Position numbers and translations under genes: made by a program. A stretch of DNA of 64,000 nucleotides from Methanosphaera stadtmanae. Lineage in GTDB: Archaea; Methanobacteriota; Methanobacteria; Methanobacteriales; Methanobacteriaceae. This document shows positions 1-64,000 of this stretch, one piece after another. How positions within the stretch are numbered: the stretch's first letter is position 1; every line of letters starts with the position of its first letter. The notes beneath the pieces were generated by a model that searched no databases, was not told the DNA's origin, and saw nothing but the letters and a program-made list of their open reading frames with translations. The stretch spans positions 62,001 through 126,000 of the forward strand of contig SUTQ01000003.1 of assembly GCA_015062805.1 (NCBI GenBank), written 5' to 3'.

Positions 1-1
1 A

Positions 2-1864
2 GTGAATGTATTAAATCCTTCATGTCAAATAGAAGACCTAGAAATAGGTAGTGATTATGAAGGAGTCATTACCAGAGTAGAAAAATATGGATTCTTTGTA
101 AGTCTTAGTAAAAGTGTATACGGTTTACTTAGATCAAGAAATCCTAAAGAAAAAGTTGGAGATAAAATAGTTGTTAAAATTTCAGAAATTAAACCTCATA
201 AAGGTAAAATGGACGTTGATTTAACTTATTCTAAAACTAAATATGGTAGTGACTACGAAATTATAAAAGTTAAAAGAAATGTTAAACGAACAAGAATTGC
301 TGACCTTTCTGAAGACAACCTTGGAAGAAATGTTGCAATTCAAGGTGAAATTATTCAAATACAACAAACAAGTGGACCAACAATATTTACCGTTCGTGAT
401 GAAACAGATGTTACCTGGGCTGCAGCATTCAATGAACCTGGAGTAAGAATGTATCCTGATTTAGAAGTTGAAGATGTTGTTGAAATTTTAGGAGAAGTTT
501 CATTACATGGTGGAAAAATTCAGATAGAATCTGAAAATATTGAAAAACTTGAAGATGAAGAAGAAGAAAACTTCAAAAAAATTGTATCTGATGCAATGGA
601 TAAAAAAGCAGAACCTGAAGATACATCTGTTATGGTAGAAAGTGAAATATTGGATTTATTAAGACCAAAACTTGCATTAGCTGCAAAAGCTATTAGAAAA
701 GCTATTCTTGATGGTAGAAGTATCCTTGTACGTCACCATGCTGATGCAGATGGTATTTGTGCAGGAGTTGCAGTAGAACAAGCAGTACTTCCATTACTAA
801 GAGAAGAAAGCAATGATGCTGATGCTGAATGGCACTTCTTTAAACGTTCACCAAGTAAAGCCCCATTCTATGAATTAGAAGATGTTGTAAAAGACTTATC
901 TTATGCATTAGAAGATGCAGAACGCCATGGTCAAAAATTACCATTACTTGTATTATTAGATAATGGTTCTACCGAAGAAGATGTGGCTGCTTTAAGACAT
1001 TCAAAAGTTTACGGAATTGAATCTATTGTTGTAGACCACCATTATCCTGGGGAAGTAGAAAATGGTAGGGCTTTAATAGATGATTATGTAGATATTCACG
1101 TTAATCCTTATCTTGTAGGTGGAGATTCACAACTAACTGCTGGAGCATTAGCAGTTGAACTTGCAGGAATGATAAATCCTGATGTTAGACCTCAAATAAG
1201 ACATTTCCCTGGTATTGCAGCAGTTGGAGATCATGCAGAATGTGATGAAGTAGACCAATATCTTGCAATCGCTGAAGAAGAAGGTTATTCTCGTGACGAT
1301 TTAGATAAAATTGCTACATGTGTTGATTTTGAAGCTTATTTCTTAAGATTCATGAATGGTAGAGGTGTTATGAATACTATTCTTGGTTTAGAAGATAAAG
1401 AACGTCAACAAGAATTACTCGATGTGTTGATGAGTGAATCTGATAAACGTGTAGAAACGCAACTTAAAGCAGCAATGCCTAATGTTGAAACAGTTTACTT
1501 CGATAACGGAATTCAACTCAACAGATTAGATGTTGAAAAATATGCTCATAAATTCACTTATCCGGCACCTGGTAAAACAACTGGATATGTACATGATAAA
1601 TTAGTACAGGAAAAAAGTGAAGATGAACCTATTATGACATTAGCAAATGGGCCTGATTTTGCAGTACTTAGAGCTACAGAAGTAATTAAAAATGAGTTTG
1701 AATTTAATTTAAACAATGTGATTACTAAAATACAAGAAGAAATTCCACAAGCAGGTGCTGATGGTGGAGGACACGAAGTAGCAGGTTCTTTAAAATTCGT
1801 TGAAGGATTACAGGAAGAAGTATTAAACTTATTTATTGAAGAGGTTAAAAATCTTAAAAGATAA
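2..1864 (+). CDS. DHH-family (archaeal RecJ-like) phosphoesterase with S1 and OB-fold domains, probably 5'-partial
   Basis: This is predicted to be a single-strand nuclease or phosphoesterase of the archaeal RecJ-like (COG1107-type) group. Visible domains, in order, are an S1 RNA-binding domain (about residues 14-75), an OB-fold nucleic-acid-binding domain (about 105-190), the DHH core and a DHHA1 domain. The core has the metal motif HHADADG near residue 244, LDNGS near 319 and VDHH near 343. The DHHA1 domain has GADGGGHEVAGS near 585. Family members usually carry an N-terminal DnaJ-type zinc finger, which is missing here, and the open frame begins at the window edge. The GTG at position 2 is therefore probably internal and the true start lies outside. 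A hairpin and T-run follow the gene. Confidence 0.88.
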   Translation: MNVLNPSCQIEDLEIGSDYEGVITRVEKYGFFVSLSKSVYGLLRSRNPKEKVGDKIVVKISEIKPHKGKMDVDLTYSKTKYGSDYEIIKVKRNVKRTRIADLSEDNLGRNVAIQGEIIQIQQTSGPTIFTVRDETDVTWAAAFNEPGVRMYPDLEVEDVVEILGEVSLHGGKIQIESENIEKLEDEEEENFKKIVSDAMDKKAEPEDTSVMVESEILDLLRPKLALAAKAIRKAILDGRSILVRHHADADGICAGVAVEQAVLPLLREESNDADAEWHFFKRSPSKAPFYELEDVVKDLSYALEDAERHGQKLPLLVLLDNGSTEEDVAALRHSKVYGIESIVVDHHYPGEVENGRALIDDYVDIHVNPYLVGGDSQLTAGALAVELAGMINPDVRPQIRHFPGIAAVGDHAECDEVDQYLAIAEEEGYSRDDLDKIATCVDFEAYFLRFMNGRGVMNTILGLEDKERQQELLDVLMSESDKRVETQLKAAMPNVETVYFDNGIQLNRLDVEKYAHKFTYPAPGKTTGYVHDKLVQEKSEDEPIMTLANGPDFAVLRATEVIKNEFEFNLNNVITKIQEEIPQAGADGGGHEVAGSLKFVEGLQEEVLNLFIEEVKNLKR

Positions 1865-1880
1865 ACCACAACCTCATTAA

Positions 1881-1924
1881 ATTTCTCTATTATCTTAGAG
1901 AAATATGAATATCCACCTTTTTTT
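1881..1924 (+). terminator. Hairpin plus T-run after the DHH gene
   Basis: A 9-bp perfect stem (ATTTCTCTA at 1881-1889, pairing with TAGAGAAAT at 1896-1904) with a 6-nt loop is followed by T7 at 1918-1924. It lies 17 nt after the DHH stop codon, before the convergent nth gene. Confidence 0.6.
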
Positions 1925-1975
1925 ATTATTAATTACTATTTTTAAATTATACATTCTAAAAAAAAGAATTGAAAT

Positions 1976-2629
1976 TTATTCAATTTCAGAATTATACAAT
2001 TCACATATATCTGTAAATGGACATTCCATATGCTGAGGATTAATAGGTTTACAAATATTTTGACCAAATTGAACCATTAAATCGTTTATTGGCAACCAAT
2101 AATCTTGTGGAACAATTTCCCTTAAAACTTCTTCAGTTTCTTCAGGTTCTTTAGTATGCACTAATCCCAACCTATTTGAAATTCTGTGAACATGTACATC
2201 AACTGGTATAGCATCTTCTTGAAAACCAAATACTAATACACAATTAGCTGTTTTACGTCCAACTCCGGGCAGTTTAACTAATTCATTAATATCATTGGGT
2301 ACAATTCCATCATATTCTTCAAGCAATATATTAGAAACTTCTTTGATTCTGCCCGCCTTTACATTATAAAAACCTGCTTGTTTAACTAATTTTGCAATTT
2401 CATCAACAGGTGCATCAGCAATTTCTTCCATTGAATGATAAACACTAAAAAGATTTTCTGTAGCTTTATCAGTATTTTCATCCCTTGTCCTTTGAGAAAG
2501 AATCGTCCTAACCAAAACTTGATAAGGAGTTTGATCTTCAAATGTTCTACGTTCAAAAATATCTTCCAGTTCATCTACAATATATTTGATTTCTTCTGTT
2601 GTAAAATTACCTTTCATTCTTTCATCCAT
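1976..2629 (-). CDS. nth: Endonuclease III (DNA glycosylase/AP lyase)
   Basis: This is a base-excision-repair glycosylase that removes oxidised pyrimidines and cleaves abasic sites. At 217 residues it has the family's usual length. The helix-hairpin-helix motif LPGVGRKTA carries the catalytic Lys126, and the catalytic Asp is Asp144 in PVDVHVHR. The C-terminal [4Fe-4S] loop normally reads C-x6-C-x2-C-x5-C. Here it reads Cys193-x6-His200-x2-Cys203-x5-Cys209, so the second ligand position is His. The start is supported by a TTGAGGT Shine-Dalgarno 6 nt upstream. The gene lies 9 nt downstream of aroA and is probably co-transcribed with aroA and valS. Confidence 0.93.
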
Positions 2630-2638
2630 ACAAATACC

Positions 2639-3916
2639 TCAACCTATAATTGAATTCATCACTTCTAAGAAATTAGGGAATGAAATGTCATAACATGATG
2701 CATCTTTAATGCTAATATTCCCAATTTTTAAACCTAAAATATAAAATGCCATTACCATTCGATGGTCCATATGTGAGTCAACTTTTCCACCAGTAGGAGT
2801 TCCATTAATGATTAATCCGTCTTGAAGTTCTTCCACTTCAACTCCAACATTTTCCAATTCTATTGCACAATTATGGACACGGTCAGTTTCCTTATACCTT
2901 GCATGTTCTACACCCGTAATTTTTGAAGATCCTTCAGCCTGCGCCATTAATACGGCGACTGTTGGTAATAAATCTGGTGCATTAGACAAATCCAAATCAA
3001 ATGCTTTAAGTTTTCCATCACTTTGAATGTGAATATCCATTTCATTTACTTCAACTTTTGCACCCATCTTTTGAATAATGTCTACGATTACTTTATCCCC
3101 TTGCATGGAATTTTTATATAAATTTTTTATTGTAATGTCTGATGGTATCATGCTTGCAACAGCTAAAATATAAGATGCTGATGAATAGTCACCTTCAATT
3201 GTATAATCTGCACATTCATATTTTTGTGGTTCAATATAATAGGAGGAATATTCCGGTTGATTAGTAGTATCATATTCAAAATCAATACCAAACTTACTGA
3301 TTACAGACAAGGTCATATTTACATATGGTTTAGATACAAAAGTTCCACGTACATTTAGTGTTACTGGATTTTTTGAGTATGGTGCTGCCATGATTATTGA
3401 AGATATAAATTGACTACTTACACTACCATTAATATCTGTTTCTCCACCATCAAATCCACCTTTTACAATTATTGGTGGAGTACCATTGCTTTGTGAAGAG
3501 TTTATTTGGACTCCCAAATTTTCCAAAGCATCTATCAAATCCTGCATAGGACGTTTTCTTAAAGATTCATCGCCTGTGAATATAGTATAATTGGCTCTTG
3601 GTGCAATAGCTGCTACACTACTGAGTATTCTAACACTTGTTCCTGAATTTTTTACATCAATAATATTTTCAGGAGTTCTTATATATCCAGCAGTTCCCTG
3701 AACAATACATTTATCGGGATATCTTTGAAACAATGCACCTAACTGTTCACATGCTTCAAGTGTAGCCAGAGTATCTTCAGAATATAACGGATCTCTTAAA
3801 ATGGATTCACCTTCAGCTAATGCTGCCGCAATAAATGCCCTGTGTGAATAACTTTTGGATGCTGGAGCTTTAATAGTACCTGAAATTTTATCAACTTTTT
3901 CAACGTTTAAATCCAT
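2639..3916 (-). CDS. aroA: 3-phosphoshikimate 1-carboxyvinyltransferase (EPSP synthase)
   Basis: This is the sixth step of the shikimate pathway: it joins PEP to shikimate 3-phosphate to give EPSP, in the cytoplasm. The 425-residue length matches single-function AroA. Recognisable motifs are the N-terminal KSYSHRAFIAAALAEGES, the NSGTSVRIL loop near residue 89, RKRPMQDLIDAL, and the C-terminal YKETDRVHN and HMDHRMVMAF segments that hold active-site residues. AAGGAGA lies 8 nt before the ATG. The gene sits between valS and nth on the same strand with short gaps, which suggests one transcript. Confidence 0.96.
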   Translation of the reverse strand: MDLNVEKVDKISGTIKAPASKSYSHRAFIAAALAEGESILRDPLYSEDTLATLEACEQLGALFQRYPDKCIVQGTAGYIRTPENIIDVKNSGTSVRILSSVAAIAPRANYTIFTGDESLRKRPMQDLIDALENLGVQINSSQSNGTPPIIVKGGFDGGETDINGSVSSQFISSIIMAAPYSKNPVTLNVRGTFVSKPYVNMTLSVISKFGIDFEYDTTNQPEYSSYYIEPQKYECADYTIEGDYSSASYILAVASMIPSDITIKNLYKNSMQGDKVIVDIIQKMGAKVEVNEMDIHIQSDGKLKAFDLDLSNAPDLLPTVAVLMAQAEGSSKITGVEHARYKETDRVHNCAIELENVGVEVEELQDGLIINGTPTGGKVDSHMDHRMVMAFYILGLKIGNISIKDASCYDISFPNFLEVMNSIIG

Positions 3917-3964
3917 AAAAAAGTCTCCTTTAAAAAAATAAAATAAAATGAGTAGTAAAGAAGT

Positions 3965-6601
3965 TTATTGTTGAACTTCTAATAATATATTATAGTTTTC
4001 TGTTTTAATAATATCTACAATTTCACCAGTTTTACTTACAAGGTCTGATTCAGTAGTTATGTGGTCTTTTGTAAATGAAACATCATCAACTTTAACTTCA
4101 CCAGTGGAATTCAATTCTTCCATTATTACTTCAGGGTCAGTATTTGCTATAAAATCAATAATCTTTTTAGCATTTTGTTTGAACTCAGGACCGATTTTAC
4201 TCATAACTGGTTCTATCAAATTAACCTTTTCATGTAAGTCTGGTTTTCCATTTTGAACTGTAATATTATCAACCTTGTTGGTGTTTTTAATATCGTCAAT
4301 TGTTAAGTTTATTTTTTCAACATCTTCGGTGTATATGTTTACAGTGCTTAATAATTGATTTAATGGAATTCCATGTGATGATTTATATCTTCTTAGTTCA
4401 TCTATAATATCAACAGCATAACTTCCAATTAATTCTATGTCATCACTAATTAAATCTTCTTCTACTTGTGGCCATCCACCATTATGTAAATCGAAAGAAC
4501 TGTTTCCTAAATATCCGCTTACTTGATCTGCAAAGAATGGTGTAATTGGTGCCATTAACGAAAGTACTGTTTCAATTACTTTTTTAAGTGTATATTTAGC
4601 ATCTTGTGTGGATGTTGTGTCTTCGTATAATCTGTATTTTACTGCTTCAATGTATTCATCACAGAAATCATGCCATACAAAGTCATATATTGCTTGTTCA
4701 GCATTAGCAAAGTTATATTCTTCAAATGCTTCAGTAACAACTTTATTTAATCTGTTAAGTTTGGATAATATCCATTGATCGATGATATTGTTTTCACTTA
4801 ATGTTTCTGGTACGTTCTCATCCAAGTGCATACTGATAAATCTGAATGCATTCCAGAATTTTCTTAAGAATTTGTATGCGTGTTTAATATCTTTCCATCC
4901 AAATGGTACATCTGAACCAGGAACACTGTTAGCACTCCAGAGCCTTAATGCATCTGCTCCATATTCTGTTATGACTTCTTCTGGTGCAATTACATTTCCT
5001 AATGATTTACTCATTTTGTGTCCATCTTCACCAAATACCATACCGTTTATAACCAATTCATCAAATGGTTTTTCACCAGTTAATGCATAACATCGCATAA
5101 TTGTATAAAATGCCCAAGTTCTGATAATGTCATGTCCTTGTGGTCTTAATGTTGACGGATAAACTTTTTCCCATCCGGGATTTGGCCAATCTGCAACAGT
5201 TAATGGAGTTATTGAACTATCCATCCATGTATCAAGAACATCTTCTTCTGCTGTGAATGAGTTACATCCACAATGGCATGCATGGTCTGGTTTATCTATT
5301 GTTGGGTCGACTGGAAGTTGTTCTTCACTAGGTAATACTACTTCATGACATTCATCACAATACCATACTGGAATAGGAGTTGCAAATATTCTTTGTCTAG
5401 AAATACACCAGTCCCAGTCCATGCTTGTTGCCCAATTTTCTAATCTTTGGTACATGTGTCCCGGAATCCATCTCATACTTTTTGCTTGTTCTACAATATC
5501 TTCCTGAACTTTATTTACTGCTACAAACCATTGTTTTTTAGTCATGATTTCTATTGGTGTTTTACATCTCCAACATAGACCAACATTTTGATCTACATCC
5601 TCTTGTTTTATGAGGAAACCTTCATTTGTAAGATCTTCAATAATGGCTTTTCTACATTCTTTTATAGCCATTCCCTCATATTTACCAGCCACTTCAAGCA
5701 TTAACCCATTTTCACTTATTGCATCAATAACATCTAAATCATAACGAGTTACCCATTCAACATCTGTTTTATCCCCAAATGTACATATCATAACTACTCC
5801 AGTACCATATTCTGGATCAACAGATTCGTCAGTAATTATAGTTACTTCCCTGTTATAAATAGGCAACGTCACTGTTTTTCCGTGTAACTGTAAGTATCTT
5901 TCATCATCAGGATGTACTACTACTGCCACACAAGCACATAATAATTCTGGTCTCGTAGTTGCTATAGTTGCATTTCCTGAACCATCAGATGCTGGAAAAT
6001 TTACATAATTTAGTTTGGTTGAATTGTCTTTGTATTCCACTTCTGCGAATGCAATTGCGGTTTCACAACGAGGACACCAATTTATAGGATGAATATCCCT
6101 ATAAATCATATCTTCATCATATAACTTAAGGAAAGATAATTGTGTTCTTTTCTTATTTTCTGGAAGCATTGTAATGTATTCATGATCCCAATCTTGGGAG
6201 TATCCCATACTCCTCATTTGTTTTCTCATTTTCTCAATGTTTTCATGAGTTAAATCAATACAATACTCCCTGAATGTTTCTCTAGGAACATCGTTTTTCT
6301 TGATTTCATGAATTTCTTCAACTTTAACTTCCGTTGGAAGACCATGACAATCCCATCCTTGTGGGAAAAGAACATCAAAGTTATTCATTCTTTTGTATCT
6401 TGCAATAATATCCATATAAACCCAATTTAAAACGTGACCCATATGGAGTTTACCTGTTGGATATGGAGGGGGTGTATCAATAATATATGTAGGTCTTGTC
6501 CCATCACCAATAAATCTGTATGTGTTATCCCTTTGCCACAAACTTTCTAATTCTTCTTCTTTTGTATGATCATAATCTTTTGGAATTTCATTACTACTCA
6601 T
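3965..6601 (-). CDS. valS: Valyl-tRNA synthetase
   Basis: This class I aminoacyl-tRNA synthetase charges tRNA-Val. At 878 residues it is typical of the archaeal/bacterial ValS family. The HIGH signature appears as HMGH in [12 protein letters not shown] near residue 54, and the KMSKS signature as [10 protein letters not shown] near residue 535. The editing (CP1) domain carries ATTRPELL and a GTGVVM-type stretch. Zinc-binding CxxC pairs are visible (CPRC near 177, CWRC, CDEC). TAGGAGAT stands 9 nt before the ATG. About 165 nt of A+T-rich sequence separates it from the end of the glycosyltransferase island, so this is the border between housekeeping genes and the island. Confidence 0.97.
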
Positions 6602-6737
6602 TTAAAAAATATCTCCTAAATTGTAGATTATAATTACATTAATTAAGAATCATCCATTAACTAACTTTATTTATTCTTAGATAATTCTACATTATAATAT
6701 AATATATGTAAAAAATAGAATATAATTTTAATGAATT

Positions 6738-6751
6738 AAAAATAAAAAAAA
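6738..6751 (-). terminator. T-rich terminator after the first GT block
   Basis: On the minus strand an oligo-T stretch (T8-A-T5) lies 17-30 nt after the stop of the 6768-7751 glycosyltransferase. Archaeal RNA polymerase terminates at such U-tracts. No clear hairpin is present. Confidence 0.4.
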
Positions 6752-6767
6752 GAGTGAGTAAAGAAAC

Positions 6768-7751
6768 CTAATTATTGAACTGATATAATATTAAGGGTGA
6801 GATAAATTTATAATAAATTTGTCTTTCTTTAGTAGATAACCTTTTGACATATGATTTGTCAACTCTTTGTAAAACATTATTTAACATGTGGACGGTCTTA
6901 TAATCTAAATTATCTTGAGAATTATTATTATTTTCAATAATTATCTCAATATATCTCCATAAACGCTTATACAACATTTCTTTTACTTCTATTTTTTCAC
7001 AGTTTAAATCATCCAAAATGTTAAACATATCATTTATCCTTTTAACCGGAATACTCAAATCTTTTAAATTATTAGTTGAAGAATTTTCATTATTTTCTCT
7101 ATAATAATAGTAAGGAATATTTTTATATACTATGGTCTTTGCTTTAAGGGCTGTTTCATAGAAAAACGGATTATCAACCCATCCTCCACCTTCTTCTTCA
7201 ATGAATTTTATATTATTATTTATTAAAAAGCTTCTTTTATAAATAGCTGCCCAAATGGATGGATGACCTTCCAGAAATAGAGGAATATTCTCTGCAATAA
7301 AAACCGTTCCAGGATAACTTAAATTTCTTTTAGATTTATCCATCACAATCTTTTGTTCACCATTTTCCTCATAAAGATGATAAAATGTAGATTTAACAAT
7401 ATCAATATAACCAAATTCTGACAAATCATATAAACTTTTTAACATATCCTCTTTGATAAAATCATCAGTTTCAATGATTGATATGTATTCGCCTTTAGCA
7501 TTGTGTATTCCCTGATTGACTTGTGCACCATAACTTCTTTTACTTGAAAGAAAAACGTGAACTCTTTCATCCTTATGAGCAAATTCTTTTAGTATTTCTA
7601 ATGTACCATCATCACTACCTGCATCAATACATAATATTTCAATATCTTTAAGTGATTGATTAAGAACACTATCAACACATTGCTTAATATAGTCTTTAAC
7701 GTTTAATGATGGAAGTATTACTGAAACTTTTGGACGTTTTTCTTCTGCCAC
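6768..7751 (-). CDS. GT2 family glycosyltransferase
   Basis: This is predicted to transfer a sugar from a nucleotide donor to a growing surface glycan. The N-terminal GT-A fold shows VSVILPSLN, LCIDAGSDDGT and the metal-binding ETDDF (a DxD variant). An open frame extends to 7808, but a GTG at 7751 is the better start. It lies 1 nt after the upstream gene's TAG and is preceded at 7 nt by CCGGGGGGT, a strong Shine-Dalgarno; the longer version would overlap the upstream gene by 56 nt. It is the last of four minus-strand GT genes with 1-10 nt spacing. The C-terminal third is Asn/Tyr-rich and unassigned. Donor and acceptor cannot be told from sequence. Confidence 0.85.
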   Translation of the reverse strand: MAEEKRPKVSVILPSLNVKDYIKQCVDSVLNQSLKDIEILCIDAGSDDGTLEILKEFAHKDERVHVFLSSKRSYGAQVNQGIHNAKGEYISIIETDDFIKEDMLKSLYDLSEFGYIDIVKSTFYHLYEENGEQKIVMDKSKRNLSYPGTVFIAENIPLFLEGHPSIWAAIYKRSFLINNNIKFIEEEGGGWVDNPFFYETALKAKTIVYKNIPYYYYRENNENSSTNNLKDLSIPVKRINDMFNILDDLNCEKIEVKEMLYKRLWRYIEIIIENNNNSQDNLDYKTVHMLNNVLQRVDKSYVKRLSTKERQIYYKFISPLILYQFNN

Positions 7752-7752
7752 A

Positions 7753-8775
7753 CTAATGACCCCCCGGATTTTTAATAATTGAACCATATGTTTCTCGAAG
7801 TAGTTCAAAATCAGTAGGATTTTCTGTACTTAATACTTGGATAAAAAGCTTCTTATTATTGTCATCAACATTTTCCATAAAATCATTGAATAAATCTTCA
7901 TCTTCGAGAATTGTCATATATGCTTTCTTCATCTCTTGGAAAAAGATATTTTTATATTCATCTTTAATTTTAGTATAACGATTATAGATAGATAATACCA
8001 TATTATTATATAAATGATTTTTATGATAATCAAAATAATCATATTTTTTAAATGTATCCCATATTAATTTATTAATCTTTATTGAATCAAGAAACCTTAA
8101 ATCACCATTATTTGTTGAAGAAGTTGAATAGAATCTGCGAATGAATAAAAATTCATTTAAAAATACTATTCTTTTTGCATTGAACAACACTTCCCAAAAA
8201 AAGATATTATCATCAAAAATCAAACCTTCCGGAAAAATTATATTATTTTCTGATATGAATCTTCGATTATATAATTTACTCCACGGAGTTACTGACATCA
8301 TGAATATTAAATCCTTAACTTCCTCATAGGAAAATACATTATCATGTACTTGGTTGTATACTTCTTTCATAGTGTATGATTTTGTCTCATAATACTTTTC
8401 TTCTGCATTATTGTAATTAATTGCTTTAAATATTACAAAATCAACATCATTTTCCCTTGCTTTGTTATATGTAAGTTCCAATGCATTGAATTCTATAATG
8501 TCATCTGAATCCATCAAAAATAAATATTCTCCTGTAGCATATGTCATTCCTATATTAGTTGCAACAGCATGCCCCGCATTTTCTTGATTTATAACAATCA
8601 TCCGTTTATCTTCTTTTGCATATTTTTCTAATATACTCAATGATTTATCAGTAGACCCATCATTCACACATATTACTTCAATATCCGTTAAAGTTTGGTT
8701 TAGAACAGATTTTAAACAATCTTCCAAGTACGCTTCAACATTATAAATAGGGATTACAACAGAAACTTTTACCAT
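7753..8775 (-). CDS. GT2 family glycosyltransferase (paralogue group B)
   Basis: Canonical GT2 motifs are present: VSVVIPIYNVE at the N-terminus, VNDGSTDKS, and the metal-binding LMDSDD near residue 88. The middle carries a signature shared with the products at 22142-23536 and 29265-30443: TPWSKLY, then FPEGLIFDDN, then RRFYSTSST. These three are close paralogues, called group B here. This copy lacks the longer C-terminal extension of the 22142 copy. A GTGAT Shine-Dalgarno precedes the ATG. It is third in the minus-strand block 11111-6768 and lies 7 nt after the 8783-9871 gene. The activity call rests on the family; the substrate is unknown. Confidence 0.88.
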   Translation of the reverse strand: MVKVSVVIPIYNVEAYLEDCLKSVLNQTLTDIEVICVNDGSTDKSLSILEKYAKEDKRMIVINQENAGHAVATNIGMTYATGEYLFLMDSDDIIEFNALELTYNKARENDVDFVIFKAINYNNAEEKYYETKSYTMKEVYNQVHDNVFSYEEVKDLIFMMSVTPWSKLYNRRFISENNIIFPEGLIFDDNIFFWEVLFNAKRIVFLNEFLFIRRFYSTSSTNNGDLRFLDSIKINKLIWDTFKKYDYFDYHKNHLYNNMVLSIYNRYTKIKDEYKNIFFQEMKKAYMTILEDEDLFNDFMENVDDNNKKLFIQVLSTENPTDFELLRETYGSIIKNPGGH

Positions 8776-8782
8776 ACTATCA

Positions 8783-9871
8783 CTATCTTAACCTAAATAT
8801 TTTTGTTAATTTCCAACTATTTGAAGATACGAGACTTTTATTAAAATCTTTAATTTTAGATCTTTCAGAACCGAGTATTTTTTCATAGCGTTCCATGAAA
8901 TATATCTTTTTTTTATCTTCATAGATTTTTTTAAGTAAATCATATTCTTCCACTGTCTCAGAGATTATCACTTGTTCAAACATTTTTCGATTGTCGTTAG
9001 TTAATGTCATGACAAATTTGTTCGCATTTTCACTATTAATAATTCCCAATAAATCTTCTCTCAATAGTGTAAAAGCTTGTTTTTTAATATCCGAACTTAA
9101 TTGTTCGAAAACAGAACATAATTTAGAAATTTTATGATTATTAACTTCATTTACTAGAATATTTCTTTGAGTAAATAAATCCACAATATTATTCTGCCTA
9201 TCTAAAAAATCTTCATATGCCTTTAAATCTTTATAATAACTTGATTCATATGCAGTTTCATAAAATTGTTTGTTTATATAAAAAATTTTTTTAGCATTCA
9301 ATAAACTGTTATAAAAAAACTCATCAAAGCCGTTGATAACGTTCGAATTAAAAGTTATTTTGTTATCTATCAAGAATGATTTTTTAAACACAATATTAGA
9401 CAAGGTATCGTAAATATTAAATGTTATTTCCCTGATTTTTTTATAATTAAATGTAGAATTCCAGGTTATCCTAGATAAATATGTCATGTTGTTTTTTATT
9501 TGGTCGTTTGAAGTTGATGATTGATACATTAATAAATCAACATTTTTCTCAACAATTTTTTTATAAATATATTCCAATGATGTTGGATAGAAAAAAACCA
9601 AAGAATCAAGTATTATGATATAATCCCCTTTAGATTTTGCTATTTCATCATTTAAAAAATTCATTAAATTATTATTGGAACACTGTTTGAAAAATATCCT
9701 ACTATCCTTAGTTGATATGTCCTTTAATAATTTGTGAGAATTATCTGTACCTTTTTGATTAATACAAATTAATTCAAAATCAGAAAATGATTGATTAATA
9801 ATACTATCAATTGATTGATTCAAATAAATTTCATCGTTGTTTACAAGCATAAATAATGTTAATTTTACCAT
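8783..9871 (-). CDS. Degenerate GT2-like protein, probably catalytically altered
   Basis: It keeps the length (362 residues) and outline of the neighbouring GT2 enzymes, but key residues are changed. The nucleotide-binding DGSTDNS reads QKGTDNS, and the DxD metal site (normally DSDD) reads ILDSLVFF, without the terminal acidic pair. The C-terminus ends in SSNSWKLTKIFRLR, a tail motif shared with three other GT2 proteins of this island. A GGTGG Shine-Dalgarno supports the ATG. It sits between two intact GT2 genes with 7-10 nt spacing and the frame is open throughout, so it is kept as a protein. It may be a structural partner of an active GT or an enzyme with altered metal use. The alternative is an early pseudogene stage. 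Confidence 0.7.
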   Translation of the reverse strand: MVKLTLFMLVNNDEIYLNQSIDSIINQSFSDFELICINQKGTDNSHKLLKDISTKDSRIFFKQCSNNNLMNFLNDEIAKSKGDYIIILDSLVFFYPTSLEYIYKKIVEKNVDLLMYQSSTSNDQIKNNMTYLSRITWNSTFNYKKIREITFNIYDTLSNIVFKKSFLIDNKITFNSNVINGFDEFFYNSLLNAKKIFYINKQFYETAYESSYYKDLKAYEDFLDRQNNIVDLFTQRNILVNEVNNHKISKLCSVFEQLSSDIKKQAFTLLREDLLGIINSENANKFVMTLTNDNRKMFEQVIISETVEEYDLLKKIYEDKKKIYFMERYEKILGSERSKIKDFNKSLVSSNSWKLTKIFRLR

Positions 9872-9881
9872 AATTCCACCA

Positions 9882-11111
9882 TCATAATTTATGTTTTAAC
9901 ATTCGCAAGTAACTAGTAAGTTTCCAACTGTTAGAAGTTAAAATTGCATTATTTATATGTATAAAATGTGTAATTTCATTTTTAAACCTATCAACTTTAC
10001 CAGATAACTCTTTTTTTTCATTAAATGTATAATTTTCAATTGTTTTAAGTTGTTTAAATGATGATTTTAACTTGTTTTCTTCTAAAATTGAATTTTCAGA
10101 AATTTTTGCAAAATCTTTTAATCGATAAACATCAATAAATGTATTTTCAAGAACACTTTCCTCAAATAAACATTCTTTTATTAAATTATATTCTTTATTT
10201 TCTTTATTTGGTGGATTATTAATAAAATCTATTATAAAATAGCCATAATCCTCTTTTGTAAAATATTCATCAAGTTGGGTTAATTCAGAAATTATCTTTT
10301 TTATATCTTCATCATCAATATTTTGTTTATAATTAAGATAATCAATAAATTCCTTTTTATAAGAAGATAATGCTTCATTAAAATCATTTTCTCGGAGAAT
10401 TTCAAAAGTTTCTATAAAATGCTTGATATAATCAGATTTTTTTTCATAATTATTGACTTTAACATTTACTCCACCAGAAGCCGAATGATTATAACCATAC
10501 AAGTCTATAGGCAATGTTTGAATATTTTTTATGTTAGTTAAAACTTTTGCAAGAAAAATAGGGTCTTGACCTCTGGATAAATTAGGGAATTTAATCCGAT
10601 GTTTATTCAAAAAACTTCTTTTATAAATATTTTTATAAAATGCCCATGGAATTCCATACTCTTGAGGTAATATTTCAGATTTTTCAGAAAAAAATGTAAA
10701 AAGCGTATTTTTATAATCATAATTTTCTTCAACGGCACCATCTTTATTTATTCTTTTTAGATTAGCTGCGACCATATCAGAATTAGTTTTAATAGCCAAA
10801 TCATACATTGAATTTAATGCATTTTCATCCAAATAAATATCATCAGAATCAAGAAAAGCAATATACTCCCCAGTAGCAAAAGACATACCTTTATTCCTAG
10901 CTTCTCCAGAACCTAAATTTTCTTGGTTTATAATTTTTATAAAATCAAACTCCGAATACTTTTTCAGAATATTTGTGGAGTTATCAGTAGATCCATCATT
11001 GACACAGATTATTTCAATATCATCGATTGTTTGATTTAACACACTATCCAAAGACATTGAAAGGAAATCTGATGAATTGTATACTGGCATTATTACTGAA
11101 ATTTTTACCAT
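9882..11111 (-). CDS. GT2 family glycosyltransferase with C-terminal coiled-coil and SNSWKLT tail (paralogue group D)
   Basis: The N-terminal GT-A domain has ISVIMPVYN, CVNDGSTDNS and FLDSDD near residue 90. The middle contains a signature (PQEYGIPWAFYKNI, then FPNLSRGQDPIFLA) found almost unchanged in the product at 23549-24793, so the two are recent paralogues. The C-terminus is Lys/Glu-rich with coiled-coil character and ends SNSWKLTSYLRMLKHKL. TTGGAG lies 8 nt upstream of the ATG. This is the first gene of the four-gene minus-strand GT block. It is transcribed divergently from the 11436 gene, so its promoter lies in 11112-11435. Confidence 0.88.
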   Translation of the reverse strand: MVKISVIMPVYNSSDFLSMSLDSVLNQTIDDIEIICVNDGSTDNSTNILKKYSEFDFIKIINQENLGSGEARNKGMSFATGEYIAFLDSDDIYLDENALNSMYDLAIKTNSDMVAANLKRINKDGAVEENYDYKNTLFTFFSEKSEILPQEYGIPWAFYKNIYKRSFLNKHRIKFPNLSRGQDPIFLAKVLTNIKNIQTLPIDLYGYNHSASGGVNVKVNNYEKKSDYIKHFIETFEILRENDFNEALSSYKKEFIDYLNYKQNIDDEDIKKIISELTQLDEYFTKEDYGYFIIDFINNPPNKENKEYNLIKECLFEESVLENTFIDVYRLKDFAKISENSILEENKLKSSFKQLKTIENYTFNEKKELSGKVDRFKNEITHFIHINNAILTSNSWKLTSYLRMLKHKL

Positions 11112-11435
11112 GATTTTTGCTCCAAGAGATTAATTAGATAATTCATTAACTATATTTAATACTATTTAAATCTATGATTAAATTACTATATAGATTTTAG
11201 TATGCGGCAATTAAAATTTACTATTAACATAGGATTAATACAGGATTTATTTTAATAAATTTTTTCTATGAATTGGGCAAATGCCCCTATTCTAAGAGAA
11301 TGCCCTTAATATAGATACAATACTTTAATTAATAAAATCTTATATTATCCTTTATATTTTTTAATCATTAACAGTAATTAACATACTTAAAATAAATTAA
11401 TAAAAAATATCTTTAAGAAAATACAATATAATAAC
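11112..11435. promoter_or_regulatory. Divergent intergenic region with a GGGCA/TGCCC palindrome
   Basis: This 324-nt A+T-rich spacer lies between divergent GT operons and has no credible ORF. The only G+C-rich element is GGGCAAATGCCC at 11275-11286, an inverted repeat with 5-bp arms. A further ATGCCC half-copy lies at 11300-11305, 19 nt after the first. Its position between two promoters fits an operator, but no regulator is identified. TATA-like A/T tracts are too frequent here to assign box A elements with confidence. Confidence 0.4.
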
Positions 11436-12713
11436 ATGAAACTCTTCATCAATTTTATAAATTCATTTAAAAATTTTTTTAAAAAAATATTTCTAAAAAA
11501 TAAAATAATAAATGAAGAATATGTTGAAATAGTAAACTTAATGACTGATGACATTAAAAATGGAAACTTTGAAAATTTCGAAGCTTATAATAAAATAAAA
11601 GAATATGATTTATTTGATGAAGATTACTACTTAAAACAATGCACTTTTAAACCAGAAATAGATTCTTTAATACATTATATTTACAAAGGACATAAAATGA
11701 ATTTAAATCCTTGTAAATTATTTAATACTTCATTTTATAGAAGTCGTTCAAATACGGGAAAAAATGAAAATCCCTTAGTTTATTTCGTAAATTATGGAAT
11801 ATATGAAGGTGTTACTCAAGTAAATAAAGATATTTGGCAACCTCCAGCAATTAATAGATTTGAATTAGATAAAAAAATAAAAAAATTTAAATTTTTCGGA
11901 ATCAATCAAGAAGAACGTAAAACAAAAATAATTGTTTCACTAACTTCATATCCTAAAAGAATTCATGAAATAAAATATACAATTTATTCTTTATTGAATC
12001 AAGAGGTTAAACCAGATAAACTTGTATTATGGCTTTCAAAAAATGAATTTCCTAATAGAGAACAAGATTTACCCAAAGAATTATTAAAATTTTTAAAATG
12101 TGGTCTAACAATAAGATGGTGTGATACATTAAAATCATATAAAAAATTGTTACCTTCTTTAAAGTCGTATCCAAACGAAGTTATTGTTACAGCTGATGAT
12201 GATTTATATTATCCTAAAGAATGGTTAAAATTATTATATGATTATCATATTCAGTACCCAAATGAAATACTTACCCATAGATCAAGAAGAATTTCATTTA
12301 ATGAAAATAATATTAAAAAATATTTAGAGTGGGAACTATGTCAAAAAGAAGAAGAGGCTAGTTTTTTAAATTTCTTCACAACTGGAGGCGGTGTTCTTTT
12401 TCCACCAAACTCATTATCTAAAATTGTTGAAAACAAAGAAATATATGAAAAAATATGTCCAACTGGAGATGACATATGGTTTTGGGGCATGGCAATTCTA
12501 AAAGATACAAAAATCCGTGTTGTTAAAAATAATTTGTTTATAGTCACATATGTTAATCCTGCAAGAGACATAGTATTTAATAAAGATACATTATGGTCCT
12601 ATAATGAAAAACATAACGATGAACAATTTAAAGCTTTGTTCGATAAATATCCCGAAATTTATAAAAAAATATTAAAAGATAATCGGATTAATTCTACTAA
12701 TCAGGAGGAATAA
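11436..12713 (+). CDS. Putative GT-A glycosyltransferase with N-terminal repeat region
   Basis: The C-terminal catalytic-looking domain (about residues 165-400) has VSLTSYPKRI, TIYSLLNQ, KLVLWLSKNEFP, KSYKKLLPSL and a DDD metal motif (VTADDDLYY near residue 253). This pattern occurs in bacterial capsule-type glycosyltransferases with a GT-A-like fold. The N-terminal 110 residues carry two tandem units of the type FDEDYYL...LIHYIYKG and FNTSFYR...PLVYFVNYG, a repeat common at the ends of bacterial surface-glycan transferases. No strong SD precedes the ATG. The product starts a plus-strand run that continues with the first SGNH module 1 nt later, which suggests joint action on one glycan. Substrate is unknown. 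Confidence 0.75.
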   Translation: MKLFINFINSFKNFFKKIFLKNKIINEEYVEIVNLMTDDIKNGNFENFEAYNKIKEYDLFDEDYYLKQCTFKPEIDSLIHYIYKGHKMNLNPCKLFNTSFYRSRSNTGKNENPLVYFVNYGIYEGVTQVNKDIWQPPAINRFELDKKIKKFKFFGINQEERKTKIIVSLTSYPKRIHEIKYTIYSLLNQEVKPDKLVLWLSKNEFPNREQDLPKELLKFLKCGLTIRWCDTLKSYKKLLPSLKSYPNEVIVTADDDLYYPKEWLKLLYDYHIQYPNEILTHRSRRISFNENNIKKYLEWELCQKEEEASFLNFFTTGGGVLFPPNSLSKIVENKEIYEKICPTGDDIWFWGMAILKDTKIRVVKNNLFIVTYVNPARDIVFNKDTLWSYNEKHNDEQFKALFDKYPEIYKKILKDNRINSTNQEE

Positions 12714-12714
12714 C

Positions 12715-13623
12715 ATGACATTGAACTTATTGACAGAGGACATTAAATTAAATATGGCAAATCCCAAAGTATTTAAATTCAAAACTAATGCTCAACGATT
12801 TAAAATAAATTTTAAAGTTACTGATATTATTCGAGGTAATTATCCTCATGTAGGAATACCAGCACATGAAGGAATCATGGTTTTATACAGAAAATCAGTA
12901 AATTCACCTCAAAAAGATTTAAAAGAAAGAACTTGGTATAATGTTGAAGCATATACTGAAAGATACGATACAACCGTCTTTATGCATCATTTAGTTAAAC
13001 CTGGTGAAGAATATGAAGTAATGATTTATGGTCCCATATTAAGTAAAATATCTCAATTAGAAATTGAACATCCTGAAGGAACTTTTGCAGAAGAAATTAA
13101 AGAATCACCTAAATCAAAAATATTAGTTGCTGGAGGAACTATGAGTTTTGGTATTGGATGTACAACATCAGCTATGTTATTTTCCAGTATACTATCTCGA
13201 AAATTTAATGCATCAGTAGATCATTTAACATTCAATAATTCAAATTATTTAACTGATATTAATAACTATTATAAAGAAAATAATGAAAAAAATGAATATG
13301 ATATTGGAATTTTAGAATTAGATTATTCAAACCAGAAAGATGAACTTGTTGATACTTATCTTAAAAATGTAATTACAATGATGAAATCACATTGTAAAAA
13401 ATTAATCTGTTGGTATAGTCTCCCACCTTATAGATCATATAAGAAAAATAAAATTAATACTATATTAAATGAAATCCCATCTGAAAATATTATTTTTCAA
13501 GATATATCATACCTATTTGATAAAGAAAATGTAGATATATGCTCATATAGTGGAAATTTCATTAATGATTCAGGGAATATGTTAATTTACAAAAAACTAG
13601 AAGAAATTATTAGGAGTTTATAA
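12715..13623 (+). CDS. SGNH-like companion protein, copy 1 (catalytic Asp/His absent)
   Basis: It matches the layout of the downstream SGNH hydrolase: a beta-rich N-terminal half with G-I-M-V-L-Y, where the partner has the GxDLY motif, and an SGNH-like C-terminal half. Block I reads GGTMSFGIGC near residue 139, so Thr takes the nucleophile position. Block V reads SGNFINDSGNM, where a hydrolase has DxxHYTDYGM, so both catalytic Asp and His are missing. It is probably a non-catalytic partner or carbohydrate-binding protein. GGAGGAA precedes the ATG. It begins 1 nt after the upstream GT stop and ends 1 nt before the hydrolase gene. The 302-residue length is complete. Paralogues lie at 19128 and 32376. 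Confidence 0.65.
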   Translation: MTLNLLTEDIKLNMANPKVFKFKTNAQRFKINFKVTDIIRGNYPHVGIPAHEGIMVLYRKSVNSPQKDLKERTWYNVEAYTERYDTTVFMHHLVKPGEEYEVMIYGPILSKISQLEIEHPEGTFAEEIKESPKSKILVAGGTMSFGIGCTTSAMLFSSILSRKFNASVDHLTFNNSNYLTDINNYYKENNEKNEYDIGILELDYSNQKDELVDTYLKNVITMMKSHCKKLICWYSLPPYRSYKKNKINTILNEIPSENIIFQDISYLFDKENVDICSYSGNFINDSGNMLIYKKLEEIIRSL

Positions 13624-13624
13624 A

Positions 13625-14686
13625 ATGGAATACTTAACCGATATTAATAATTCTCTTAAAAGCATAAACGAAGAAAACGTTGAATATATTGATTTATTTG
13701 ATTATCCGGAATTATTTTATGGAACAACAAATTTTACTACTACACGCCTAAATTTATGTAAATTTCCAAAAGAAGCTCAAGAAGAAATCAAAGATTATGG
13801 TGCTGGAGCAGTAAGTGAAATGAAGAATTTGAATAGTTCGGCATGTGGTGTTCGTTTACGTTTTTTCACTGACAGTAAAAAACTTATTTTTAAAGTAAAA
13901 TTTAAACGCCGATGGGGATATCTTAAAATGGTCAATTGGGGTGGATTTGGTTTTGATGTTTATGGACTGAATAATGAGGAATATATCCATAGAACCGTAT
14001 TTGCACCAAATAACGGTCATAACATATTCGCTGAAACTATTTTACCACCAGAAAATGGACAGTTATGTATCTTCCTTCCAAATTATAACACTATTGAAGA
14101 ATTATATATGGGTATAGAACCTGGAAGTACCATTAAATCATTGAATTATCCTCCAGATAAACGATTACCTGTTTTATTTTATGGAAATTCAGTAACACAA
14201 GGTGCTGCTGCTTCTCATAGTGGAAATAGTTTTCCAAATATTGTGAGTAAAATTTTAAATAGGGATATTTTAAATATATCTTGTTCAGCTTGTTGTAGAG
14301 GAACAGATACTATGGCAGAGCTAATGGGAAAAATTAATTGTCATAGCATAATTATAGATTATACTCGAAATGCTTATAGTACACAAATATTCAAAGATAC
14401 TCACGAAAAATTTTACAAAAAAGTAAGAAGTCTACATCCTGATAAAAAAATAGTTTTGATGACTTCACAAAGCTTCAATCATTGGAGAGACTATGATGAA
14501 TTCGATGAAATAGTTGCCCAAACTTATAAAAATTCTATTGACAGAGGAGAAAATACTGAAATAATAAATCAAAAGCAATTATTTAATGATGAAGATTATG
14601 ATATTATAGCAATCGATTCAACACATTACACAGATTATGGAATGCATAAAATAGCGAAAAAAATATGTGAATTAATTGAAAAATAG
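13625..14686 (+). CDS. GxDLY/SGNH-family hydrolase, copy 1 (predicted glycan acyl-esterase)
   Basis: It is predicted to remove acyl groups from a carbohydrate. The N-terminal domain has GFDVY, matching the GxDLY motif that names that family. The C-terminal SGNH domain has block I YGNSVTQGA with the nucleophile Ser near residue 190. A GMA/GNS-type SGNSFPNIVS stretch and the CCRGT oxyanion region follow. The catalytic dyad is Asp331 and His334 in DSTHYTDYGM. The 353-residue length suits the GxDLY plus Lipase_GDSL_3 architecture. GGAG lies about 8 nt before the ATG, and the gene starts 1 nt after the companion's stop, so the two are probably made together. No signal peptide is seen, so it may act in the cytoplasm on lipid-linked or nucleotide-linked glycan. 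Substrate is inferred. Confidence 0.82.
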   Translation: MEYLTDINNSLKSINEENVEYIDLFDYPELFYGTTNFTTTRLNLCKFPKEAQEEIKDYGAGAVSEMKNLNSSACGVRLRFFTDSKKLIFKVKFKRRWGYLKMVNWGGFGFDVYGLNNEEYIHRTVFAPNNGHNIFAETILPPENGQLCIFLPNYNTIEELYMGIEPGSTIKSLNYPPDKRLPVLFYGNSVTQGAAASHSGNSFPNIVSKILNRDILNISCSACCRGTDTMAELMGKINCHSIIIDYTRNAYSTQIFKDTHEKFYKKVRSLHPDKKIVLMTSQSFNHWRDYDEFDEIVAQTYKNSIDRGENTEIINQKQLFNDEDYDIIAIDSTHYTDYGMHKIAKKICELIEK

Positions 14687-14735
14687 AAAATATTAGATCT
14701 TCCTGTTAAAAAAAAATGTTTATTCTGGTGTTTAA

Positions 14736-17700
14736 ATGATAAAAAAAATTAAAAATAAAATTTTAGAGAATAGTGGTAGTTATAAATATTATAAAAATAA
14801 ATATCAAACTTTAAAATCTCAAAATAAAGAAAAGGACAAAAAAATTAAAGAATTGAATAATGAAATTAAATTAAAAGACTTATCCATTACCAGATTACAA
14901 AATGAAAAACATGAACTTTCTACACAAAACATCCCCCAATCTTCTGATTCGGAATTTTTAGTAAATATTGAAAATACTGAAGGTCTGTTCACAGAAAACA
15001 AACTATTTGAAGATTTTGAATATGCTTTTTCCATAATTATTCCATTATTTAATTCTGAAAGATATTTAGAACAATGTATAATCTCAATTATCAATCAAAC
15101 CATCAATTTTAAAGAAAATGTGGAATTGATATTAATTGATGATGGAAGCAATGATTCAACAAAAGATATAAGTTTTAAATACAAAGAATTATATCCAACC
15201 AATATTTTTGTATACTCCCAAGAACATCAAGGTCAATCCATAGCACTTAATAATGGAATAAAATATTCAACAGGAAAATACATTAATTTCTTAGATAGTG
15301 AAGATTATTTGTCCAAAAATTGTCTTGAAGAAGTCTATAAATTTTTCCAGGAAAATAAAGAAATAGATGTAGTGAGTATTCCTATAAAAAATTTCGGTAG
15401 AAAAAACGATGGAGATTTATTCAACAACAAATTTAAATCAAAAGAAAATATTATTGATATCATCGAATCACCAGATTATCTCCAGTTTAAACTTTCATCT
15501 ACATTTATTAAATCAGAAGTTATTAAAAATGAAAATTACTCCTTTGAAGAAAAATTAAATGTATTAGAAGATTTTACATTTATAAATAAAATTTTATTAG
15601 ATAAGAAAAAATTAGGTTTAATAAAAAATGCAGTTTATCACAATAGACAAAGATTAGATTTCACATCAAAAGAAGATGAAATAATGAGGAATGACTCTTA
15701 TTTAAACGATGTGAAAAAAAGTATAGATATATTACTTGAATCTTGCGATAAAGAGGATAATGTACCTCTTTTTATTCAAAATTTAATTATCATTATTTCA
15801 TATAACCTAATAAATACAGATAACACTTTAAATGACGATACAACTCGGAAAATTAAATCAATAATTGCAAAAATTTTAGAAAATGTTGATGTGGATACTA
15901 TTAATTCAAATAATTACTTAGATAATCAATCTAAATTAATCTTGATTTACCTAAAAAATAATGAAAAAAAATCTATAGATATCAGTGAAGATAATAAAGT
16001 TTCATTAACCAGTAATGATATTACTTTAGACACATTAAATAATCATAAAATATATATCCAAAACTTTAGCAACAACGATGAAACAATAAAAATTACCGGT
16101 TTCTTCGGAACAAATTTCAATGATGAATTAATCAACTTAAAGTTTATTAAAGAGTACGATGATACAACAGAAGAATACAACTGTGAAATCAATTCAATAG
16201 TGAAAAAATCATTTTTAAACCTTGACTGGTTTTTTGAACATAACTTTTTTGTAGAGGTACCATTTAATAAAAATGATAATGCAAATTGTTATTTTAATAT
16301 AATTTATGAAAATACAAATGAAAAAATCATGATTAAACCTGAAATAACAAAAAAAGAGGTTAATCTTTTAAAAGAACAGAAAAATATTGTAATAAACCCT
16401 TATTTAATCACTATTAATAAAGATTCTTTTACTATAGAACATGGATATAACTTTTCAATCATTATTGCAATTTACAATACTGGAGAATATTTATATGAAA
16501 CAATTGATTCAGTTATTGGACAAACCTTATCATTTGAAGATAATGTTCAACTTATTCTAGTTGATGATGGTAGTGAAGATAATTCTAAAGAAATCTGTTT
16601 AAATTATCAGAAGCAATACCCTAACAATATAGTTGTTTTATCCCAAACAAATTCTGGCCAAGCTGTAGCTAGGAATAATGGTTTAAACTATGCAAAAGGA
16701 AAATACATTAATTTTTTAGATAGTGATGACTATATATCTGAAAATACATTAGAAACTGTTCTGACATTTTTCAATAAACATGAAAAAGAAATTGACATGG
16801 TTGCTATGCCAATTAAAATGTTCGGAAGATTAAACAAATATCATATTTTACAAGGAAAATTCCATAGAGAAAGGGTAATTGATCTTGAACTTGAACCAAA
16901 TAATCCTCAATTATCCGCTTCATCAGCATTTTTTAAGAACGAATTATTCCCTAAATTTAAATTTGCTGAAGATATGATTACATCTGAAGATTCTATAATG
17001 ATTAATAAAATTTTACTAGAAAAACAGAAATTTGGAGTAATAAATTCTGCAACTTATTATTATCGAAAAAGATTTGATTCTAGTTCTACAATAGATAATT
17101 CAATTCGTCAAAAAGAATTTTACACAGAAAAAATCAAAAACTATTTTATGGCATTGGAAGAGTACTCTTACGCAAAATTAGGTAAGATACCTTTATTTAT
17201 CCAATACCTAATTGCATATGATATCCAATGGCTTCTTAAAGAACCCGAATTAAAACTGTTAAACAACGAGGAAAGAGAAGATTTTATCAATCAAGTGAAA
17301 TATGTAATTTCAAATTTAGATGAACAGGTTATCTTTAAAAATCAATATGTTTCAAATGATGTTTTCAAAAATTTCTTCTATTATTTAATGAAAGGAAATT
17401 TTGATGTGAAACCTAAAAAAGATACTGTAGAAATATTCATAGGTAATAAAAGAATTGATAACTTAAAAATCCATAGCTTTTGGTTAGATATCGTTGAGAT
17501 TAAGGGTAATCTTTTGAATATTTCAGGATTATTGAGCAGTTATTTTCCTTCTGATCTTTTAGAAATTACTGCTGTTAAAGAAGATTACGATAATAATGTA
17601 ATTGATGAATATACTGGAAAAAAAGTGGAATACTCTGCAGATCAAGATGTGAAATTTTTAGATTATACTTGGCAATATAAGTATTTCTTTGACTTACATA

Positions 17701-19112
17701 TTCCAATTGAAGAAAATGAAAAATCTAACATAAAAATTTATGCAAATTATCATGAAAAAGATACAGACATACTAATATCTTGTCCATTGAACGTAAACTT
17801 TAAAAGACATTGCAGATTATCCAAAAATAGCAAATATATAGCAAAAGATTCACATATATTAACTTTCGAAAACAACACTTTTAAATTAGAAGGTTATCGC
17901 TATAAAAAGATGCGCGAATATGAACAGGAAGTATGTGAAAATATTGAAAAAGAAAAACCATTTGAATACCAATCTTTATTAAAATTAAGAAAACATTATT
18001 CAATATTATATTACATTAAAAACAAATTTTATAAAAAGCCAATTTATCTATTCATGGATAGATCAAATCATGCCGATGATAATGCAGAACATTTGTTTAG
18101 ATATGCAGTAAAACAAAAAGACAATATCAAAAAATTTTTCATAGTAGGTAACGATTCAGAACTAAGTAAGCTAAATAAAATAGGACCAACCCTAAAATAC
18201 AACTCATTCAAACATAGGTTAGTGTATTTACTTGCAGATAAAGTAATTTCATCACATCCTGATGAATATGTTTTAAATCCATTCTTTGAAGTCGATGAAG
18301 ATCAAAGAGATTTCATGAATAGTTTAATTACATCCGAAACATATTTTTTACAACATGGGGCAACATTAGGAAATGTTTCCGACTGGTTACATAAATATGA
18401 TAAAAATCTATCATTACTAGTGACTATTTCAGATAAAGAACATGATTCATTTTTAGAAAAAGGATATAATTACGACGAAAACATTATACAAACATTAGGT
18501 TTCCCACGATATGATAATCTATCCAACGATCCGAAAAAACAGATATTGATAATTCCTACTTGGAGACAAGACTTGGAAGTCAGTGAAGATGTTTTCAAAA
18601 ATTCTAGTTATTTCAAAAATATTACAGGTATATTAAATAATAAGGAATTGAGAAATAAATTGAAAGAAAAAGGTTATAAAATAGTATTTAAACCACATCC
18701 TAGATTAGAAAATAAAATACGTAACAGCAAAAAAAGGTTTATTGATTTATTTGAAATTGATGATGAAATAATTATATCACAAAATGAATCATATCAAGAT
18801 TTATTCAGAGAATCCAATATATTAATTACTGATTACTCATCAGTCGCATTTGATTTTGCTTACCTTAAAAAACCTATAATTTATTTCCAACCTAATGATG
18901 ATTATCATCACGGAAAAGGATATTTTGAATTTGAAACTATGGGCTTTGGAGAAGTAATTAAAGATAAAAACAAATTATTCAATAAAATAGATTATTATTT
19001 AGATAATGATTTTAAAATGGAAAACAAATATGTTGAAAGAGTTGAAACATTCTTCAAATTCACTGATAAAAATAATTGTGAAAGAGTATACAACTGGATA
19101 AAAGAACATTAA
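14736..19112 (+). CDS. Three-domain protein: GT2, GT2 and CDP-glycerol glycerophosphotransferase (TagF)-like
   Basis: This very long (1458-residue) predicted glycan polymerase or assembly enzyme begins with a charged coiled-coil (about 20-70). GT2 domain 1 starts near residue 98 (FSIIIPLFN) and has an altered metal site, LDSEDYL, near 186. A beta-rich linker leads to GT2 domain 2 near 574 (FSIIIAIYN) with an intact LDSDDYI near 661. Another beta-rich linker precedes the C-terminal domain (about 1100-1455). That domain has FMDRSNHADDNAEHL, LQHGATLG near 1207, FKPHPR and ITDYSSVAFDFAYLKKP near 1365, the hallmark of the TagF/TagB glycerophosphotransferases of teichoic acid synthesis. TGGTG precedes the ATG. 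Domain order suggests alternating sugar and polyol-phosphate addition. CDP-glycerol as donor is inferred. Confidence 0.85.
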   Translation: MIKKIKNKILENSGSYKYYKNKYQTLKSQNKEKDKKIKELNNEIKLKDLSITRLQNEKHELSTQNIPQSSDSEFLVNIENTEGLFTENKLFEDFEYAFSIIIPLFNSERYLEQCIISIINQTINFKENVELILIDDGSNDSTKDISFKYKELYPTNIFVYSQEHQGQSIALNNGIKYSTGKYINFLDSEDYLSKNCLEEVYKFFQENKEIDVVSIPIKNFGRKNDGDLFNNKFKSKENIIDIIESPDYLQFKLSSTFIKSEVIKNENYSFEEKLNVLEDFTFINKILLDKKKLGLIKNAVYHNRQRLDFTSKEDEIMRNDSYLNDVKKSIDILLESCDKEDNVPLFIQNLIIIISYNLINTDNTLNDDTTRKIKSIIAKILENVDVDTINSNNYLDNQSKLILIYLKNNEKKSIDISEDNKVSLTSNDITLDTLNNHKIYIQNFSNNDETIKITGFFGTNFNDELINLKFIKEYDDTTEEYNCEINSIVKKSFLNLDWFFEHNFFVEVPFNKNDNANCYFNIIYENTNEKIMIKPEITKKEVNLLKEQKNIVINPYLITINKDSFTIEHGYNFSIIIAIYNTGEYLYETIDSVIGQTLSFEDNVQLILVDDGSEDNSKEICLNYQKQYPNNIVVLSQTNSGQAVARNNGLNYAKGKYINFLDSDDYISENTLETVLTFFNKHEKEIDMVAMPIKMFGRLNKYHILQGKFHRERVIDLELEPNNPQLSASSAFFKNELFPKFKFAEDMITSEDSIMINKILLEKQKFGVINSATYYYRKRFDSSSTIDNSIRQKEFYTEKIKNYFMALEEYSYAKLGKIPLFIQYLIAYDIQWLLKEPELKLLNNEEREDFINQVKYVISNLDEQVIFKNQYVSNDVFKNFFYYLMKGNFDVKPKKDTVEIFIGNKRIDNLKIHSFWLDIVEIKGNLLNISGLLSSYFPSDLLEITAVKEDYDNNVIDEYTGKKVEYSADQDVKFLDYTWQYKYFFDLHIPIEENEKSNIKIYANYHEKDTDILISCPLNVNFKRHCRLSKNSKYIAKDSHILTFENNTFKLEGYRYKKMREYEQEVCENIEKEKPFEYQSLLKLRKHYSILYYIKNKFYKKPIYLFMDRSNHADDNAEHLFRYAVKQKDNIKKFFIVGNDSELSKLNKIGPTLKYNSFKHRLVYLLADKVISSHPDEYVLNPFFEVDEDQRDFMNSLITSETYFLQHGATLGNVSDWLHKYDKNLSLLVTISDKEHDSFLEKGYNYDENIIQTLGFPRYDNLSNDPKKQILIIPTWRQDLEVSEDVFKNSSYFKNITGILNNKELRNKLKEKGYKIVFKPHPRLENKIRNSKKRFIDLFEIDDEIIISQNESYQDLFRESNILITDYSSVAFDFAYLKKPIIYFQPNDDYHHGKGYFEFETMGFGEVIKDKNKLFNKIDYYLDNDFKMENKYVERVETFFKFTDKNNCERVYNWIKEH

Positions 19113-19127
19113 ATTAAAGTTGATAAT

Positions 19128-20009
19128 ATGAAAATTGAGTTATTACCTGAAAAAACTAATGAAAAAGATGTGCAATTTAGCAATCCATTAGTATTTCATT
19201 TAAAAACTAATTCAGAAAAAATTGAAATAGAATATGAAGTAACTGATATTATTAATGGAAATTTTCCACACGTTAGTTTGAACTCTAGAGAAGGAATACA
19301 TTTACTCTACAAAAAGGATGGATGGAAAAATTTTGATATTGATTATAAAAATTCAAAATTTTCTCTAGATTTAACCGATAAACTCAATGAAGAAAATACC
19401 TGTGAAATTTTAATTTATGGACCAATTTTAAGTAATCTGGGGAAATTATCATTAAGAATAAATGATAACTGTTACTTGGAACAAATAAAGAACAAAGATA
19501 ACATACTTATAGCTGGTGGTATTCATAGTTTAGGAATAGGATGTAATGCTGTTAGTACAATGTTTTCTACAATTGTTTCAAGAAAAATGAATTTAGAACC
19601 ACATTATCTGGTTTATTATAATAGAAATTTTTTAGAACAGTTATACAAATATTTTAAAGATTTAAGTGAGTTTCCTAAATATAAGTATGGAATTCTTGAA
19701 CTTGATTATGTGTTCCAGGATAATGTCTTTGTTGATAGACACTTGAAACAAGTGATAAATTTCATGATGAAATCCTGCGAAAATCTTATTTGTTGGTATA
19801 CATTACCTCCAAATCAAAAGAATAAGAAAAATAAGATTTTTAACATACTAGAACCTATATTAAATGGTGAAAATATAATCTTGGAAGATTCATCATTTAT
19901 TTATGAACCGAAATATGCTGACATGTGCACATATAGTAATAATTTTATTAACGATACGGGAAACATAATGATTTATAAAAGAATTGTTAAAAATTTGGAG
20001 GTTCTTTAA
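19128..20009 (+). CDS. SGNH-like companion protein, copy 2 (catalytic residues absent)
   Basis: A 293-residue paralogue of the products at 12715 and 32376. The N-terminal half has REGIHLLY, matching the GxDLY position. Block I reads GGIHSLGIGC near residue 129, with Ile instead of the nucleophile. The C-terminal block is NNFINDTGN, lacking the Asp-x-x-His pair. It also keeps the family's central LELDY and LICWYTLPP motifs, which all three companions share. The conservation of these suggests a retained non-catalytic role. A GTTGAT Shine-Dalgarno precedes the ATG. The following hydrolase gene begins on the next base after its stop. Confidence 0.62.
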   Translation: MKIELLPEKTNEKDVQFSNPLVFHLKTNSEKIEIEYEVTDIINGNFPHVSLNSREGIHLLYKKDGWKNFDIDYKNSKFSLDLTDKLNEENTCEILIYGPILSNLGKLSLRINDNCYLEQIKNKDNILIAGGIHSLGIGCNAVSTMFSTIVSRKMNLEPHYLVYYNRNFLEQLYKYFKDLSEFPKYKYGILELDYVFQDNVFVDRHLKQVINFMMKSCENLICWYTLPPNQKNKKNKIFNILEPILNGENIILEDSSFIYEPKYADMCTYSNNFINDTGNIMIYKRIVKNLEVL

Positions 20010-20945
20010 ATGGAATATTTAAAATCAATAAACGACGTAACATCACAGGACGAAAATTTTAATTTTATTGATATTACTGATAATTCAGATTTTATTCATG
20101 GAAATATGTTTGATAGTATCAAAGAGTTCCTTAATAAGTCTTTATACGATAGTTTTAAAAAAACCAGTAGTGGGAATAGGTTATGTTTTTCAACTTCATC
20201 AAGGAAAATTCTGCTAAAAGTAAAATTAAATAATGTTGAAGAATATCCAAATATTGTAGATTGGAATACAAAAGGGTTTGACGTTTATGAAGTAAACAAT
20301 GGAATATATTACCATAAAACGGTATTCGCACCTTTTAAAGAAAATAATATTTTTTCAGAGATTATTCATAATAAACCAAATTCTCAATTGTGTGTTTTTT
20401 TACCAAATTTTTCAAATATTGAAAAATTATTAATTGGGATTGAAAAAGATTCAGAATTAAAAAGTGTTAAATATCCAAATGAAGAAAATCCGATAATATT
20501 TTATGGAAACACGACGACTCAAGGAGCTTCTGCATCACGTAGTGGAAATTCATATCCCAATATAATCAGCAGAAAAAAAAATATGGATATGATTACTTTT
20601 ATTCATAAAGATAATGAAAATGAATATTCATTAATTAAATCATTAATTCAAAGTAAAAATAGTAATATAGTACTTCTTTTAAAACAAAACACTTTCAAAA
20701 CCAGTATCGAAGAAATACAAAAATTAAAGAAAGACACACAAAATATAATTATATTAATAGACGATGATTTCAATGATGATAATTTGAACTATGATGAATT
20801 GAATAATATGAAAATTTTTAGATATTCAGAATTATTTGAAATTAATGAATTAGATTATTTAACAACGGATAAGAAACATTTTACTGATTATGGAATGTAT
20901 ATTCTTGCTAAAAAAATATGTGAAAACATTACTGAAAATCATTAA
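20010..20945 (+). CDS. GxDLY/SGNH-family hydrolase, copy 2 (shortened and altered)
   Basis: A 311-residue paralogue of the 13625 and 33260 products. The N-terminal GFDVY motif is intact. Block I reads YGNTTTQGASAS, so the nucleophile Ser is replaced by Thr. The Asp-Lys-Lys-His dyad (TTDKKHFTDYGM) is kept. The stretch that in the other copies holds the CCRGT oxyanion region and the EIDC...IDYSR segment is shortened and replaced by Lys/Asp/Asn-rich sequence, so the protein is about 40 residues shorter. It is likely inactive or strongly altered. GGAGGTTC lies upstream of the ATG, and the gene directly abuts its companion. The next GT gene lies in the same frame right after its TAA. Confidence 0.65.
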   Translation: MEYLKSINDVTSQDENFNFIDITDNSDFIHGNMFDSIKEFLNKSLYDSFKKTSSGNRLCFSTSSRKILLKVKLNNVEEYPNIVDWNTKGFDVYEVNNGIYYHKTVFAPFKENNIFSEIIHNKPNSQLCVFLPNFSNIEKLLIGIEKDSELKSVKYPNEENPIIFYGNTTTQGASASRSGNSYPNIISRKKNMDMITFIHKDNENEYSLIKSLIQSKNSNIVLLLKQNTFKTSIEEIQKLKKDTQNIIILIDDDFNDDNLNYDELNNMKIFRYSELFEINELDYLTTDKKHFTDYGMYILAKKICENITENH

Positions 20946-20957
20946 GAGGCGATTAAA

Positions 20958-22043
20958 ATTTACAAAATATCAATAATCATTCCAGTATACAATTTAGAAA
21001 ACTTGATTGATAGGGCATTTGATTCTTTATATAATCAAAGTATCGGTTTTGAAAATTTAGAAATTATTTTTATTGATGATTGCTCAAATGATAACAGTAA
21101 AGAAAAGATTCTAAACTACTCAAAAAAATATGGGAATGTAATTGGAGTATATTTAAATGAAAATAGCGGATTTGCGGGCAAACCACGAAACGAAGGATTA
21201 AAATATGCTACTGCAGATTATATTATGTTCCTAGATCCAGACGATTATTATCTGGAAGATGCCTGTGAAACTTTATATGATAAAATAACTACAGAAAATG
21301 TAGATTTAGTTTCAGGAAACTTTTGTTTAGATAACGAATCAAACATACATTCATGGAATCACGTTAATATAACTGACGAGATTAAAGTAACTAATATTGA
21401 AGAAAAACCTTCATTATTGTTATTAGCACCCTCAATTTGGACAAAAATATATAAAAGGAAATTCATTTTAGAAAATGAAATTAAATTCGATGAAAATTTA
21501 CCGGGACAAGATGCATTATTCTTATATTATGCATTAATACATGCAAATGGTATAATTTTTATGAATAAAGTATTGGTTGTCTATTGCAAAAGAGATTATA
21601 ATAAAATAAAAGAAAAATCTATTACCGATAATAAAACTTATAAAAGATTATCTGACTATTTAAACGTATATGAAAAAATGTACCATGTACTGAATAATTA
21701 CAATAATGAATTAGTTATTGCAGTTTCCAGCCATTTTTCATATTGGAGTAATTTATTAAAAAACAGTGATATTCCTACACCAGAAAAAATTAATTTAATA
21801 CATACTTTTCAAGAGTTATTAAGAAAGACAAACAGTTATTTAACAGCAGATAATGAATTAATACAATTATTGATACCCATTCAAATGAATACAATTATCA
21901 ACATTTTAAATATTCAAAACGAGGATCTTGAAAAGAAAATGTTAAATAATTTTGATGTAACAGAAAGATATCAACAAAAAATTATAGAATTAAATAATAA
22001 ACTTTATATAGAAAATAAGAAAAATAAAACTAAAACTATTTAA
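20958..22043 (+). CDS. GT2 family glycosyltransferase, likely non-ATG (ATT) start
   Basis: This is a GT2 enzyme with IIIPVYN, FIDDCSNDNS, RNEGLKYA and metal site FLDPDD. A TTG at 21003 would delete the first beta strand (KISIIIPVYN), and the in-frame codons upstream run back to the TAA of the preceding SGNH gene at 20943-20945 without ATG, GTG or TTG. The best initiation signal is GAGGCGAT at 20946-20953, close to the GAGGTGAT used elsewhere here, followed after 4 nt by ATT at 20958. The gene therefore probably starts at ATT, or its start codon was recently mutated. The middle has PSIWTKIYKRKFI and PGQDALFL, typical of the GT2 paralogues here. It closes the plus-strand block. Confidence 0.75.
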   Translation: MYKISIIIPVYNLENLIDRAFDSLYNQSIGFENLEIIFIDDCSNDNSKEKILNYSKKYGNVIGVYLNENSGFAGKPRNEGLKYATADYIMFLDPDDYYLEDACETLYDKITTENVDLVSGNFCLDNESNIHSWNHVNITDEIKVTNIEEKPSLLLLAPSIWTKIYKRKFILENEIKFDENLPGQDALFLYYALIHANGIIFMNKVLVVYCKRDYNKIKEKSITDNKTYKRLSDYLNVYEKMYHVLNNYNNELVIAVSSHFSYWSNLLKNSDIPTPEKINLIHTFQELLRKTNSYLTADNELIQLLIPIQMNTIINILNIQNEDLEKKMLNNFDVTERYQQKIIELNNKLYIENKKNKTKTI

Positions 22044-22141
22044 GAATAAAGCAATAAACAATTCTCAAACAATAATAAGGATAAATTAAATTCTTTAATG
22101 AAAATTCTTAAAAAAAATAGATTTAAAAAGAAAAGGTTAAG

Positions 22142-23536
22142 TTAATTACCAAAATTAAATAATTTTGCCAATTTAAGACTATTAGAAGATTTTAAACTAT
22201 CATTAAACTCTTTTATTGATTCATATTCATCAATTAATATTTGACGTTTGTTATTTAAATCATCGAGTTTGTTACGATTATTATATAATTCCCTAATTAT
22301 TTCAAATTCAGAAGATTGTGTTGAAATTGATATTTGTTCCATGATTTTTTTATTTCTATAAGTTATTTTATTAAAAATATCATAATATAATTCATCCTGA
22401 TATAATTCAACAACAAAATTTCTCATTGCATGGAAATAATCTTCTTTTTCTTCTGTTGATACATTCCAATATTGTTTATAAATATCCGAAAATAAACCAT
22501 TAAAGTCAATTTTTTTAGTAATGTTGTTACTTTTCATTTTGTTTGCATATGCATTTCTTAAGTGATCAAATTCAAAACTATTATTTGAAATTAAAACTTG
22601 TTCGAATAGTTTTTTATTTCCATAACTTAAATTTGAATGAAGGTTTTCAACATATTTTGGATTATTAATTATTTTAATAAAGTCTTTTTTCAATTCATTA
22701 AAGAATGTTTCTTTAAATTCTGGTTTAATCTTCTTATAACGCATCATATTTATTCTGACTTTGAAATTCCATAGATTCTTTTGGAAATTTTCATATTCCC
22801 CATGTTTTTCAAAAGTATCTATAACTAAGTTTGTCACATCAATAGAATTTAAAAATCTTAAGTCACCTGCAGTAGTTGAAGAAGTAGAATACCATCTACG
22901 GATAAATAAGAATTCATTCAAGAAACAAACTCTCTCTGCAGACAACAAAGCATTATAAAAAAATACATTATCTTCAAAAATTAATCCTTCAGGGAAAATA
23001 ATATTATTATTAATTATGAAATCTCTTTTATATAATTTACTCCAAGGAGTTACACTCATTTCAAAGATTAATTCACCTAAATCTTTATAATTAAATACTG
23101 AATCCCCAACCAAGTTATATACTTTATTCATAGAATATACTTCACTTTCATAATACTCGTCTCTTGCATTATTATAATTTATTGCTTTAAATATTACGAA
23201 ATCTACATCCTTCTCTTCTGCCCTATTATAAGATAATTCCAAAGCATTCAATTCTAAAACATCATCCGAATCCATCAAAAATAGATAATCCCCCGTTGCC
23301 ATGGAGATTCCTCTATTGGTAGCAACTGCATGTCCACCATTTTCTTGAGAATAAACTTTCATACGAGAATCTTTTTCAGCATATTCCTCTAATATTTGTA
23401 ATGAATTATCGGGAGATCCATCATTTATACAAATTATCTCAATGTCTTTAAAAGTTTGATTTATCAAACTATCTAAACAATCCGCTAAATAATTTTCAAC
23501 ATTATAAACTGGAACAACAACTGATATTTTTACCAT
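22142..23536 (-). CDS. GT2 family glycosyltransferase with long C-terminal extension (paralogue group B)
   Basis: Intact GT2 motifs are ISVVVPVYNVE, INDGSPDNS and LMDSDD near residue 88. It shares TPWSKLY, FPEGLIFEDN and RRWYSTSST with the products at 7753 and 29265. The extra 120 residues at the C-terminus contain a second copy of the 'KK-hhEQhhIS-xxxFEhhR' segment (LFEQVLISNNSFEFDHLR, then IMEQISISTQSSEFEIIR). They end SSNSLKLAKLFNFGN, a variant of the SNSWKLT tail. An AATGTGAT Shine-Dalgarno precedes the ATG. It follows the 23549 gene by 12 nt, the same partner type as in the 11111-7753 block. Confidence 0.87.
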   Translation of the reverse strand: MVKISVVVPVYNVENYLADCLDSLINQTFKDIEIICINDGSPDNSLQILEEYAEKDSRMKVYSQENGGHAVATNRGISMATGDYLFLMDSDDVLELNALELSYNRAEEKDVDFVIFKAINYNNARDEYYESEVYSMNKVYNLVGDSVFNYKDLGELIFEMSVTPWSKLYKRDFIINNNIIFPEGLIFEDNVFFYNALLSAERVCFLNEFLFIRRWYSTSSTTAGDLRFLNSIDVTNLVIDTFEKHGEYENFQKNLWNFKVRINMMRYKKIKPEFKETFFNELKKDFIKIINNPKYVENLHSNLSYGNKKLFEQVLISNNSFEFDHLRNAYANKMKSNNITKKIDFNGLFSDIYKQYWNVSTEEKEDYFHAMRNFVVELYQDELYYDIFNKITYRNKKIMEQISISTQSSEFEIIRELYNNRNKLDDLNNKRQILIDEYESIKEFNDSLKSSNSLKLAKLFNFGN

Positions 23537-23548
23537 AAAATCACATTC

Positions 23549-24793
23549 CTATTTTAAATAATGTTTAATATCTCGTAAAAATTTAGTATGCTTCCAAGCA
23601 CCTGAAGATAAAATCGCTTCATTAGAATCTTTTAACTCTTGAATTTGTTCCGGAAGTATTTTTAAATCATTGCTTATTTCTTCAAAATTCCTTTTTTCTT
23701 GATTAAATTTATCATAAACTTGTGCATATGATTGTTGGATAAATTCGTCCTTATCAACAAATTCTTCAATATCTTTAGTATATTGTTTTATTTGATTAAA
23801 ATCTATAAAGAAATCATTAGTCAATGTTTTATTTACCAAATCTTCTTTAATTTTCAATAGATTTTCTATATCTTCATCAGAAATCTTTTCTGAAGGTCTG
23901 ATTTTTGATAAATAGGAATATGGATAAGAATCTTTTTCGAAATACTTGTCTATGTCAAATATTTTATAGACTAAATCAATATATTCTTGATCATTTTCGC
24001 GTTCTTTGATTCTTAAAATAGTTATAAATGTATTTTTATATGCATTTGAAACTGAAGTAAAACCTTCTTTATCTAATATATCAAATGTTTGCTTATAATG
24101 ATTCAAATAGTCTATTTTCTTTTCAGTAGTATTAATTTTGTCATTTGCCTGACCAGCTGCATTATAATAATATCCATATAAATCAGAATTTACTGCGTAT
24201 ACTTTATCAACTTTAGTTAAAATTTCAGCTAAAAATACTGGATCCTGACCTCTGGACAAATTAGGAAAACGAATGTTAAATTTGTTTAAGAAACTTCTCT
24301 TAAAAATATTTTTATAAAAAGCCCAAGGAATACCATATTCTTCCGGTTCTATTTCACACTCTTCAGAAAAATACATATAATTTTTTTCTGCATAATTAAA
24401 ATTTTCTTCTATAACATCCTCGTTTGAAACACGTACTAAATTACCACCGACTATATCAGCATCATTTTTTATTCCAAAATTATACATTTTTTCTAATGCG
24501 TCTTTATCAACAAAAATATCATCAACATCTAAAAATGCAATATATTCCCCAACTGCATTATTCATTCCATTATTTCTGGCTTTTCCAGAACCACTATTTT
24601 TTTGATTTAATATTTTAATGAAATCATGTTCTTTTTGTAATTCTTCTAAGATTTCTAAAGAATTATCTGTAGATTCATCATTAACACAAATAATTTCAAG
24701 ATCTTTTAGCGTTTGTTCTAATACACTATTTATAGATCTTTTTAGAAATTTAGATCCGTTATATACAGGCATGACAATTGAAATTTTAACCAT
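23549..24793 (-). CDS. GT2 family glycosyltransferase (paralogue group D)
   Basis: A 414-residue paralogue of the 9882-11111 product, with ISIVMPVYN, VNDESTDNS (Glu for the usual Gly) and metal site FLDVDD near residue 90. PEEYGIPWAFYKNI and FPNLSRGQDPVFLA in the middle match that paralogue closely. The C-terminal 90 residues are coiled-coil-like and end SSGAWKHTKFLRDIKHYLK, again the tail motif. A GGAGGAG Shine-Dalgarno precedes the ATG. It leads a two-gene minus-strand unit with the 22142 gene. The D-then-B gene order repeats the order in 11111-7753, indicating duplication of a block rather than of single genes. Confidence 0.88.
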   Translation of the reverse strand: MVKISIVMPVYNGSKFLKRSINSVLEQTLKDLEIICVNDESTDNSLEILEELQKEHDFIKILNQKNSGSGKARNNGMNNAVGEYIAFLDVDDIFVDKDALEKMYNFGIKNDADIVGGNLVRVSNEDVIEENFNYAEKNYMYFSEECEIEPEEYGIPWAFYKNIFKRSFLNKFNIRFPNLSRGQDPVFLAEILTKVDKVYAVNSDLYGYYYNAAGQANDKINTTEKKIDYLNHYKQTFDILDKEGFTSVSNAYKNTFITILRIKERENDQEYIDLVYKIFDIDKYFEKDSYPYSYLSKIRPSEKISDEDIENLLKIKEDLVNKTLTNDFFIDFNQIKQYTKDIEEFVDKDEFIQQSYAQVYDKFNQEKRNFEEISNDLKILPEQIQELKDSNEAILSSGAWKHTKFLRDIKHYLK

Positions 24794-25279
24794 TATTCTC
24801 CTCCAAACATATCAAATTACGATTAATATTTTAAAATTAATTAATTATATTTAATTAATAAAATATAAATTTTTGGTATTTAATATTAAAAAAAATGAGA
24901 AGTAGCTAATCATCTATAAAATAAATATTATCAAATTAAAAAAAAAAGGATTGTTTCGTTTTTCTAATATCAAATATTGAAAAATCTTTTTAATCAAATT
25001 TATATGATAACTTACATAATATAAACTTGATTAATATACCTCTACCTAATTACTAAGACATGTATAAAATACTTAAGTATACAACAATTAAAAATATAGG
25101 TACTTATTTAAAAATGGATTAAATTAATCAAGAATCTAATTTACTTAACAATGATGAATAATTTTCAAAAAATGAAACATTATATCTATATACTGTAGAT
25201 ATTTTTTAAAAAACAAGTGATTAAATAAAAAAATTAATTATAATCGAAATTATCAAAAAAATAGTAAAATAAGAAAAAA
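24794..25279. other. 486-nt A+T-rich spacer without a recognisable gene
   Basis: Both strands were read. Only short frames are present, the longest without clear ribosome binding sites. It contains the promoter region of the minus-strand 23549-22142 unit near its left end and an A/T-rich transcript end for the cytidylyltransferase gene near its right end. A short inverted repeat (ATCTA...TAGAT, 25186-25202) precedes T6. No tRNA, repeat array or insertion sequence is visible. Confidence 0.5.
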
Positions 25280-25999
25280 TTATGAATTTAATTTTTTTCT
25301 TCTTTCTTTCATTAAAACATAACCTTCAAAAAGATCCAAATCTTCTTTAGTTGTAATTTTAAGATTTATTTGATTGCCCTTAGAAAAATAAATTTCTTCA
25401 CCCATCAAATACATCAATGTTGTAGTATGTGGTTCTACTTTCTCTATCAATCCTTTTTCTATGGCCTCATCATACAAGTTAGTAACATATGAAAATTTAA
25501 AACACTGTGGTGCATTAAATATTACAACTTTATCCCTATCAATCCAAGTAGTTGATTTATCACCATCATTACTACCCAATAATAACAAGGATGACATAGC
25601 TGGAGAAGAGTTACCTTTTTCTTTACATACTCTTATTGCATCAGAAATAACATCATCAGTAACAAAAGGTGAAGCACCATAATGTACTAAAACAATATCC
25701 TCATCATTAATTTTCCCTTTAAGATTATTTATTCCATTTATAACAGAGTGTTGAAAATCTTCTCCACCAGGAGTTATCCATTTAACTTTATCAAGATTAT
25801 ATTGTTCAACTAAATCCTTTAAATACTCAATGTGACTTTCAATACAAACGACTTCTATTGCATCAATTTCAGGATGATTTTGAAATGCCTCAATAGTGTA
25901 CACTAATACAGGTTTTCCCAAGATATCAACAAATTGTTTTGGTCGATCAGCACCTAGTCTTGAACCAACGCCTCCAGCTAATATAATCGGAATATTCAT
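25280..25999 (-). CDS. IspD/TarI-family cytidylyltransferase
   Basis: It is predicted to couple CTP with a polyol or sugar phosphate to give a CDP-activated precursor. The N-terminal signature LAGGVGSRLGADRPKQF is that of the IspD/TarI family, with the catalytic Lys in PKQF, and NLKITTKEDL is typical of the C-terminus. Archaea make isoprenoids by the mevalonate route, so a TarI-like cell-surface role fits better than IspD. The usual HDAARPF motif reads HYGASPF, so the metal-binding Asp and the Arg are absent; this marks a divergent subgroup. Its ATG overlaps the stop of the LicC-LicA-like gene by 1 nt (TAATG) with a GAGGAGAT Shine-Dalgarno, so the two are translationally coupled. No TarJ-like dehydrogenase is seen. 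Confidence 0.83.
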   Translation of the reverse strand: MNIPIILAGGVGSRLGADRPKQFVDILGKPVLVYTIEAFQNHPEIDAIEVVCIESHIEYLKDLVEQYNLDKVKWITPGGEDFQHSVINGINNLKGKINDEDIVLVHYGASPFVTDDVISDAIRVCKEKGNSSPAMSSLLLLGSNDGDKSTTWIDRDKVVIFNAPQCFKFSYVTNLYDEAIEKGLIEKVEPHTTTLMYLMGEEIYFSKGNQINLKITTKEDLDLFEGYVLMKERRKKLNS

Positions 26000-27597
26000 T
26001 ATATCTCCTCATAACTCAATAAAACATCATCTATATTATCTAAAATATATCTATATGAAGTTAAGAAGAAAAATCCATCTTCTTCTCCTACACTACCTTT
26101 AAATAATCCCCAACTTATCCAGTATAACGCATTTAATATGGATTGTCCCATTGCATGCCTATGCTCTAACTCAGTCAATTCTCTACCATAAAATGCTTTT
26201 AATAATTTTTCCCGTACTTCCTCAGAATACTCGTATCTAGTAAATATACTACATACATCATTTGCAGGATCATTTATTCCAGAATATTCCCAGTCAATTA
26301 AGTAAAAATCACCTTCTTCAGTTGATATGAAATTAGGCTCATAAACATCATGATGACTAACAACTAACTCAATACCATACTTTTCTCTTTCTTGTTTTAC
26401 ATAACTATCTACTTGATCAATTTTAGAGAATAATTCTTCAAATTCCTTAAATAAGTTTCCTTTTGTTCTACAAGCTTTAGTAATTAATTTTTTTGATTCG
26501 ACAACATTATCAAACAATTTTGCTTCATCAGACAATGGTATTTCATGAGTTTTATGCAATGCATCCATTACTTGTTTTAAATGTGTTTCATTATTTAAAA
26601 TATCACATGGAATAATATTTTGTATAAAATGAGATATTTTCCATCCTGTTTTATCCATATAAATTAATGATTTGTCTAATCCATACTCTTTAGCTTTGTA
26701 TTGTGTATATAATTCCGTTCTTCTGTCAATTAAATTGTCCGCAGTTCCTCCAGGATGTCTATACACATATTCATGACCCTCTATAGAAAATTTAAATGAA
26801 ACATTCGTTAATCCTGCCTGGATTACTTCAATATCCTTAATATCATTAGGATGACAATCCAATGTTTTACAGATGTTACTAATAATTTCAGAGTCTACAT
26901 TTAATAAGAAATCAGAATCAAATTGCCTTAAATCATCTATTGAATCAAATTCCAATAATTCCTTTGAATCAAACTTATTCATATAAAGCGTTAATTCCTT
27001 TATGTGTGTAGCATAAAATTCTTCCCAGAACATATTAGCTATTCCAAAATCATTTATTTCCTCTTCTAATCTTTCTCTGAAAATTTTTGAAAAGCCTTCA
27101 TTAAAATATGCATGAGCTATCATAGCCATACTATTTTCTCCACCCACATAACAACCAGTAATTATGTCAGCATCTGAATTATCTATAGAAAATTCACGGA
27201 ATTTATCAGATATATATGTACATGCACGATAAGACCTGTTTTCTTCATTATTATCTATAAATGGATTAGTTAAAAAATAGTGATCGGCACAACAAATATA
27301 TGTATTTTTTAGATATTCCCTTGTTACATACAATGAGTATATATTTCCAAATTTACCATAAGTGTTATTTACAACTAATTTAACTTGAGGATACTTTTGT
27401 TCGAGATAGAAAAATTTTTCTTTCATATATCCTATTACAACACAGATTTCATTTACTCCTGCTTCAATCAACTGTTCAATTTGTCTTTCTATCAAGACTT
27501 CTCCTCTTACTATAAAGAGTCCTTTAGGTTTTTCATAACTGAATGGTGCAAATCTATCTGATTTTCCTGCTGCCATTATTATTGCATTTTTTTCCAT
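25999..27597 (-). CDS. LicC-LicA-like fusion: nucleotidyltransferase plus choline-kinase-like domain
   Basis: It is predicted to phosphorylate choline (or a related amino-alcohol) and activate it as a CDP derivative. Residues 1-230 are a nucleotidyltransferase of the LicC type, with IIMAAGKSDRF, EKPKGLF and VVIGYM. The C-terminal half (about 245-532) is a choline/aminoglycoside-kinase fold. It has the catalytic HHDVYEPN at 415-422 (Brenner motif HxDxxxxN) and LIDWEYSGINDPANDV from Asp435, which matches the choline kinase motif. GAGGTGT precedes the ATG. It is coupled to the TarI-like gene and lies 3 kb from a LicD-domain gene. Such fusions are known in bacteria, so acquisition by transfer is likely. 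Choline specificity is inferred; ethanolamine or another alcohol is possible. Confidence 0.85.
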   Translation of the reverse strand: MEKNAIIMAAGKSDRFAPFSYEKPKGLFIVRGEVLIERQIEQLIEAGVNEICVVIGYMKEKFFYLEQKYPQVKLVVNNTYGKFGNIYSLYVTREYLKNTYICCADHYFLTNPFIDNNEENRSYRACTYISDKFREFSIDNSDADIITGCYVGGENSMAMIAHAYFNEGFSKIFRERLEEEINDFGIANMFWEEFYATHIKELTLYMNKFDSKELLEFDSIDDLRQFDSDFLLNVDSEIISNICKTLDCHPNDIKDIEVIQAGLTNVSFKFSIEGHEYVYRHPGGTADNLIDRRTELYTQYKAKEYGLDKSLIYMDKTGWKISHFIQNIIPCDILNNETHLKQVMDALHKTHEIPLSDEAKLFDNVVESKKLITKACRTKGNLFKEFEELFSKIDQVDSYVKQEREKYGIELVVSHHDVYEPNFISTEEGDFYLIDWEYSGINDPANDVCSIFTRYEYSEEVREKLLKAFYGRELTELEHRHAMGQSILNALYWISWGLFKGSVGEEDGFFFLTSYRYILDNIDDVLLSYEEI

Positions 27598-27890
27598 GTG
27601 TTACACCTCAAAATATTAAATTACTATCTAATCATTAACACTCAATGAAAATGAATATTATAATAGTTATTTTGTTTTAAGTTAATAATAATATTTTTCA
27701 AATAGTAAATACTCATAATCTTAAACTATTATCTTGCTAATCTAAATTAGTTTTTCTTTAAAAAGGTCTTTAAGAGATGATTTAAAATAAAAAAATTAAA
27801 TAACGTTAAAAATTTAAAAAAAAGTATTAATTAAATAAAAAAAGAATGAAGGATTATTTTAAATGATTCCATATTAGATGTTTATATGTG
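27598..27890. other. 293-nt A+T-rich spacer
   Basis: This spacer lies between the LicC-LicA-like gene and the end of the 27891-29189 gene, both on the minus strand. No ORF with a ribosome binding site and no stable RNA fold is evident. It probably holds the terminator of the upstream unit and the promoter of the licCA-like operon. Confidence 0.4.
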
Positions 27891-29189
27891 CTATTTTTTA
27901 TTTGAAGAACTGATTTTTGAATTGATATAATCCTCATATTCAATATTAAGTTTTCGCTTAGAAATTAATTTTTTGGATTCATCTTTAATTTTTAAATTTT
28001 CGTTAATAAGAGTATCATATAATTCAAGATTTTTATTTAAATAATCAGATTCAATTTTCAATAATTTATTTTCTTGTTTTAACCTATTAATAGTGGATGC
28101 GGAAGATAAAGCAATATACTCATTAAAATTATCGCTGTTTAAAATATTTTCATATTTTTCAAAAATTAAAGCAAAGTCTGCATCCTCTTCAAGGATATTT
28201 TTGACTTCATTTTTGAAAATAACCTGTTTTAATAAAAATTCTTTAGTTTTATTAAAAAGAAGGTTTGAATACTCTTCTTGGAAACCAACATAAATAGAAT
28301 TAGAATTATAATATTTAGAATAATCAAAATATTTATTTCTAAAATTTTTCCTTTCATTTTTAGGAACATGTAATATATAATCATGGAATTTAGACATGTC
28401 TAAATTATCTGTAAGAATTTTTAATTTAAACTTAATAAATTCGTTTTCATATTTTTCTAACAAATTTCTTCTCAATAAATAGTTTTCAATTCCTTCAATT
28501 GCATCAACAACTTCCAAAGAAGAACAATCGGCAGAAATCATATGATCATTAATTAATTTAAAGTTTTCATGAATGTTCAATGCCTTGTGAAATAGCAAGG
28601 TATCCTCAACTGAAAATACGTTTTTAGATAACACACTAATTTTTATGTCAAATACGAAATCAAAAACATTGTCATTATCAAAAATTTTTTCAAAATTATA
28701 TATTAAAAATTTTCTTGAAAATAACTTATTGTATAAATTATTTAAATTTGAAAAAATATATTTTTTAAAATCTTCTGAATCACAATTGACTACTTTTTGT
28801 CTTTCAACAGACCACTTTTCTTTTAGTTTTTTTTCGAAAAAATTTCTATTAATTTTATCCTCTTTAGAATAATTGTTAGAATTAAAACATATGAAATCTA
28901 AATCATTATTTGAAATATTATTTAAAAGAACGTTTAAAGAATCTGTTAATAAATAATCACCAGATTTTAAGAAAAGAACATACTCTCCGTTACATTTATT
29001 AATTATATTCTCGAATGAATCCTTATTAAATATTTTAATATAATCTACTTTGGTTTCAATATTTTCATTATTCAAATATAAAATTTCAAAATTTTTAAAT
29101 GATTGATTCTCTAATGAATTAATCGTAATGTTCTGATTATTATTATCCTCTCTCAAAAAAATTATAGAAAGTTTTGGCTCAACAGTCAT
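27891..29189 (-). CDS. Degenerate GT2-like protein
   Basis: A 432-residue protein with a recognisable GT2 outline (LSIIFLRED, TINSLENQSFKNFEILYLN, GEYVLFLKSGDYLL). The nucleotide-binding DGS-D motif is gone, and the metal-binding site reads LKSGD where active paralogues have LDSDD. The C-terminus is long, charged and coiled-coil-like (KLLKIESDYLNKNLELYDTL). The N-terminus is spaced like its neighbours and a GGAG Shine-Dalgarno precedes the ATG, so it appears expressed. It follows the intact GT2 at 29265 on the same strand, the same intact-degenerate pairing seen at 9882 and 8783. A non-catalytic partner or scaffold is one explanation; decay is another. Confidence 0.65.
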   Translation of the reverse strand: MTVEPKLSIIFLREDNNNQNITINSLENQSFKNFEILYLNNENIETKVDYIKIFNKDSFENIINKCNGEYVLFLKSGDYLLTDSLNVLLNNISNNDLDFICFNSNNYSKEDKINRNFFEKKLKEKWSVERQKVVNCDSEDFKKYIFSNLNNLYNKLFSRKFLIYNFEKIFDNDNVFDFVFDIKISVLSKNVFSVEDTLLFHKALNIHENFKLINDHMISADCSSLEVVDAIEGIENYLLRRNLLEKYENEFIKFKLKILTDNLDMSKFHDYILHVPKNERKNFRNKYFDYSKYYNSNSIYVGFQEEYSNLLFNKTKEFLLKQVIFKNEVKNILEEDADFALIFEKYENILNSDNFNEYIALSSASTINRLKQENKLLKIESDYLNKNLELYDTLINENLKIKDESKKLISKRKLNIEYEDYINSKISSSNKK

Positions 29190-29264
29190 ATCTATTCTCC
29201 AAATTTATTAAAAACTTCTTTAACCTATCAATTAAGTGAATAAAGTTATATTTAGAAAAATCAT

Positions 29265-30443
29265 CTAATTTTCATTAGTTAATTCTTGTTTTTCACATAC
29301 AGAAAGGTTTTTTTCTTGTAATTTTACCAATTCTTTTTCAAAAAGATTGTTTTTCTTTAAAACTCTAATTAAATCTTCATTATCAGTATGTAATTCATCT
29401 ATTAATATTCTTGACTTATTTTTTTGGAAATTATTTTTATTTTTTAAGTCATAATTTTCCATCAATAATTCGAATTCCATGTATTCTCTTGATTTTAAAA
29501 CTGAATCTAAAATATATTTATTTTTAGGATGTAAAATCGTTTGTAAATAATCATAGAGATTTTCTTCTTTTAACCAATTGAAAAAATTTTTTTGTAATTC
29601 ATCAAAATATATTGATTTAAATTCTTCTTTAAGTTTATTAAAACGAATATATGACAATGAAATTTTTCTATTACATAAAATACTTCTTGATTTATCATCT
29701 AATTTACCATATTCCTTAAATAAGTCTAATATCATCGTATTGATAATTATTGAATCAATAAACCTTTTATCTCCAGCACGAGTAGAAGAAGTATTACGCC
29801 ATCGACGTGTAAATAAAAATTCATCTAAAAAATAAATTTTTTCAGCTAGAAACAACGATTCCCAAAAAACTATATTATCCTCAAAGATTAAACCTTCTGG
29901 AAAACGTATCCCATGATTTTTAATGAAATCTTTCTTGTACAATTTTGTCCATGGAGTTACTGCCATATTAAAACTCAATTCTTTCAAATCATTATAGTTA
30001 AATACTTCATCCCCAACACGATTTACAACAGCTTGCATACTATAATTTTCCGTTTCATAATATTCTTCAGTTTCTTCATCATAATTTATAGCTTTAAAAA
30101 ATACAAAGTCTACATTTTTCTCCTCTGCAGCTTTAAAAGTTTTTTCTAAAGCAGAAACATCTAAAATATCATCAGAATCCATAAAAAATAGGTATTTACC
30201 CTGAGCTAAATCTATTCCCTTATTAGTTGCAACCGCATGCCCCATGTTTTCTTGTGAAATAATCATTATTCTATTATCACTTTGAGCATATTCTTTCAAA
30301 ATATTTAAAGAATTATCAGTTGATCCATCATTAACACATATAATTTCAATATCACTAAGTGTTTGATTAACAATACTATCCATACATAATTTTAAATATT
30401 TTTCAACATTATACACTGGAATAATTACTGATACTTTAACCAT
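29265..30443 (-). CDS. GT2 family glycosyltransferase (paralogue group B)
   Basis: Intact GT2 domain with VSVIIPVYNVE, VNDGSTDNS and FMDSDD near residue 88. It shares TPWTKLY, FPEGLIFEDN and RRWRNTSSTRAGD with the 7753 and 22142 products. The C-terminal tail is coiled-coil-like (ELHTDNEDLIRVLKKNN) but lacks the SNSWKLT motif of the others. GTGGGGT precedes the ATG. It lies 85 nt downstream of the LicD-domain gene and upstream of a degenerate GT2, suggesting one operon from 32139 down to 27891. Donor sugar is unknown. Confidence 0.87.
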   Translation of the reverse strand: MVKVSVIIPVYNVEKYLKLCMDSIVNQTLSDIEIICVNDGSTDNSLNILKEYAQSDNRIMIISQENMGHAVATNKGIDLAQGKYLFFMDSDDILDVSALEKTFKAAEEKNVDFVFFKAINYDEETEEYYETENYSMQAVVNRVGDEVFNYNDLKELSFNMAVTPWTKLYKKDFIKNHGIRFPEGLIFEDNIVFWESLFLAEKIYFLDEFLFTRRWRNTSSTRAGDKRFIDSIIINTMILDLFKEYGKLDDKSRSILCNRKISLSYIRFNKLKEEFKSIYFDELQKNFFNWLKEENLYDYLQTILHPKNKYILDSVLKSREYMEFELLMENYDLKNKNNFQKNKSRILIDELHTDNEDLIRVLKKNNLFEKELVKLQEKNLSVCEKQELTNEN

Positions 30444-30528
30444 TCAAACCCCACAACTTATAGTATTTTGTCCAAATAATTAATAAAAATTAAAAAAAAA
30501 TGAGAAGGAATAATAACTTTAGAATGTT

Positions 30529-32139
30529 TTAAAATTTAAATTTCTTATTTACATTATATATTCTTTTTAAATCAGCTTTAAATATTTCAGGAGCCTTTTC
30601 ATCATATCTGAAACGACCCACCCTATTATGCGTACGAATAGTAGGTGGAACTTCCATAAAGTTTCCATAAATATTTTTTAAATATTCATAAGAGTTATTA
30701 GGAGCATAAAATTCATAATCCCCATAAGGAACATTTTTCAGAGGGAATACATCTTCTGACTTAAATATCATTAATTTGTACAAATTATGTAGTCCACAGG
30801 CCCCTTCAACACCTGGAATAACATACTTATCATAATCCATATTCAAATTCAAAGATTTATAATAATTTTTAAGAACTGAATCAGGATCCAATCCATTATA
30901 AGCTAAGCTAAAATCATTTCCTTCAGTTAACTCCCTGTAATAGTCAAGTTTAGTATTATAATATATTTCATTAATAGTTTCTTCATCATAATCCATGATG
31001 AAATCATATGGGAATACATCTACACCAGCAAATATTGTATTTCCAGCATAATCTGTTTTATGAATATCAAATATTTGAAGGAATGAATTTACTTTATTAT
31101 TGTCAATTTTCCGTTTTCTATAACTTACCCTAAGAATATCATCCAATTTATTTTCTTTGATTTCATCAATAATTACTTCATTTAATTGATTATATTCCTT
31201 TCTCATCATTCCTATATCAACATCATCATCCCAAGGAATAAAATACTGATGCCTAATTGCACCTAATAAAGTTCCATAATCTAACCACCATTCAAGATCA
31301 TATTTTTTACAAACATTTCCTACAAAAGATAGTAATTCAGTACATAAATCTTGAGTATACTTTAATAAATTTTTAGACTTTAATTCATGATCTAAAAACA
31401 AATTATTAAATAAAAAATTGTTTGATTCTAGTACTTCATTGGTATATTGTTCAAAATTATCAAATCGTTCTTTCAAATTAATTACTTCTTGTAACAAACG
31501 TTCATAATTTTTATCTGTATCATTTCTGGAGAAAAATGTGGAAACAATACTATCTTCAGAATATAATTCAAAATCACTAAATTTAATAAAAGAATCTTTA
31601 GATAATCTCCAAGTGAAATAACCTTTACCTTCTTTCAAACTGAATGAATAAGATTTAATTTTTTTATTATTAATGAAAATAACCAACTTATTATTCTCGT
31701 AAGAAATTAAAATATGGTCATTAGTTTTTAAAGAAAAATTATCTATATTAATGTTTTGAAAAGATTCTTCAAGATTTACAAAACGTAAAGAAACATTGCT
31801 ATGACCCAAGTAATTAAATTCCATTTTAAATGATACTGGTAATATTAAACGATTATGATTATTATCTGTTAAATATGAAAAAAATATTTTTTTAGACTTA
31901 TTTTCAATTAAAGAATAAGTTTCAAACCTTTGAATATTATTTTCTTTACTCCAACAATCATTGTGTTCTACTTGTATTCCTTTATCTTTTTGAATAATAT
32001 TATGAACAACCGTGTTATTAATTAAATCAAAAAATGTTAAATTATTTGGATTTATTAAACCAAGAGAATTGATTTCGTTAGACTTATCCATTGTCAATAT
32101 ATTTAGAGAAACACTATTAGTATTATCGTTTTTTGCCAT
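30529..32139 (-). CDS. LicD-domain phosphocholine transferase-like protein with N-terminal beta-sandwich
   Basis: It is predicted to attach phosphocholine (or a related phospho-substituent) to a glycan. The LicD domain starts near residue 258 with DLCTELLSFVGNVCKKYDL, followed by WLDYGTLLGAIRH near 287 and the metal-binding IPWDDDVDIGM near 302-310, the defining LicD motif of the nucleotidyltransferase fold. The N-terminal 200 residues are beta-rich (FKMEFNYLGHSNVSLRF, then GYFTWRLS) and resemble a concanavalin-like sandwich, perhaps for glycan binding. GGTGA precedes the ATG. With the LicC-LicA-like fusion 3 kb away it would complete a choline, phosphocholine, CDP-choline, glycan route. No LicB choline transporter is present in the window. 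Confidence 0.85.
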   Translation of the reverse strand: MAKNDNTNSVSLNILTMDKSNEINSLGLINPNNLTFFDLINNTVVHNIIQKDKGIQVEHNDCWSKENNIQRFETYSLIENKSKKIFFSYLTDNNHNRLILPVSFKMEFNYLGHSNVSLRFVNLEESFQNINIDNFSLKTNDHILISYENNKLVIFINNKKIKSYSFSLKEGKGYFTWRLSKDSFIKFSDFELYSEDSIVSTFFSRNDTDKNYERLLQEVINLKERFDNFEQYTNEVLESNNFLFNNLFLDHELKSKNLLKYTQDLCTELLSFVGNVCKKYDLEWWLDYGTLLGAIRHQYFIPWDDDVDIGMMRKEYNQLNEVIIDEIKENKLDDILRVSYRKRKIDNNKVNSFLQIFDIHKTDYAGNTIFAGVDVFPYDFIMDYDEETINEIYYNTKLDYYRELTEGNDFSLAYNGLDPDSVLKNYYKSLNLNMDYDKYVIPGVEGACGLHNLYKLMIFKSEDVFPLKNVPYGDYEFYAPNNSYEYLKNIYGNFMEVPPTIRTHNRVGRFRYDEKAPEIFKADLKRIYNVNKKFKF

Positions 32140-32375
32140 TTTTTTTCACCATATAAATAAGAAATGTAAATTATTCGAGTCTATAAATTTTTTATTATAC
32201 ATTAGTTATGTTATTCTTAATTAATAAAATTTTGAGTACTATATACAAAAAGTGATAATAAAAAACCAAAATATTCAGAAAAAGATTTTATAGCAAGTCT
32301 ATACAAAAATTTTTATTTAAATGAAATCAAATATATATTTATAATATAATAAGTTAGGGGGAACTCTTTATAATT
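32140..32375. promoter_or_regulatory. Divergent promoter region between the licD-like operon and SGNH module 3
   Basis: A 236-nt A+T-rich spacer with transcription leaving in both directions. A TATA-like element (TATATATTTA, 32332-32341) lies about 25 nt before the GGGGGA Shine-Dalgarno at 32357-32362 and would serve the plus-strand SGNH module. The minus-strand promoter cannot be assigned with certainty. Confidence 0.4.
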
Positions 32376-33272
32376 TTGAATTTTTTTGAATCGGAAAAGA
32401 TGCATAGAACACAAGTAGATTCTATGGCTTATACATTTGAAAGCAATGCTCAACAATTTACTGTTAATTATGAAGTTTCACATGTTGTTAAAGGTTATTT
32501 TCCACAAATAGGTCTTACCGCCCGTGAAGGAATATGTATAATGTACAGACCTTCTGGAGAGAATCAATGGTTTAATATAGATTGTTATACAATCATTTCA
32601 TCAGTTAATGTAAATATGAATAATTTTGTTGAAAAAGATGAAGTATACGAAATCATGATTTATGGGCCAATTATTGGAAAATTATCTAAATTAGAAATTG
32701 AGTTCCCAGATGAATCATATGCTAAAATAATTAATTGGATTCCTGATAAAAGCATATGCGTTGCAGGTGGTTCCAATAGTTTTGGAGTAGGTTGTACAAC
32801 TACTGGATTGATGTTTTCAAATATACTGGAAAGAAAACTTGGTGCACAAGTGTATCACATAACATATAACCACAAAAATTATTTAGAATCCATCCATAAT
32901 TATTATAAAAATTCAAATCCCCCTGTATGTGATGTTGGAATTCTTGAATTAGATCATTATAGTCAAAATGAATCAATCGTAGAAAATTTACTTCCAGAAG
33001 TAATTTCATTAATGAATCAAAGATGCAAATATTTGATTGGATGGTATAGTCTGGCAAATGTAAAATCTTATAAGAAAATTATTGCAAATAATACTATTCA
33101 TGATTTTATTTATAATAATGAAATTGAAATAGTAGATTTATCTTATTTGTACGATGAGAAATATAGAGAAATGTGTACTTATAATAATTATTATATTAAT
33201 GATACAGGTAACATAATGGTTTATAAAGAGCTAAAAGATGGCATTAGGAGGATTACAAAGTGGAAAATTTAG
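32376..33272 (+). CDS. SGNH-like companion protein, copy 3 (catalytic Asp/His absent)
   Basis: A 298-residue paralogue of the 12715 and 19128 products. The N-terminal half has REGICIMY at the GxDLY position. Block I reads GGSNSFGVGC, so a Ser is present at the nucleophile position here. The C-terminal block reads NNYYINDTGN, with no Asp-x-x-His, so hydrolytic activity is doubtful. LELDH and IGWYSLA match the shared central motifs. The start is uncertain. The TTG at 32376 lies 13 nt after GGGGGA, which is rather far, and a non-canonical ATA at 32370 or the ATG at 32400 are alternatives. Its 3' end overlaps the hydrolase gene by 13 nt. Confidence 0.63.
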   Translation: MNFFESEKMHRTQVDSMAYTFESNAQQFTVNYEVSHVVKGYFPQIGLTAREGICIMYRPSGENQWFNIDCYTIISSVNVNMNNFVEKDEVYEIMIYGPIIGKLSKLEIEFPDESYAKIINWIPDKSICVAGGSNSFGVGCTTTGLMFSNILERKLGAQVYHITYNHKNYLESIHNYYKNSNPPVCDVGILELDHYSQNESIVENLLPEVISLMNQRCKYLIGWYSLANVKSYKKIIANNTIHDFIYNNEIEIVDLSYLYDEKYREMCTYNNYYINDTGNIMVYKELKDGIRRITKWKI

Positions 33273-34321
33273 TTTCAATTAAAGACCCCTTAAAAACTAT
33301 AAACGAAAATAACATCCAATATCTGAACATATTTAATCATCCTAGCCTAGTTTATGGAAATACTGTTAAATCAGACAAAGTTGATTTTTGTAAATATAAT
33401 CAAGAAATTCAAGATGAAATGAAAGCATGTGGTGAATATTTAGATAATGCCATGCAATATCATAAAGCATCAACTTGTGGAAATAGAATTAGATTCAAAA
33501 GTACTTCACGAAGGTTAGTGTTTAAAGTTGAATTGAAAAGAGCTTATAATTACAAGAATATGGTTTCATGGAATTCATCAGGGATTGAAATATTCTTAAT
33601 AGATACTGATGGAAAATACCATAATTATTCCATAATTGCTCCGAAAGAAGGATATAGTATATTTGCAGAACAAATAAACATCCCTCCTAACAGTTCTGTT
33701 TGTATATTTTTACCAAATTATAATTCCATACTTGATATGTACATTGGTTTTGAACGTGGATCAAGAATAAAACAATTACCTTACCCAAAAAAGAATAGAA
33801 AACCAATATTATTCTATGGAAACAGTACAACACAAGGAGCTTCAGCAACAAAAAGTGGGAATAGTTTTCCAAATATTGTTAGTAGAAAATTAAATCATGA
33901 CATTATAAATTTATCTATGATAACCTGTTGCAGGGGAACACAAAAAACAGCCGAAATGATTGGTGATATAGATTGTGAAGCCATTGTAATTGATTATTCA
34001 AGATACGCCCCTAATTTAGAATACCTTAAAAATACACACGAAGCATTCTATAAAAAAATTAGGGAAAAACATCCGGATAAAAAAATTATTATAATGACAA
34101 CAGCATGTTTTAACAACTGGAAAACTTACGATGCATATGACGATGTAATTATCCAAACATATGAAAATGCCGTTGCAAATGGGGAAAATACCCTTCTTCT
34201 AAATCAGAAAGCATTATTTAACAGAAAAGATTATGATTTAATAGCTATTGACATTGGCCATTATACAGATTATGGAATGTTCAAAATAGCTGAAAAAATA
34301 TGTGAATTACTTAATTCATAA
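33260..34321 (+). CDS. GxDLY/SGNH-family hydrolase, copy 3 (predicted glycan acyl-esterase)
   Basis: A 353-residue close paralogue of the 13625 product. The GxDLY position reads GIEIF. Block I is YGNSTTQGASAT with the nucleophile Ser near residue 189. The CCRGT oxyanion region and IDYSR segment are intact, and the catalytic dyad is Asp331 and His334 in DIGHYTDYGM. All catalytic elements are present, so this copy and copy 1 are the likely active enzymes. GTG start at 33260 with AGGAGG 8 nt upstream, inside the companion gene, so the two are translationally coupled. No signal peptide. A strong T-rich terminator follows. Confidence 0.82.
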   Translation: MENLVSIKDPLKTINENNIQYLNIFNHPSLVYGNTVKSDKVDFCKYNQEIQDEMKACGEYLDNAMQYHKASTCGNRIRFKSTSRRLVFKVELKRAYNYKNMVSWNSSGIEIFLIDTDGKYHNYSIIAPKEGYSIFAEQINIPPNSSVCIFLPNYNSILDMYIGFERGSRIKQLPYPKKNRKPILFYGNSTTQGASATKSGNSFPNIVSRKLNHDIINLSMITCCRGTQKTAEMIGDIDCEAIVIDYSRYAPNLEYLKNTHEAFYKKIREKHPDKKIIIMTTACFNNWKTYDAYDDVIIQTYENAVANGENTLLLNQKALFNRKDYDLIAIDIGHYTDYGMFKIAEKICELLNS

Positions 34322-34326
34322 ACTTA

Positions 34327-34347
34327 TTTTTTTATTTTTTTATTTTT
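34327..34347 (+). terminator. Triple T-run terminator after SGNH module 3
   Basis: T7-A-T7-A-T5 begins 6 nt after the hydrolase stop codon. This is a typical archaeal U-tract terminator and separates the module from the next GT gene. Confidence 0.55.
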
Positions 34348-34428
34348 CGTTAATTTAAAGATGAATAGAATTTTTTAATAGAGATACTTCTTTTAATTAT
34401 TTAAAAAAATAAAACTGTGGGGAATTTA

Positions 34429-35451
34429 ATGTCTATGAAAATTTCAGTTATAATACCAGTGTACAATAAAGAAAAATATATTAAGAAATGTTTAGAATCC
34501 TTGATAAATCAAACTCTTACAGAAATAGAGATAATCTGCATAAATGATGGATCAACAGATGATTCTTTAAGAATAATTGAAGAATATTCTAAACAAGATT
34601 CAAGAATAAAAGTATTTTCTCAAGAAAATAAAGGTCCTGGACATGCAAGAAATCAAGGATTAAAATATTCAAAAGGAGAATATATTGCATTTATTGATGC
34701 TGATGATTGGATTGAAATCGATTCATTAGAACTATTATATGATAATGCTAAAAAATATGATTCTGAATTAGTATTCTTCAATGCAATTGAACATTTACCA
34801 AACAACCAATTAAATAAAAGAACTTATTTTCCGGAAGATATTGAAGGAGTGTTTAATTACAAAAATAAAAAGGATATTGTTATGAACAATTTTTTAATTG
34901 TCTGTACCAAATTACATGAATTTTCTTTTTTAAAGGAAAATGATATACAATTTTCTGATTCTGAATTATTTGAAGATGTTTTTTTCCATATTAAATCAAC
35001 GATTAACGCTGAAAAAATTACTTATGTAAATAAATATTTTTATAACTATAGACGAACTGAAAAAAATACAAGACAAAGTGATTCAATAAAAAGTAATAAA
35101 AGTTTTATATTTTTAGACACAATAAATGAAATAAAATTATTATTAATAGAAAAAAACGCATATGAAATATTGGAAGATAATTTCATAAAATTTAAACTCA
35201 CTGAATTGAATAATCTATTTAATAATGTTGATACTTTATATAAAAAAGACTTTTACAACTTAATAAAAAATGATTTTAACAATAATCCTATTAAAGAAAG
35301 TTCATTAAACAAATTACCAATTGATAAGAAAAAATTCTATAAAGAAATTATAGAATCAAAAAATTATGAAGAATATGCTATAACAATTAACTCAGGAAAA
35401 GATGTAAAAAAAATAAATAAAATAATTAATAAAATTAAAAGATTTTTCTAA
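34429..35451 (+). CDS. GT2 family glycosyltransferase
   Basis: Intact GT2 domain: ISVIIPVYNKE, INDGSTDDS, GHARNQGLKYSKGEYIAF and metal site FIDADD. The ATG at 34429 was chosen because GTGGGG lies 6 nt upstream; the GTG at 34417 is itself part of that Shine-Dalgarno. The middle carries the LINQTLTEIE and FEDVFFH segments of this GT2 group, and the C-terminus is Lys-rich without the SNSWKLT tail. It is the last gene of the island before tgtA and stands alone after a terminator. Substrate is unknown. Confidence 0.87.
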   Translation: MSMKISVIIPVYNKEKYIKKCLESLINQTLTEIEIICINDGSTDDSLRIIEEYSKQDSRIKVFSQENKGPGHARNQGLKYSKGEYIAFIDADDWIEIDSLELLYDNAKKYDSELVFFNAIEHLPNNQLNKRTYFPEDIEGVFNYKNKKDIVMNNFLIVCTKLHEFSFLKENDIQFSDSELFEDVFFHIKSTINAEKITYVNKYFYNYRRTEKNTRQSDSIKSNKSFIFLDTINEIKLLLIEKNAYEILEDNFIKFKLTELNNLFNNVDTLYKKDFYNLIKNDFNNNPIKESSLNKLPIDKKKFYKEIIESKNYEEYAITINSGKDVKKINKIINKIKRFF

Positions 35452-35477
35452 AAAATTATTTCAGTTACTTAAAACAT

Positions 35478-35487
35478 AAATATATAA
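35478..35487 (+). promoter_or_regulatory. TATA-like box A for tgtA-pyrI
   Basis: AAATATATAA stands about 27 nt before the region of the expected transcription start, immediately ahead of the GGATG Shine-Dalgarno at 35501-35505 and the ATG at 35510. The leader would be very short. Confidence 0.4.
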
Positions 35488-35509
35488 TAATGAATTTTCA
35501 GGATGTAAT

Positions 35510-37528
35510 ATGTTGGATTTTGAAATAAAATATAAGGATGCTATGGCAAGGATTGGTACATTTAAAACTCCACATGGAGAAGTTACCACCCCTAATTTGA
35601 TGCCAGTAGTTCATCCAGGAAAACAAACAATAGATGTCAAAAAATTTGGAGCGGAAATTGTTATAACAAACTCATATATCATATTTAAAAATGAAAAACT
35701 TAAAGAAAAAGCTCTAAAAGATGGTGTTCACGAACTTATTAACTTCCCAAGAACTATTGAAACTGATTCAGGTTCATTCCAGTTATCAGTTTACGGTGAT
35801 ATTGATATTACTAACGAAGAAGTTATAGAATTTCAGGAAGCTATAGGAACTGATATTGGAACTTCATTAGATATTCCAACAGCACCATATGTTAAACGAG
35901 AAGAAGCAGAAGATGATTTGAAAATTACAATTGAAAGAGCAAAAGAAGCATCAAAAGTCAGAAAAAACTTATTATTAAATAGTGTTGTCCAAGGATCCAC
36001 ATTCCCCGATTTAAGAGAATACTGTGCAAAAGAAATATCAAAATTTGATGCGGATATTTATCCAATAGGTGCAGTTGTTCCTTTAATGGAAATGTATCGT
36101 TATGCTGATTTAGTGGATGCTGTAATGTATTCTATGCGTGGCTTACCTGAAGACAAGCCTAGACATCTTATGGGTGCTGGACATCCTATGGTGTTCGCGT
36201 TAGCCGTAGCTATGGGTTGTGATCTTTTTGATAGTGCTGCTTATATATTATATGCAAATAAAGACCGTTTTATGATGCCTGATGGAACTCTTAAATTAGA
36301 AAATCTCATAGAGATGCCTTGTAGTTGTAAAATTTGTACAGAACATAACGTGGATGAATTAAAACAAATGCCTCAGGAACAAAGAGCAAAATTAATTGCA
36401 GAACATAATTTATATATCAGTTTTGCAGAAATCAGAAGAATCAGACAAGCTATTGTCGATGGTGAATTAATGAAATTAGTAGAATTGCGATGTAGATCAC
36501 ACCCATTTTTACTAGACGGCCTTAGAAGACTTCAAGAATATAAGGATGACATGGAAAAATTGAATCCTAGTAGTAAAAAATCAGCATTTTTCTATACTGG
36601 ATATGAATCATTATCACGTTCAGAAGTATCCAAACACATTAAAAAACTAGAAAATATTACACCAAAAAGTGAAAACCTAGTTATATTACCACATACGAGT
36701 AAACCATATAGTAAACACGTGAACAAAGAATATATTAAGAAGTATACTCCTAAAATTCCAACATTTTACTCAAACACGAATAATCAAGATTTTCAAAATA
36801 GTGATATAGTGATTGCTGATATTCCATTTGGAATAATTCCTCTTGCATTAGATGAATTTTATCCATTAGCACAAAATGAATCACCATCAATTCCTGATGA
36901 AAATTCAAAAAAATTTGTCAGAGAACTTATTCAAAGTTATACTAATAAATACGAAAATGTTTTAATACATAGAAAAGTTATTGAAAACTATGATTTGAAC
37001 GGATTTAAGTTAATGGAAAAAGATTTAATTCTTCCCGAAGCAAAAGTATCCGATTTCATTAGACTTAAAGAAATTGCTGATTATCAATTTGGTTCTGGTT
37101 CCGGTGAAATTTTGTTTGGAAATAATCCTGAAAAAATCACGATTGAAAAAAGTAGAAAAACTGGAAAAATTAGGCATGTATATGAAAACGATGCAAATAT
37201 AGTTAATATGAGAGCTAGTGATGGATTTTTAGTTTTATCCGATTTAGGTGCAATTAGATTACATAAACATTTAAAAAGTCCAAAAATGAGGGTTGTTGTT
37301 TCTGAAGATTCTGAACCATATGCAATAAAAGGAAAATCCGTTTTCAATAAATTTGTATTGGATTGTGATGAGAATATACGTAGAAATGATGAAGTTTTAA
37401 TTGTTAATAAGGATGATAAGTTATTAGCTTGTGGAAAATCATTACTTTCTAGTTATGAAATTAAAGACTTTAATATGGGCCAGGCAATTAAAACTCGAAA
37501 AATCAAAAATATAGAAGAGTTGATTTAA
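35510..37528 (+). CDS. tgtA: Archaeal tRNA-guanine(15) transglycosylase
   Basis: It exchanges guanine-15 of tRNA for preQ0, the first committed tRNA step towards archaeosine. The catalytic TIM barrel shows ETDSGSFQLS with Asp86, QEAIGTDIGTSLDIPT, GAVVPLMEMYRYADL and GAGHPM. The zinc-binding Cys cluster is CSCKIC near residues 271-276. The C-terminal third holds the archaeal C1/C2 domains and a PUA RNA-binding domain (about 595-672). The 672-residue length agrees with full-length archaeal TGT. pyrI begins on the base after the TAA, so the two are co-transcribed although their pathways differ. Confidence 0.95.
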   Translation: MLDFEIKYKDAMARIGTFKTPHGEVTTPNLMPVVHPGKQTIDVKKFGAEIVITNSYIIFKNEKLKEKALKDGVHELINFPRTIETDSGSFQLSVYGDIDITNEEVIEFQEAIGTDIGTSLDIPTAPYVKREEAEDDLKITIERAKEASKVRKNLLLNSVVQGSTFPDLREYCAKEISKFDADIYPIGAVVPLMEMYRYADLVDAVMYSMRGLPEDKPRHLMGAGHPMVFALAVAMGCDLFDSAAYILYANKDRFMMPDGTLKLENLIEMPCSCKICTEHNVDELKQMPQEQRAKLIAEHNLYISFAEIRRIRQAIVDGELMKLVELRCRSHPFLLDGLRRLQEYKDDMEKLNPSSKKSAFFYTGYESLSRSEVSKHIKKLENITPKSENLVILPHTSKPYSKHVNKEYIKKYTPKIPTFYSNTNNQDFQNSDIVIADIPFGIIPLALDEFYPLAQNESPSIPDENSKKFVRELIQSYTNKYENVLIHRKVIENYDLNGFKLMEKDLILPEAKVSDFIRLKEIADYQFGSGSGEILFGNNPEKITIEKSRKTGKIRHVYENDANIVNMRASDGFLVLSDLGAIRLHKHLKSPKMRVVVSEDSEPYAIKGKSVFNKFVLDCDENIRRNDEVLIVNKDDKLLACGKSLLSSYEIKDFNMGQAIKTRKIKNIEELI

Positions 37529-37993
37529 ATGTCCGAAAAAAAAGAATTAAAAGTTAAATCAATTAAAAATGGTACTGTTATCGACCACATTAGACAAAAT
37601 AGAGCTGCAAACATTTTAAATATGCTTAATTTACCCGATGATGAAACTCCTGTTATGGTAGCAATAAATGTTGAATCATCCCATATGGGAAAAAAAGATA
37701 TTATAAAAATTGAAGGTAGAGAACTATCCGAAGATGAAGTGGACAAATTAGTATTACTTGCACCACAAGCTTCAGTAAACATAATTAGAAATTATGAAAT
37801 TGTAAATAAATTCAATTTACATTTATCTGAAAAAATAGTTGATGTAGTCAAATGTAGTAACCCAAATTGTATCAGCAATTCTAATGAACCTATAAACGAC
37901 ATGTTTTATGTTCAATCAAAAGAACCTATTATATTAAGATGCCACTATTGTGAACGAACAATGGATTATGAAGATATTGAAGAACAAATATAA
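37529..37993 (+). CDS. pyrI: Aspartate carbamoyltransferase regulatory subunit
   Basis: Regulatory subunit of ATCase, which binds nucleotide effectors and controls the first committed step of pyrimidine synthesis. The 154-residue length is standard. The zinc site is formed by Cys109, Cys114, Cys138 and Cys141, the same spacing and numbering as in the well-studied enterobacterial protein. The N-terminal allosteric domain has VKSIKNGTVIDHI and NRAANIL. The catalytic subunit pyrB is not adjacent. The ATG follows the tgtA stop directly and probably relies on translational coupling. Confidence 0.96.
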   Translation: MSEKKELKVKSIKNGTVIDHIRQNRAANILNMLNLPDDETPVMVAINVESSHMGKKDIIKIEGRELSEDEVDKLVLLAPQASVNIIRNYEIVNKFNLHLSEKIVDVVKCSNPNCISNSNEPINDMFYVQSKEPIILRCHYCERTMDYEDIEEQI

Positions 37994-38070
37994 TAAAATA
38001 CTTATCATTTTAAAAGGAAAAAAACATTAACATAAAAAAATAACCACATACTTATAACTTCAGATAGAAA

Positions 38071-38084
38071 ACAATATATAAAAA
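38071..38084 (+). promoter_or_regulatory. TATA-like box A upstream of the LbH acyltransferase
   Basis: ACAATATATAAAAA lies about 45 nt before the ATG at 38125, with an AGGATGTGA Shine-Dalgarno between. The spacing fits an archaeal promoter. Confidence 0.35.
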
Positions 38085-38124
38085 GTATTTAAAAGAATAG
38101 AAATATTTTAGGATGTGAAATAAT

Positions 38125-38985
38125 ATGGAAATAATTGAAAGATATAAAGATAATAATTATATATGTGGATTTAAACCAAAATTAATCAATAGCCACATAA
38201 ATTTTCGTGGAAAAAATAACAGGTTAATATGTGAAAATAATGTTACATTAGTAAATACCATGATTGATTTCGATGGCGATAATTCTATTATATATCTATC
38301 ATCAAATAGACACAAATACATCCTAAAAATATCTATTCCAAACAATTCCGTATGCTTTATTGATGAAAACAACTACATTAATGGTACTTTATATTTGAGT
38401 TTATCCGAAGAAAAACATATTTTCATTGGAAAAGACTGTATGTTTTCATTTGGAATATGGTTTAGAGTAGCTGATGCTCATTTATTATATGATATAGAAA
38501 CTAAAGAAAGATTAAATTTATCCAAAAGTATCTATTTAGGTGACCATGTATGGATAGGTCAAGATGCAATGATTTTAAAAGGAACCCAAATAGGTTCCGG
38601 AAGTATTGTGGGGGCAAAATCATTAGTATCTAACAAAATCATTAATTCAAATACATCCTGGGGTGGAAATCCAGCTACTGAACTCAGAAAAGGAATTTTC
38701 TATGATAGTACCACCGTACATAAATTCACAGAAAAAGAAACTCAAGAATCCCTATTTTCAGATAATGAAGACTATATTTACAGAAATGATGGGGAAATAC
38801 TAAGCTTTGATGTAATCGATGAAAAGTTTTCAAGCATTAAGGATGTTGATGAAAAAGTAAAATTTATTCAAAGCATTCGAAATAATAAGAGCCATAACCG
38901 TTTCTATATTGATGATGATATTAAAGAAGAACAATTTATGTCAATAATAGAAAAAGAATTTGAAGAAATGAAGAAGAATAATTAA
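38125..38985 (+). CDS. Left-handed beta-helix (hexapeptide) acyltransferase
   Basis: It is predicted to move an acetyl (or other acyl) group from CoA to a sugar hydroxyl. The central part has hexapeptide repeats (FIGKDCMFS, then IYLGDHVWIGQDAMILKGTQIGSGSIVGAKSLV), followed by GGNPATELRKGI, the typical end of the left-handed beta helix. The likely catalytic His is in VADAHLLYD, at the position occupied by TDHDHHI in related enzymes. An 80-residue C-terminal extension is unassigned. The gene stands alone, with a TATA-like box and a T-run (39000-39006) at its end. It lies 3 kb from the SGNH hydrolases and could be the acylating counterpart. Confidence 0.8.
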   Translation: MEIIERYKDNNYICGFKPKLINSHINFRGKNNRLICENNVTLVNTMIDFDGDNSIIYLSSNRHKYILKISIPNNSVCFIDENNYINGTLYLSLSEEKHIFIGKDCMFSFGIWFRVADAHLLYDIETKERLNLSKSIYLGDHVWIGQDAMILKGTQIGSGSIVGAKSLVSNKIINSNTSWGGNPATELRKGIFYDSTTVHKFTEKETQESLFSDNEDYIYRNDGEILSFDVIDEKFSSIKDVDEKVKFIQSIRNNKSHNRFYIDDDIKEEQFMSIIEKEFEEMKKNN

Positions 38986-38999
38986 ATTCATCCAATTCC

Positions 39000-39006
39000 T
39001 TTTTTT
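39000..39006 (+). terminator. T-run between convergent genes
   Basis: T7 lies 15 nt after the acyltransferase stop, ahead of the convergent aldo/keto reductase gene. Confidence 0.4.
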
Positions 39007-39023
39007 ATAAAAATTATTAAAAA

Positions 39024-40169
39024 TTAATCCCCAAAATGATTTACTACTGTTGAAAGTTCATTAGGTATATCTATTGATTGTGGACAAGATTCTATACATT
39101 TTCCACATTTTATACAATTATGAGCTTTTCTATCTTCATGCAAATGAAATTTGTACTGTATTGAAGTATTTTCACTATCTGAAATTTTATCCATATTATA
39201 TTCATAGAAACATTTAGGTATATTAACTCCATATGGACATGGCATGCAATAATTACAACCTGTACAAGGGATATATTTAAGTTCTTTATATTTTTCTTTA
39301 ACTTCATCTAAAATCTCTTTATCTTCTTTAGTTAATTTATTAAATTTATCAACCAAGGAAATATTTTCTTTTAATTGTTGTAAATTACTCATTCCACTCA
39401 ATACACAATTTACTTCATCCATGTTCCACAAATAATTAAAAGCCCATTGAATATTTGTGTATTGTGATTTTGATTTTGAAAATATTTCTTGAATTTCTAA
39501 TGGCTGATTTCGAGCTAATTGACCTCCCCTAAGGGGTTCCATTATCATAGTTCCAATATTTAATTTACGTAGTTTTTTTAATCCTTTCAGACCCGGATTG
39601 ATTTCATTATCCAAATAATTTATTTGTGTCAACACAAATTCCCATTTATCATAATCCGATAAAACTTGTTCCAATAATTCGTAAGATCCATGTGTAGAAA
39701 ATCCAACATGTTTTATTCTTCCATCATCAATTGCTTTATCTATAAATTCGTATAACCCTTTTTCTTTTATTGATGAATAATAAGAATCTTTTATGGAATG
39801 TACGAAGAATAGTTCAATTTGTTCCGTTTGAAATTGTTCTAATTGATGATTTAATGTTTTATCAAAATATTCCCATGAATCTATATTCCAAGAGGGCATT
39901 TTTGTAGATAAATGTACCTCATCAGAATATTCATTTAAATATTCACCCAATATTGTTTCACTTACACCTGGCTTTGACCTATCTGCAGTATGATAAAGTA
40001 AAGCCGTGTCGAACATATTTATTCCTTTTTCTATAGCATATTCAATCATTTTTCGTGTTTCTTCTTTGTCCACATCTTCAGGATTATGACTATTTAAAGG
40101 TAATCTCATTGCACCAAAGCCCAAGATTGATGATTTTATTCCTGTTTTTCCTAATGTTCTATATTTCAT
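39024..40169 (-). CDS. Aldo/keto reductase with C-terminal ferredoxin-type Fe-S domain
   Basis: An oxidoreductase combining an aldo/keto reductase barrel with Fe-S clusters. The barrel shows YRTLGKTGIKSSILGFGAMRLPL, NMFDTALLYH, the FFVHSI region and IGTMIMEPLRGG. The C-terminus has CTGCNYCMPCPYGVNIPKC and NCIKCGKCIESCPQSIDIP, two cysteine sets of the ferredoxin type. This fused form is common in methanogens and clostridia. The Shine-Dalgarno before the ATG is weak. The gene is monocistronic. The natural substrate cannot be told from sequence. Confidence 0.92.
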   Translation of the reverse strand: MKYRTLGKTGIKSSILGFGAMRLPLNSHNPEDVDKEETRKMIEYAIEKGINMFDTALLYHTADRSKPGVSETILGEYLNEYSDEVHLSTKMPSWNIDSWEYFDKTLNHQLEQFQTEQIELFFVHSIKDSYYSSIKEKGLYEFIDKAIDDGRIKHVGFSTHGSYELLEQVLSDYDKWEFVLTQINYLDNEINPGLKGLKKLRKLNIGTMIMEPLRGGQLARNQPLEIQEIFSKSKSQYTNIQWAFNYLWNMDEVNCVLSGMSNLQQLKENISLVDKFNKLTKEDKEILDEVKEKYKELKYIPCTGCNYCMPCPYGVNIPKCFYEYNMDKISDSENTSIQYKFHLHEDRKAHNCIKCGKCIESCPQSIDIPNELSTVVNHFGD

Positions 40170-40272
40170 AGTCTTTAATTTATTTCATTTTATTGAAGTA
40201 ACTATGGATAATATTTTATAAAACAGCAAAAATTAGAAATTTAATTATTTTTGTTTAATAAGTTAAAATATG

Positions 40273-40295
40273 TAAAAAAAGTTTAAAAAGAAAAA
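40273..40295 (-). terminator. T-rich terminator after the adhesin gene
   Basis: On the minus strand, T-runs (T6, T5, T7) lie within 8-30 nt of the adhesin stop codon. Confidence 0.4.
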
Positions 40296-40302
40296 AGTTT
40301 GG

Positions 40303-41995
40303 TTATGTTTTTATTATTTTAAATGTTTTAGTATTGCTTGCTGCAGCATATCTTGCATTACCATTGTAAGATACTGTTAAATAATAATTTCCAGCTGTTG
40401 ATGGAAGGAAAGAATGATTGTAATTACCATTTGCATCAGTTGTTACTGTGAACTTTTTGCCATTTATATTTACTATTAAAGGAGTGTATCTTAATGGTAG
40501 ACCATCTTTGTCTGTAAATTTTCCTAAAAGTGTTATATTTGATTTTGCTTGTTTTTGTGATAAGTTTAATGTAATATTTGTTGGTTTAGGAACTACTTTG
40601 AATGTTGTGTTGATACTTGCACCAGCATACCGTGCATTTCCCGGATAAGAAACTGTTATGGTGTTTGTTCCAACAGTTATAGCTTTTAAAGTGAATGAAA
40701 ATTGTCCATAAACATTTGTTGTAACTGTATATTCCTTATTATTAATTATTAATTTTATAGGAGTATACCTTAAGTTATTTCCGTTTATATCTCTGTAAGT
40801 ACCATTTATTACTACATTATCAGTGTATGATTTTTGTGAAATTGTATTAATTGTGAATATTGTTGATTTCCTATCTACTTCAAACGAGGTTTCTCCTATA
40901 GCTGAAGCATAACGTGCATTACCACCATATGAAACTGTCACATTATTTGTTCCTACTTGTAAAGCTTTAACCATAAAGATAAATTGACCTGCAGAATCAG
41001 TATATATATTAAACTGATTATCATTTACTTTTAACTTAATAGGTGTGTATCTTAAATTATTTCCATCGATATCGGTATAACGTCCAGTGATATTAATTGA
41101 ATCAGTATATTCTACTTCTGAAATTTTATCAATTGAGAAAATTGTTTCTTTTTTATATACTTCAAAAGTGATATTTTCTTCACACTTATTATATCTTGCA
41201 TTACCCTGGTAGAGCACAGACACATTATTTATTCCTACACTTTTTGCAATCATATTATAAGCAAATTCACCCGTAGCATTAGTTGTTAAAGTATAACTTT
41301 GATTGTTAACCGTTAAAATTATAGGAGTATATCTTAAATTAACTCCATTAGTATCTGTATATTGTCCATTAATTGTAATAATGTCCGAGTATTGAATTTG
41401 ATTTGGAATATTTAATGTGAATTTTGTATCTTTTTTTGTTACATTAAATGTTGTTGAATCGTTTGCTCCTTTATATCTTGAATTTCCAGGATATGCAACG
41501 GTTACATTATTTTCTCCAAGCTTATTTAATCTAAACGTGTATGTGAATACTCCCTCTGAATTGGTATAATTACTATATTTTACTCCATTTATCGTTATTA
41601 CAATAGGAGTGTATCTTAAGTTATTACCATCGATATCAGTATATTTTCCAGTAATTGTAACGTTATCCGTATATTGAACATCAGAAATATTGTTTACAGT
41701 AATTTTTGAAGCTTTTTTAGTAACATTAAATGTTGTTGAGTTAATTGACTCATTATATAAATCATCACCTTCATATTCAACAGTGATTATATTTTCTCCC
41801 ATTTGTATAATTTGGAATGTATAATTATATTTTCCATTATCGTCTGTAGTTGTGTTATATCCTTCATTAAAATTTGATGAAATTTCTATATTAGCGTTAC
41901 TTAAAACATTTCCATACGTATCTGTTAATTGACCTTGAATTGTAATATTTTCACCATAGATGGCTTCATTTATTTCATCGATAGTAATCTGTGTT
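40303..41995 (-). repeat. Tandem Ig-like domain repeats, six units of about 280 bp
   Basis: Six direct repeats inside the adhesin gene are recognisable at protein level and partly at DNA level. The stretch encoding GNNLRYTPI recurs with small changes near 40760, 41045, 41330 and 41610. The first unit (near 41900) and the last (near 40400) are the most diverged. Such repeats can expand or contract by recombination. Confidence 0.75.
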
Positions 41996-43170
41996 TCACT
42001 TAATTGAGGTCTATAAACAATAATTACATCATGGTTAAGGAAGTTTTCAACATTTTCACTGGTTTGAACAATAAGTTCCTCATTATCTATACCTATTGTT
42101 TCATTCCATATACCATTTTCATCATAGTTATTGACTGACGTAAAAGTTTCACTATCCAAACTAATATTAATATCACTTAAATTATTATCTAACATGATTA
42201 TCTCAGAAGCAGCGAGAATTACTATAGGATTATCTGTATATCCTACTTTTAAACTGTTCAATGATGAATTCAATATTGTGATTTGTTTAGCTTGTATATA
42301 AGGATTAACATAATGTAAAGAATTATTTAACTTTGAATTAATTATTAATACTTCAGCAACTTTATAGAACTCTGTATCCTCATTAACAAAATCATAATCA
42401 TTTGGATCATTTATAAAGTTATACATAACATTTTCGGATAAAACCGTGTTATCAATCATTAATTTACCTTGATTTGTAATTAATGAAGAAAATGATGCTG
42501 TAGATTTTATTCCTAAAATTTGACTGTTATTAATTGATGCAAGATTCTTATTATTTAATAAAACAGAAGTAATCTCCATGAATAGAGAATCATTTATAAA
42601 CAAATTTTTATTATTATCAATCAAACATGTTGATAAAAAATTATTGATAAACGAATCATTCATTAAGTATAATGTTCCATTATTTACAATATTTACTGTT
42701 CCATTAATTGCTATAGAATTTATTATTACTGTAGAATTTTCACCTACACTTAGATTAAAATTACTTGAAATTATTGCATTATTTCCATTAATAATCAAAT
42801 TTCTATTTTGATTATCATAATTTATATTAATTGAATCATACTCAGATGATATCATGTTAATTGTAGTTGTTCCATTTTGAAGAACAGAATTATATTCAGA
42901 TATAACTTTTTCTAAATCTTCTGTTTCGTCAAAATCATAAGAAAAATCAATGTTTTCTTCTGTTAAATCATCATTTTCATTGAAATTTGTTTCTTCATTA
43001 ATCTCATTATTTCCAATATCAGTACTTGGCATATCATTAGTACCTAAAATATTTTCATCAGAATTTAAAATAAAATTGTTACTAGTTTCAATATCTTCTG
43101 CTGATATAACATTTATAGATAAAATTGATATTAAAAATATTAAAAATAACATCATATGTTTTTTTTCCAA
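40303..43170 (-). CDS. Secreted adhesin-like protein with six Ig-like repeats
   Basis: A large surface protein probably involved in contact with host, food particles or other cells. A signal peptide is clear (KKHMMLFLIFLISILSINVISA). The TTG at 43170 is preferred as start because GGAGGT lies 7 nt upstream; a longer frame from 43185 would begin inside that site. Residues about 100-400 are Asn/Ser-rich with a beta-helix-like pattern. From about 400 to the end there are six tandem units of about 94 residues. Each has a YTD-x-VTITG-like strand, GNNLRYTPI and a Y-x-GNARY strand, like bacterial Ig-like/Big_3-type domains. No C-terminal membrane anchor is seen, so wall binding may use the repeats, as proposed for other methanogen adhesins. 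Confidence 0.88.
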   Translation of the reverse strand: MEKKHMMLFLIFLISILSINVISAEDIETSNNFILNSDENILGTNDMPSTDIGNNEINEETNFNENDDLTEENIDFSYDFDETEDLEKVISEYNSVLQNGTTTINMISSEYDSININYDNQNRNLIINGNNAIISSNFNLSVGENSTVIINSIAINGTVNIVNNGTLYLMNDSFINNFLSTCLIDNNKNLFINDSLFMEITSVLLNNKNLASINNSQILGIKSTASFSSLITNQGKLMIDNTVLSENVMYNFINDPNDYDFVNEDTEFYKVAEVLIINSKLNNSLHYVNPYIQAKQITILNSSLNSLKVGYTDNPIVILAASEIIMLDNNLSDINISLDSETFTSVNNYDENGIWNETIGIDNEELIVQTSENVENFLNHDVIIVYRPQLSETQITIDEINEAIYGENITIQGQLTDTYGNVLSNANIEISSNFNEGYNTTTDDNGKYNYTFQIIQMGENIITVEYEGDDLYNESINSTTFNVTKKASKITVNNISDVQYTDNVTITGKYTDIDGNNLRYTPIVITINGVKYSNYTNSEGVFTYTFRLNKLGENNVTVAYPGNSRYKGANDSTTFNVTKKDTKFTLNIPNQIQYSDIITINGQYTDTNGVNLRYTPIILTVNNQSYTLTTNATGEFAYNMIAKSVGINNVSVLYQGNARYNKCEENITFEVYKKETIFSIDKISEVEYTDSINITGRYTDIDGNNLRYTPIKLKVNDNQFNIYTDSAGQFIFMVKALQVGTNNVTVSYGGNARYASAIGETSFEVDRKSTIFTINTISQKSYTDNVVINGTYRDINGNNLRYTPIKLIINNKEYTVTTNVYGQFSFTLKAITVGTNTITVSYPGNARYAGASINTTFKVVPKPTNITLNLSQKQAKSNITLLGKFTDKDGLPLRYTPLIVNINGKKFTVTTDANGNYNHSFLPSTAGNYYLTVSYNGNARYAAASNTKTFKIIKT

Positions 43171-43317
43171 TATCTTTACCTCCAAAAGTCATTTAAAACC
43201 TATAATAAAAAAGTTAGATTAAATGGTAATATTTGTGTTAAATATATTTAAAGTATTTTTCTATAAAGAAAATAATAAAAAAAAGAGATTAGAAATGAAA
43301 TATCCAAAAAATTTGCA

Positions 43318-44997
43318 TTATTTTTCTTCAAATTCAATTTCAAACATTATAGTAGGATATTCTAAGTCAAAATTTGTAAGTACTTGTGGATGAACTTCAC
43401 CAAAGTATCCTGTAAATGTAAATGGTATTTTTTCATCCATTACTTCTACTGTAAACTTAGCACATCTACCTTGTATGAAAACTGAATCATCATAGTCTTC
43501 TAAAATCATTTTAAATCCTAAATTTGAAACTATAGATTCCATATAAGATTTAATAGTCGTTAGATTTGCATTTGTGGATATTTGTGCTCCAGCCATTTTC
43601 TTAACTGTTTTCATTTTTACTTCAACATCTTCATCTATGTATGCCACATCACCTATTTCAAAGATTTTTTGAGGTAATTCTTCGTGTTTATTGTCTTCTA
43701 AGAACTCTAATAAACTGTTTATAAGTGATTGTCTTATCATAGTCCTATCTTGGGTAATTGGTTGTGCAACTGTTACACGTTCATCCACTATTTCTCGACC
43801 CAATTTTGTATAATGCTGTTCTTCACTTGTCAACATTAAACTTTTGACTTCTGTAAATCCTAATCCAATCATTACCTGTTCTAATACTTTATCAAATTCT
43901 CTTTTTGGATCCGGATTTGCTACGGTTGCAAATTCAGGTAATTCTGCCGGTAAATCATTAAATCCATACCCTAAAGCAATGTTTTCTATAATATCTACTT
44001 CATGAAGTATGTCAATTCTATATCGTGGTACAGTTACCCTTACAAGTTCTTCATCAATTTTTTCAGCATCAAATCTTGTTTTTTCAAGGTTTTTTACTAT
44101 ATCATCTGAAGTCAATTCTATACCTATATAATCAGAAGCTAATGAAGTGTGTACATCAATAATTTGTGGTTCAAATTGAGGATATTCTATGTCATCAGTG
44201 TAAGGATATACCACTTTCATTGTTTCGATAACTGCTCCATCATGTTCTGCCATATTACTTGCAATGATGTTTAAAGCATTAGTTACAGCGTTCAAATCTG
44301 TACCAGTTACATCAATGAATAAATTTTTAGTTTTAGTAGTTAATTTTGTTAAATCACTATTAATTATTGGAGGCATACTCATTATATTTCCATTTACATC
44401 AACAATAAGTGGATAAAATTCTTTATCTTTTAATAATTTTGAATATTTTTTTCCTTTATCATGTTCTTCTAGAATTTCATCTAAGGTTAATTCTTCTGTT
44501 GAGTCCAATGGAATAAATTTATCTTCTTTTGGATTTCCTGCTTTGTAATAGAATGGACCTTCAACTGTATCCAAGTCGTGAATTCCTATTGCTACTTTTT
44601 TTCTATCTCTACCAATTACCCAGTGCAAATGTTCTTGGAATTCCATAATGTTAACTAGTTCTTCATCAGATATTTCTACATTTTTAATTATACATGTAGC
44701 AACAAATGGTCTAATGTTTTCCAGATTTTCATCTACAGTCATTGTTGTTTCTGTTTTAATAACTTCATATTTAGGCATTCCTGTTTCAATTTCAAGGTAT
44801 CCTTTAAGTGATCTAACTATTCCTTCTAAACTATAATAATCAGGCCTATTTGGGAAAAATTCAGCTTTTACTTCTTCATCAGTATAACTTTCCACATCAC
44901 TTGATATCATTGGCAACATGTCAATTAATTCATCATTATCAAGTGTTTTACCTAGTTGTTTGTATAGTTCATCGTATTTGAAATTTATTACGGGCAT
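43318..44997 (-). CDS. pheT: Phenylalanyl-tRNA synthetase beta subunit
   Basis: Beta subunit of the (alpha-beta)2 PheRS that charges tRNA-Phe. The 559-residue length is that of the archaeal/eukaryotic form, shorter than the bacterial subunit. Visible are PVINFKYDEL at the start, FFPNRPDYYSLEGIVRSLKGYL, a B3/B4 editing domain in the middle, and the B5 segment VPRYRIDILHEVDIIENIALGYGFNDLP near residue 330. AAAGGAAAT precedes the ATG. The alpha subunit gene is not adjacent. It is followed on the same strand by a spacer with A-rich runs, then the adhesin gene. Confidence 0.96.
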   Translation of the reverse strand: MPVINFKYDELYKQLGKTLDNDELIDMLPMISSDVESYTDEEVKAEFFPNRPDYYSLEGIVRSLKGYLEIETGMPKYEVIKTETTMTVDENLENIRPFVATCIIKNVEISDEELVNIMEFQEHLHWVIGRDRKKVAIGIHDLDTVEGPFYYKAGNPKEDKFIPLDSTEELTLDEILEEHDKGKKYSKLLKDKEFYPLIVDVNGNIMSMPPIINSDLTKLTTKTKNLFIDVTGTDLNAVTNALNIIASNMAEHDGAVIETMKVVYPYTDDIEYPQFEPQIIDVHTSLASDYIGIELTSDDIVKNLEKTRFDAEKIDEELVRVTVPRYRIDILHEVDIIENIALGYGFNDLPAELPEFATVANPDPKREFDKVLEQVMIGLGFTEVKSLMLTSEEQHYTKLGREIVDERVTVAQPITQDRTMIRQSLINSLLEFLEDNKHEELPQKIFEIGDVAYIDEDVEVKMKTVKKMAGAQISTNANLTTIKSYMESIVSNLGFKMILEDYDDSVFIQGRCAKFTVEVMDEKIPFTFTGYFGEVHPQVLTNFDLEYPTIMFEIEFEEK

Positions 44998-45049
44998 GTT
45001 ATATTTCCTTTCATTTTGTTAAAAAAATTAATGGGGTTTATTTGTGTTT

Positions 45050-45403
45050 TTATAGTGATAATATTATCATGAAAAATATTGATTCAATTACAAAGTGTAA
45101 TGCTCTATGATGTAATGCATTCATTTCTATTTCAAAGTAGTTATGATAAATATCTATGCAGAAATGAACTGTTCCAGCCAATATTCCTATTGTAAACGAT
45201 TGGAATACTAATGATAAAACAATACAATGGAATATCGCTTCTAGTACTTCATGTACTATCCATGTAACGAATGATGATTTAACTATATTATGTATTATTT
45301 CTCCAAGTATTATATAGAAATCACTAAAGGTGTGCCAAATTATTCCATGCATAATATCAGAACAAGCTAGAACAACCGCTATATAAAACCATTCTATATT
45401 CAT
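45050..45403 (-). CDS. Small His-rich integral membrane protein, unknown function
   Basis: The product is 117 residues if the ATG at 45403 is used, chosen because GGTGGTC lies just upstream; a longer frame reaches 45424. It has about four hydrophobic segments. Unusually, His residues recur along and next to them (DIMHGIIWH, then IVHEVLEAIFH, then GTVHFCIDIYHNYFEIE, then ALHHRALHF). The His and Glu positions could bind a metal, as in membrane hydrolases or metal carriers, but no family was recognised. It lies 50 nt upstream of pheT on the same strand and may be co-transcribed with it. Confidence 0.6.
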   Translation of the reverse strand: MNIEWFYIAVVLACSDIMHGIIWHTFSDFYIILGEIIHNIVKSSFVTWIVHEVLEAIFHCIVLSLVFQSFTIGILAGTVHFCIDIYHNYFEIEMNALHHRALHFVIESIFFMIILSL

Positions 45404-45534
45404 AATGACCACCATTCTATTCAATTTAAATATTATATTATAATTTTTATGTTTTAAAATAATTAAATTTATTTATATTTTTTATATTTACAAATTTTTT
45501 CTGTATATAACATTGTGAAAGATATATATTACAT

Positions 45535-45543
45535 TTTATATAA
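45535..45543 (+). promoter_or_regulatory. TATA-like box A for the HTH regulator
   Basis: TTTATATAA is about 60 nt upstream of the regulator's ATG (45605), leaving a leader of roughly 35-40 nt that holds the GGAGGT Shine-Dalgarno. Confidence 0.45.
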
Positions 45544-45604
45544 TATATATTAAATAGAAATATAAAGTACATTTAATGATATTCATACTTATGGAGGTAT
45601 GACT

Positions 45605-46000
45605 ATGAAACCACCTTGTGAAATAGTTGTATGGTATGTTATACCATCAATAAGATCAAAACTTGCTAAGGAATTACTGAATCTTGGAATGAAACAAAAA
45701 GAAATTTCACAATTATTGGAGATTACCCAACCTGCGGTTAGTCAATATATCAGTGACAAAAGAGGGCATGAAATTGATTTTGAACCAGAAGTAGAAAACT
45801 ATATTAAAAATATGGCAAAAGAAATGACAACTGGTGAATTACAACCAATTGACCTCATACCTAAATTCTGCCATGTATGTAAAACTATTAAAACTCACGA
45901 AGTCCTATGTCAATTACATAAAGAAAAAGTCAATATTCCTACAGATTGTAATGTATGTATGGGAAGCCAATCCGATGAAAATATTTGTGGATTACATTAA
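45605..46000 (+). CDS. HTH transcriptional regulator with Cys cluster (COG2522-like)
   Basis: A small predicted DNA-binding regulator (131 residues). The ATG at 45605 was chosen because GGAGGT (45593-45598) is 6 nt upstream; the ATG at 45599 directly touches the Shine-Dalgarno. The N-terminus PPCEIVVWYVIPSIRSKLAKEL and the helix-turn-helix MKQKEISQLLEITQPAVSQYISDKRG are typical of this archaeal family. The C-terminal 45 residues carry CHVC, a single Cys (VLC), CNVC and a final Cys, arranged for a metal or Fe-S cluster. It may thus sense redox state or metals. The next gene, gshA-like and thiol-related, lies on the same strand after a hairpin terminator. Confidence 0.82.
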   Translation: MKPPCEIVVWYVIPSIRSKLAKELLNLGMKQKEISQLLEITQPAVSQYISDKRGHEIDFEPEVENYIKNMAKEMTTGELQPIDLIPKFCHVCKTIKTHEVLCQLHKEKVNIPTDCNVCMGSQSDENICGLH

Positions 46001-46003
46001 AAA

Positions 46004-46037
46004 AAAGAATTTTATTAAAAATTCTTTGATTTTTTTT
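46004..46037 (+). terminator. Hairpin plus T8 terminator after the regulator
   Basis: A 10-bp perfect stem (46004-46013 pairing with 46018-46027), loop ATTA, then T8 at 46030-46037. It begins 4 nt after the stop codon. Confidence 0.65.
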
Positions 46038-46060
46038 AACTATTTTTATAACAATGTTAA

Positions 46061-46070
46061 CTTTTATATG
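46061..46070 (+). promoter_or_regulatory. TATA-like box upstream of gshA-like gene, possible leaderless start
   Basis: CTTTTATATG lies about 27 nt before the ATG at 46093, and no Shine-Dalgarno is seen between them. This spacing would put the transcript start at or next to the ATG. Confidence 0.35.
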
Positions 46071-46092
46071 GGTTAAAAAACAATAATAATAT

Positions 46093-47508
46093 ATGAAAGA
46101 ATTTCTGACAACAAACAACATCAAGAGTATCATTTCACCAAAAGAATTACTTTGTGGAAACTTTGGTTTTGAAAAAGAAGGATTGAGGATTGATTCCGAA
46201 GGAAACTTATCAATCACCCCACATCCTGATGTGTTCGGAAATAAATTAACTAACCCCTATATTACAACAGATTTTTCAGAAAGTCAAGTTGAAATAGTTA
46301 CACCAACTTTTAACTCACTAAAAGAAGCATACCAATGTTTAACTTTTTTAGTTGATATTGTTAACACGTCAATCCCCTATGACCAATACATTTGGAACCA
46401 ATCGTTACCCTGCATATTACCTGACAAATACATGATACCCCTAGCAGAATATGAAGGTAAAAAAGGAGAAGAATCCAGAGATTACAGAATTAATTTAGCA
46501 AATAAATACGGTACTAAAAAACAAATGATTTCAGGAATACATTATAACTTCTCAATAGCTGAAGAAACATTACAAAAATTATATTCTAACTATGAAAATA
46601 CAGAAGTATCTTATAAAAACTTTAAAAATGAGATTTATCTTAAAATTACAAGAAACTATTTGAGATTTAAATGGTTAATAATTTATTTAACTGGAGCAAC
46701 ACCTTCCGCTCATAAGACATTTACAAAAGAATGTATTGAACTAATGGAACACTTTGATGGGATTGACAGTTACTATTCCAACGAAGGAACATCCTTTAGA
46801 AATTCAAATATAGGTTACAAAAACTTACTTGCATTATATCCCCGTTATGACAATGTCAAAAATTTTGTTAGTGATGTTAATGGTTTTATTGAAGAAGGAA
46901 GCTTATCTGAAGCAAAAGAGTTATACACACAGATAAGATTAAAACCAAAAGATCCTACAAGATATCTCAAATCATTAAAAGAAGATGGAATTATATATCT
47001 TGAAGTAAGGAGTATTGACATCAATCCATTTGATAAATGTGGAGTATCACTTATTGATGCTGAATTTGTACATTTATTTTTAATATATTTAATGCTTAAA
47101 AAAGAAGATGAATATCCGGAATGGCAAAGTGAAGGAGTATACAACGAAGAGTTAACTGCAGAAAAAGCATTCAATCCCGATTGTTTTTTACATAAAAATG
47201 GTAAAGAAATAAAAATAAAAGAATGGGCAAATATAATAATTGATGAAATAGATGAACTTAACACATTTTTAAAACTAGAAAAAGAAGAAATTATAAAAAT
47301 TATGCGTGAAAGAGTGAATAATCCTAAAAAAACTTATGCAAAACAACTTGTTGAAATAATAGAAAACAAAGGTTTTATATCCAGTCAAACATCAATTGCC
47401 AAACATAACAAAGAAACAAGTTTTGAATCCATAGACTTGGAAACAATACAAAATAATGAAAAACTAAAGGAATATTATACAAAATCCCTACCAAAAATAA
47501 GATTATAA
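46093..47508 (+). CDS. gshA: Bacterial-type glutamate-cysteine ligase
   Basis: It is predicted to make gamma-glutamylcysteine from glutamate, cysteine and ATP. Features of the GshA family are GNFGFEKEGLRI near residue 24, TTDFSESQVEIVTP near 58, QMISGIHYNFS near 144, NSNIGYKN, and YLEVRSIDINPF near 301. At 471 residues it is close to the enterobacterial GshA and to the N-terminal part of fused GshAB. No ATP-grasp glutathione synthetase domain follows, so the product would be gamma-glutamylcysteine. Such a gene is unusual in a strictly anaerobic methanogen and suggests transfer from a bacterium. A flavin reductase-like gene follows 22 nt later. Confidence 0.85.
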   Translation: MKEFLTTNNIKSIISPKELLCGNFGFEKEGLRIDSEGNLSITPHPDVFGNKLTNPYITTDFSESQVEIVTPTFNSLKEAYQCLTFLVDIVNTSIPYDQYIWNQSLPCILPDKYMIPLAEYEGKKGEESRDYRINLANKYGTKKQMISGIHYNFSIAEETLQKLYSNYENTEVSYKNFKNEIYLKITRNYLRFKWLIIYLTGATPSAHKTFTKECIELMEHFDGIDSYYSNEGTSFRNSNIGYKNLLALYPRYDNVKNFVSDVNGFIEEGSLSEAKELYTQIRLKPKDPTRYLKSLKEDGIIYLEVRSIDINPFDKCGVSLIDAEFVHLFLIYLMLKKEDEYPEWQSEGVYNEELTAEKAFNPDCFLHKNGKEIKIKEWANIIIDEIDELNTFLKLEKEEIIKIMRERVNNPKKTYAKQLVEIIENKGFISSQTSIAKHNKETSFESIDLETIQNNEKLKEYYTKSLPKIRL

Positions 47509-47530
47509 AATAAAAGAAATAATAAAATAA

Positions 47531-48025
47531 GTGATAAATATTAAAAAAGAAGCCATAATTGATAAATCAAGAATTGAACCAAAACCAAATGTACTAGTTT
47601 CTTGTCGTAAAGATGGAGAAGACAATGCACTGGCAGTAGGGTTTGCATCAAATGCTAGTTTAGAACCTGCAATGGTTATGATAGGAATAGTACCTAGCAG
47701 ATACTCTTATTCCATGATTAAAGAGACTGGAAAATTCGCTGTAAACATCCCTGCAAAAAATTTTGCTGAAACATTTAAATATTTGGGAACTGTATCAAGA
47801 CGAGATGAAGATAAACTAGCAAACATCAAAACTGTAACTGGTGATATTGTAGACGTACCATTACTCACAGATTGTCCTGTTAACTTTGAATGTACAGTTG
47901 TTGATTCTTTAAAACCAGAAAATGGAACACATGAATTATTCATTGGAAAAGTAGAAAAAGTTCATTGTGATGAAGAATTCTTGGAAGACGGAGAAATTAA
48001 TTGGAGTAAAATAGATTTACTCTAA
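47531..48025 (+). CDS. Flavin reductase-like FMN-binding protein
   Basis: A split-barrel flavoprotein of the flavin reductase-like family. ALAVGFASNASLEPAMVMIGIVPSRYSYSMIKETGKFAVNIP is the typical FMN-binding core, followed by GTVSRRDEDKL and ECTVVDSL. Length 164. In methanogens this family often acts in electron transfer with F420- or Fe-S-dependent partners. The start is uncertain: the GTG at 47531 has no separate Shine-Dalgarno. GTGAT could itself be the binding site for an ATT nine bases further on. It lies 22 nt after the gshA-like gene and is likely co-transcribed. It converges with rfbC. Confidence 0.88.
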   Translation: MINIKKEAIIDKSRIEPKPNVLVSCRKDGEDNALAVGFASNASLEPAMVMIGIVPSRYSYSMIKETGKFAVNIPAKNFAETFKYLGTVSRRDEDKLANIKTVTGDIVDVPLLTDCPVNFECTVVDSLKPENGTHELFIGKVEKVHCDEEFLEDGEINWSKIDLL

Positions 48026-48043
48026 ATTTACTTCAACATACTA

Positions 48044-48050
48044 TTTTTTT
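48044..48050 (+). terminator. T-run between flavin reductase and rfbC
   Basis: T7 lies 19 nt after the stop codon in the 28-nt gap to the convergent rfbC. The region is also A-rich, giving a U-tract on the other strand. Confidence 0.35.
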
Positions 48051-48053
48051 AAA

Positions 48054-48611
48054 TTAAAAATCTGTTTCCGTCTGACTCAACGGTTTCCAAAGTTTATCTT
48101 TTTCTGAAAGTATTATTTCATCGATATCATCTATTGGCCATTCAATCCCTATTTCTGGATCATTCCATTGAATTCCACCTTCATCATCAGGTTTATAAAA
48201 ATCTGTGCATTTATATGTGAATTCTGCAGCTTCAGATAATACCACAAAGCCGTGTGCAAAGCCTTCAGGGATGTAAAATTGTTTCTTGTTTTCAGCAGAT
48301 AAAATTACCCCTTCCCACTTACCATAGGTTGGTGAATCTTTCCTCATATCAACTGCAACATCAAACACTTCCCCACTTATTACTCTTACAAGTTTTCCCT
48401 GTGGTTGAGTATATTGGAAGTGAAGTCCTCTTAAAACTCCTTTTTTTGATTTTGATTGGTTATCTTGAACAAATTCCATATCCAATCCATTTTCAGAGAA
48501 TACCTCTTTATGATATGTTTCCATAAAATATCCTCTGTTATCTCCGAATACTTGTGGTTCTATAACATATACACCTTCAATACTAGTTTCATTAAATTTA
48601 AAATCTGCCAT
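48054..48611 (-). CDS. rfbC: dTDP-4-dehydrorhamnose 3,5-epimerase
   Basis: The third step of dTDP-L-rhamnose synthesis, a cupin-fold epimerase. Diagnostic motifs are ETYHKEVFSE near residue 30, KGVLRGLHFQ (catalytic His near 64), GEVFDVAVDMRKDSPTYGKW near 80 and IPEGFAHGFVVLS near 116. The 185-residue length is standard. AGAGGAAT precedes the ATG. rfbA, rfbB and rfbD are not in the window and may lie elsewhere. It is transcribed divergently from glf, which suggests supply of rhamnose and galactofuranose to the same polysaccharide. Confidence 0.95.
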   Translation of the reverse strand: MADFKFNETSIEGVYVIEPQVFGDNRGYFMETYHKEVFSENGLDMEFVQDNQSKSKKGVLRGLHFQYTQPQGKLVRVISGEVFDVAVDMRKDSPTYGKWEGVILSAENKKQFYIPEGFAHGFVVLSEAAEFTYKCTDFYKPDDEGGIQWNDPEIGIEWPIDDIDEIILSEKDKLWKPLSQTETDF

Positions 48612-48686
48612 GTTATTCCTCTAATATGTTCTAATAATTATATCTTTAATTAATAATCTTTAAAATTTATTACTGTTAAAAAACAA

Positions 48687-48700
48687 AACTTATTATAATA
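48687..48700 (+). promoter_or_regulatory. TATA-like box A for glf
   Basis: CTTATTATAATATA lies about 27 nt before the expected transcript start, just upstream of the AAAGGGA Shine-Dalgarno and the ATG at 48720. Confidence 0.35.
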
Positions 48701-48719
48701 TACTAAAGGGAAAATTATT

Positions 48720-49829
48720 ATGAAATACGATTATTTAATAGTAGGATCAGGATTATTTGGTTCTATTTTTGCTTATGAAATGAATAAAATAGGAAAAAAA
48801 TGTATAGTAATAGAAAAAAGGAATCATATTGGTGGAAACATTTACACATCCAAAGAAGAAAACATTAATGTCCACAAATATGGTGCACACATTTTCCACA
48901 CTAGCGACAAAAAAGTATGGGAATATATTAATGAGTTTACTGAATTTAACAACTTTATAAATTCTCCAGTTGCTATATATGAAGACAAAATGTACAATTT
49001 ACCATTTAATATGAACACTTTCTATCAAATGTGGGGTACTAAAACACCTGCAGAAGCTATTGCAAAAATTGAAGAACAAAAAGCTGAAGCAAATATTACA
49101 GAACCTAAAAATTTAGAAGAACAAGCAATAAGTTTAGTTGGACCAGATATTTACACAAAACTTATCAAAGGTTATACTGAAAAACAATGGGGAAAAGATT
49201 GCACTGAATTACCTGCATTTATTATAAAAAGGTTACCTGTGAGATTAACATTTGATAACAATTACTTTAACGATAGATATCAAGGAATACCATTAGATGG
49301 ATATACAACAGTTATTGAACAAATGTTAGATGGACTAGAAGTTAAATTAAATACGGACTTCTTCGAAGATAGAGAAAAATGGGAAAATATTGCAGATAAA
49401 ATAGTATTTACTGGAATGATAGACCAATTCTATGATTATCAATTCGGTAGACTAGAATATAGAGGATTAAAATTTGAAACAGAAACACTCGATATGGAAA
49501 ATTATCAGGGAAATGCTGTTATCAATTACACTGAAAGAAAAATACCATACACACGTATCATTGAACACAAACACTTTGAAGGTTCAGACAGTCCTAAAAC
49601 AATTGTAACCAAGGAATATCCTGCACAATGGAATCCTGGAGATGAAGCATATTATCCTGTAAACAATGACGAAAACAATGAAATTTATACCAAATATGAA
49701 GAACTAGCTAGTCAAGAAGAAAAAATAATATTTGGTGGAAGATTAGGTACATACAAATACTATGATATGTGGAAAATCATTGATGAAGCCTTGAATTGTG
49801 TTGAAAAAGAAAAAGAACTAATTGAATAA
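48720..49829 (+). CDS. glf: UDP-galactopyranose mutase
   Basis: A flavoenzyme that converts UDP-galactopyranose to UDP-galactofuranose, the donor for galactofuranose in surface glycans. The FAD-binding N-terminus reads YLIVGSGLFGSIFAYEMNKIGKK, followed by EKRNHIGGN and HKYGAHIFHT. Further motifs are YTEKQWGKDCTELP near 157, PYTRIIEHKHFEG and GGRLGTYKYYDM near 340, all typical of bacterial-type Glf. Length 369 is complete. The 3' end overlaps the convergent GT4 gene by 12 bp. Confidence 0.96.
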   Translation: MKYDYLIVGSGLFGSIFAYEMNKIGKKCIVIEKRNHIGGNIYTSKEENINVHKYGAHIFHTSDKKVWEYINEFTEFNNFINSPVAIYEDKMYNLPFNMNTFYQMWGTKTPAEAIAKIEEQKAEANITEPKNLEEQAISLVGPDIYTKLIKGYTEKQWGKDCTELPAFIIKRLPVRLTFDNNYFNDRYQGIPLDGYTTVIEQMLDGLEVKLNTDFFEDREKWENIADKIVFTGMIDQFYDYQFGRLEYRGLKFETETLDMENYQGNAVINYTERKIPYTRIIEHKHFEGSDSPKTIVTKEYPAQWNPGDEAYYPVNNDENNEIYTKYEELASQEEKIIFGGRLGTYKYYDMWKIIDEALNCVEKEKELIE

Positions 49830-50942
49830 ACTTTCATAAGCTTTATTTAATTTTTCACCTATTACTTCTTTTGTATAATTGTTTTTATTCTCCAAACCTT
49901 CTTTTTGTAAATTTTTATATAACTTTTTGTCCTTTAAGATTTTAAGAATTTGTACGGCTAATTCATTATGGTTTTTAGGTTCAAAAAAGAGTCCTCCTTT
50001 TTGACCACTGGATTCAAGAACTGGAGGAATACGTGCTGCCACAAATGGTGTTTCAAGTGATTGAGCTTCTATAATAACTATACCAAAACCTTCAACGATA
50101 CTTGGAAGACAAAATACATCAGATGAGTTAACTATCCTCATCACATCATCATGTTCTTCTACAAAACCCAAAAACTCAATATTTTCATCCAAACCTAATT
50201 GATTAGATAACTTTTTTAGATTTTCCTCTTCAGGTCCAGTTCCAATAATTTTACATTGAATATTCGGAATTTCTTCCCTAATTATTGATATAGCTTTTAT
50301 CAAATCATTTACCCTTTTGTATTCTACCAATCGTGCAACGCAGGAAATTGTTGGTTTTTCATACTTTTCTGATTCTATTATGGGAAAATCAACTATGTTA
50401 TGAACAGTTAATGTTCTTGTGTTATCAACATACTTGTTTAAGTTTTCTCTAGTATAATCTGATACTGCAACATATAAGTCAATATCCTTTTTAAATATAT
50501 AACGTTCTAACACTTCACCAAAAAGTCCTGTTATGCCCATATTTTTAGTCCATTCACCTATCCAAACATCATGATATCTTAATGCTACTTTGGAGTTCAA
50601 TTTTTTGGCAAGCTTATAAGCAACAGGATACGTTATGAAATTATAACCAATAACAAGATCAATGTCTTCAAGAGTTTTGTGTTGATTCACAGCATCTTTC
50701 ATAAATTTTAACCTGCTGGTAAATGATCCTTTTTGAACATAACCCCTATCTTCACCACAACAAATTACACGTACATCTTGAATATTAAATGTATCGAGTT
50801 TTCCCTCTTTTGATGTAAGAACCATTACATTATGATGCTTTGAAAGTTCTAATGCTTCATTAAAGCAACAAACCTCCACCCCACCTTTAATATCTAAACT
50901 TTCACTATGTGGAAAATATTCTGTAACAATGCAAATATTCAT
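49818..50942 (-). CDS. GT4 family glycosyltransferase
   Basis: A GT-B-fold, retaining glycosyltransferase. The N-terminal Rossmann domain has ICIVTEYFPHSESLDIKGGVEV and the C-terminal donor domain has IVEYKRVNDLIKAI, CKIIGTGPEEENLKKL, VEEHDDVMRIVNSSDVFCLPSIVEGFGIVIIEAQ. The last carries the conserved E-x7-E motif of the family. A GTGAT Shine-Dalgarno supports the ATG. It follows the flippase gene by 9 nt, which suggests a two-gene operon. The final 12 bp overlap the convergent glf gene. The sugar is unknown. Confidence 0.92.
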   Translation of the reverse strand: MNICIVTEYFPHSESLDIKGGVEVCCFNEALELSKHHNVMVLTSKEGKLDTFNIQDVRVICCGEDRGYVQKGSFTSRLKFMKDAVNQHKTLEDIDLVIGYNFITYPVAYKLAKKLNSKVALRYHDVWIGEWTKNMGITGLFGEVLERYIFKKDIDLYVAVSDYTRENLNKYVDNTRTLTVHNIVDFPIIESEKYEKPTISCVARLVEYKRVNDLIKAISIIREEIPNIQCKIIGTGPEEENLKKLSNQLGLDENIEFLGFVEEHDDVMRIVNSSDVFCLPSIVEGFGIVIIEAQSLETPFVAARIPPVLESSGQKGGLFFEPKNHNELAVQILKILKDKKLYKNLQKEGLENKNNYTKEVIGEKLNKAYESLFN

Positions 50943-50951
50943 AAAATCACT

Positions 50952-52403
50952 TTACTTATTTTTTACCTGTTCAACCAAACCAATAATAATTTCTCTGTCC
51001 TCATCATTTATAGCACCTGTTACAAACAATGCTATTAAATATACAATTACTGCTACAACAACACCTACTAAAAATGGTAAGTGTAACAATATCAATACAA
51101 CTGCCATAAATATATTAGCTAAAACCACTTGCATAACTGATTTAATTGAATTCTTATAATTTAATTTAAATTCAGTAGATCTTAGCGAATACAACATTAA
51201 AATTAGTACTACCAACTCAGTAAGTACTGAAGTGATGCTTGCTCCGACAAAGGAATATTGTGAAATCAGAAGCATATTAGAAACTACACTAAAAAATGCA
51301 CCAACCATTACTACTTTAGTTACAAAGAATTGCTTATTAATAGCTCCGAGTAACGTAGAAGAAGTACCACTAAGGAACATGAAAATGGAAGCCCAGATTA
51401 ATATGCTTAAGCAAATAGTTCCCTCCAAATATTCTGCACCAAAAATTATTAACATTATGTCACTAGAATATATGAAAGTTCCAACAGCTATTGGAACGGA
51501 TAAAATTAACATAAACTTCATGAATTTCTTATACAACTGTGATAATTTATCCTTATCTTCAACAAATAACTGACTCATAACGGGGAAAACCGCATTAGAC
51601 AATAAGATAAACATTGCAGATAACACCAACAATAGTTTTTGTGCAGAACTAAACAATCCTACTGCAATACTACCTGACATAAAAGATAAAATTATTGCTG
51701 CTATCCAAAAGTATATTGAAGTGAAAACATTTGTTATACCAAAAGGAATACCATTTACAATTAATTCTTTAATGAATTCTTTACTGAAATCATATTCAAA
51801 CTTAGGGTAATGTTTAAATTTTATTAATAAAGCCAATAACAATGATATAAACATTGCAATAGGATAAGCAAATGCAATCCAAACAACATTAAGTCTGAAA
51901 TATATGAATAGTAATGAAATTAAAAAAACACCCACATTATACACAGTATTCACTATGGTTTGATAATGCATTTCTTCATTACTTTGATATAATGAATAAT
52001 AAAATGTTGTTAAGGAATTGAAAAACATATACAACCCTACAACAAACATTACTCCGAAAGCTTCACCAGTAAATCCACTTAAATAAGAAAATATTACATA
52101 AGCAACGAAAGTAATTATAGTTAATATCAAACGTAAGACAAAAGCTGTTCCAAAGTACTTTGCGGTTAAATTATAGTCCCTTGAAACTTTTTGAATTGCA
52201 TATAAACCGAGACCAAGGTCACAAAATACTCCAAAAATACCAATAACAGATAAAGCAGTAGAAATTAGTCCGAAATTATAAGTACCCAAATACCTTGCTG
52301 TAAATAATGTTAATAAAAACATCATAAGATTACTGATAAGACTTGTTAAAAATAAAAAACCAGAATTTTTAACTACTCTTGTTGTAACTGTCATAGGCAT
52401 CAT
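50952..52403 (-). CDS. Wzx-like polysaccharide flippase (MATE/MOP superfamily)
   Basis: An integral membrane protein with 12-14 hydrophobic segments, predicted to flip lipid-linked glycan across the membrane. Typical features are TTRVVKNSGFLFLTSLISN at the N-terminus, FTARYLGTYNFGLISTALS, the long run of membrane helices, and GAEYLEGTICLSILIWASI near residue 340. The frame opens at a TTG at 52439, but no ribosome binding site precedes it. The ATG at 52403 is preferred: TATA-like sequence lies about 25 nt upstream, which would give a leaderless transcript. It precedes the GT4 gene and probably serves the rfbC-glf polysaccharide. Confidence 0.9.
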   Translation of the reverse strand: MMPMTVTTRVVKNSGFLFLTSLISNLMMFLLTLFTARYLGTYNFGLISTALSVIGIFGVFCDLGLGLYAIQKVSRDYNLTAKYFGTAFVLRLILTIITFVAYVIFSYLSGFTGEAFGVMFVVGLYMFFNSLTTFYYSLYQSNEEMHYQTIVNTVYNVGVFLISLLFIYFRLNVVWIAFAYPIAMFISLLLALLIKFKHYPKFEYDFSKEFIKELIVNGIPFGITNVFTSIYFWIAAIILSFMSGSIAVGLFSSAQKLLLVLSAMFILLSNAVFPVMSQLFVEDKDKLSQLYKKFMKFMLILSVPIAVGTFIYSSDIMLIIFGAEYLEGTICLSILIWASIFMFLSGTSSTLLGAINKQFFVTKVVMVGAFFSVVSNMLLISQYSFVGASITSVLTELVVLILMLYSLRSTEFKLNYKNSIKSVMQVVLANIFMAVVLILLHLPFLVGVVVAVIVYLIALFVTGAINDEDREIIIGLVEQVKNK

Positions 52404-52734
52404 TTTTTTAAGATTATTTATATTATATTTATTAATCAAATAATTTTATTCTTTCTATTTATTTCTAAAAATGTTCATGAATAATTCTATAATAATCTGA
52501 TTTAATCCCATTAATTAAAGTATTAGTTAGTTTATGAAATTATGAATTTTAAATAACTATCTGGAAAACTTTTGAAATAATTTATATCTTTTTATAAAAA
52601 CTTTGTAGGAATGAGATAAGCAATAATATAACGTAGTATTGATTTTATTTTATAATGAAATTATTTATGTAAAAAAAAGCAAAAGTTTATACTAATTAGG
52701 TTGTTAAATAAAAATTTTAAAAATAGGTGATATT
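52404..52734. promoter_or_regulatory. Divergent spacer between flippase and GT8 genes
   Basis: About 330 nt of A+T-rich sequence with transcription leaving in both directions. No ORF or stable RNA fold was recognised. Several TATA-like tracts occur and the promoters cannot be placed exactly. Confidence 0.35.
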
Positions 52735-53748
52735 TTGATTAATATAGTGTTTGCATCAGATGATAATTACTTTGGATATCTTTATGTAGCATTATATTCC
52801 TTATTGGAAAATAACAGAAAAGAAACAATTAACTTATTTATTTTAGATGACAAAATAAAAAGCGAAAAAAAGGAAAAAGTTTCAAGCTTAATAAATAATT
52901 ATGAAAACAAAGTTGTAAACTTTATTGATATTTCCAATATTGTAAATGATTACGTTTCAAATGATACTTTAAAGTCTTATTTGAGAAAAAATTATTCAAC
53001 AACATATGCTCGCTTATTTTTAGACTTTCTTTTACCGCCTGAAATTGAAAAAGTATTATACTTAGACTGTGACATTTTAGTTAACGGCAATTTGAAAGAA
53101 TTATGGGATATTGATATTTCAGATTACTATGTTGCTGGTGTGTTAGACCTAATGCCAAACGTTTACAAAGAAGTTATTGGATTAAATGCCGATTCAACTT
53201 ATTTAAATGCAGGCATATTACTGATTAATGTAAAAAAATGCAGAAATGAAGGCATCTGGAATAAATTTTTTGAATTTCTAAAACAACACATCAACGAAGA
53301 TATTCATCATGACCAAGGTATAATTAATGGTGTTTGTAAAGATAAAATGTTAGTTATTCATCCCAAATATAATTACATAGGATCATTACACATTAAAAAA
53401 CCAACAAATGCAATAAAATGGTTTGTTGATCAAAAAAATTTCTATGATAATGAAACTATTGATGAAGCCAAAAATAATACCGTCATATACCACTTTTGTG
53501 AAGGATCATTAGGTCGTCCTTGGTATAATAACAACCATATGTATTATAATTTATACAGAGAATATGTATTAAAGTCTAAAATAGATGAAAATACAATATA
53601 TACTTCAAACTATGATAAAAGTTTATTTAATAAATTATATTTGTTTTTACAAACAAATACCCTATTTTCCATTATGTTAAAACTAATTCCCGCACCAATT
53701 ACTCGAAATATTACAAATAAACTTTTAAAACTAAATATGAAAAATTAA
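52735..53748 (+). CDS. GT8 family glycosyltransferase
   Basis: A retaining GT-A transferase related to bacterial lipopolysaccharide galactosyl- and glucosyltransferases. The N-terminus has INIVFASDDNYFGYLYVALYSLLEN, the metal-binding motif is VLYLDCDILV near residue 103, followed by YLNAGILLINVKKCR near 158 and HHDQGIINGVC near 192. HFCEGSLGRPW near 247 is the expected C-terminal motif. TTG start, with a GGTGAT Shine-Dalgarno just upstream as at 57781. It begins a plus-strand run of envelope-related genes. Donor and acceptor are unknown. Confidence 0.92.
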   Translation: MINIVFASDDNYFGYLYVALYSLLENNRKETINLFILDDKIKSEKKEKVSSLINNYENKVVNFIDISNIVNDYVSNDTLKSYLRKNYSTTYARLFLDFLLPPEIEKVLYLDCDILVNGNLKELWDIDISDYYVAGVLDLMPNVYKEVIGLNADSTYLNAGILLINVKKCRNEGIWNKFFEFLKQHINEDIHHDQGIINGVCKDKMLVIHPKYNYIGSLHIKKPTNAIKWFVDQKNFYDNETIDEAKNNTVIYHFCEGSLGRPWYNNNHMYYNLYREYVLKSKIDENTIYTSNYDKSLFNKLYLFLQTNTLFSIMLKLIPAPITRNITNKLLKLNMKN

Positions 53749-53801
53749 CGTATATAATTATTGTAAAAAAAAATTATTAGATTTACTATTTGGTAGATAA
53801 T

Positions 53802-54869
53802 ATGAATAAGTATAAAGTTTCATTAATTACACCTTGTTATAACATTGAAAACATAAATAACAATGAAAAAACATTTTTTAATTCCCTTAATTCTGTAATT
53901 AAACAAAGCATTGGATATGAAAATATAGAACATATTTTAGTAGATGATTGTTCAACCGACAATACATATGAAATATTAAAAGAATTATCCCTCAAATATC
54001 CAAATATTAAATTAATTTCTCTAAAAGATAATTCTGGAAGTCCTAGTTATCCAAGAAATATTGGAATAAAAAATGCATCAAGTGATTACATAATGTTTTT
54101 AGATCAAGATGATATATTTGAAGAAAACATGATTGAAACATTATATAATAAAATATCAAGTGAAAATGTAGAAATAGTTAAATCAAACAATTATATAATA
54201 CTTGAAAATAAAATATACAAAAACATATCCAATAAAAAAAGAGAACAAAAATTAAATCCTCATGATTCTAACTTATTTGATTTACAACCTTTTATATGGA
54301 CTACAATTTTTGAAAAACAATTTATTTTAAATAATAATATCAATTTTCCCAAATTATTTGCGGAAGATGTTTATTTTTTAGTAAAATGTTCATTAAATAT
54401 TCAAAAAGGAATAATTATATTAAATGATTATTACGGTTATTATTATTTATCAGATAACAATAATTCGTTATCACATAGTTTTAACAAAAAACAGGCAATA
54501 GAATATAAAAAAGTTTTTGAATATTGTTTGGAAAAACTTATCAGTTCAAAACAACATGAAAAATATATTCAGGATTTTTATAGTTATTCTTTACAAATTT
54601 TAATGGATGTTTTTTTAAGGTCACATAGTGCAAAAAAAGAGAAAATAGAAATTATTCAAATAATTCAAGAATTTATGACAAAATTTAATAGTATTCCCTA
54701 CAAATTACCGATTTTCTGGAATTTAATTTGTATTTTGGTTCACAAAAACTATTGTCATATATTATTGTTTTTAAATAGATTCATTCTATTTGTTTTTGAC
54801 CAAAAATGGTTTGTTAAATTATTTAGAAATAAGAATTATGAAGAAACAAATATCAAGTATAATTATTAA
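53802..54869 (+). CDS. GT2 family glycosyltransferase
   Basis: Intact GT2 motifs: VSLITPCYN, VDDCSTDNT, GSPSYPRNIGIKNA and metal site FLDQDDIF near residue 97. ATG at 53802 was chosen; the frame opens at a TTG at 53790 that overlaps the likely ribosome binding site. The middle has QPFIWTTIFEKQFI and FAEDVYFLVK, the same pattern as the GT2 proteins of the large island and most like the 20958 product. A hydrophobic stretch near residues 305-335 may anchor it to the membrane. It follows the GT8 gene and precedes the iron-sulfur flavoprotein gene. Confidence 0.87.
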   Translation: MNKYKVSLITPCYNIENINNNEKTFFNSLNSVIKQSIGYENIEHILVDDCSTDNTYEILKELSLKYPNIKLISLKDNSGSPSYPRNIGIKNASSDYIMFLDQDDIFEENMIETLYNKISSENVEIVKSNNYIILENKIYKNISNKKREQKLNPHDSNLFDLQPFIWTTIFEKQFILNNNINFPKLFAEDVYFLVKCSLNIQKGIIILNDYYGYYYLSDNNNSLSHSFNKKQAIEYKKVFEYCLEKLISSKQHEKYIQDFYSYSLQILMDVFLRSHSAKKEKIEIIQIIQEFMTKFNSIPYKLPIFWNLICILVHKNYCHILLFLNRFILFVFDQKWFVKLFRNKNYEETNIKYNY

Positions 54870-54888
54870 TTAGGATAGGAGCGTTACT

Positions 54889-55467
54889 ATGTCAAAAGTT
54901 GTAGGTATTGTTGGAAGTCCAAGAGCAAATGGAAATACGGAATTTATGGTTAAAACTACATTAAATAGAATAAAAGAATCCGGAATTGAAACCGAATTAA
55001 TCACATTACATGATAAGAACATTAATTATTGTATAGGCTGTGATAGCTGTAAAAAAACCAATAAATGTGTTATCAATGATGATATGCAAGAACTGACTAA
55101 AAAAGTTAAAGATGCTGATGGAATTATTATGAGCAGTCCTGTTTATTTTGGAGATATGACTGGTCTAGCAAAAAGTTTTATAGATCGACTTAGACCTCTT
55201 AGAAATATTCATGCATTTAAGTTTAAAGTATGTGGAGCTATAAGTACAGGTGGTTTCAGAAATGGAGGTCAAGAAACAACCATACATTCCATTTATGATT
55301 TTTTCCTCATTCAAGGAGGAATAGTTGTTGGTGATGATAGACCTACAGCCCATTTTGGGGCTACTGGTGTGGGCAATACTAGTGAAGATGAAATAGCAAG
55401 AGACACTTGTATTTATTTAGCAGATCGTATGGTTGATGTTTTAACAAAGATTAATGATGGGGAATGA
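54889..55467 (+). CDS. Iron-sulfur flavoprotein (NADPH-dependent FMN reductase family)
   Basis: A redox protein of the Isf family found in methanogens and other anaerobes, with a flavodoxin-like fold. The FMN-binding loop is GIVGSPRANGNTE. The compact cysteine motif CIGCDSCKKTNKC (C-x2-C-x2-C-x5-C) near residue 46 fits the [4Fe-4S] site of Isf. SSPVYFGDMTGLAKSFIDRL and GAISTGGFRNGGQE are family motifs. Length 192. TAGGAG precedes the ATG. Isf proteins have been linked to reduction of O2 and peroxide. The gene overlaps the ribosome binding site of the next, small membrane protein gene. Confidence 0.92.
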   Translation: MSKVVGIVGSPRANGNTEFMVKTTLNRIKESGIETELITLHDKNINYCIGCDSCKKTNKCVINDDMQELTKKVKDADGIIMSSPVYFGDMTGLAKSFIDRLRPLRNIHAFKFKVCGAISTGGFRNGGQETTIHSIYDFFLIQGGIVVGDDRPTAHFGATGVGNTSEDEIARDTCIYLADRMVDVLTKINDGE

Positions 55468-55468
55468 A

Positions 55469-55780
55469 ATGAATAAAAAACCGTTTCTAGCAAGGAAAAT
55501 TACAAAAATCTATTTAGAATGTTATTTAGTGGTAATGTTCTTAATATTCACTTTTCCTATAATTTATATGTTAGTTGTTGAAAAAAATTCCCAATTTTTT
55601 GGTGCAAACATATTATTTTTTGAGTTTAACCTGTTTTTATCGTTAGTGTTATTAATATATACTTACTTTACAAGATATGAAAACAAAAATTGGAAAATAT
55701 TTCTTATTTATTTTGCATTAAGCATCGTATTTTTAGTTACAAGTATGATTGTTTTAGGTAGTGGCATTTACTTAAAATAA
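55469..55780 (+). CDS. Small membrane protein with three transmembrane segments
   Basis: A 103-residue protein from the ATG at 55469, preferred over 55454 because TGGGGA lies just upstream. Three hydrophobic segments are visible: LECYLVVMFLIFTFPIIYML, FEFNLFLSLVLLIYTYF and FLIYFALSIVFLVTSMIVLG. No family was recognised. It begins 1 nt after the iron-sulfur flavoprotein stop, so they share a transcript, and a spacer of 78 nt separates it from the DPM-like gene. Function unknown. Confidence 0.6.
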   Translation: MNKKPFLARKITKIYLECYLVVMFLIFTFPIIYMLVVEKNSQFFGANILFFEFNLFLSLVLLIYTYFTRYENKNWKIFLIYFALSIVFLVTSMIVLGSGIYLK

Positions 55781-55858
55781 AGTTTAAGAAGTATATTTAA
55801 TATAGATAATAATAAGACAATAAATTTAAATAGTAATACAATTGAGGCTTTACAAAAA

Positions 55859-56569
55859 ATGAACAAAGAAGACATACCACCAATTACATCTGATATCTAC
55901 ATAATTTTATCATGCTATAACGAAGAAGAAACATTGGAAGAAGTAGTAGATGGACTAATAGAACGTGGATTTAAAGTAATAATTGTTGATGATGGATCCA
56001 AAGACAATAGCCCAATTATTGCAAGAAAACTAGTGAAAAAATATTATCCTAATGTTTATCATTACAGACATATTATAAATGTAGGACTTGGTGGAGCAAT
56101 TAAAACAGGAATCCAAGCTGCTTTAAGAAAAGGTGCAGATATAATGATTACCTTTGATGCGGATGGTCAACATAATCCTGATGATTTATACAATATGTAT
56201 CCCCCATTACAGGAGGGTAAAGCAGATGTTGTTATAGCAGCCCGTGATTTTGATGACATGCCTACCGGTAGACGTTTTGGAAATACTGTAATGAATTATA
56301 TCACTTATGTTTTCCAAGGGAAAATGGTAAAGGATTCACAGTCAGGATTAAGAGCATTTACAAGTGACGCTGCCAATAAACTTGAATTAAAAAGCCCACA
56401 ATATGGTATTAGTAGTGAAATTATTGGTGAAATCCATCGTAAAAATTTAAAGTTAATGGAAGTTCCTATGACTACCATTTATGATGAACGTACAATCCAA
56501 AAAGGAACTAATACTCTTGTTGGTATAAAAATTGTTTTAGAATTCATTAATGAAACAATTAAAAGATAG
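55859..56569 (+). CDS. Dolichyl-phosphate mannosyltransferase-like GT2 (polyprenyl-phosphate glycosyltransferase)
   Basis: It is predicted to transfer a sugar from a nucleotide donor to a polyprenyl phosphate on the cytoplasmic side of the membrane. The DPM1-like motifs are IILSCYNEEETLEEVV, IIVDDGSKDNS, NVGLGGAIKTGI near residue 80 and the metal-binding TFDADGQHNPDDL near 100. VIAARDF and SGLRAFTSDA are also typical. It has no membrane helices, unlike the fused forms. The DUF2304 protein encoded 11 nt downstream supplies a small membrane partner, a pairing common in archaea and bacteria. A role in N-glycan or S-layer-type glycan assembly is likely but not shown. Confidence 0.93.
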   Translation: MNKEDIPPITSDIYIILSCYNEEETLEEVVDGLIERGFKVIIVDDGSKDNSPIIARKLVKKYYPNVYHYRHIINVGLGGAIKTGIQAALRKGADIMITFDADGQHNPDDLYNMYPPLQEGKADVVIAARDFDDMPTGRRFGNTVMNYITYVFQGKMVKDSQSGLRAFTSDAANKLELKSPQYGISSEIIGEIHRKNLKLMEVPMTTIYDERTIQKGTNTLVGIKIVLEFINETIKR

Positions 56570-56580
56570 GTGGGATTAAA

Positions 56581-56910
56581 TTGTTTACTTATCAGATTAT
56601 ATTAATAATTATCAGTATTTTAGGAATTTTACTAGGAATCCACAGGTTCAGGGATGAATCTTTTAGTAATAGTGTATTTACATTATGGACATTTGTCTGG
56701 ATTATAATAATTATTGTAACACTATTTCCAAACATTACAACATACTTTGCTAATTTCTTTGGACTTGGTCGTGGATTAGATAGTGTATATATTGTTTCAA
56801 TATTATTCCTTTTTTATATTGTGTTTAAATTATATAATAAAATGGAACAACAGAAGAAAAGAATTAACGAACTTGTTAGTCAATTAACCCTCAAGGAAAA
56901 TGAAGAATAA
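56581..56910 (+). CDS. DUF2304 family membrane protein
   Basis: A 109-residue protein with three hydrophobic segments (YQIILIIISILGILLGI, LWTFVWIIIIIVTLFP, YIVSILFLFYIVFKLY) and a charged C-terminus, the pattern of DUF2304. TTG start with AGGTGGG 6 nt upstream. DUF2304 genes usually stand next to DPM-like glycosyltransferases, and here the gap is 11 nt. It probably anchors or regulates that enzyme. A hairpin terminator overlaps its stop codon. Confidence 0.85.
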   Translation: MFTYQIILIIISILGILLGIHRFRDESFSNSVFTLWTFVWIIIIIVTLFPNITTYFANFFGLGRGLDSVYIVSILFLFYIVFKLYNKMEQQKKRINELVSQLTLKENEE

Positions 56911-56932
56911 AATTCTTCAACTAATTTTTTTT
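56902..56932 (+). terminator. Hairpin plus T8 terminator overlapping the DUF2304 stop
   Basis: Stem GAAGAAT (56902-56908) with ATTCTTC (56912-56918), loop AAA, then T8 at 56925-56932. It starts inside the last codons of the gene. Confidence 0.6.
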
Positions 56933-57086
56933 AATCTTATATAAATTGTTTTTAAAATATTTCTAAACTGATATTTCTACAAATAGTAATACATATACTC
57001 AAAATATTATGTAAAATAAGTCCAAAAAGTTATATTTTAATCATAAATGATTTTTCTACAAACATTAATAGTAAATAAATTACATA

Positions 57087-57097
57087 TTATATATAGA
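57087..57097 (+). promoter_or_regulatory. TATA-like box A for nac
   Basis: ATTATATATAG lies about 60 nt before the nac ATG, giving a leader of roughly 35 nt with an AAAGGAGGAG Shine-Dalgarno. Confidence 0.45.
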
Positions 57098-57154
57098 ATA
57101 AATTAATATTTTAATATAATTTTTCACAGGCTTTAAAACAAAGGAGGAGAAATA

Positions 57155-57526
57155 ATGTTCCCAGGTGGCAAAATAAGTCCAAAACAATTAAAACAAATGG
57201 AAAAGAAAATGAAACAGATGGGTATGAATATGAAAGAACTTGAAGGAGTTGAACAAGTAGTCATTACCCTTAAAGATAAAGAAATTGTTATTAAAGATGC
57301 AGAAGTTAGTATCATGAAAGCTATGGGTACTGAAACATACCAAATTTCAGGTAATGCAGAAGAAAGAATCAAAGGTTCAGACACCGAAGATGCTGTTGAA
57401 GTTGAAATTTCAGAAGATGATATTGATTTAGTAGCTTCACAAACCGGAAAAACTAAAGAAGAAGCAGAAAATGCATTGAAAGAAGCTAATGGTGATTTAG
57501 CTGAAGCTATTATGAGATTATCATAA
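57155..57526 (+). CDS. nac: Nascent polypeptide-associated complex protein
   Basis: The archaeal homodimeric ribosome-associated chaperone that contacts nascent chains. It is 123 residues long, with MFPGGKISPKQLKQMEKKMKQMGM at the N-terminus and a NAC domain at about 20-80 (VVITLKDKEIVIKDAEV, then TYQISG). A C-terminal UBA domain spans about 85-123 (DIDLVASQTGKTKEEAENALKEANGDLAEAIMRL). The Shine-Dalgarno AAAGGAGGAG is very strong, fitting high expression. The gene is monocistronic and marks the return to core genes. Confidence 0.96.
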   Translation: MFPGGKISPKQLKQMEKKMKQMGMNMKELEGVEQVVITLKDKEIVIKDAEVSIMKAMGTETYQISGNAEERIKGSDTEDAVEVEISEDDIDLVASQTGKTKEEAENALKEANGDLAEAIMRLS

Positions 57527-57780
57527 TACTGTACTTAACCATATATTATATTAGTATTATTTAAAAAAAATAGGATTTAATTAGAAAAAATCAAGAAAAC
57601 GATTAAGTAATAATATAAATAAAGATGATTATTTCTTAATATCTTTAAAACGGTGATAAATAAAGACAAATACAATATAACAGTAATTTTAAAATAAATA
57701 AATACTAAGAAAATTATATAATATATTAGAATTAAACGAACAGAGAATTAAAAAAATAAAAGAAATAAAAAGGTGATCTT
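57527..57780. promoter_or_regulatory. A+T-rich spacer upstream of the NYN-RNase gene
   Basis: 254 nt with no ORF or RNA fold recognised. It ends with the GGTGAT Shine-Dalgarno of the 57781 gene. TATA-like tracts such as ATTATATAATATATT near 57712-57726 are possible promoter elements. Confidence 0.35.
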
Positions 57781-58821
57781 TTGAAAATAATTGTTGACGG
57801 GTCAAATGTAGCTTACTACGGACAACAACCCGATGAAGAAACAGGTAAAGTAACACCAAGTCTTAAAACATTAAAAGTAGCTATAAGTACTCTTGAAAAA
57901 TTAGGACACGAACCAATTGTATTATCAGATGCACCATTAAGACATGAAATTGATGATAAAGATGGCTTTAATGAAATGATTCAAAATGAAGAGGTATTCC
58001 CTGTACCTGCAGGTACAATAGCAGATCATTACATTTTAAATTTAGCATATGAAAAAGATGCAAAAATTTTATCAAATGACTTCTTTAGAGATTATCAAGA
58101 TGAATTCCAGGATATAAATAGTAGAAGATTACCATATAGAGTTAAAAATGGTAGATTCCAAATAGGAAAACCAGCACCACCTAAAAAAGTAAAAAATTTA
58201 CTACAAAAAATCTGTTCTAAATCTTTAAACGAATTTGAAACCAGAGGATTTGATGTATATAAATCCAAGAAAAACAGAAAATTTTCAGGATTAGCTGTAG
58301 CACAGGAAGCAATTAACAGAGTAAATAAAGAAGAAGACAATGCAATAGATTCAAAATTAGAAAACATATTCATGAAAGTTCCTATTTTGAATAAAATGGT
58401 TAGCTTTGTTGATGATGATGTTGAAGAAGCAGACTTTTTAATATTTGTATTAGTCAATCCTAAAGATTATAAAGAAGCTGTTAAAAATGCAGGAACAATT
58501 GCAGTAACTGTAAGAAATAAACTTAATTTAGATCATTCACCATTAGTAGCTGTAAGAAATGATTTATTTACTCGTCCAGGAACATTTGAATTAAACATAA
58601 TTTACTCTGATGAAGTATTAGAAGAATCACCATTCAATTTAAATATTATAATTAACGATTCCGACTATTCATTCATCAAACATAATTCAAGGAATATTGC
58701 AAGTACTATGGCAGCCAGATTAGGAACATGGAAATTCCCAATTGTATCTGTTAAACCAAGTATGCTCATGGAAAAACCAGGACAGTTCGAAATATCTATA
58801 GAACGTGGAGGAAGAAGATAA
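57781..58821 (+). CDS. NYN-domain (Zc3h12a-like) predicted ribonuclease
   Basis: The N-terminal 110 residues form a PIN/NYN nuclease-like domain. IIVDGSNVAYYG has Asp6 and Asn9, IADHYIL has Asp82 and ILSNDFFRDY has Asp100 and Asp104, the acidic set expected at the metal site. The remaining 230 residues are unassigned. They contain a Lys-rich link (PAPPKKVKNLLQKIC) and two similar beta-rich stretches (VAVRNDLFTRPGTFELNI and VSVKPSMLMEKPGQFEISI) that look like an internal duplication. TTG start with GGTGAT 4 nt upstream. The next gene's ATG is 1 nt after its stop and that gene's Shine-Dalgarno lies within its last codons, so the products are probably used together. RNA target is unknown. Confidence 0.78.
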   Translation: MKIIVDGSNVAYYGQQPDEETGKVTPSLKTLKVAISTLEKLGHEPIVLSDAPLRHEIDDKDGFNEMIQNEEVFPVPAGTIADHYILNLAYEKDAKILSNDFFRDYQDEFQDINSRRLPYRVKNGRFQIGKPAPPKKVKNLLQKICSKSLNEFETRGFDVYKSKKNRKFSGLAVAQEAINRVNKEEDNAIDSKLENIFMKVPILNKMVSFVDDDVEEADFLIFVLVNPKDYKEAVKNAGTIAVTVRNKLNLDHSPLVAVRNDLFTRPGTFELNIIYSDEVLEESPFNLNIIINDSDYSFIKHNSRNIASTMAARLGTWKFPIVSVKPSMLMEKPGQFEISIERGGRR

Positions 58822-58822
58822 A

Positions 58823-60037
58823 ATGGCTTTTAATAATCTAATGAAAAGATTATTCAGTCAACTTCTTCATAAAAGAGTTATAAGTATAGGAACAAGTTAT
58901 TTTGCAACAAATGAGTTAGAAACAGATTATGTTTCATTAATTAACCTTACTAAAACCATGCTAGTTGAAATTAAACCAGCAGAAATTAATAGTAAAACAA
59001 TATTTGCAAACTTAGAACAGGAAATAGACCAACGAGATTTACCTCAAAACAGAAAATTCATTGAAATTAAACCAGCAGAGGATGAAGTAAATGAATTTGC
59101 ATTATTAAGTAACATAATTATGGGTAATGATCGTTATTTATATGTTGAACTATTCAAACCTTCACCTATAATGGAAACATTTGCACAAATGATTCTTAAA
59201 GCAAATGGTGAAATTATAGAAAAAGGTAAAACCGAACTTGTTTCTAGAATGCCCTCCAAAAAAGAAGGAATTAGAGTTGCTATAAGATTAATTTCTTTAG
59301 GTATGCAACATGGGTGCAATGTTAGGGCTGCAGTTGGTATGACTGGTGCAGCATCCATTGAACGTGCTATTGACATGAATATGGAAATTGGACCAACAAG
59401 TGGAGTAGGATTCACAAAACTTGGTGGAGAATATGGAGTAATCTTTGAATCAGTACCAAAATTAGAAAAAGTAGATTTAACTCCGATGCAAATAGATAAT
59501 TTCATGTATATTGATGCAAAGGATTCAACAGGATTTATTTCAAAATTTGGTAAAGATAAGCTAATTGAAATAATGAATGATATTAATGCATATATTGCAA
59601 ATGAAAGTGAAGGAAAAATTGAAGGATATCGTGTAGGTGGCGATGATTTAATTATTAATTTCCCAAATAAAGAAATTGCTTTAAAAACAGGATTAGATTG
59701 TGCATGGTATGCTATGAATAATGGTTTAAATCTAAGGGTAGGTATAGGAAAAAGTAGAAGAGAAGCTGGAGAAAACGCACATTTAAGTGACCAATTAAAA
59801 ATCTATGAGGACACTCCAGTTATCGTGTTTGACTTAGCAAATGGAAAGTATGGATATTACATACCTTCAGAATTCACTCGAAGTGCTTTGGACTTTATTA
59901 CAAACAAAAGTTCATTACTGATAGGTGTCTTCTTATTTGTGTTCATTGTTACATTGATTGGATGGAATACTGGTAATGCATGGTTAGGATTTGTCGCCTT
60001 ACTATTTGCATTATTAATAGTGACAATTGCTAGTTAA
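58823..60037 (+). CDS. Membrane-anchored protein with a GGDEF-like/palm (GGDD) domain
   Basis: A 404-residue protein from the ATG at 58823, preferred over the GTG at 58805 because GGAGGAAG lies just upstream of the ATG. Residues 1-225 are unassigned. Residues about 225-345 resemble a palm-type nucleotidyl cyclase. MYIDAKDSTGF has Asp231 and Asp234 at the first metal site, GYRVGGDDLIINFP has G272-G273-D274-D275, and NLRVGIGKSRREAGENAHLSDQLKIYE occupies the place of the last strand and helix. The distance from Asp231 to GGDD, 41 residues, equals that in GGDEF enzymes. Two hydrophobic helices (about 365-404) end the chain. Cyclase activity is inference. It is translationally linked to the NYN gene. 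Confidence 0.65.
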   Translation: MAFNNLMKRLFSQLLHKRVISIGTSYFATNELETDYVSLINLTKTMLVEIKPAEINSKTIFANLEQEIDQRDLPQNRKFIEIKPAEDEVNEFALLSNIIMGNDRYLYVELFKPSPIMETFAQMILKANGEIIEKGKTELVSRMPSKKEGIRVAIRLISLGMQHGCNVRAAVGMTGAASIERAIDMNMEIGPTSGVGFTKLGGEYGVIFESVPKLEKVDLTPMQIDNFMYIDAKDSTGFISKFGKDKLIEIMNDINAYIANESEGKIEGYRVGGDDLIINFPNKEIALKTGLDCAWYAMNNGLNLRVGIGKSRREAGENAHLSDQLKIYEDTPVIVFDLANGKYGYYIPSEFTRSALDFITNKSSLLIGVFLFVFIVTLIGWNTGNAWLGFVALLFALLIVTIAS

Positions 60038-60049
60038 GGAGGAAAAAAT

Positions 60050-60487
60050 ATGAATGGTGAAACAAAATCAAAAATATTGTTAATATTAGTAGTAGGACTT
60101 GCTGCTTTAGCCTGTGGAACAATAGTATCAGCATTTGTACATGTAGACCTCCCTCAAGAAAGTTTACTTGATGATTTAGAAGAATTAGAAAACGATACAA
60201 TACTATCCATTAATGATTCCAATATCTCACAGAATAATACTCAAACAAAAACTACAACCAAAAAGTATAATTCAAATTATAAAAAATCAAGTTACTCAAG
60301 TAGCAATACAAGTGAATCATCAAGTGATAGTAGCTCTGGAAGTTCATCCTCAGGAAGCTCAAGCGGAAGCGAATCTTCTTCAAGTGGAAGCGGATCTTCT
60401 TCAAGTGGAAGTGGTTCATATTCAAGTAGTAGTAGTGGTTCAAGAAGTTCATCCTCAGGAAGCTCAAGTGGAAGTAATTCAAACTAA
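60050..60487 (+). CDS. Secreted or membrane-anchored Ser/Gly-rich low-complexity protein
   Basis: A 145-residue protein with an N-terminal hydrophobic segment (ILLILVVGLAALACGTIVSAF), either a signal peptide or an anchor. An acidic stretch follows (LLDDLEELENDT), then a Lys/Thr/Asn stretch. The last 70 residues are almost only Ser and Gly, built from short units such as SSSGSGSSSSGSG. The segment encoding SSSSGSSSG recurs, so DNA repeats are present. The AAGGAGGAA Shine-Dalgarno is strong. It starts 12 nt after the palm-domain gene and probably belongs to that transcript. Ser-rich tails are often O-glycosylated or wall-spanning. Function unknown. Confidence 0.7.
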   Translation: MNGETKSKILLILVVGLAALACGTIVSAFVHVDLPQESLLDDLEELENDTILSINDSNISQNNTQTKTTTKKYNSNYKKSSYSSSNTSESSSDSSSGSSSSGSSSGSESSSSGSGSSSSGSGSYSSSSSGSRSSSSGSSSGSNSN

Positions 60488-60558
60488 TACTCTGCTGGAT
60501 AATGAACAAGCTAATTACAAACCAAATTTACATTGAAAGAATTAATCTCCTCTTTTAA

Positions 60559-60568
60559 TTTTTTTTTT
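60559..60568 (+). terminator. T10 terminator before argJ
   Basis: An uninterrupted T10 run about 70 nt after the Ser-rich gene and 31 nt before the argJ ATG, after CTCCTCTTTTAA. It separates the two transcripts. Confidence 0.5.
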
Positions 60569-60599
60569 AAAATATTAATTTTTTATAGGAAATAATAAC

Positions 60600-61796
60600 A
60601 TGAAAATATTAGAAAATGGAATATGTTCAATTGATTCTCTTAAAGTTAGTGGTTACAGAGAAGGTAAATATGGTGTAACCATAATTTATCATGAAAACTC
60701 TACTGCAGCAGGTGTATATACCACAAACAAGGTTTATGCAGCACCAATTGACATTACAAGAAAACATATAGCAAACGGCAATATTTCAGCCATAATAGTT
60801 AATAGTGGGAATGCAAACTGTTATACCAAAGAAGATGGAATTAAAAAAGGACTTGAATTAGCACAACTAGCAGCTGATAAATTAGACATACCTGTTGAAG
60901 ATGTAGCTGTAGCTAGTACTGGTGTTATAGGTAGACAAATGCCTATGGATATTTTAAAACCGATTGCTGAAAAATCATTGTCACAATTAGATAATAACAG
61001 AGAATCGGCAAACAATGCTGCTGATGCTATACTTACTACTGATACGGTACGTAAAGAATGTGCTGTTGAACATGAACTAAATGATGGCACTGTTTTTAAA
61101 GTAGCTGGTATTTGTAAAGGGTCAGGTATGATTGCACCAAATATGGGAACGATGTTAGGCTTTATTACAACAGATTTGAAAGTACCTCAAGACACCTTGC
61201 AAAAAGCATTGAATAAAAGTATTAAAAAGTCATTCAACATGGTAGTTGTTGACGGAGATGAAAGTACAAATGATACCGTTTTACTTTTAAGTACCAATGA
61301 TATTGAAGGAGAAATTGATGAGAATTTCCAAGAAGCATTAGATTATGTTTGTACCAGCCTTGCAAAACAAATCGCTAGAGATGGTGAAGGTGCAGATAAG
61401 TTCATGGAAGTTACTGCTAGTGGAGCAAAATCTGAAGATGATGCAATTAGCTTATCAAAAAGTATTGTTTCATCAAGTCTTGTGAAAACTGCGTTAGCAG
61501 GTGCTGACCCTAACTGGGGAAGAATTATTAGTGCGATGGGTTACTCCGGTGTAGACTTTGATCCGGAAAAAGTATCAATTAGCATTGGAAACAATGACCA
61601 TGATGTAATAATTGTTGACAGTGGCTATGTAACAACTTACGATAAACCTGAATTACTTGAAGAAGCAGAAAGCATAATGAAAGAAAAAACCGTTATTATT
61701 AAAGTAGATGTAAATAATGGAGATTTTAGTGCAACTGCATACGGTTGTGACTTAACTTGTGAATATGTACATATTAATGCAGATTATACAACATAG
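60600..61796 (+). CDS. argJ: Glutamate N-acetyltransferase / ornithine acetyltransferase
   Basis: It recycles the acetyl group in arginine synthesis by moving it from N-acetylornithine to glutamate. The precursor is cleaved by itself at Met/Thr in APNMGTMLGF near residue 180, making the Thr the N-terminal nucleophile of the beta chain. SGNANCYT near 63, STGVIGRQMP near 102 and PNWGRIISAMGYSG near 302 are family motifs. The 398-residue length is normal. TAGGA precedes the ATG. argB follows after 12 nt. Confidence 0.97.
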   Translation: MKILENGICSIDSLKVSGYREGKYGVTIIYHENSTAAGVYTTNKVYAAPIDITRKHIANGNISAIIVNSGNANCYTKEDGIKKGLELAQLAADKLDIPVEDVAVASTGVIGRQMPMDILKPIAEKSLSQLDNNRESANNAADAILTTDTVRKECAVEHELNDGTVFKVAGICKGSGMIAPNMGTMLGFITTDLKVPQDTLQKALNKSIKKSFNMVVVDGDESTNDTVLLLSTNDIEGEIDENFQEALDYVCTSLAKQIARDGEGADKFMEVTASGAKSEDDAISLSKSIVSSSLVKTALAGADPNWGRIISAMGYSGVDFDPEKVSISIGNNDHDVIIVDSGYVTTYDKPELLEEAESIMKEKTVIIKVDVNNGDFSATAYGCDLTCEYVHINADYTT

Positions 61797-61808
61797 GAGG
61801 AATAAAAA

Positions 61809-62705
61809 ATGGTAGATTATGAACCAATAGACATTAGTAATGTATTAATAGAAGCTTTACCTTATATTAAAAAATTTCATAATAAAAAGATAATGATTAA
61901 GTATGGCGGACATGCCATGATTGATCAAAATGCAATGAGTTCAACGGCTAGAGATACCGTCCTTTTAAAATATGTGGGAATGCAACCATTGGTTGTTCAT
62001 GGAGGAGGTCCGGATATATCCAGAGCAATGGATAAAATGGGTAAAACTCCAAAATTCGTTGGTGGACTAAGAGTTACCGATTCTGAAACTATGGATATTG
62101 TTAAAATGGTTCTTATTGGTAAAATCAATATAGACATAGTATCAAAAATAGGTTTACATGGTGGAAAAAGCATAGGTATTTCTGGAAAAGACGATTTCCT
62201 AATAGAAGCTACAAAAAGAGATTTAACAAAAATTCAACAGGAAGATGGTGAAGTACTTGAAGTTGATTTGGGATATGTTGGAAAAATTAATAAAATCAAT
62301 AGTAATCTAATTGACGTGTTAACTCAAGAAAATTATATACCTGTTATTGCACCATTAGGTACTGATGAATCAGGAAATACATTGAATCTTAATGCAGATA
62401 CCGTTGCAGGTAGTCTTGCTTCCGATATTAATGCTGAAAAACTTGTTGTTTTAACAGATGTTCCAGGTATTTTAACAGACCCTGATGATCCTGAAAGTAT
62501 TATTAGAAGAATACATGTTGATGAATTAAAAGAACTGGTTAAAGAGGGTATCATTACTGGTGGTATGATTCCTAAGGTTGAAACTTGTATTAATGCTGTT
62601 GAAAATGGTGTTAAAACTGCCCATATTCTTGATGGTAGAAGAGAACATTCCATATTATTAGAAATTTTCACAAAAGATGGTATTGGTACTATGGTACGTG
62701 AATAA
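61809..62705 (+). CDS. argB: N-acetylglutamate kinase
   Basis: It phosphorylates N-acetylglutamate in arginine synthesis. Amino-acid-kinase motifs are [10 protein letters not shown] near residue 28, [15 protein letters not shown] near 60, [28 protein letters not shown] near 195-220, and [14 protein letters not shown] near 255. The 298-residue length is standard. The Shine-Dalgarno AGGAGGAA precedes the ATG. A T7 run (62724-62730) follows before rnhC and could end or attenuate part of the transcripts. Confidence 0.97.
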
Positions 62706-62723
62706 TTAATTCGCTTAACCTCC

Positions 62724-62730
62724 TTTTTTT
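62724..62730 (+). terminator. T-run between argB and rnhC
   Basis: CCTCC then T7, 19 nt after the argB stop and 28 nt before the rnhC ATG. It may give partial termination inside the arg cluster. Confidence 0.3.
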
Positions 62731-62757
62731 ATATTTAATTATTTTTTTTAGATTGAT

Positions 62758-63645
62758 ATGAAATCCGTAGAATTAACTGATAATGAAATTAATCGTTTTT
62801 TAAATTTAACAAGAGAATATAAACATGAAAAACCTCATCAATATGAACATACACGTATTAAAGATGGAAAAATTGTTTTTATTTTGTACAATTCAAAGAA
62901 GTTAGTTTATAATGACAATGTGGAATGTTATGATTTGTTAAGTAATATTCTTGAAGAAAAAGAATATGATGACAACGGCTATGATAAATATAATGAAAAA
63001 AACTATGAAAATTCAATAAGTATTCTGGAAAACTATGAATATACTATTGGTTCTGATGAAACTGGTAAGGGCGAATGGTATGGACCATTAGTTATTACTT
63101 CAGTATGTACATCACATGAAGAAAATCTGAAATTAAAAGAAATTGGTGTAACGGATAGCAAAAAATTATCCAGAAAACAAATAGGGAATTTATACAGAAA
63201 GATTGAAAAACTAAATATCAATCATGAAACCATAGTTTTAACTCCTTTTAGTTATAACAAGTTATATGCCAAATTTAAAAGTGAAGGTAAAAACTTAAAT
63301 CATTTATTGGCTTATCTTCATTCAAAGGCAATAACAAATCTTTTAAGTCAAGTTAACACAAGCAATGTACTTGTAATCATTGATAAATTCGATTATAAAA
63401 AAATGAATGAATATCTTGATGTAAACGATTCGGTTAAAATTATTCAGGAAAACAATGGTGAAAAATTCATTCCGGTTGCAGCAAGTAGTATCATTGCCAA
63501 ATATCATTATGAAAAAACATTAAAAGATATAGAAAAAAGATATAATATTAACCTAAGAAAAACTAAACCAAAAAATATTGATAAAAATATCATAGATAAA
63601 GTTGCAAAAGTACATTTTAAAAATGTTAAAAAATATTCACTTTAA
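62758..63645 (+). CDS. rnhC: Ribonuclease HIII
   Basis: It cleaves the RNA strand of RNA-DNA hybrids. IGSDETGKGEWYGPLVI near residue 96 is the RNase HIII form of the active-site motif (Asp-Glu-Gly with Thr-Gly-Lys), and VTDSKKLSRKQIG near 140, VLVIIDKF near 205 and PVAASSIIAKYHYE near 238 follow. The N-terminal 85 residues are the HIII-specific substrate-binding extension (DNEINRFLNL, then IVFILYNSKKLVY). Length 295. Most archaea rely on RNase HII, so the HIII type is less usual. It lies between argB and argC in the same direction, which splits the arg genes. Confidence 0.93.
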   Translation: MKSVELTDNEINRFLNLTREYKHEKPHQYEHTRIKDGKIVFILYNSKKLVYNDNVECYDLLSNILEEKEYDDNGYDKYNEKNYENSISILENYEYTIGSDETGKGEWYGPLVITSVCTSHEENLKLKEIGVTDSKKLSRKQIGNLYRKIEKLNINHETIVLTPFSYNKLYAKFKSEGKNLNHLLAYLHSKAITNLLSQVNTSNVLVIIDKFDYKKMNEYLDVNDSVKIIQENNGEKFIPVAASSIIAKYHYEKTLKDIEKRYNINLRKTKPKNIDKNIIDKVAKVHFKNVKKYSL

Positions 63646-63669
63646 ATAAAAACATAGGAGAAATAAAAA

Positions 63670-64000
63670 TTGAGTAAAATAGATGTAGCAATTATAGGAG
63701 CTAGTGGATACACCGGTGGAGAATTAATGAGATTACTTTCAAGACATAATAATGTTAACATTAAATACGTTACCAGTCGTAAAAATGAAGGTGAAGATGT
63801 TTGTGAACTTCATCCAAACCTTGAAACATTAGATCTTAAATTTTCCAACCCTGATCCAAAGGACATAGATGCAGATTTAGTGTTTAGTGCTCTTCCTCAT
63901 GGTGCTTCAATGAAACTTGTACCAGAATACTTAAATAATGGTTCCAGAGTTATCGATTTAAGTGGAGACTTTAGATTTAAAGACATTAAAACCTATGAAC
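63670..64000 (+). CDS. argC: N-acetyl-gamma-glutamyl-phosphate reductase, 3'-partial
   Basis: It reduces N-acetylglutamyl phosphate to the semialdehyde, the third step of arginine synthesis. TTG start at 63670 with TAGGAGAAA upstream. The translated start reads SKIDVAIIGASGYTGGELMRLL, the NADP-binding loop typical of ArgC. FSALPHGASMKLV and VIDLSGDFRFK follow and match the family. The gene runs off the window after about 110 codons, so the catalytic Cys is not seen. It lies 24 nt after rnhC. Confidence 0.93.
   Translation, partial: MSKIDVAIIGASGYTGGELMRLLSRHNNVNIKYVTSRKNEGEDVCELHPNLETLDLKFSNPDPKDIDADLVFSALPHGASMKLVPEYLNNGSRVIDLSGDFRFKDIKTYE

Follow-up and report, generated by a model that had tools for sequence, protein, structure and literature searches.

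A gene pair encoding a degenerate SGNH-fold protein, hereafter the companion, and a GxDLY/Lipase_GDSL_3-type hydrolase occurs three times in the window, the whole 64,000-nucleotide stretch of DNA that we analyzed from a Methanosphaera-type archaeon. We give an even chance to the reading that each pair is a cytoplasmic SGNH module of two subunits in the pathway of a teichoic-acid-like glycopolymer, with the companion serving as an obligate substrate-binding or allosteric partner. The coordinates agreed with those of the original prediction (Table 1), as did the junctions: the genes are separated by 1 nt in pair 1 (+1), abut in pair 2 (0), and overlap by 13 nt in pair 3 (-13), where the final codons of companion 3 overlap the start of hydrolase 3. 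Since the companions are 42% and the hydrolases 38 to 50% identical to copy 1, the recurrence of the pair in the window is not due to chance. The source genome contains three companions and three hydrolases in total, all of them in the window. A candidate functional KWNI tail of the companion was rejected, the KWNI residues being encoded by the hydrolase start bases.

Table 1. Positions in the window of the three gene pairs and of neighboring genes
Feature	Position	Strand	Length and remarks
Glycosyltransferase-2-like gene, immediately upstream of companion 1	11436..12713	+	PF00535 E 2.8e-4, below cut-off
Companion 1, degenerate GxDLY + SGNH protein	12715..13623	+	302 aa
Hydrolase 1, GxDLY + Lipase_GDSL_3, full S-G-N-D-H set	13625..14686	+	353 aa; PF14606 E 2.9e-23, PF14607 E 2.5e-13
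TagF-like glycerophosphotransferase with two GT2 domains, lying between pairs 1 and 2	14736..19112	+	PF00535 E 9e-65, PF04464 E 1.2e-48
Companion 2	19128..20009	+	293 aa; GxDLY E 3.4e-4
Hydrolase 2, degenerate	20010..20945	+	311 aa; PF14606 match covers positions 2-37 only
IspD/TarI-like cytidylyltransferase	25280-25999	-	
Nucleotidyltransferase + choline-kinase-like protein	25999-27597	-	
LicD-family protein	30529..32139	-	PF04991 E 1.7e-30
Companion 3	32376..33272	+	298 aa; GxDLY E 5.9e-4; TTG start uncertain
Hydrolase 3	33260..34321	+	353 aa, GTG start; PF14606 E 6.3e-24
Hexapeptide O-acetyltransferase	38125..38985	+	Closest relative with a solved structure, polysialic acid O-acetyltransferase 3jqy, phmmer E 7.2e-26

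Where the hydrolase has its catalytic Asp and His, the window companions read SGNFINDSGN, NNFINDTGN, and NNYYINDTGN. The predicted absence of both residues from all three turned out to extend to every companion found, D-x-x-H being present in 0 of 18 distinct sequences, while Ser occupied the nucleophile position in three of the 18, as it does in companion 3. Alignment of the companion and hydrolase profiles with hhalign gave an E value of 1.1e-8, and that of the companion profile with the structure 4lhs gave 1.7e-7. The AlphaFold2 model of companion 1 (pLDDT 82, pTM 0.79) has a predicted jelly-roll plus SGNH fold, and Foldseek matched it to 4lhs (E 3e-14) and also to 3skv (SsfX3) and the CE2 structures 2wab and 2waa, with a probability of 1.00. 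The GxDLY family (PF14607) scored 20 to 21 bits in the window companions, below the 27-bit Pfam cut-off (E 2.8e-4 for companion 1); it reached 32.7 bits in G077 and 38.8 bits in G118d, and an E value below 0.01 in 13 of 18 members. The Lipase_GDSL_3 profile (PF14606) had no match in the window companions. As judged from these profiles and the predicted structure, the companion is truly homologous to SGNH-fold proteins but devoid of the catalytic Asp-His; an unrelated lectin was ruled out by the same fold and profile evidence. The conserved cleft motifs are GGxxSxGIGCTT, ELD, and C.....[FY]INDxGN, and of the 40 companion columns with the highest conservation, 16 lie in blocks I, II, III, and V (50 columns; P = 2e-4). 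In our preferred reading, the companion is a paralogue that lost its catalytic residues and kept the two-domain fold, with a remodeled and strongly conserved cleft.

We then compared the catalytic residues of the hydrolases, all three of which exceeded the Pfam cut-off for Lipase_GDSL_3 (83.5, 42.2, and 85.7 bits for hydrolases 1, 2, and 3, respectively). Ser and D-x-x-H had been proposed for copies 1 and 3, and both motifs are present there. Hydrolase 1 has S189, G226, N249, D331, and H334. The Ser lies in a GNS motif in both copies. Hydrolase 3 keeps D-x-x-H as well, but its oxyanion Asn is replaced by Tyr (DYSRY versus DYTRN), and hydrolase 2 retains D-x-x-H with Thr in place of Ser (GNTTTQG) and the block II/III region gone; copy 1 therefore carries the only complete S-G-N-H set in the window. 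The full set was found in 9 of 19 full-length hydrolases, including copy 1 and both Methanobrevibacter-clade members. Since the other 10 lack one or more of Ser, Gly, Asn, Asp, and His, catalysis is not the common denominator of the pairs. The original designation of a pseudoenzyme with an esterase was borne out for the companion and for the constant pairing and order (19 of 19 pairs), but it applies to only some of the pairs, the hydrolase half being degenerate as well in several.

Among 139 Methanobacteriaceae genomes, each of the 20 companions adjoins a hydrolase and 19 of 21 hydrolases lie directly behind a companion, and no Lipase_GDSL_3 protein beyond these hydrolases was found there. 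The junction ranged from -26 to +4 nt in all 19 pairs. The companion and hydrolase trees recovered the same three orthologue groups, with a mirror-tree r of 0.55, which was reached in 25 of 5,000 within-genome permutations. For companions of related genomes dN/dS was 0.06 to 0.16, with dS near saturation. Purifying selection persists in the G117a/G118a pair, in which neither gene has Asp-His (the hydrolase has N for D and Y for H): dN/dS is 0.073 for the hydrolase and 0.062 for the companion. Purifying selection also led us to reject the companion as a pseudogene. No relatives outside the Methanobacteriaceae were found in a phylum search of 152 genomes or in a scan of GTDB species by the INDxGN motif, which can detect only close relatives. 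None turned up in viral contigs, nor in plasmids and phages searched by tblastn; a phage or plasmid origin of the pair was rejected for want of a match. We looked for a companion with an intact dyad, one away from a hydrolase, and one of unrelated fold, and encountered none. The claim that no such pair has been described in archaea agrees with our searches of open-access papers, which cannot prove absence.

The pairs lie in surface-sugar gene clusters of gut methanogens, surrounded by TagF-, LicD-, and glycosyltransferase genes, and the order of a glycosyltransferase-2-like gene followed by a companion is repeated in G122 and G114. Some pairs adjoin a polysialate-type O-acetyltransferase gene, which lies within 15 kb in 6 of 10 companion-bearing genomes and touches the hydrolase in two; in G111 its homologue follows the hydrolase after 4 nt, and in G122 it is next to the hydrolase. 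A full-length O-acetyltransferase was missing from G112, G114, G116, G117, and G118. None of the pair proteins has a hydrophobic N terminus, a signal peptide-like segment, or a membrane segment. Because they are constantly adjacent, the companion and the hydrolase probably act as a single unit in editing or gripping acetylated surface polymers. The near-zero spacing or overlap would yield 1:1 synthesis by translational coupling. The hydrolase, where intact, would act as a GxDLY/Lipase_GDSL_3-type O-acyl esterase or transacylase on O-acyl groups, most likely O-acetyl, of a teichoic-acid-like polymer, and the companion cleft may bind that substrate. A fused single-chain model of the G122 orthologues of pair 1 (L045, read in frame across a single stop codon) had a pTM of 0.67, which is only suggestive of a companion-hydrolase complex.

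Alternatively, the main role of the pair could be to bind or scaffold the glycopolymer or its enzymes without catalysis, a view that we hold to be unlikely, though far from negligible. Its esterase activity would be ancestral and variably lost, and both subunits could therefore be pseudoenzymes. Consistent with this, catalytic residues are gone from window hydrolase 2, G116, G117a, G118a, G122a (Asp to Glu), and the second hydrolase of G112; the triad-less G117a/G118a pair retains its low dN/dS; and none of Ser, Asp, and His ranks among the 40 hydrolase columns with the highest conservation. Precedents are the cellulose-binding cleft of CtCE2 (PMC2661963) and the inactive SGNH domain of Oskar (PMC2848206). 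The full set in nine hydrolases would, however, be unexpected if catalysis never mattered. It is also conceivable, if rather doubtful, that the conserved function is the pair as a glycan-recognition unit, with Cys, Glu-Leu-Asp, and INDxGN forming a new binding (or even catalytic) site in the companion cleft; esterase activity of the partner would then be optional, and fully non-catalytic pairs would therefore persist.

We consider it improbable that the module is an acyltransferase, with an acyl group passing from a carrier to the SGNH Ser and an acceptor sugar or polyol being presented by the companion. The second Foldseek relative is a salicylyl-acyltransferase, SsfX3, and the surroundings are biosynthetic and cytoplasmic, whereas the stand-alone relatives lie near glycoside hydrolases; yet the closest solved relative by sequence, 4lhs, is an uncharacterized putative lipase, and the same cluster already has a separate O-acetyltransferase. 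It is very unlikely that the two proteins do not touch, being instead enzymes or relics that are co-transcribed but serve separate functions, held adjacent by tandem duplication and horizontal cassette spread: they are paralogues, so a tandem origin explains adjacency at birth, and one G118 companion carries a DUF6270 fusion and has no hydrolase following it, but order and spacing persist across two genera and no fewer than three deep orthologue groups, and unpaired Lipase_GDSL_3 genes are absent from the 139 genomes.

Only genes and wall phosphate point to teichoic-acid-like glycopolymers in gut methanogens (PMC2812497). Being small, co-expressible, and linked to an O-acetyltransferase, the two-gene module offers a test of surface decoration in these archaea and of whether the enzyme needs its pseudo-esterase, and the pairs form a natural series in which the enzyme half decays and the pair is kept.

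Returning to the two-subunit module, the hydrolase shares its two-domain architecture with esterases of the type of 4lhs (BACOVA_00914; PF14607 plus PF14606), whereas the companion matches their N-terminal family weakly and their fold as a whole. Plasmid GxDLY/Lipase_GDSL_3 relatives stand alone, mostly by glycan-degrading genes, whereas here a catalytically degenerate paralogue always precedes the enzyme in biosynthetic clusters. SsfX3 (3skv) has the same two-domain fold and a cytoplasmic biosynthetic role, but it is a single protein with an active Ser in a small-molecule pathway and about 12% identical. As of a 2022 review, Lipase_GDSL_3 had no member with known function and no characterized enzyme (PMC9487903). 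The CE2 enzymes (CtCE2, 2wab; CjCE2A, 2waa) resemble the companion in predicted jelly roll plus SGNH fold, and non-catalytic cellulose binding by the CtCE2 esterase cleft is a precedent for an SGNH glycan-binding cleft; they are, however, extracellular esterases of plant polysaccharides that have Ser-His or Ser-His-Asp, whereas the companion lacks the His and is about 10% identical. The OSK domain of Oskar combines the SGNH fold and a disrupted triad with a binding role (PMC2848206, PMC9487903), but it is eukaryotic, RNA-related, and has no active paralogue as a partner. Platelet-activating factor (PAF) acetylhydrolase Ib alpha1/alpha2, as cited in PMC9487903, is a heterodimer of SGNH paralogues, but both its subunits are catalytic.

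The pair comprises a companion gene followed by a hydrolase gene. Three such two-gene units lie in the window, all on the + strand, with intergenic gaps of 1, 0, and -13 nt; relative to copy 1, the companions share 42% identity and the hydrolases 38 to 50%. Coordinates and gaps agree with the original prediction, which had correctly described a real recurring module. No fourth copy of either gene was found in a search of the whole 2.1-Mb archaeal genome, and its nearest named relatives that carry these genes are metagenome assemblies of Methanosphaera and other Methanobacteriaceae. Companion 3 lacks an ATG where its homologues start (window 32370-32378). Its codons there are ATA ATT TTG, some 8 nt downstream of a GGGGG stretch, so initiation may occur at the TTG or at a rare ATA or ATT codon.

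Features of the window and of related genomes
Feature	Location	Strand	Remarks
Companion/hydrolase copy 1	window 12715-13623/13625-14686	+
Companion/hydrolase copy 2	window 19128-20009/20010-20945	+
Companion/hydrolase copy 3	window 32376-33272/33260-34321	+
Nucleotidyltransferase and choline/ethanolamine-kinase-like domains, single protein	window 25999-27597		Adjoins IspD/TarI-like gene and LicD genes
Hexapeptide acetyltransferase	window 38125-38985		Nearest solved relative, meningococcal polysialic acid O-acetyltransferase (E 7e-26)
DUF6270 (PF19786)-companion fusion, 582-aa frame	locus L080:9917-11665	-	Genome G118; DUF6270 E 1e-30
Second hydrolase	locus L094:7337-8383	-	Genome G112; directly behind complete pair; fully degenerate (Ser to Glu, Asp-His lost)

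The hydrolases match PF14607 (GxDLY) and PF14606 (Lipase_GDSL_3), copy 2 only partly. The companion's GxDLY match falls just under the cut-off in the window and over it in relatives, while a PF14606 match to it was never found. A profile of 18 companion sequences and one of 20 hydrolase sequences aligned across 269 columns (probability 95.6, E 1.1e-8), and both matched PDB 4lhs (E 1.7e-7 and 1.4e-29, respectively). The AlphaFold2 model of companion 1, built from a 12-sequence alignment (pLDDT 82, pTM 0.79), resembles over its whole chain 4lhs (E 3e-14), SsfX3, and two CE2 esterases. By these profile and model matches, the companion is a predicted jelly-roll plus SGNH protein rather than an unrelated fold, which bears out its proposed kinship with SGNH enzymes.

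D-x-x-H was found in none of the 18 distinct companion sequences, and the nucleophile position holds I, L, T, S, P, F, or V (Ser in 3). Companion-specific conserved motifs, GGxxSxGIGC(T/N), (L/I/F)E(L/V/I/A)(D/E/N), and C......[FY]INDxxN, replace the SGNH ones; the four block segments, with limits that we set from the alignment, hold 16 of the 40 most conserved columns (p 2e-4). Among 19 full-length distinct hydrolases, nine have the complete Ser, Gly, Asn, Asp, and His, within the window copy 1 only. Three (G000c, G114a, and G118b) keep Ser, Asp, and His and have lost Asn; G122c keeps the same three residues but no longer has blocks II and III; each of the others is missing one or more of Ser, Asp, and His. 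In pairs G117a and G118a, the hydrolase has catalytic Asp changed to Asn and His to Tyr, although dN/dS between the two is 0.073 (companion, 0.062), a sign of purifying selection; other comparisons gave 0.13 to 0.39, rough values since dS is near or at saturation. Of the predicted pseudoenzyme-esterase couple, the paired pseudo-SGNH is well supported, but the esterase half is intact in only about half of the pairs; the remaining pairs, judged by their residues, show that the unit can persist without a full catalytic set. The G122 pair modeled as a single chain (in-frame stop read through) reached pLDDT 77.9 and pTM 0.67, the latter exceeding our expectation for two unoriented domains, an only suggestive hint of a complex. 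Over all rivals we favor, at even confidence, an O-acyl esterase made of two coupled subunits, of which the pseudo-subunit would bind substrate. A non-catalytic glycan-binding unit is possible yet rather unlikely, and an acyltransferase appears improbable.

The surroundings of the pair are a predicted teichoic-acid-like pathway, since its neighbors include GT2, TagF-like, LicD, IspD/TarI-like, and choline-kinase-like genes. Methanobrevibacter ruminantium is reported to have teichoic-acid-like pathway genes and high wall phosphate (PMC2812497). The two-domain nucleotidyltransferase-kinase protein and its neighbors suggest a phosphocholine-like decoration of an archaeal glycopolymer. Homologues of the acetyltransferase occur in 39 of 139 Methanobacteriaceae genomes (E 1e-10). 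Full-length ones are present in many genomes that lack the pair; they also lie near a pair, no more than 15 kb away, in 6 of the 10 genomes with companions, and are next to the hydrolase in G122 and only 4 nt downstream of it in G111. Hydrophobic N-termini are absent from all companions and hydrolases, and both proteins are accordingly expected in the cytoplasm. The companion part of the G118 fusion is nearly identical to the neighboring companion, whose start is overlapped by a second DUF6270 gene. In G115, a large glycosyltransferase frame with DUF6270 fused to it immediately precedes the pair. The GSCxS start and HY end of DUF6270 are, in our reading, reminiscent of SGNH blocks; a DUF6270 search against PDB found nothing.

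Across the 139 genomes, companions are present in 10 and hydrolases in 11. The companion lies directly upstream of a hydrolase in 19 of 20 cases, the twentieth (G118d) directly downstream of one; 19 of 21 hydrolases follow a companion, the exceptions being the second G112 hydrolase and one in G116 that starts 16 nt from a contig end. A family profile search of these genomes returned these 21 genes and no further Lipase_GDSL_3 genes. The 19 junctions range from -26 to +4 nt. Ten are exactly -13, and there the K-W-N-I tail of the companion and the M-E-Y-L start of the hydrolase are encoded by shared bases, an arrangement suggestive of translational coupling. The two kinds of protein form identical sets of three orthologue groups, corresponding to window copies 1, 2, and 3, and partner distances correlate (r 0.55), a value reached in 0 of 5,000 free permutations and 25 of 5,000 within-genome ones, the identity arrangement itself being counted among the 25. 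That the two are unrelated neighbors is very doubtful. Plasmid-borne relatives of the hydrolase, unlike the archaeal pairs, stand alone, mostly amid glycan-degrading genes.

Follow-up and report, generated by a model that had tools for sequence, protein, structure and literature searches.

The locus and its predicted protein

The window (the whole 64,000-nucleotide stretch of Methanosphaera stadtmanae DNA analyzed here) encodes on its forward strand a protein of 1458 aa (positions 14736 to 19112, ATG start) in which two GT2-linker modules precede a TagF-type domain. A Lys/Glu-rich N-terminal region of about residues 1 to 70 (14736 to 14945), coiled-coil-like by eye in the translation, is followed on the same strand by GT2-A (residues 96 to 350; 15021 to 15785), linker A (residues 351 to 570; 15786 to 16445), GT2-B (residues 571 to 825; 16446 to 17210), linker B (residues 826 to 1095; 17211 to 18020), and the TagF-type PF04464 phosphotransferase domain (residues 1096 to 1458; 18021 to 19109). 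Pfam matched two stretches to Glycos_transf_2 (E 9e-65) and residues 1098 to 1455 to Glyphos_transf (PF04464; E 1.2e-48, 166.4 bits against a cut-off of 22.1), in agreement with the first-pass annotation, which had read the chain as two GT2 domains followed by a TagF-like domain at the C terminus; all of the motifs it named (HGAT, KPHPR, TDYSS, LDSED of GT2-A, and LDSDD of GT2-B) were found in the translation. No TPR domain was matched by Pfam in this protein.

His1207 of the HGAT motif (18354 to 18356, forward strand) fell in the column of H444, the first catalytic His of TagF, and His1321 of KPHP (18696 to 18698, forward strand) in that of the second His conserved in TagF-like domains; both His columns and TDYSS were invariant among 16 archaeal sequences and were also found in bacterial relatives. 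A single-sequence search of the PDB with the TagF domain returned nothing useful, and a profile search was needed: it matched TagF (3L7J, 3e-35), TarL (8VA1, 4e-24), and the capsule polymerase Cps3D (8QOY, 6e-20). Together with the position of the GT2s ahead of PF04464, these matches bear out the layout of a teichoic acid or capsule polymerase that had been proposed. GT2-B carried the full set of GT2 motifs (VDDGS, ARNNG, FLDSDD with its intact DxD, SED, and YYYRKR); as read from sequence, both catalytic modules, GT2-B and the TagF domain, are intact.

Several genes of possible relevance flank the polymerase gene. Upstream on the forward strand lie a glycosyltransferase-like protein with a weak GT2 match (11436 to 12713), a neighbor conserved in the nearest relative (G122); a small GxDLY/SGNH-type partner protein (12715 to 13623); and a GxDLY plus SGNH (Lipase_GDSL_3) protein (13625 to 14686), a putative esterase or acyl-modifying enzyme conserved beside the polymerases of the genus. 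Downstream, the same strand encodes a second small GxDLY/SGNH-type partner (19128 to 20009), a second GxDLY plus SGNH protein (20010 to 20945), and a GT2 glycosyltransferase (21003 to 22043). Farther on, the reverse strand encodes an IspD/TarI-family cytidylyltransferase-like protein (25280 to 25999), a LicC-LicA fusion of CTP:phosphocholine cytidylyltransferase and choline kinase (25999 to 27597), and a LicD-family phosphotransferase (30529 to 32139).

Candidate polymerization reaction and its donor

The protein is probably a cytoplasmic, bifunctional GT-A/TagF-like polymerase making a phosphodiester-linked glycan, with GT2-B and the TagF-type domain acting in alternation and GT2-A in an auxiliary role; its activity, reaction order, and cellular place, like the donor discussed below, are what we infer. 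GT2-B would add a sugar, probably in beta configuration (by inversion), to the growing end, and that sugar would then receive, through the TagF-type domain, the phospho-unit of a nucleotide-activated donor, forming a phosphodiester. Alternation of these two steps would yield a phosphate-linked surface or wall heteropolymer, which the neighboring GT2s, the SGNH esterase-like proteins, and LicD might decorate. Characterized enzymes of the GT-A/TagF layout are alternating polymerases, and their activity is lost when either of the two His residues, or the DxD, is mutated (PMC5974469).

As to the phospho-unit, we narrowly prefer hexose-1-phosphate (from a UDP-sugar), to which we give about an even chance, over glycerol- or ribitol-phosphate, to which we give somewhat less. 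Characterized capsule polymerases with GT-A before TagF transfer hexose-phosphate to form a poly(oligosaccharide phosphate), with release of UMP and UDP (PMC5974469). The donor cannot be read from the layout alone, because the TagF of S. epidermidis also has a GT2-like N terminus.

The strongest alternative, plausible if not preferred, is that the donor for the TagF domain is CDP-glycerol or CDP-ribitol, so that a fused TarL/TarS-like machine would make a poly(glycosylpolyol phosphate) or a GT2-decorated poly(polyol phosphate). A polyol acceptor is favored by the modelled GT2-linker module, which resembled the wall teichoic acid ribitol-phosphate glycosyltransferases RmlT, TarS, and TarP (Foldseek E of about 1e-18; for RmlT and TarS, some 500 of the 525 columns were covered) in a weak model with TM of 0.38 to 0.48, pLDDT of 66.5, and poor domain placement; a single-sequence structure prediction of residues 822 to 1458 (pLDDT 38) was left out of the analysis. 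CDP-polyols are also possible in the source genome in that it encodes two IspD-family genes, one of them about 6 kb from the polymerase and the second elsewhere, and one TagD-like domain (in a fusion); moreover, a glycerol-type HGTP signature is kept in the GT2-TagF proteins of M. ruminantium. Against this alternative, the column of TagF P447 (Bcs3 G99), where Pro specifies glycerol and Gly ribitol (PMC10299916), held T or I in 14/14 sequences of the genus and never P or G. The IspD-like gene of the window also counts against it: this gene adjoined the LicC-LicA fusion in all six of the genomes carrying it, was absent from seven TagF-bearing genomes, and encodes HYGASPF in place of the usual H-D-x-x-R-P-F motif.

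As an obligatory donor maker for the polymerase, the IspD-like gene was rejected, since it tracks LicC-LicA and not TagF. Two 99%-complete relatives (G110 and G111) encoded intact enzymes with no strong match to IspD/TarI or TagD; a CDP-polyol maker of the TagD/TarI type thus appears not to be obligatory beside the enzyme in this genus. Also in favor of hexose-phosphate, no cytidylyltransferase was annotated in the related Citrobacter and Limimaricola loci, nor was one found in the single unannotated Citrobacter gap that was read.

Tandem GT2 modules and the repeat unit

Residues 91 to 570 matched residues 566 to 1095 with 34% identity (E 1e-72), which identifies the GT2 plus linker as a tandem duplication. 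Linker B was modelled as helices followed by a beta region like the C-terminal parts of RmlT and TarS, and by homology to it linker A is predicted to comprise a helical and then a beta region. GT2-A (IDDGS, ALNNG, FLDSED, VLEDF) was partly degenerate in comparison to GT2-B: DxD had become DxE and ARNNG had become ALNNG, with DDGS and the ED base kept. Its branch in the GT2 tree was about three times as long as that of GT2-B.

Among relatives in the genus, the number of GT2 domains per enzyme ranged from one to five, and single-module GT2-linker-TagF enzymes of about 880 to 950 aa recurred across the genus, which argues that this core is the functional unit. The TagF-adjacent GT2 was intact in all untruncated copies of the genus; upstream GT2s evolved faster and were often decayed. 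Counted over non-independent sequences, median branch lengths were 0.37 for last modules and 1.64 for upstream modules (p 7e-5), and DxD was intact in 13/13 and 7/13 of them, respectively. DxD, DDGS, and the RN motif were all missing from the upstream GT2s of the two closest full-length relatives, and these losses, together with the substitutions in GT2-A itself, lend weight to the earlier suggestion that the first GT2 may be inactive. Because the position of long, decayed modules in the GT2 tree is unreliable (a long-branch warning), no order of duplication is claimed. We read GT2-A as a tandem duplicate whose constraint has relaxed; it most likely serves acceptor binding or assembly and not essential catalysis.

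That both GT2s are catalytic and contribute one sugar each, of different kinds, to every repeat, giving a disaccharide-phosphate unit and letting module number set repeat length in the relatives, appears unlikely. The retained DDGS and ED base of GT2-A would suit such a scheme, as would the intact upstream modules of some relatives (G118 L076, G125 L080, and two in G115 L074) and the trimeric repeats made by the characterized CslB/Cps12B (PMC5974469); the D-to-E and R-to-L changes and long branch of GT2-A, and the motif losses in the closest full-length relatives, argue against it. A bolder extension of the preferred polymerase reading is slightly more doubtful still: these may be genus-specific modular phosphoglycan polymerases with a constant GT2-TagF core and zero to four preceding GT2s that are turning into noncatalytic pseudo-GT2s, which would bind the nascent chain or govern how long it grows or what it is made of, the product being a sugar-phosphate, not polyol, heteropolymer outside the pseudomurein.

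PF04464 also includes enzymes that make single additions. A nonpolymerizing role, in which one phospho-unit and a sugar are added to a glycolipid or protein-linked glycan in the manner of TagB or a transition transferase, is nevertheless improbable: Cps7A/C-type transition transferases do precede the polymerase (PMC11666461) and no exporter was identified in the scanned parts of the window, but a fused GT and TagF is the layout of processive polymerases (PMC11666461, PMC5974469) and the source genome encodes no other PF04464 protein.

Distribution and relation to known systems

The first-pass annotation had regarded such a domain as not expected in a pseudomurein-walled archaeon. That view did not hold: PF04464 was found in 120/139 genomes of the archaeal family (Methanobacteriaceae), the pseudomurein gene pmurB was present in the source genome itself, and the M. 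ruminantium genome paper of 2010 had already reported teichoic-type genes and phosphate-rich walls (PMC2812497). The enzyme type is therefore known and widespread in the family, and what is new are the stacked, partly decayed GT2 modules and the question of the phospho-unit; in the freely accessible literature, we found no reports of such enzymes in Methanosphaera.

The walls of some methanogens, e.g., M. ruminantium, are phosphate rich without an identified polymer (PMC2812497). This enzyme and its relatives offer a concrete, expressible candidate for making a wall phosphate polymer of methanogens, with a simple readout of the donor in the release of UMP or CMP. The surface polymers of methanogens in the gut and rumen matter for host immunity and for methane-mitigation vaccines, and the series from intact to decayed GT2s constitutes a natural experiment in how bifunctional polymerases acquire auxiliary domains.

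The closest known layout is that of the GT-A/TagF-like group 2 capsule polymerases (Cps1B, Cps12B, CslB, and Ccs2; PMC5974469), which likewise have a GT-A (GT2) domain ahead of a TagF-like domain in one chain with both active sites present. The archaeal enzyme differs in lacking TPRs (usual but not obligatory in that group; PMC5974469), in its extra tandem GT2s, and in a linker with a beta region. A Citrobacter capsule-plasmid protein has the same core, 33% identical across the 71% of it that aligned, with TPRs after it; its gene adjoins those for an ABC exporter and a Stealth protein. With TagF and TarL (3L7J and 8VA1), the archaeal enzyme shares the PF04464 domain, the catalytic His pair, and TDYSS, and in S. 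epidermidis TagF the GT2-like N terminus (residues 4 to 218) as well, yet it has HGAT/HGVT in place of HGTP and a shorter loop after HG. TarS, RmlT, and TarP match nearly the whole module in GT2, helical, and beta-domain architecture, as judged from the weak model; they work as separate proteins to decorate poly(ribitol phosphate), whereas the archaeal module is duplicated and fused to a phosphotransferase. Finally, the GT2-TagF proteins of Methanobrevibacter ruminantium (1178 and 1224 aa; L081), from the same archaeal family, are also GT2-PF04464 fusions (PF04464 E 1.7e-106), but with a single GT2, the HGTP signature, and a TagF domain only about 23 to 25% identical to those of the genus described here.

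Modular architecture and decay of the upstream glycosyltransferase modules

The ORF at 14736-19112 (+) of the window encodes 1458 residues, with two Pfam matches to glycosyltransferase family 2 (GT2) and one to the TagF-type phosphotransferase domain PF04464 (residues 1098-1455), bearing out the layout in the first-pass annotation; every motif it named was also found. Self-comparison revealed a tandem duplication (residues 91-570 versus 566-1095; 34% identity, E 1e-72), and the chain therefore reads [GT2-linker]x2-TagF: GT2-A (residues 96-350), linker A (351-570), GT2-B (571-825), linker B (826-1095), and the TagF domain (1096-1458), in which both catalytic histidines, H1207 and H1321, were conserved. 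Judged from its sequence, the enzyme is genuine and intact and belongs to a known kind, although its modular build is unusual.

The number of GT2 modules varied across the genus. A one-GT2 form of the GT2-linker-TagF core (~880-950 aa) was accompanied by forms with two GT2s (the target, G116, G115, G118, and G125) or three (G122 and G118), and a 2553-aa protein of the closed genome G115 (region L074, 6201-13862) combined five GT2s with one TagF domain; its first GT2 was heavily decayed. The DxD motif was kept in all 13 untruncated GT2s next to TagF versus 7 of 13 upstream GT2s (Fisher p 0.015), and median terminal branches were 0.37 for the last GT2 versus 1.64 for upstream ones (Mann-Whitney p 7e-5), p-values that are indicative only since the sequences are related and come from few genomes. 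Upstream GT2s of the closest full-length relatives, in G122 and G116, were decayed (IESGD, LECGD, LSNKD), while changes in GT2-A of the target were milder (ARNNG to ALNNG, DSD to DSE). The earlier doubt about one GT2 thus stands, and activity of GT2-A is likely reduced or lost.

Family distribution and the surrounding glycan cluster

The target's genome, a 2.1-Mb archaeal assembly (99.9% complete), encoded two MtaB genes and the pseudomurein gene pmurB, scoring above cut-off. That a TagF-type enzyme is unexpected in such an archaeon, as had been proposed, was contradicted by the presence of PF04464 in 120 of 139 genomes and 15 of 17 genera of the family, and by published reports on M. ruminantium: its genome paper describes walls rich in phosphate and teichoic-acid gene homologues (PMC2812497), and mru_1079 is entered in a transcriptome study as a CDP-glycerol:poly(glycerophosphate) glycerophosphotransferase (PMC5816558). 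An M. ruminantium-sized genome carried two adjoining GT2...TagF fusions (1178 and 1224 aa). One genus member, G124 (contig of 1,767,403 bases), had no PF04464 at all, and its wall chemistry therefore provides a ready-made negative control.

A two-gene GxDLY/SGNH cassette, whose larger partner retains GNSxTQG and a DxxH-like end, occurred three times (12715-14686, 19128-20945, and 32376-34321, all (+)). Such pairs adjoined polymerases in four other genus genomes, G111, G115, and G118 among them, and the G122 relative had the same flanks as the target: a glycosyltransferase-like protein, two GxDLY/SGNH pairs, and a GT2. Their probable function is deacylation or acyl transfer on the polymer. Two glycosyltransferase-like proteins (11436-12713, with a TADDDLYYP motif, and 27891-29189) matched GT2 only below threshold and possibly represent an unlisted GT family. 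G+C of the whole cluster (6768-35451) was 24-26%, versus 33% before and 28% after, compatible with lateral acquisition, although low G+C is also common for surface-glycan loci.

On the opposite strand lay a LicC-LicA fusion with an IspD-like gene (25280-27597 (-)) and LicD (30529-32139 (-)), which together probably form an archaeal pathway for phosphocholine-type decoration. The best solved relatives of the fusion were pneumococcal LicC (1JYK) and choline kinase (4R77). The pair of LicC-LicA and IspD-like genes occurred in 6 of 20 genus genomes. Because the IspD-like gene (HYGASPF where H-D-x-x-R-P-F is usual) directly adjoined LicC-LicA in all six, the other five copies being 81-88% identical, and was absent from seven polymerase-bearing genomes, it may at least as plausibly serve the LicC-LicA pathway. 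A second phospho-glycan locus of the target's genome (L065, contig C14, 7356-13497) held a TarI-like IspD, an NAD epimerase, two LicD-like ORFs, an aminotransferase-like ORF, and a TagD-like-Gfo/Idh oxidoreductase fusion; TagD-like ORFs of similar size (~440-458 aa) were widespread in the family.

The transferred phospho-unit and bacterial relatives

TagF-like domains transfer hexose-phosphate or glycerol-phosphate units; in a published polymerase family, a GT-A domain preceding TagF is associated with poly(oligosaccharide phosphate), and a TagF domain preceding GT-B with poly(glycosylpolyol phosphate) (PMC5974469). The target follows the first of these arrangements, GT-A/TagF. At the specificity position, where glycerol-transferring enzymes have Pro and ribitol-transferring ones Gly (PMC10299916), all 14 genus sequences had T or I and the two M. 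ruminantium-type GT2-TagF proteins had P. Two 99% complete genus members, G110 and G111, carried intact GT2-linker-TagF enzymes, yet the IspD (3e-12 and 1e-8) and TagD (3e-7 and 5e-8) models found nothing beyond weak, generic matches in them. GT2-TagF genes of Citrobacter freundii and Limimaricola sat in capsule loci that also encode ABC exporters and Stealth proteins; no cytidylyltransferase appeared in either incomplete gene table, the Limimaricola search covering listed genes and the Citrobacter plasmid search adding one unannotated gap (~13.5-14.5 kb of region L110, immediately upstream of the genes for the Stealth protein and the polymerase), whose ORFs looked insertion-sequence-like by eye. 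These observations lean toward a hexose-phosphate donor. Against it count three candidate CDP-polyol makers in the target's genome (the window IspD-like gene, a second IspD-family gene, and the TagD-Gfo/Idh fusion) and an AlphaFold model of GT2-B plus linker B, from nine window sequences (pLDDT 66.5), which resembled RmlT and TarS over ~500 columns (E ~1e-18) yet at TM 0.38-0.48. Poly(ribitol phosphate) is the substrate of both. We give hexose-1-phosphate about an even chance of being the unit, and polyol phosphate, a serious contender, a little short of one; the polyol assignment made in the first-pass annotation is not borne out, plausible though it is.

A profile of 16 archaeal TagF domains matched S. 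epidermidis TagF (3e-35), TarL (4e-24), and Cps3D (6e-20), a capsule polymerase of the TagF-like type. With the core as query, tblastn of plasmids recovered bacterial GT2-TagF proteins: a 1394-aa GT2-TagF-TPR protein of Citrobacter freundii (33% over 71% of the query), one from a second Citrobacter, and an 887-aa Limimaricola protein (24% over the full core). The first is a capsule polymerase in an ABC-transporter capsule locus (L096, 5884-10068) on a conjugative plasmid that also bears blaTEM-1, aac(3)-IId, and mph(A). The ADDNAEHLY, QHG(I/V), and TDYSS blocks are common to these bacterial plasmid proteins and the archaeal TagF domain.
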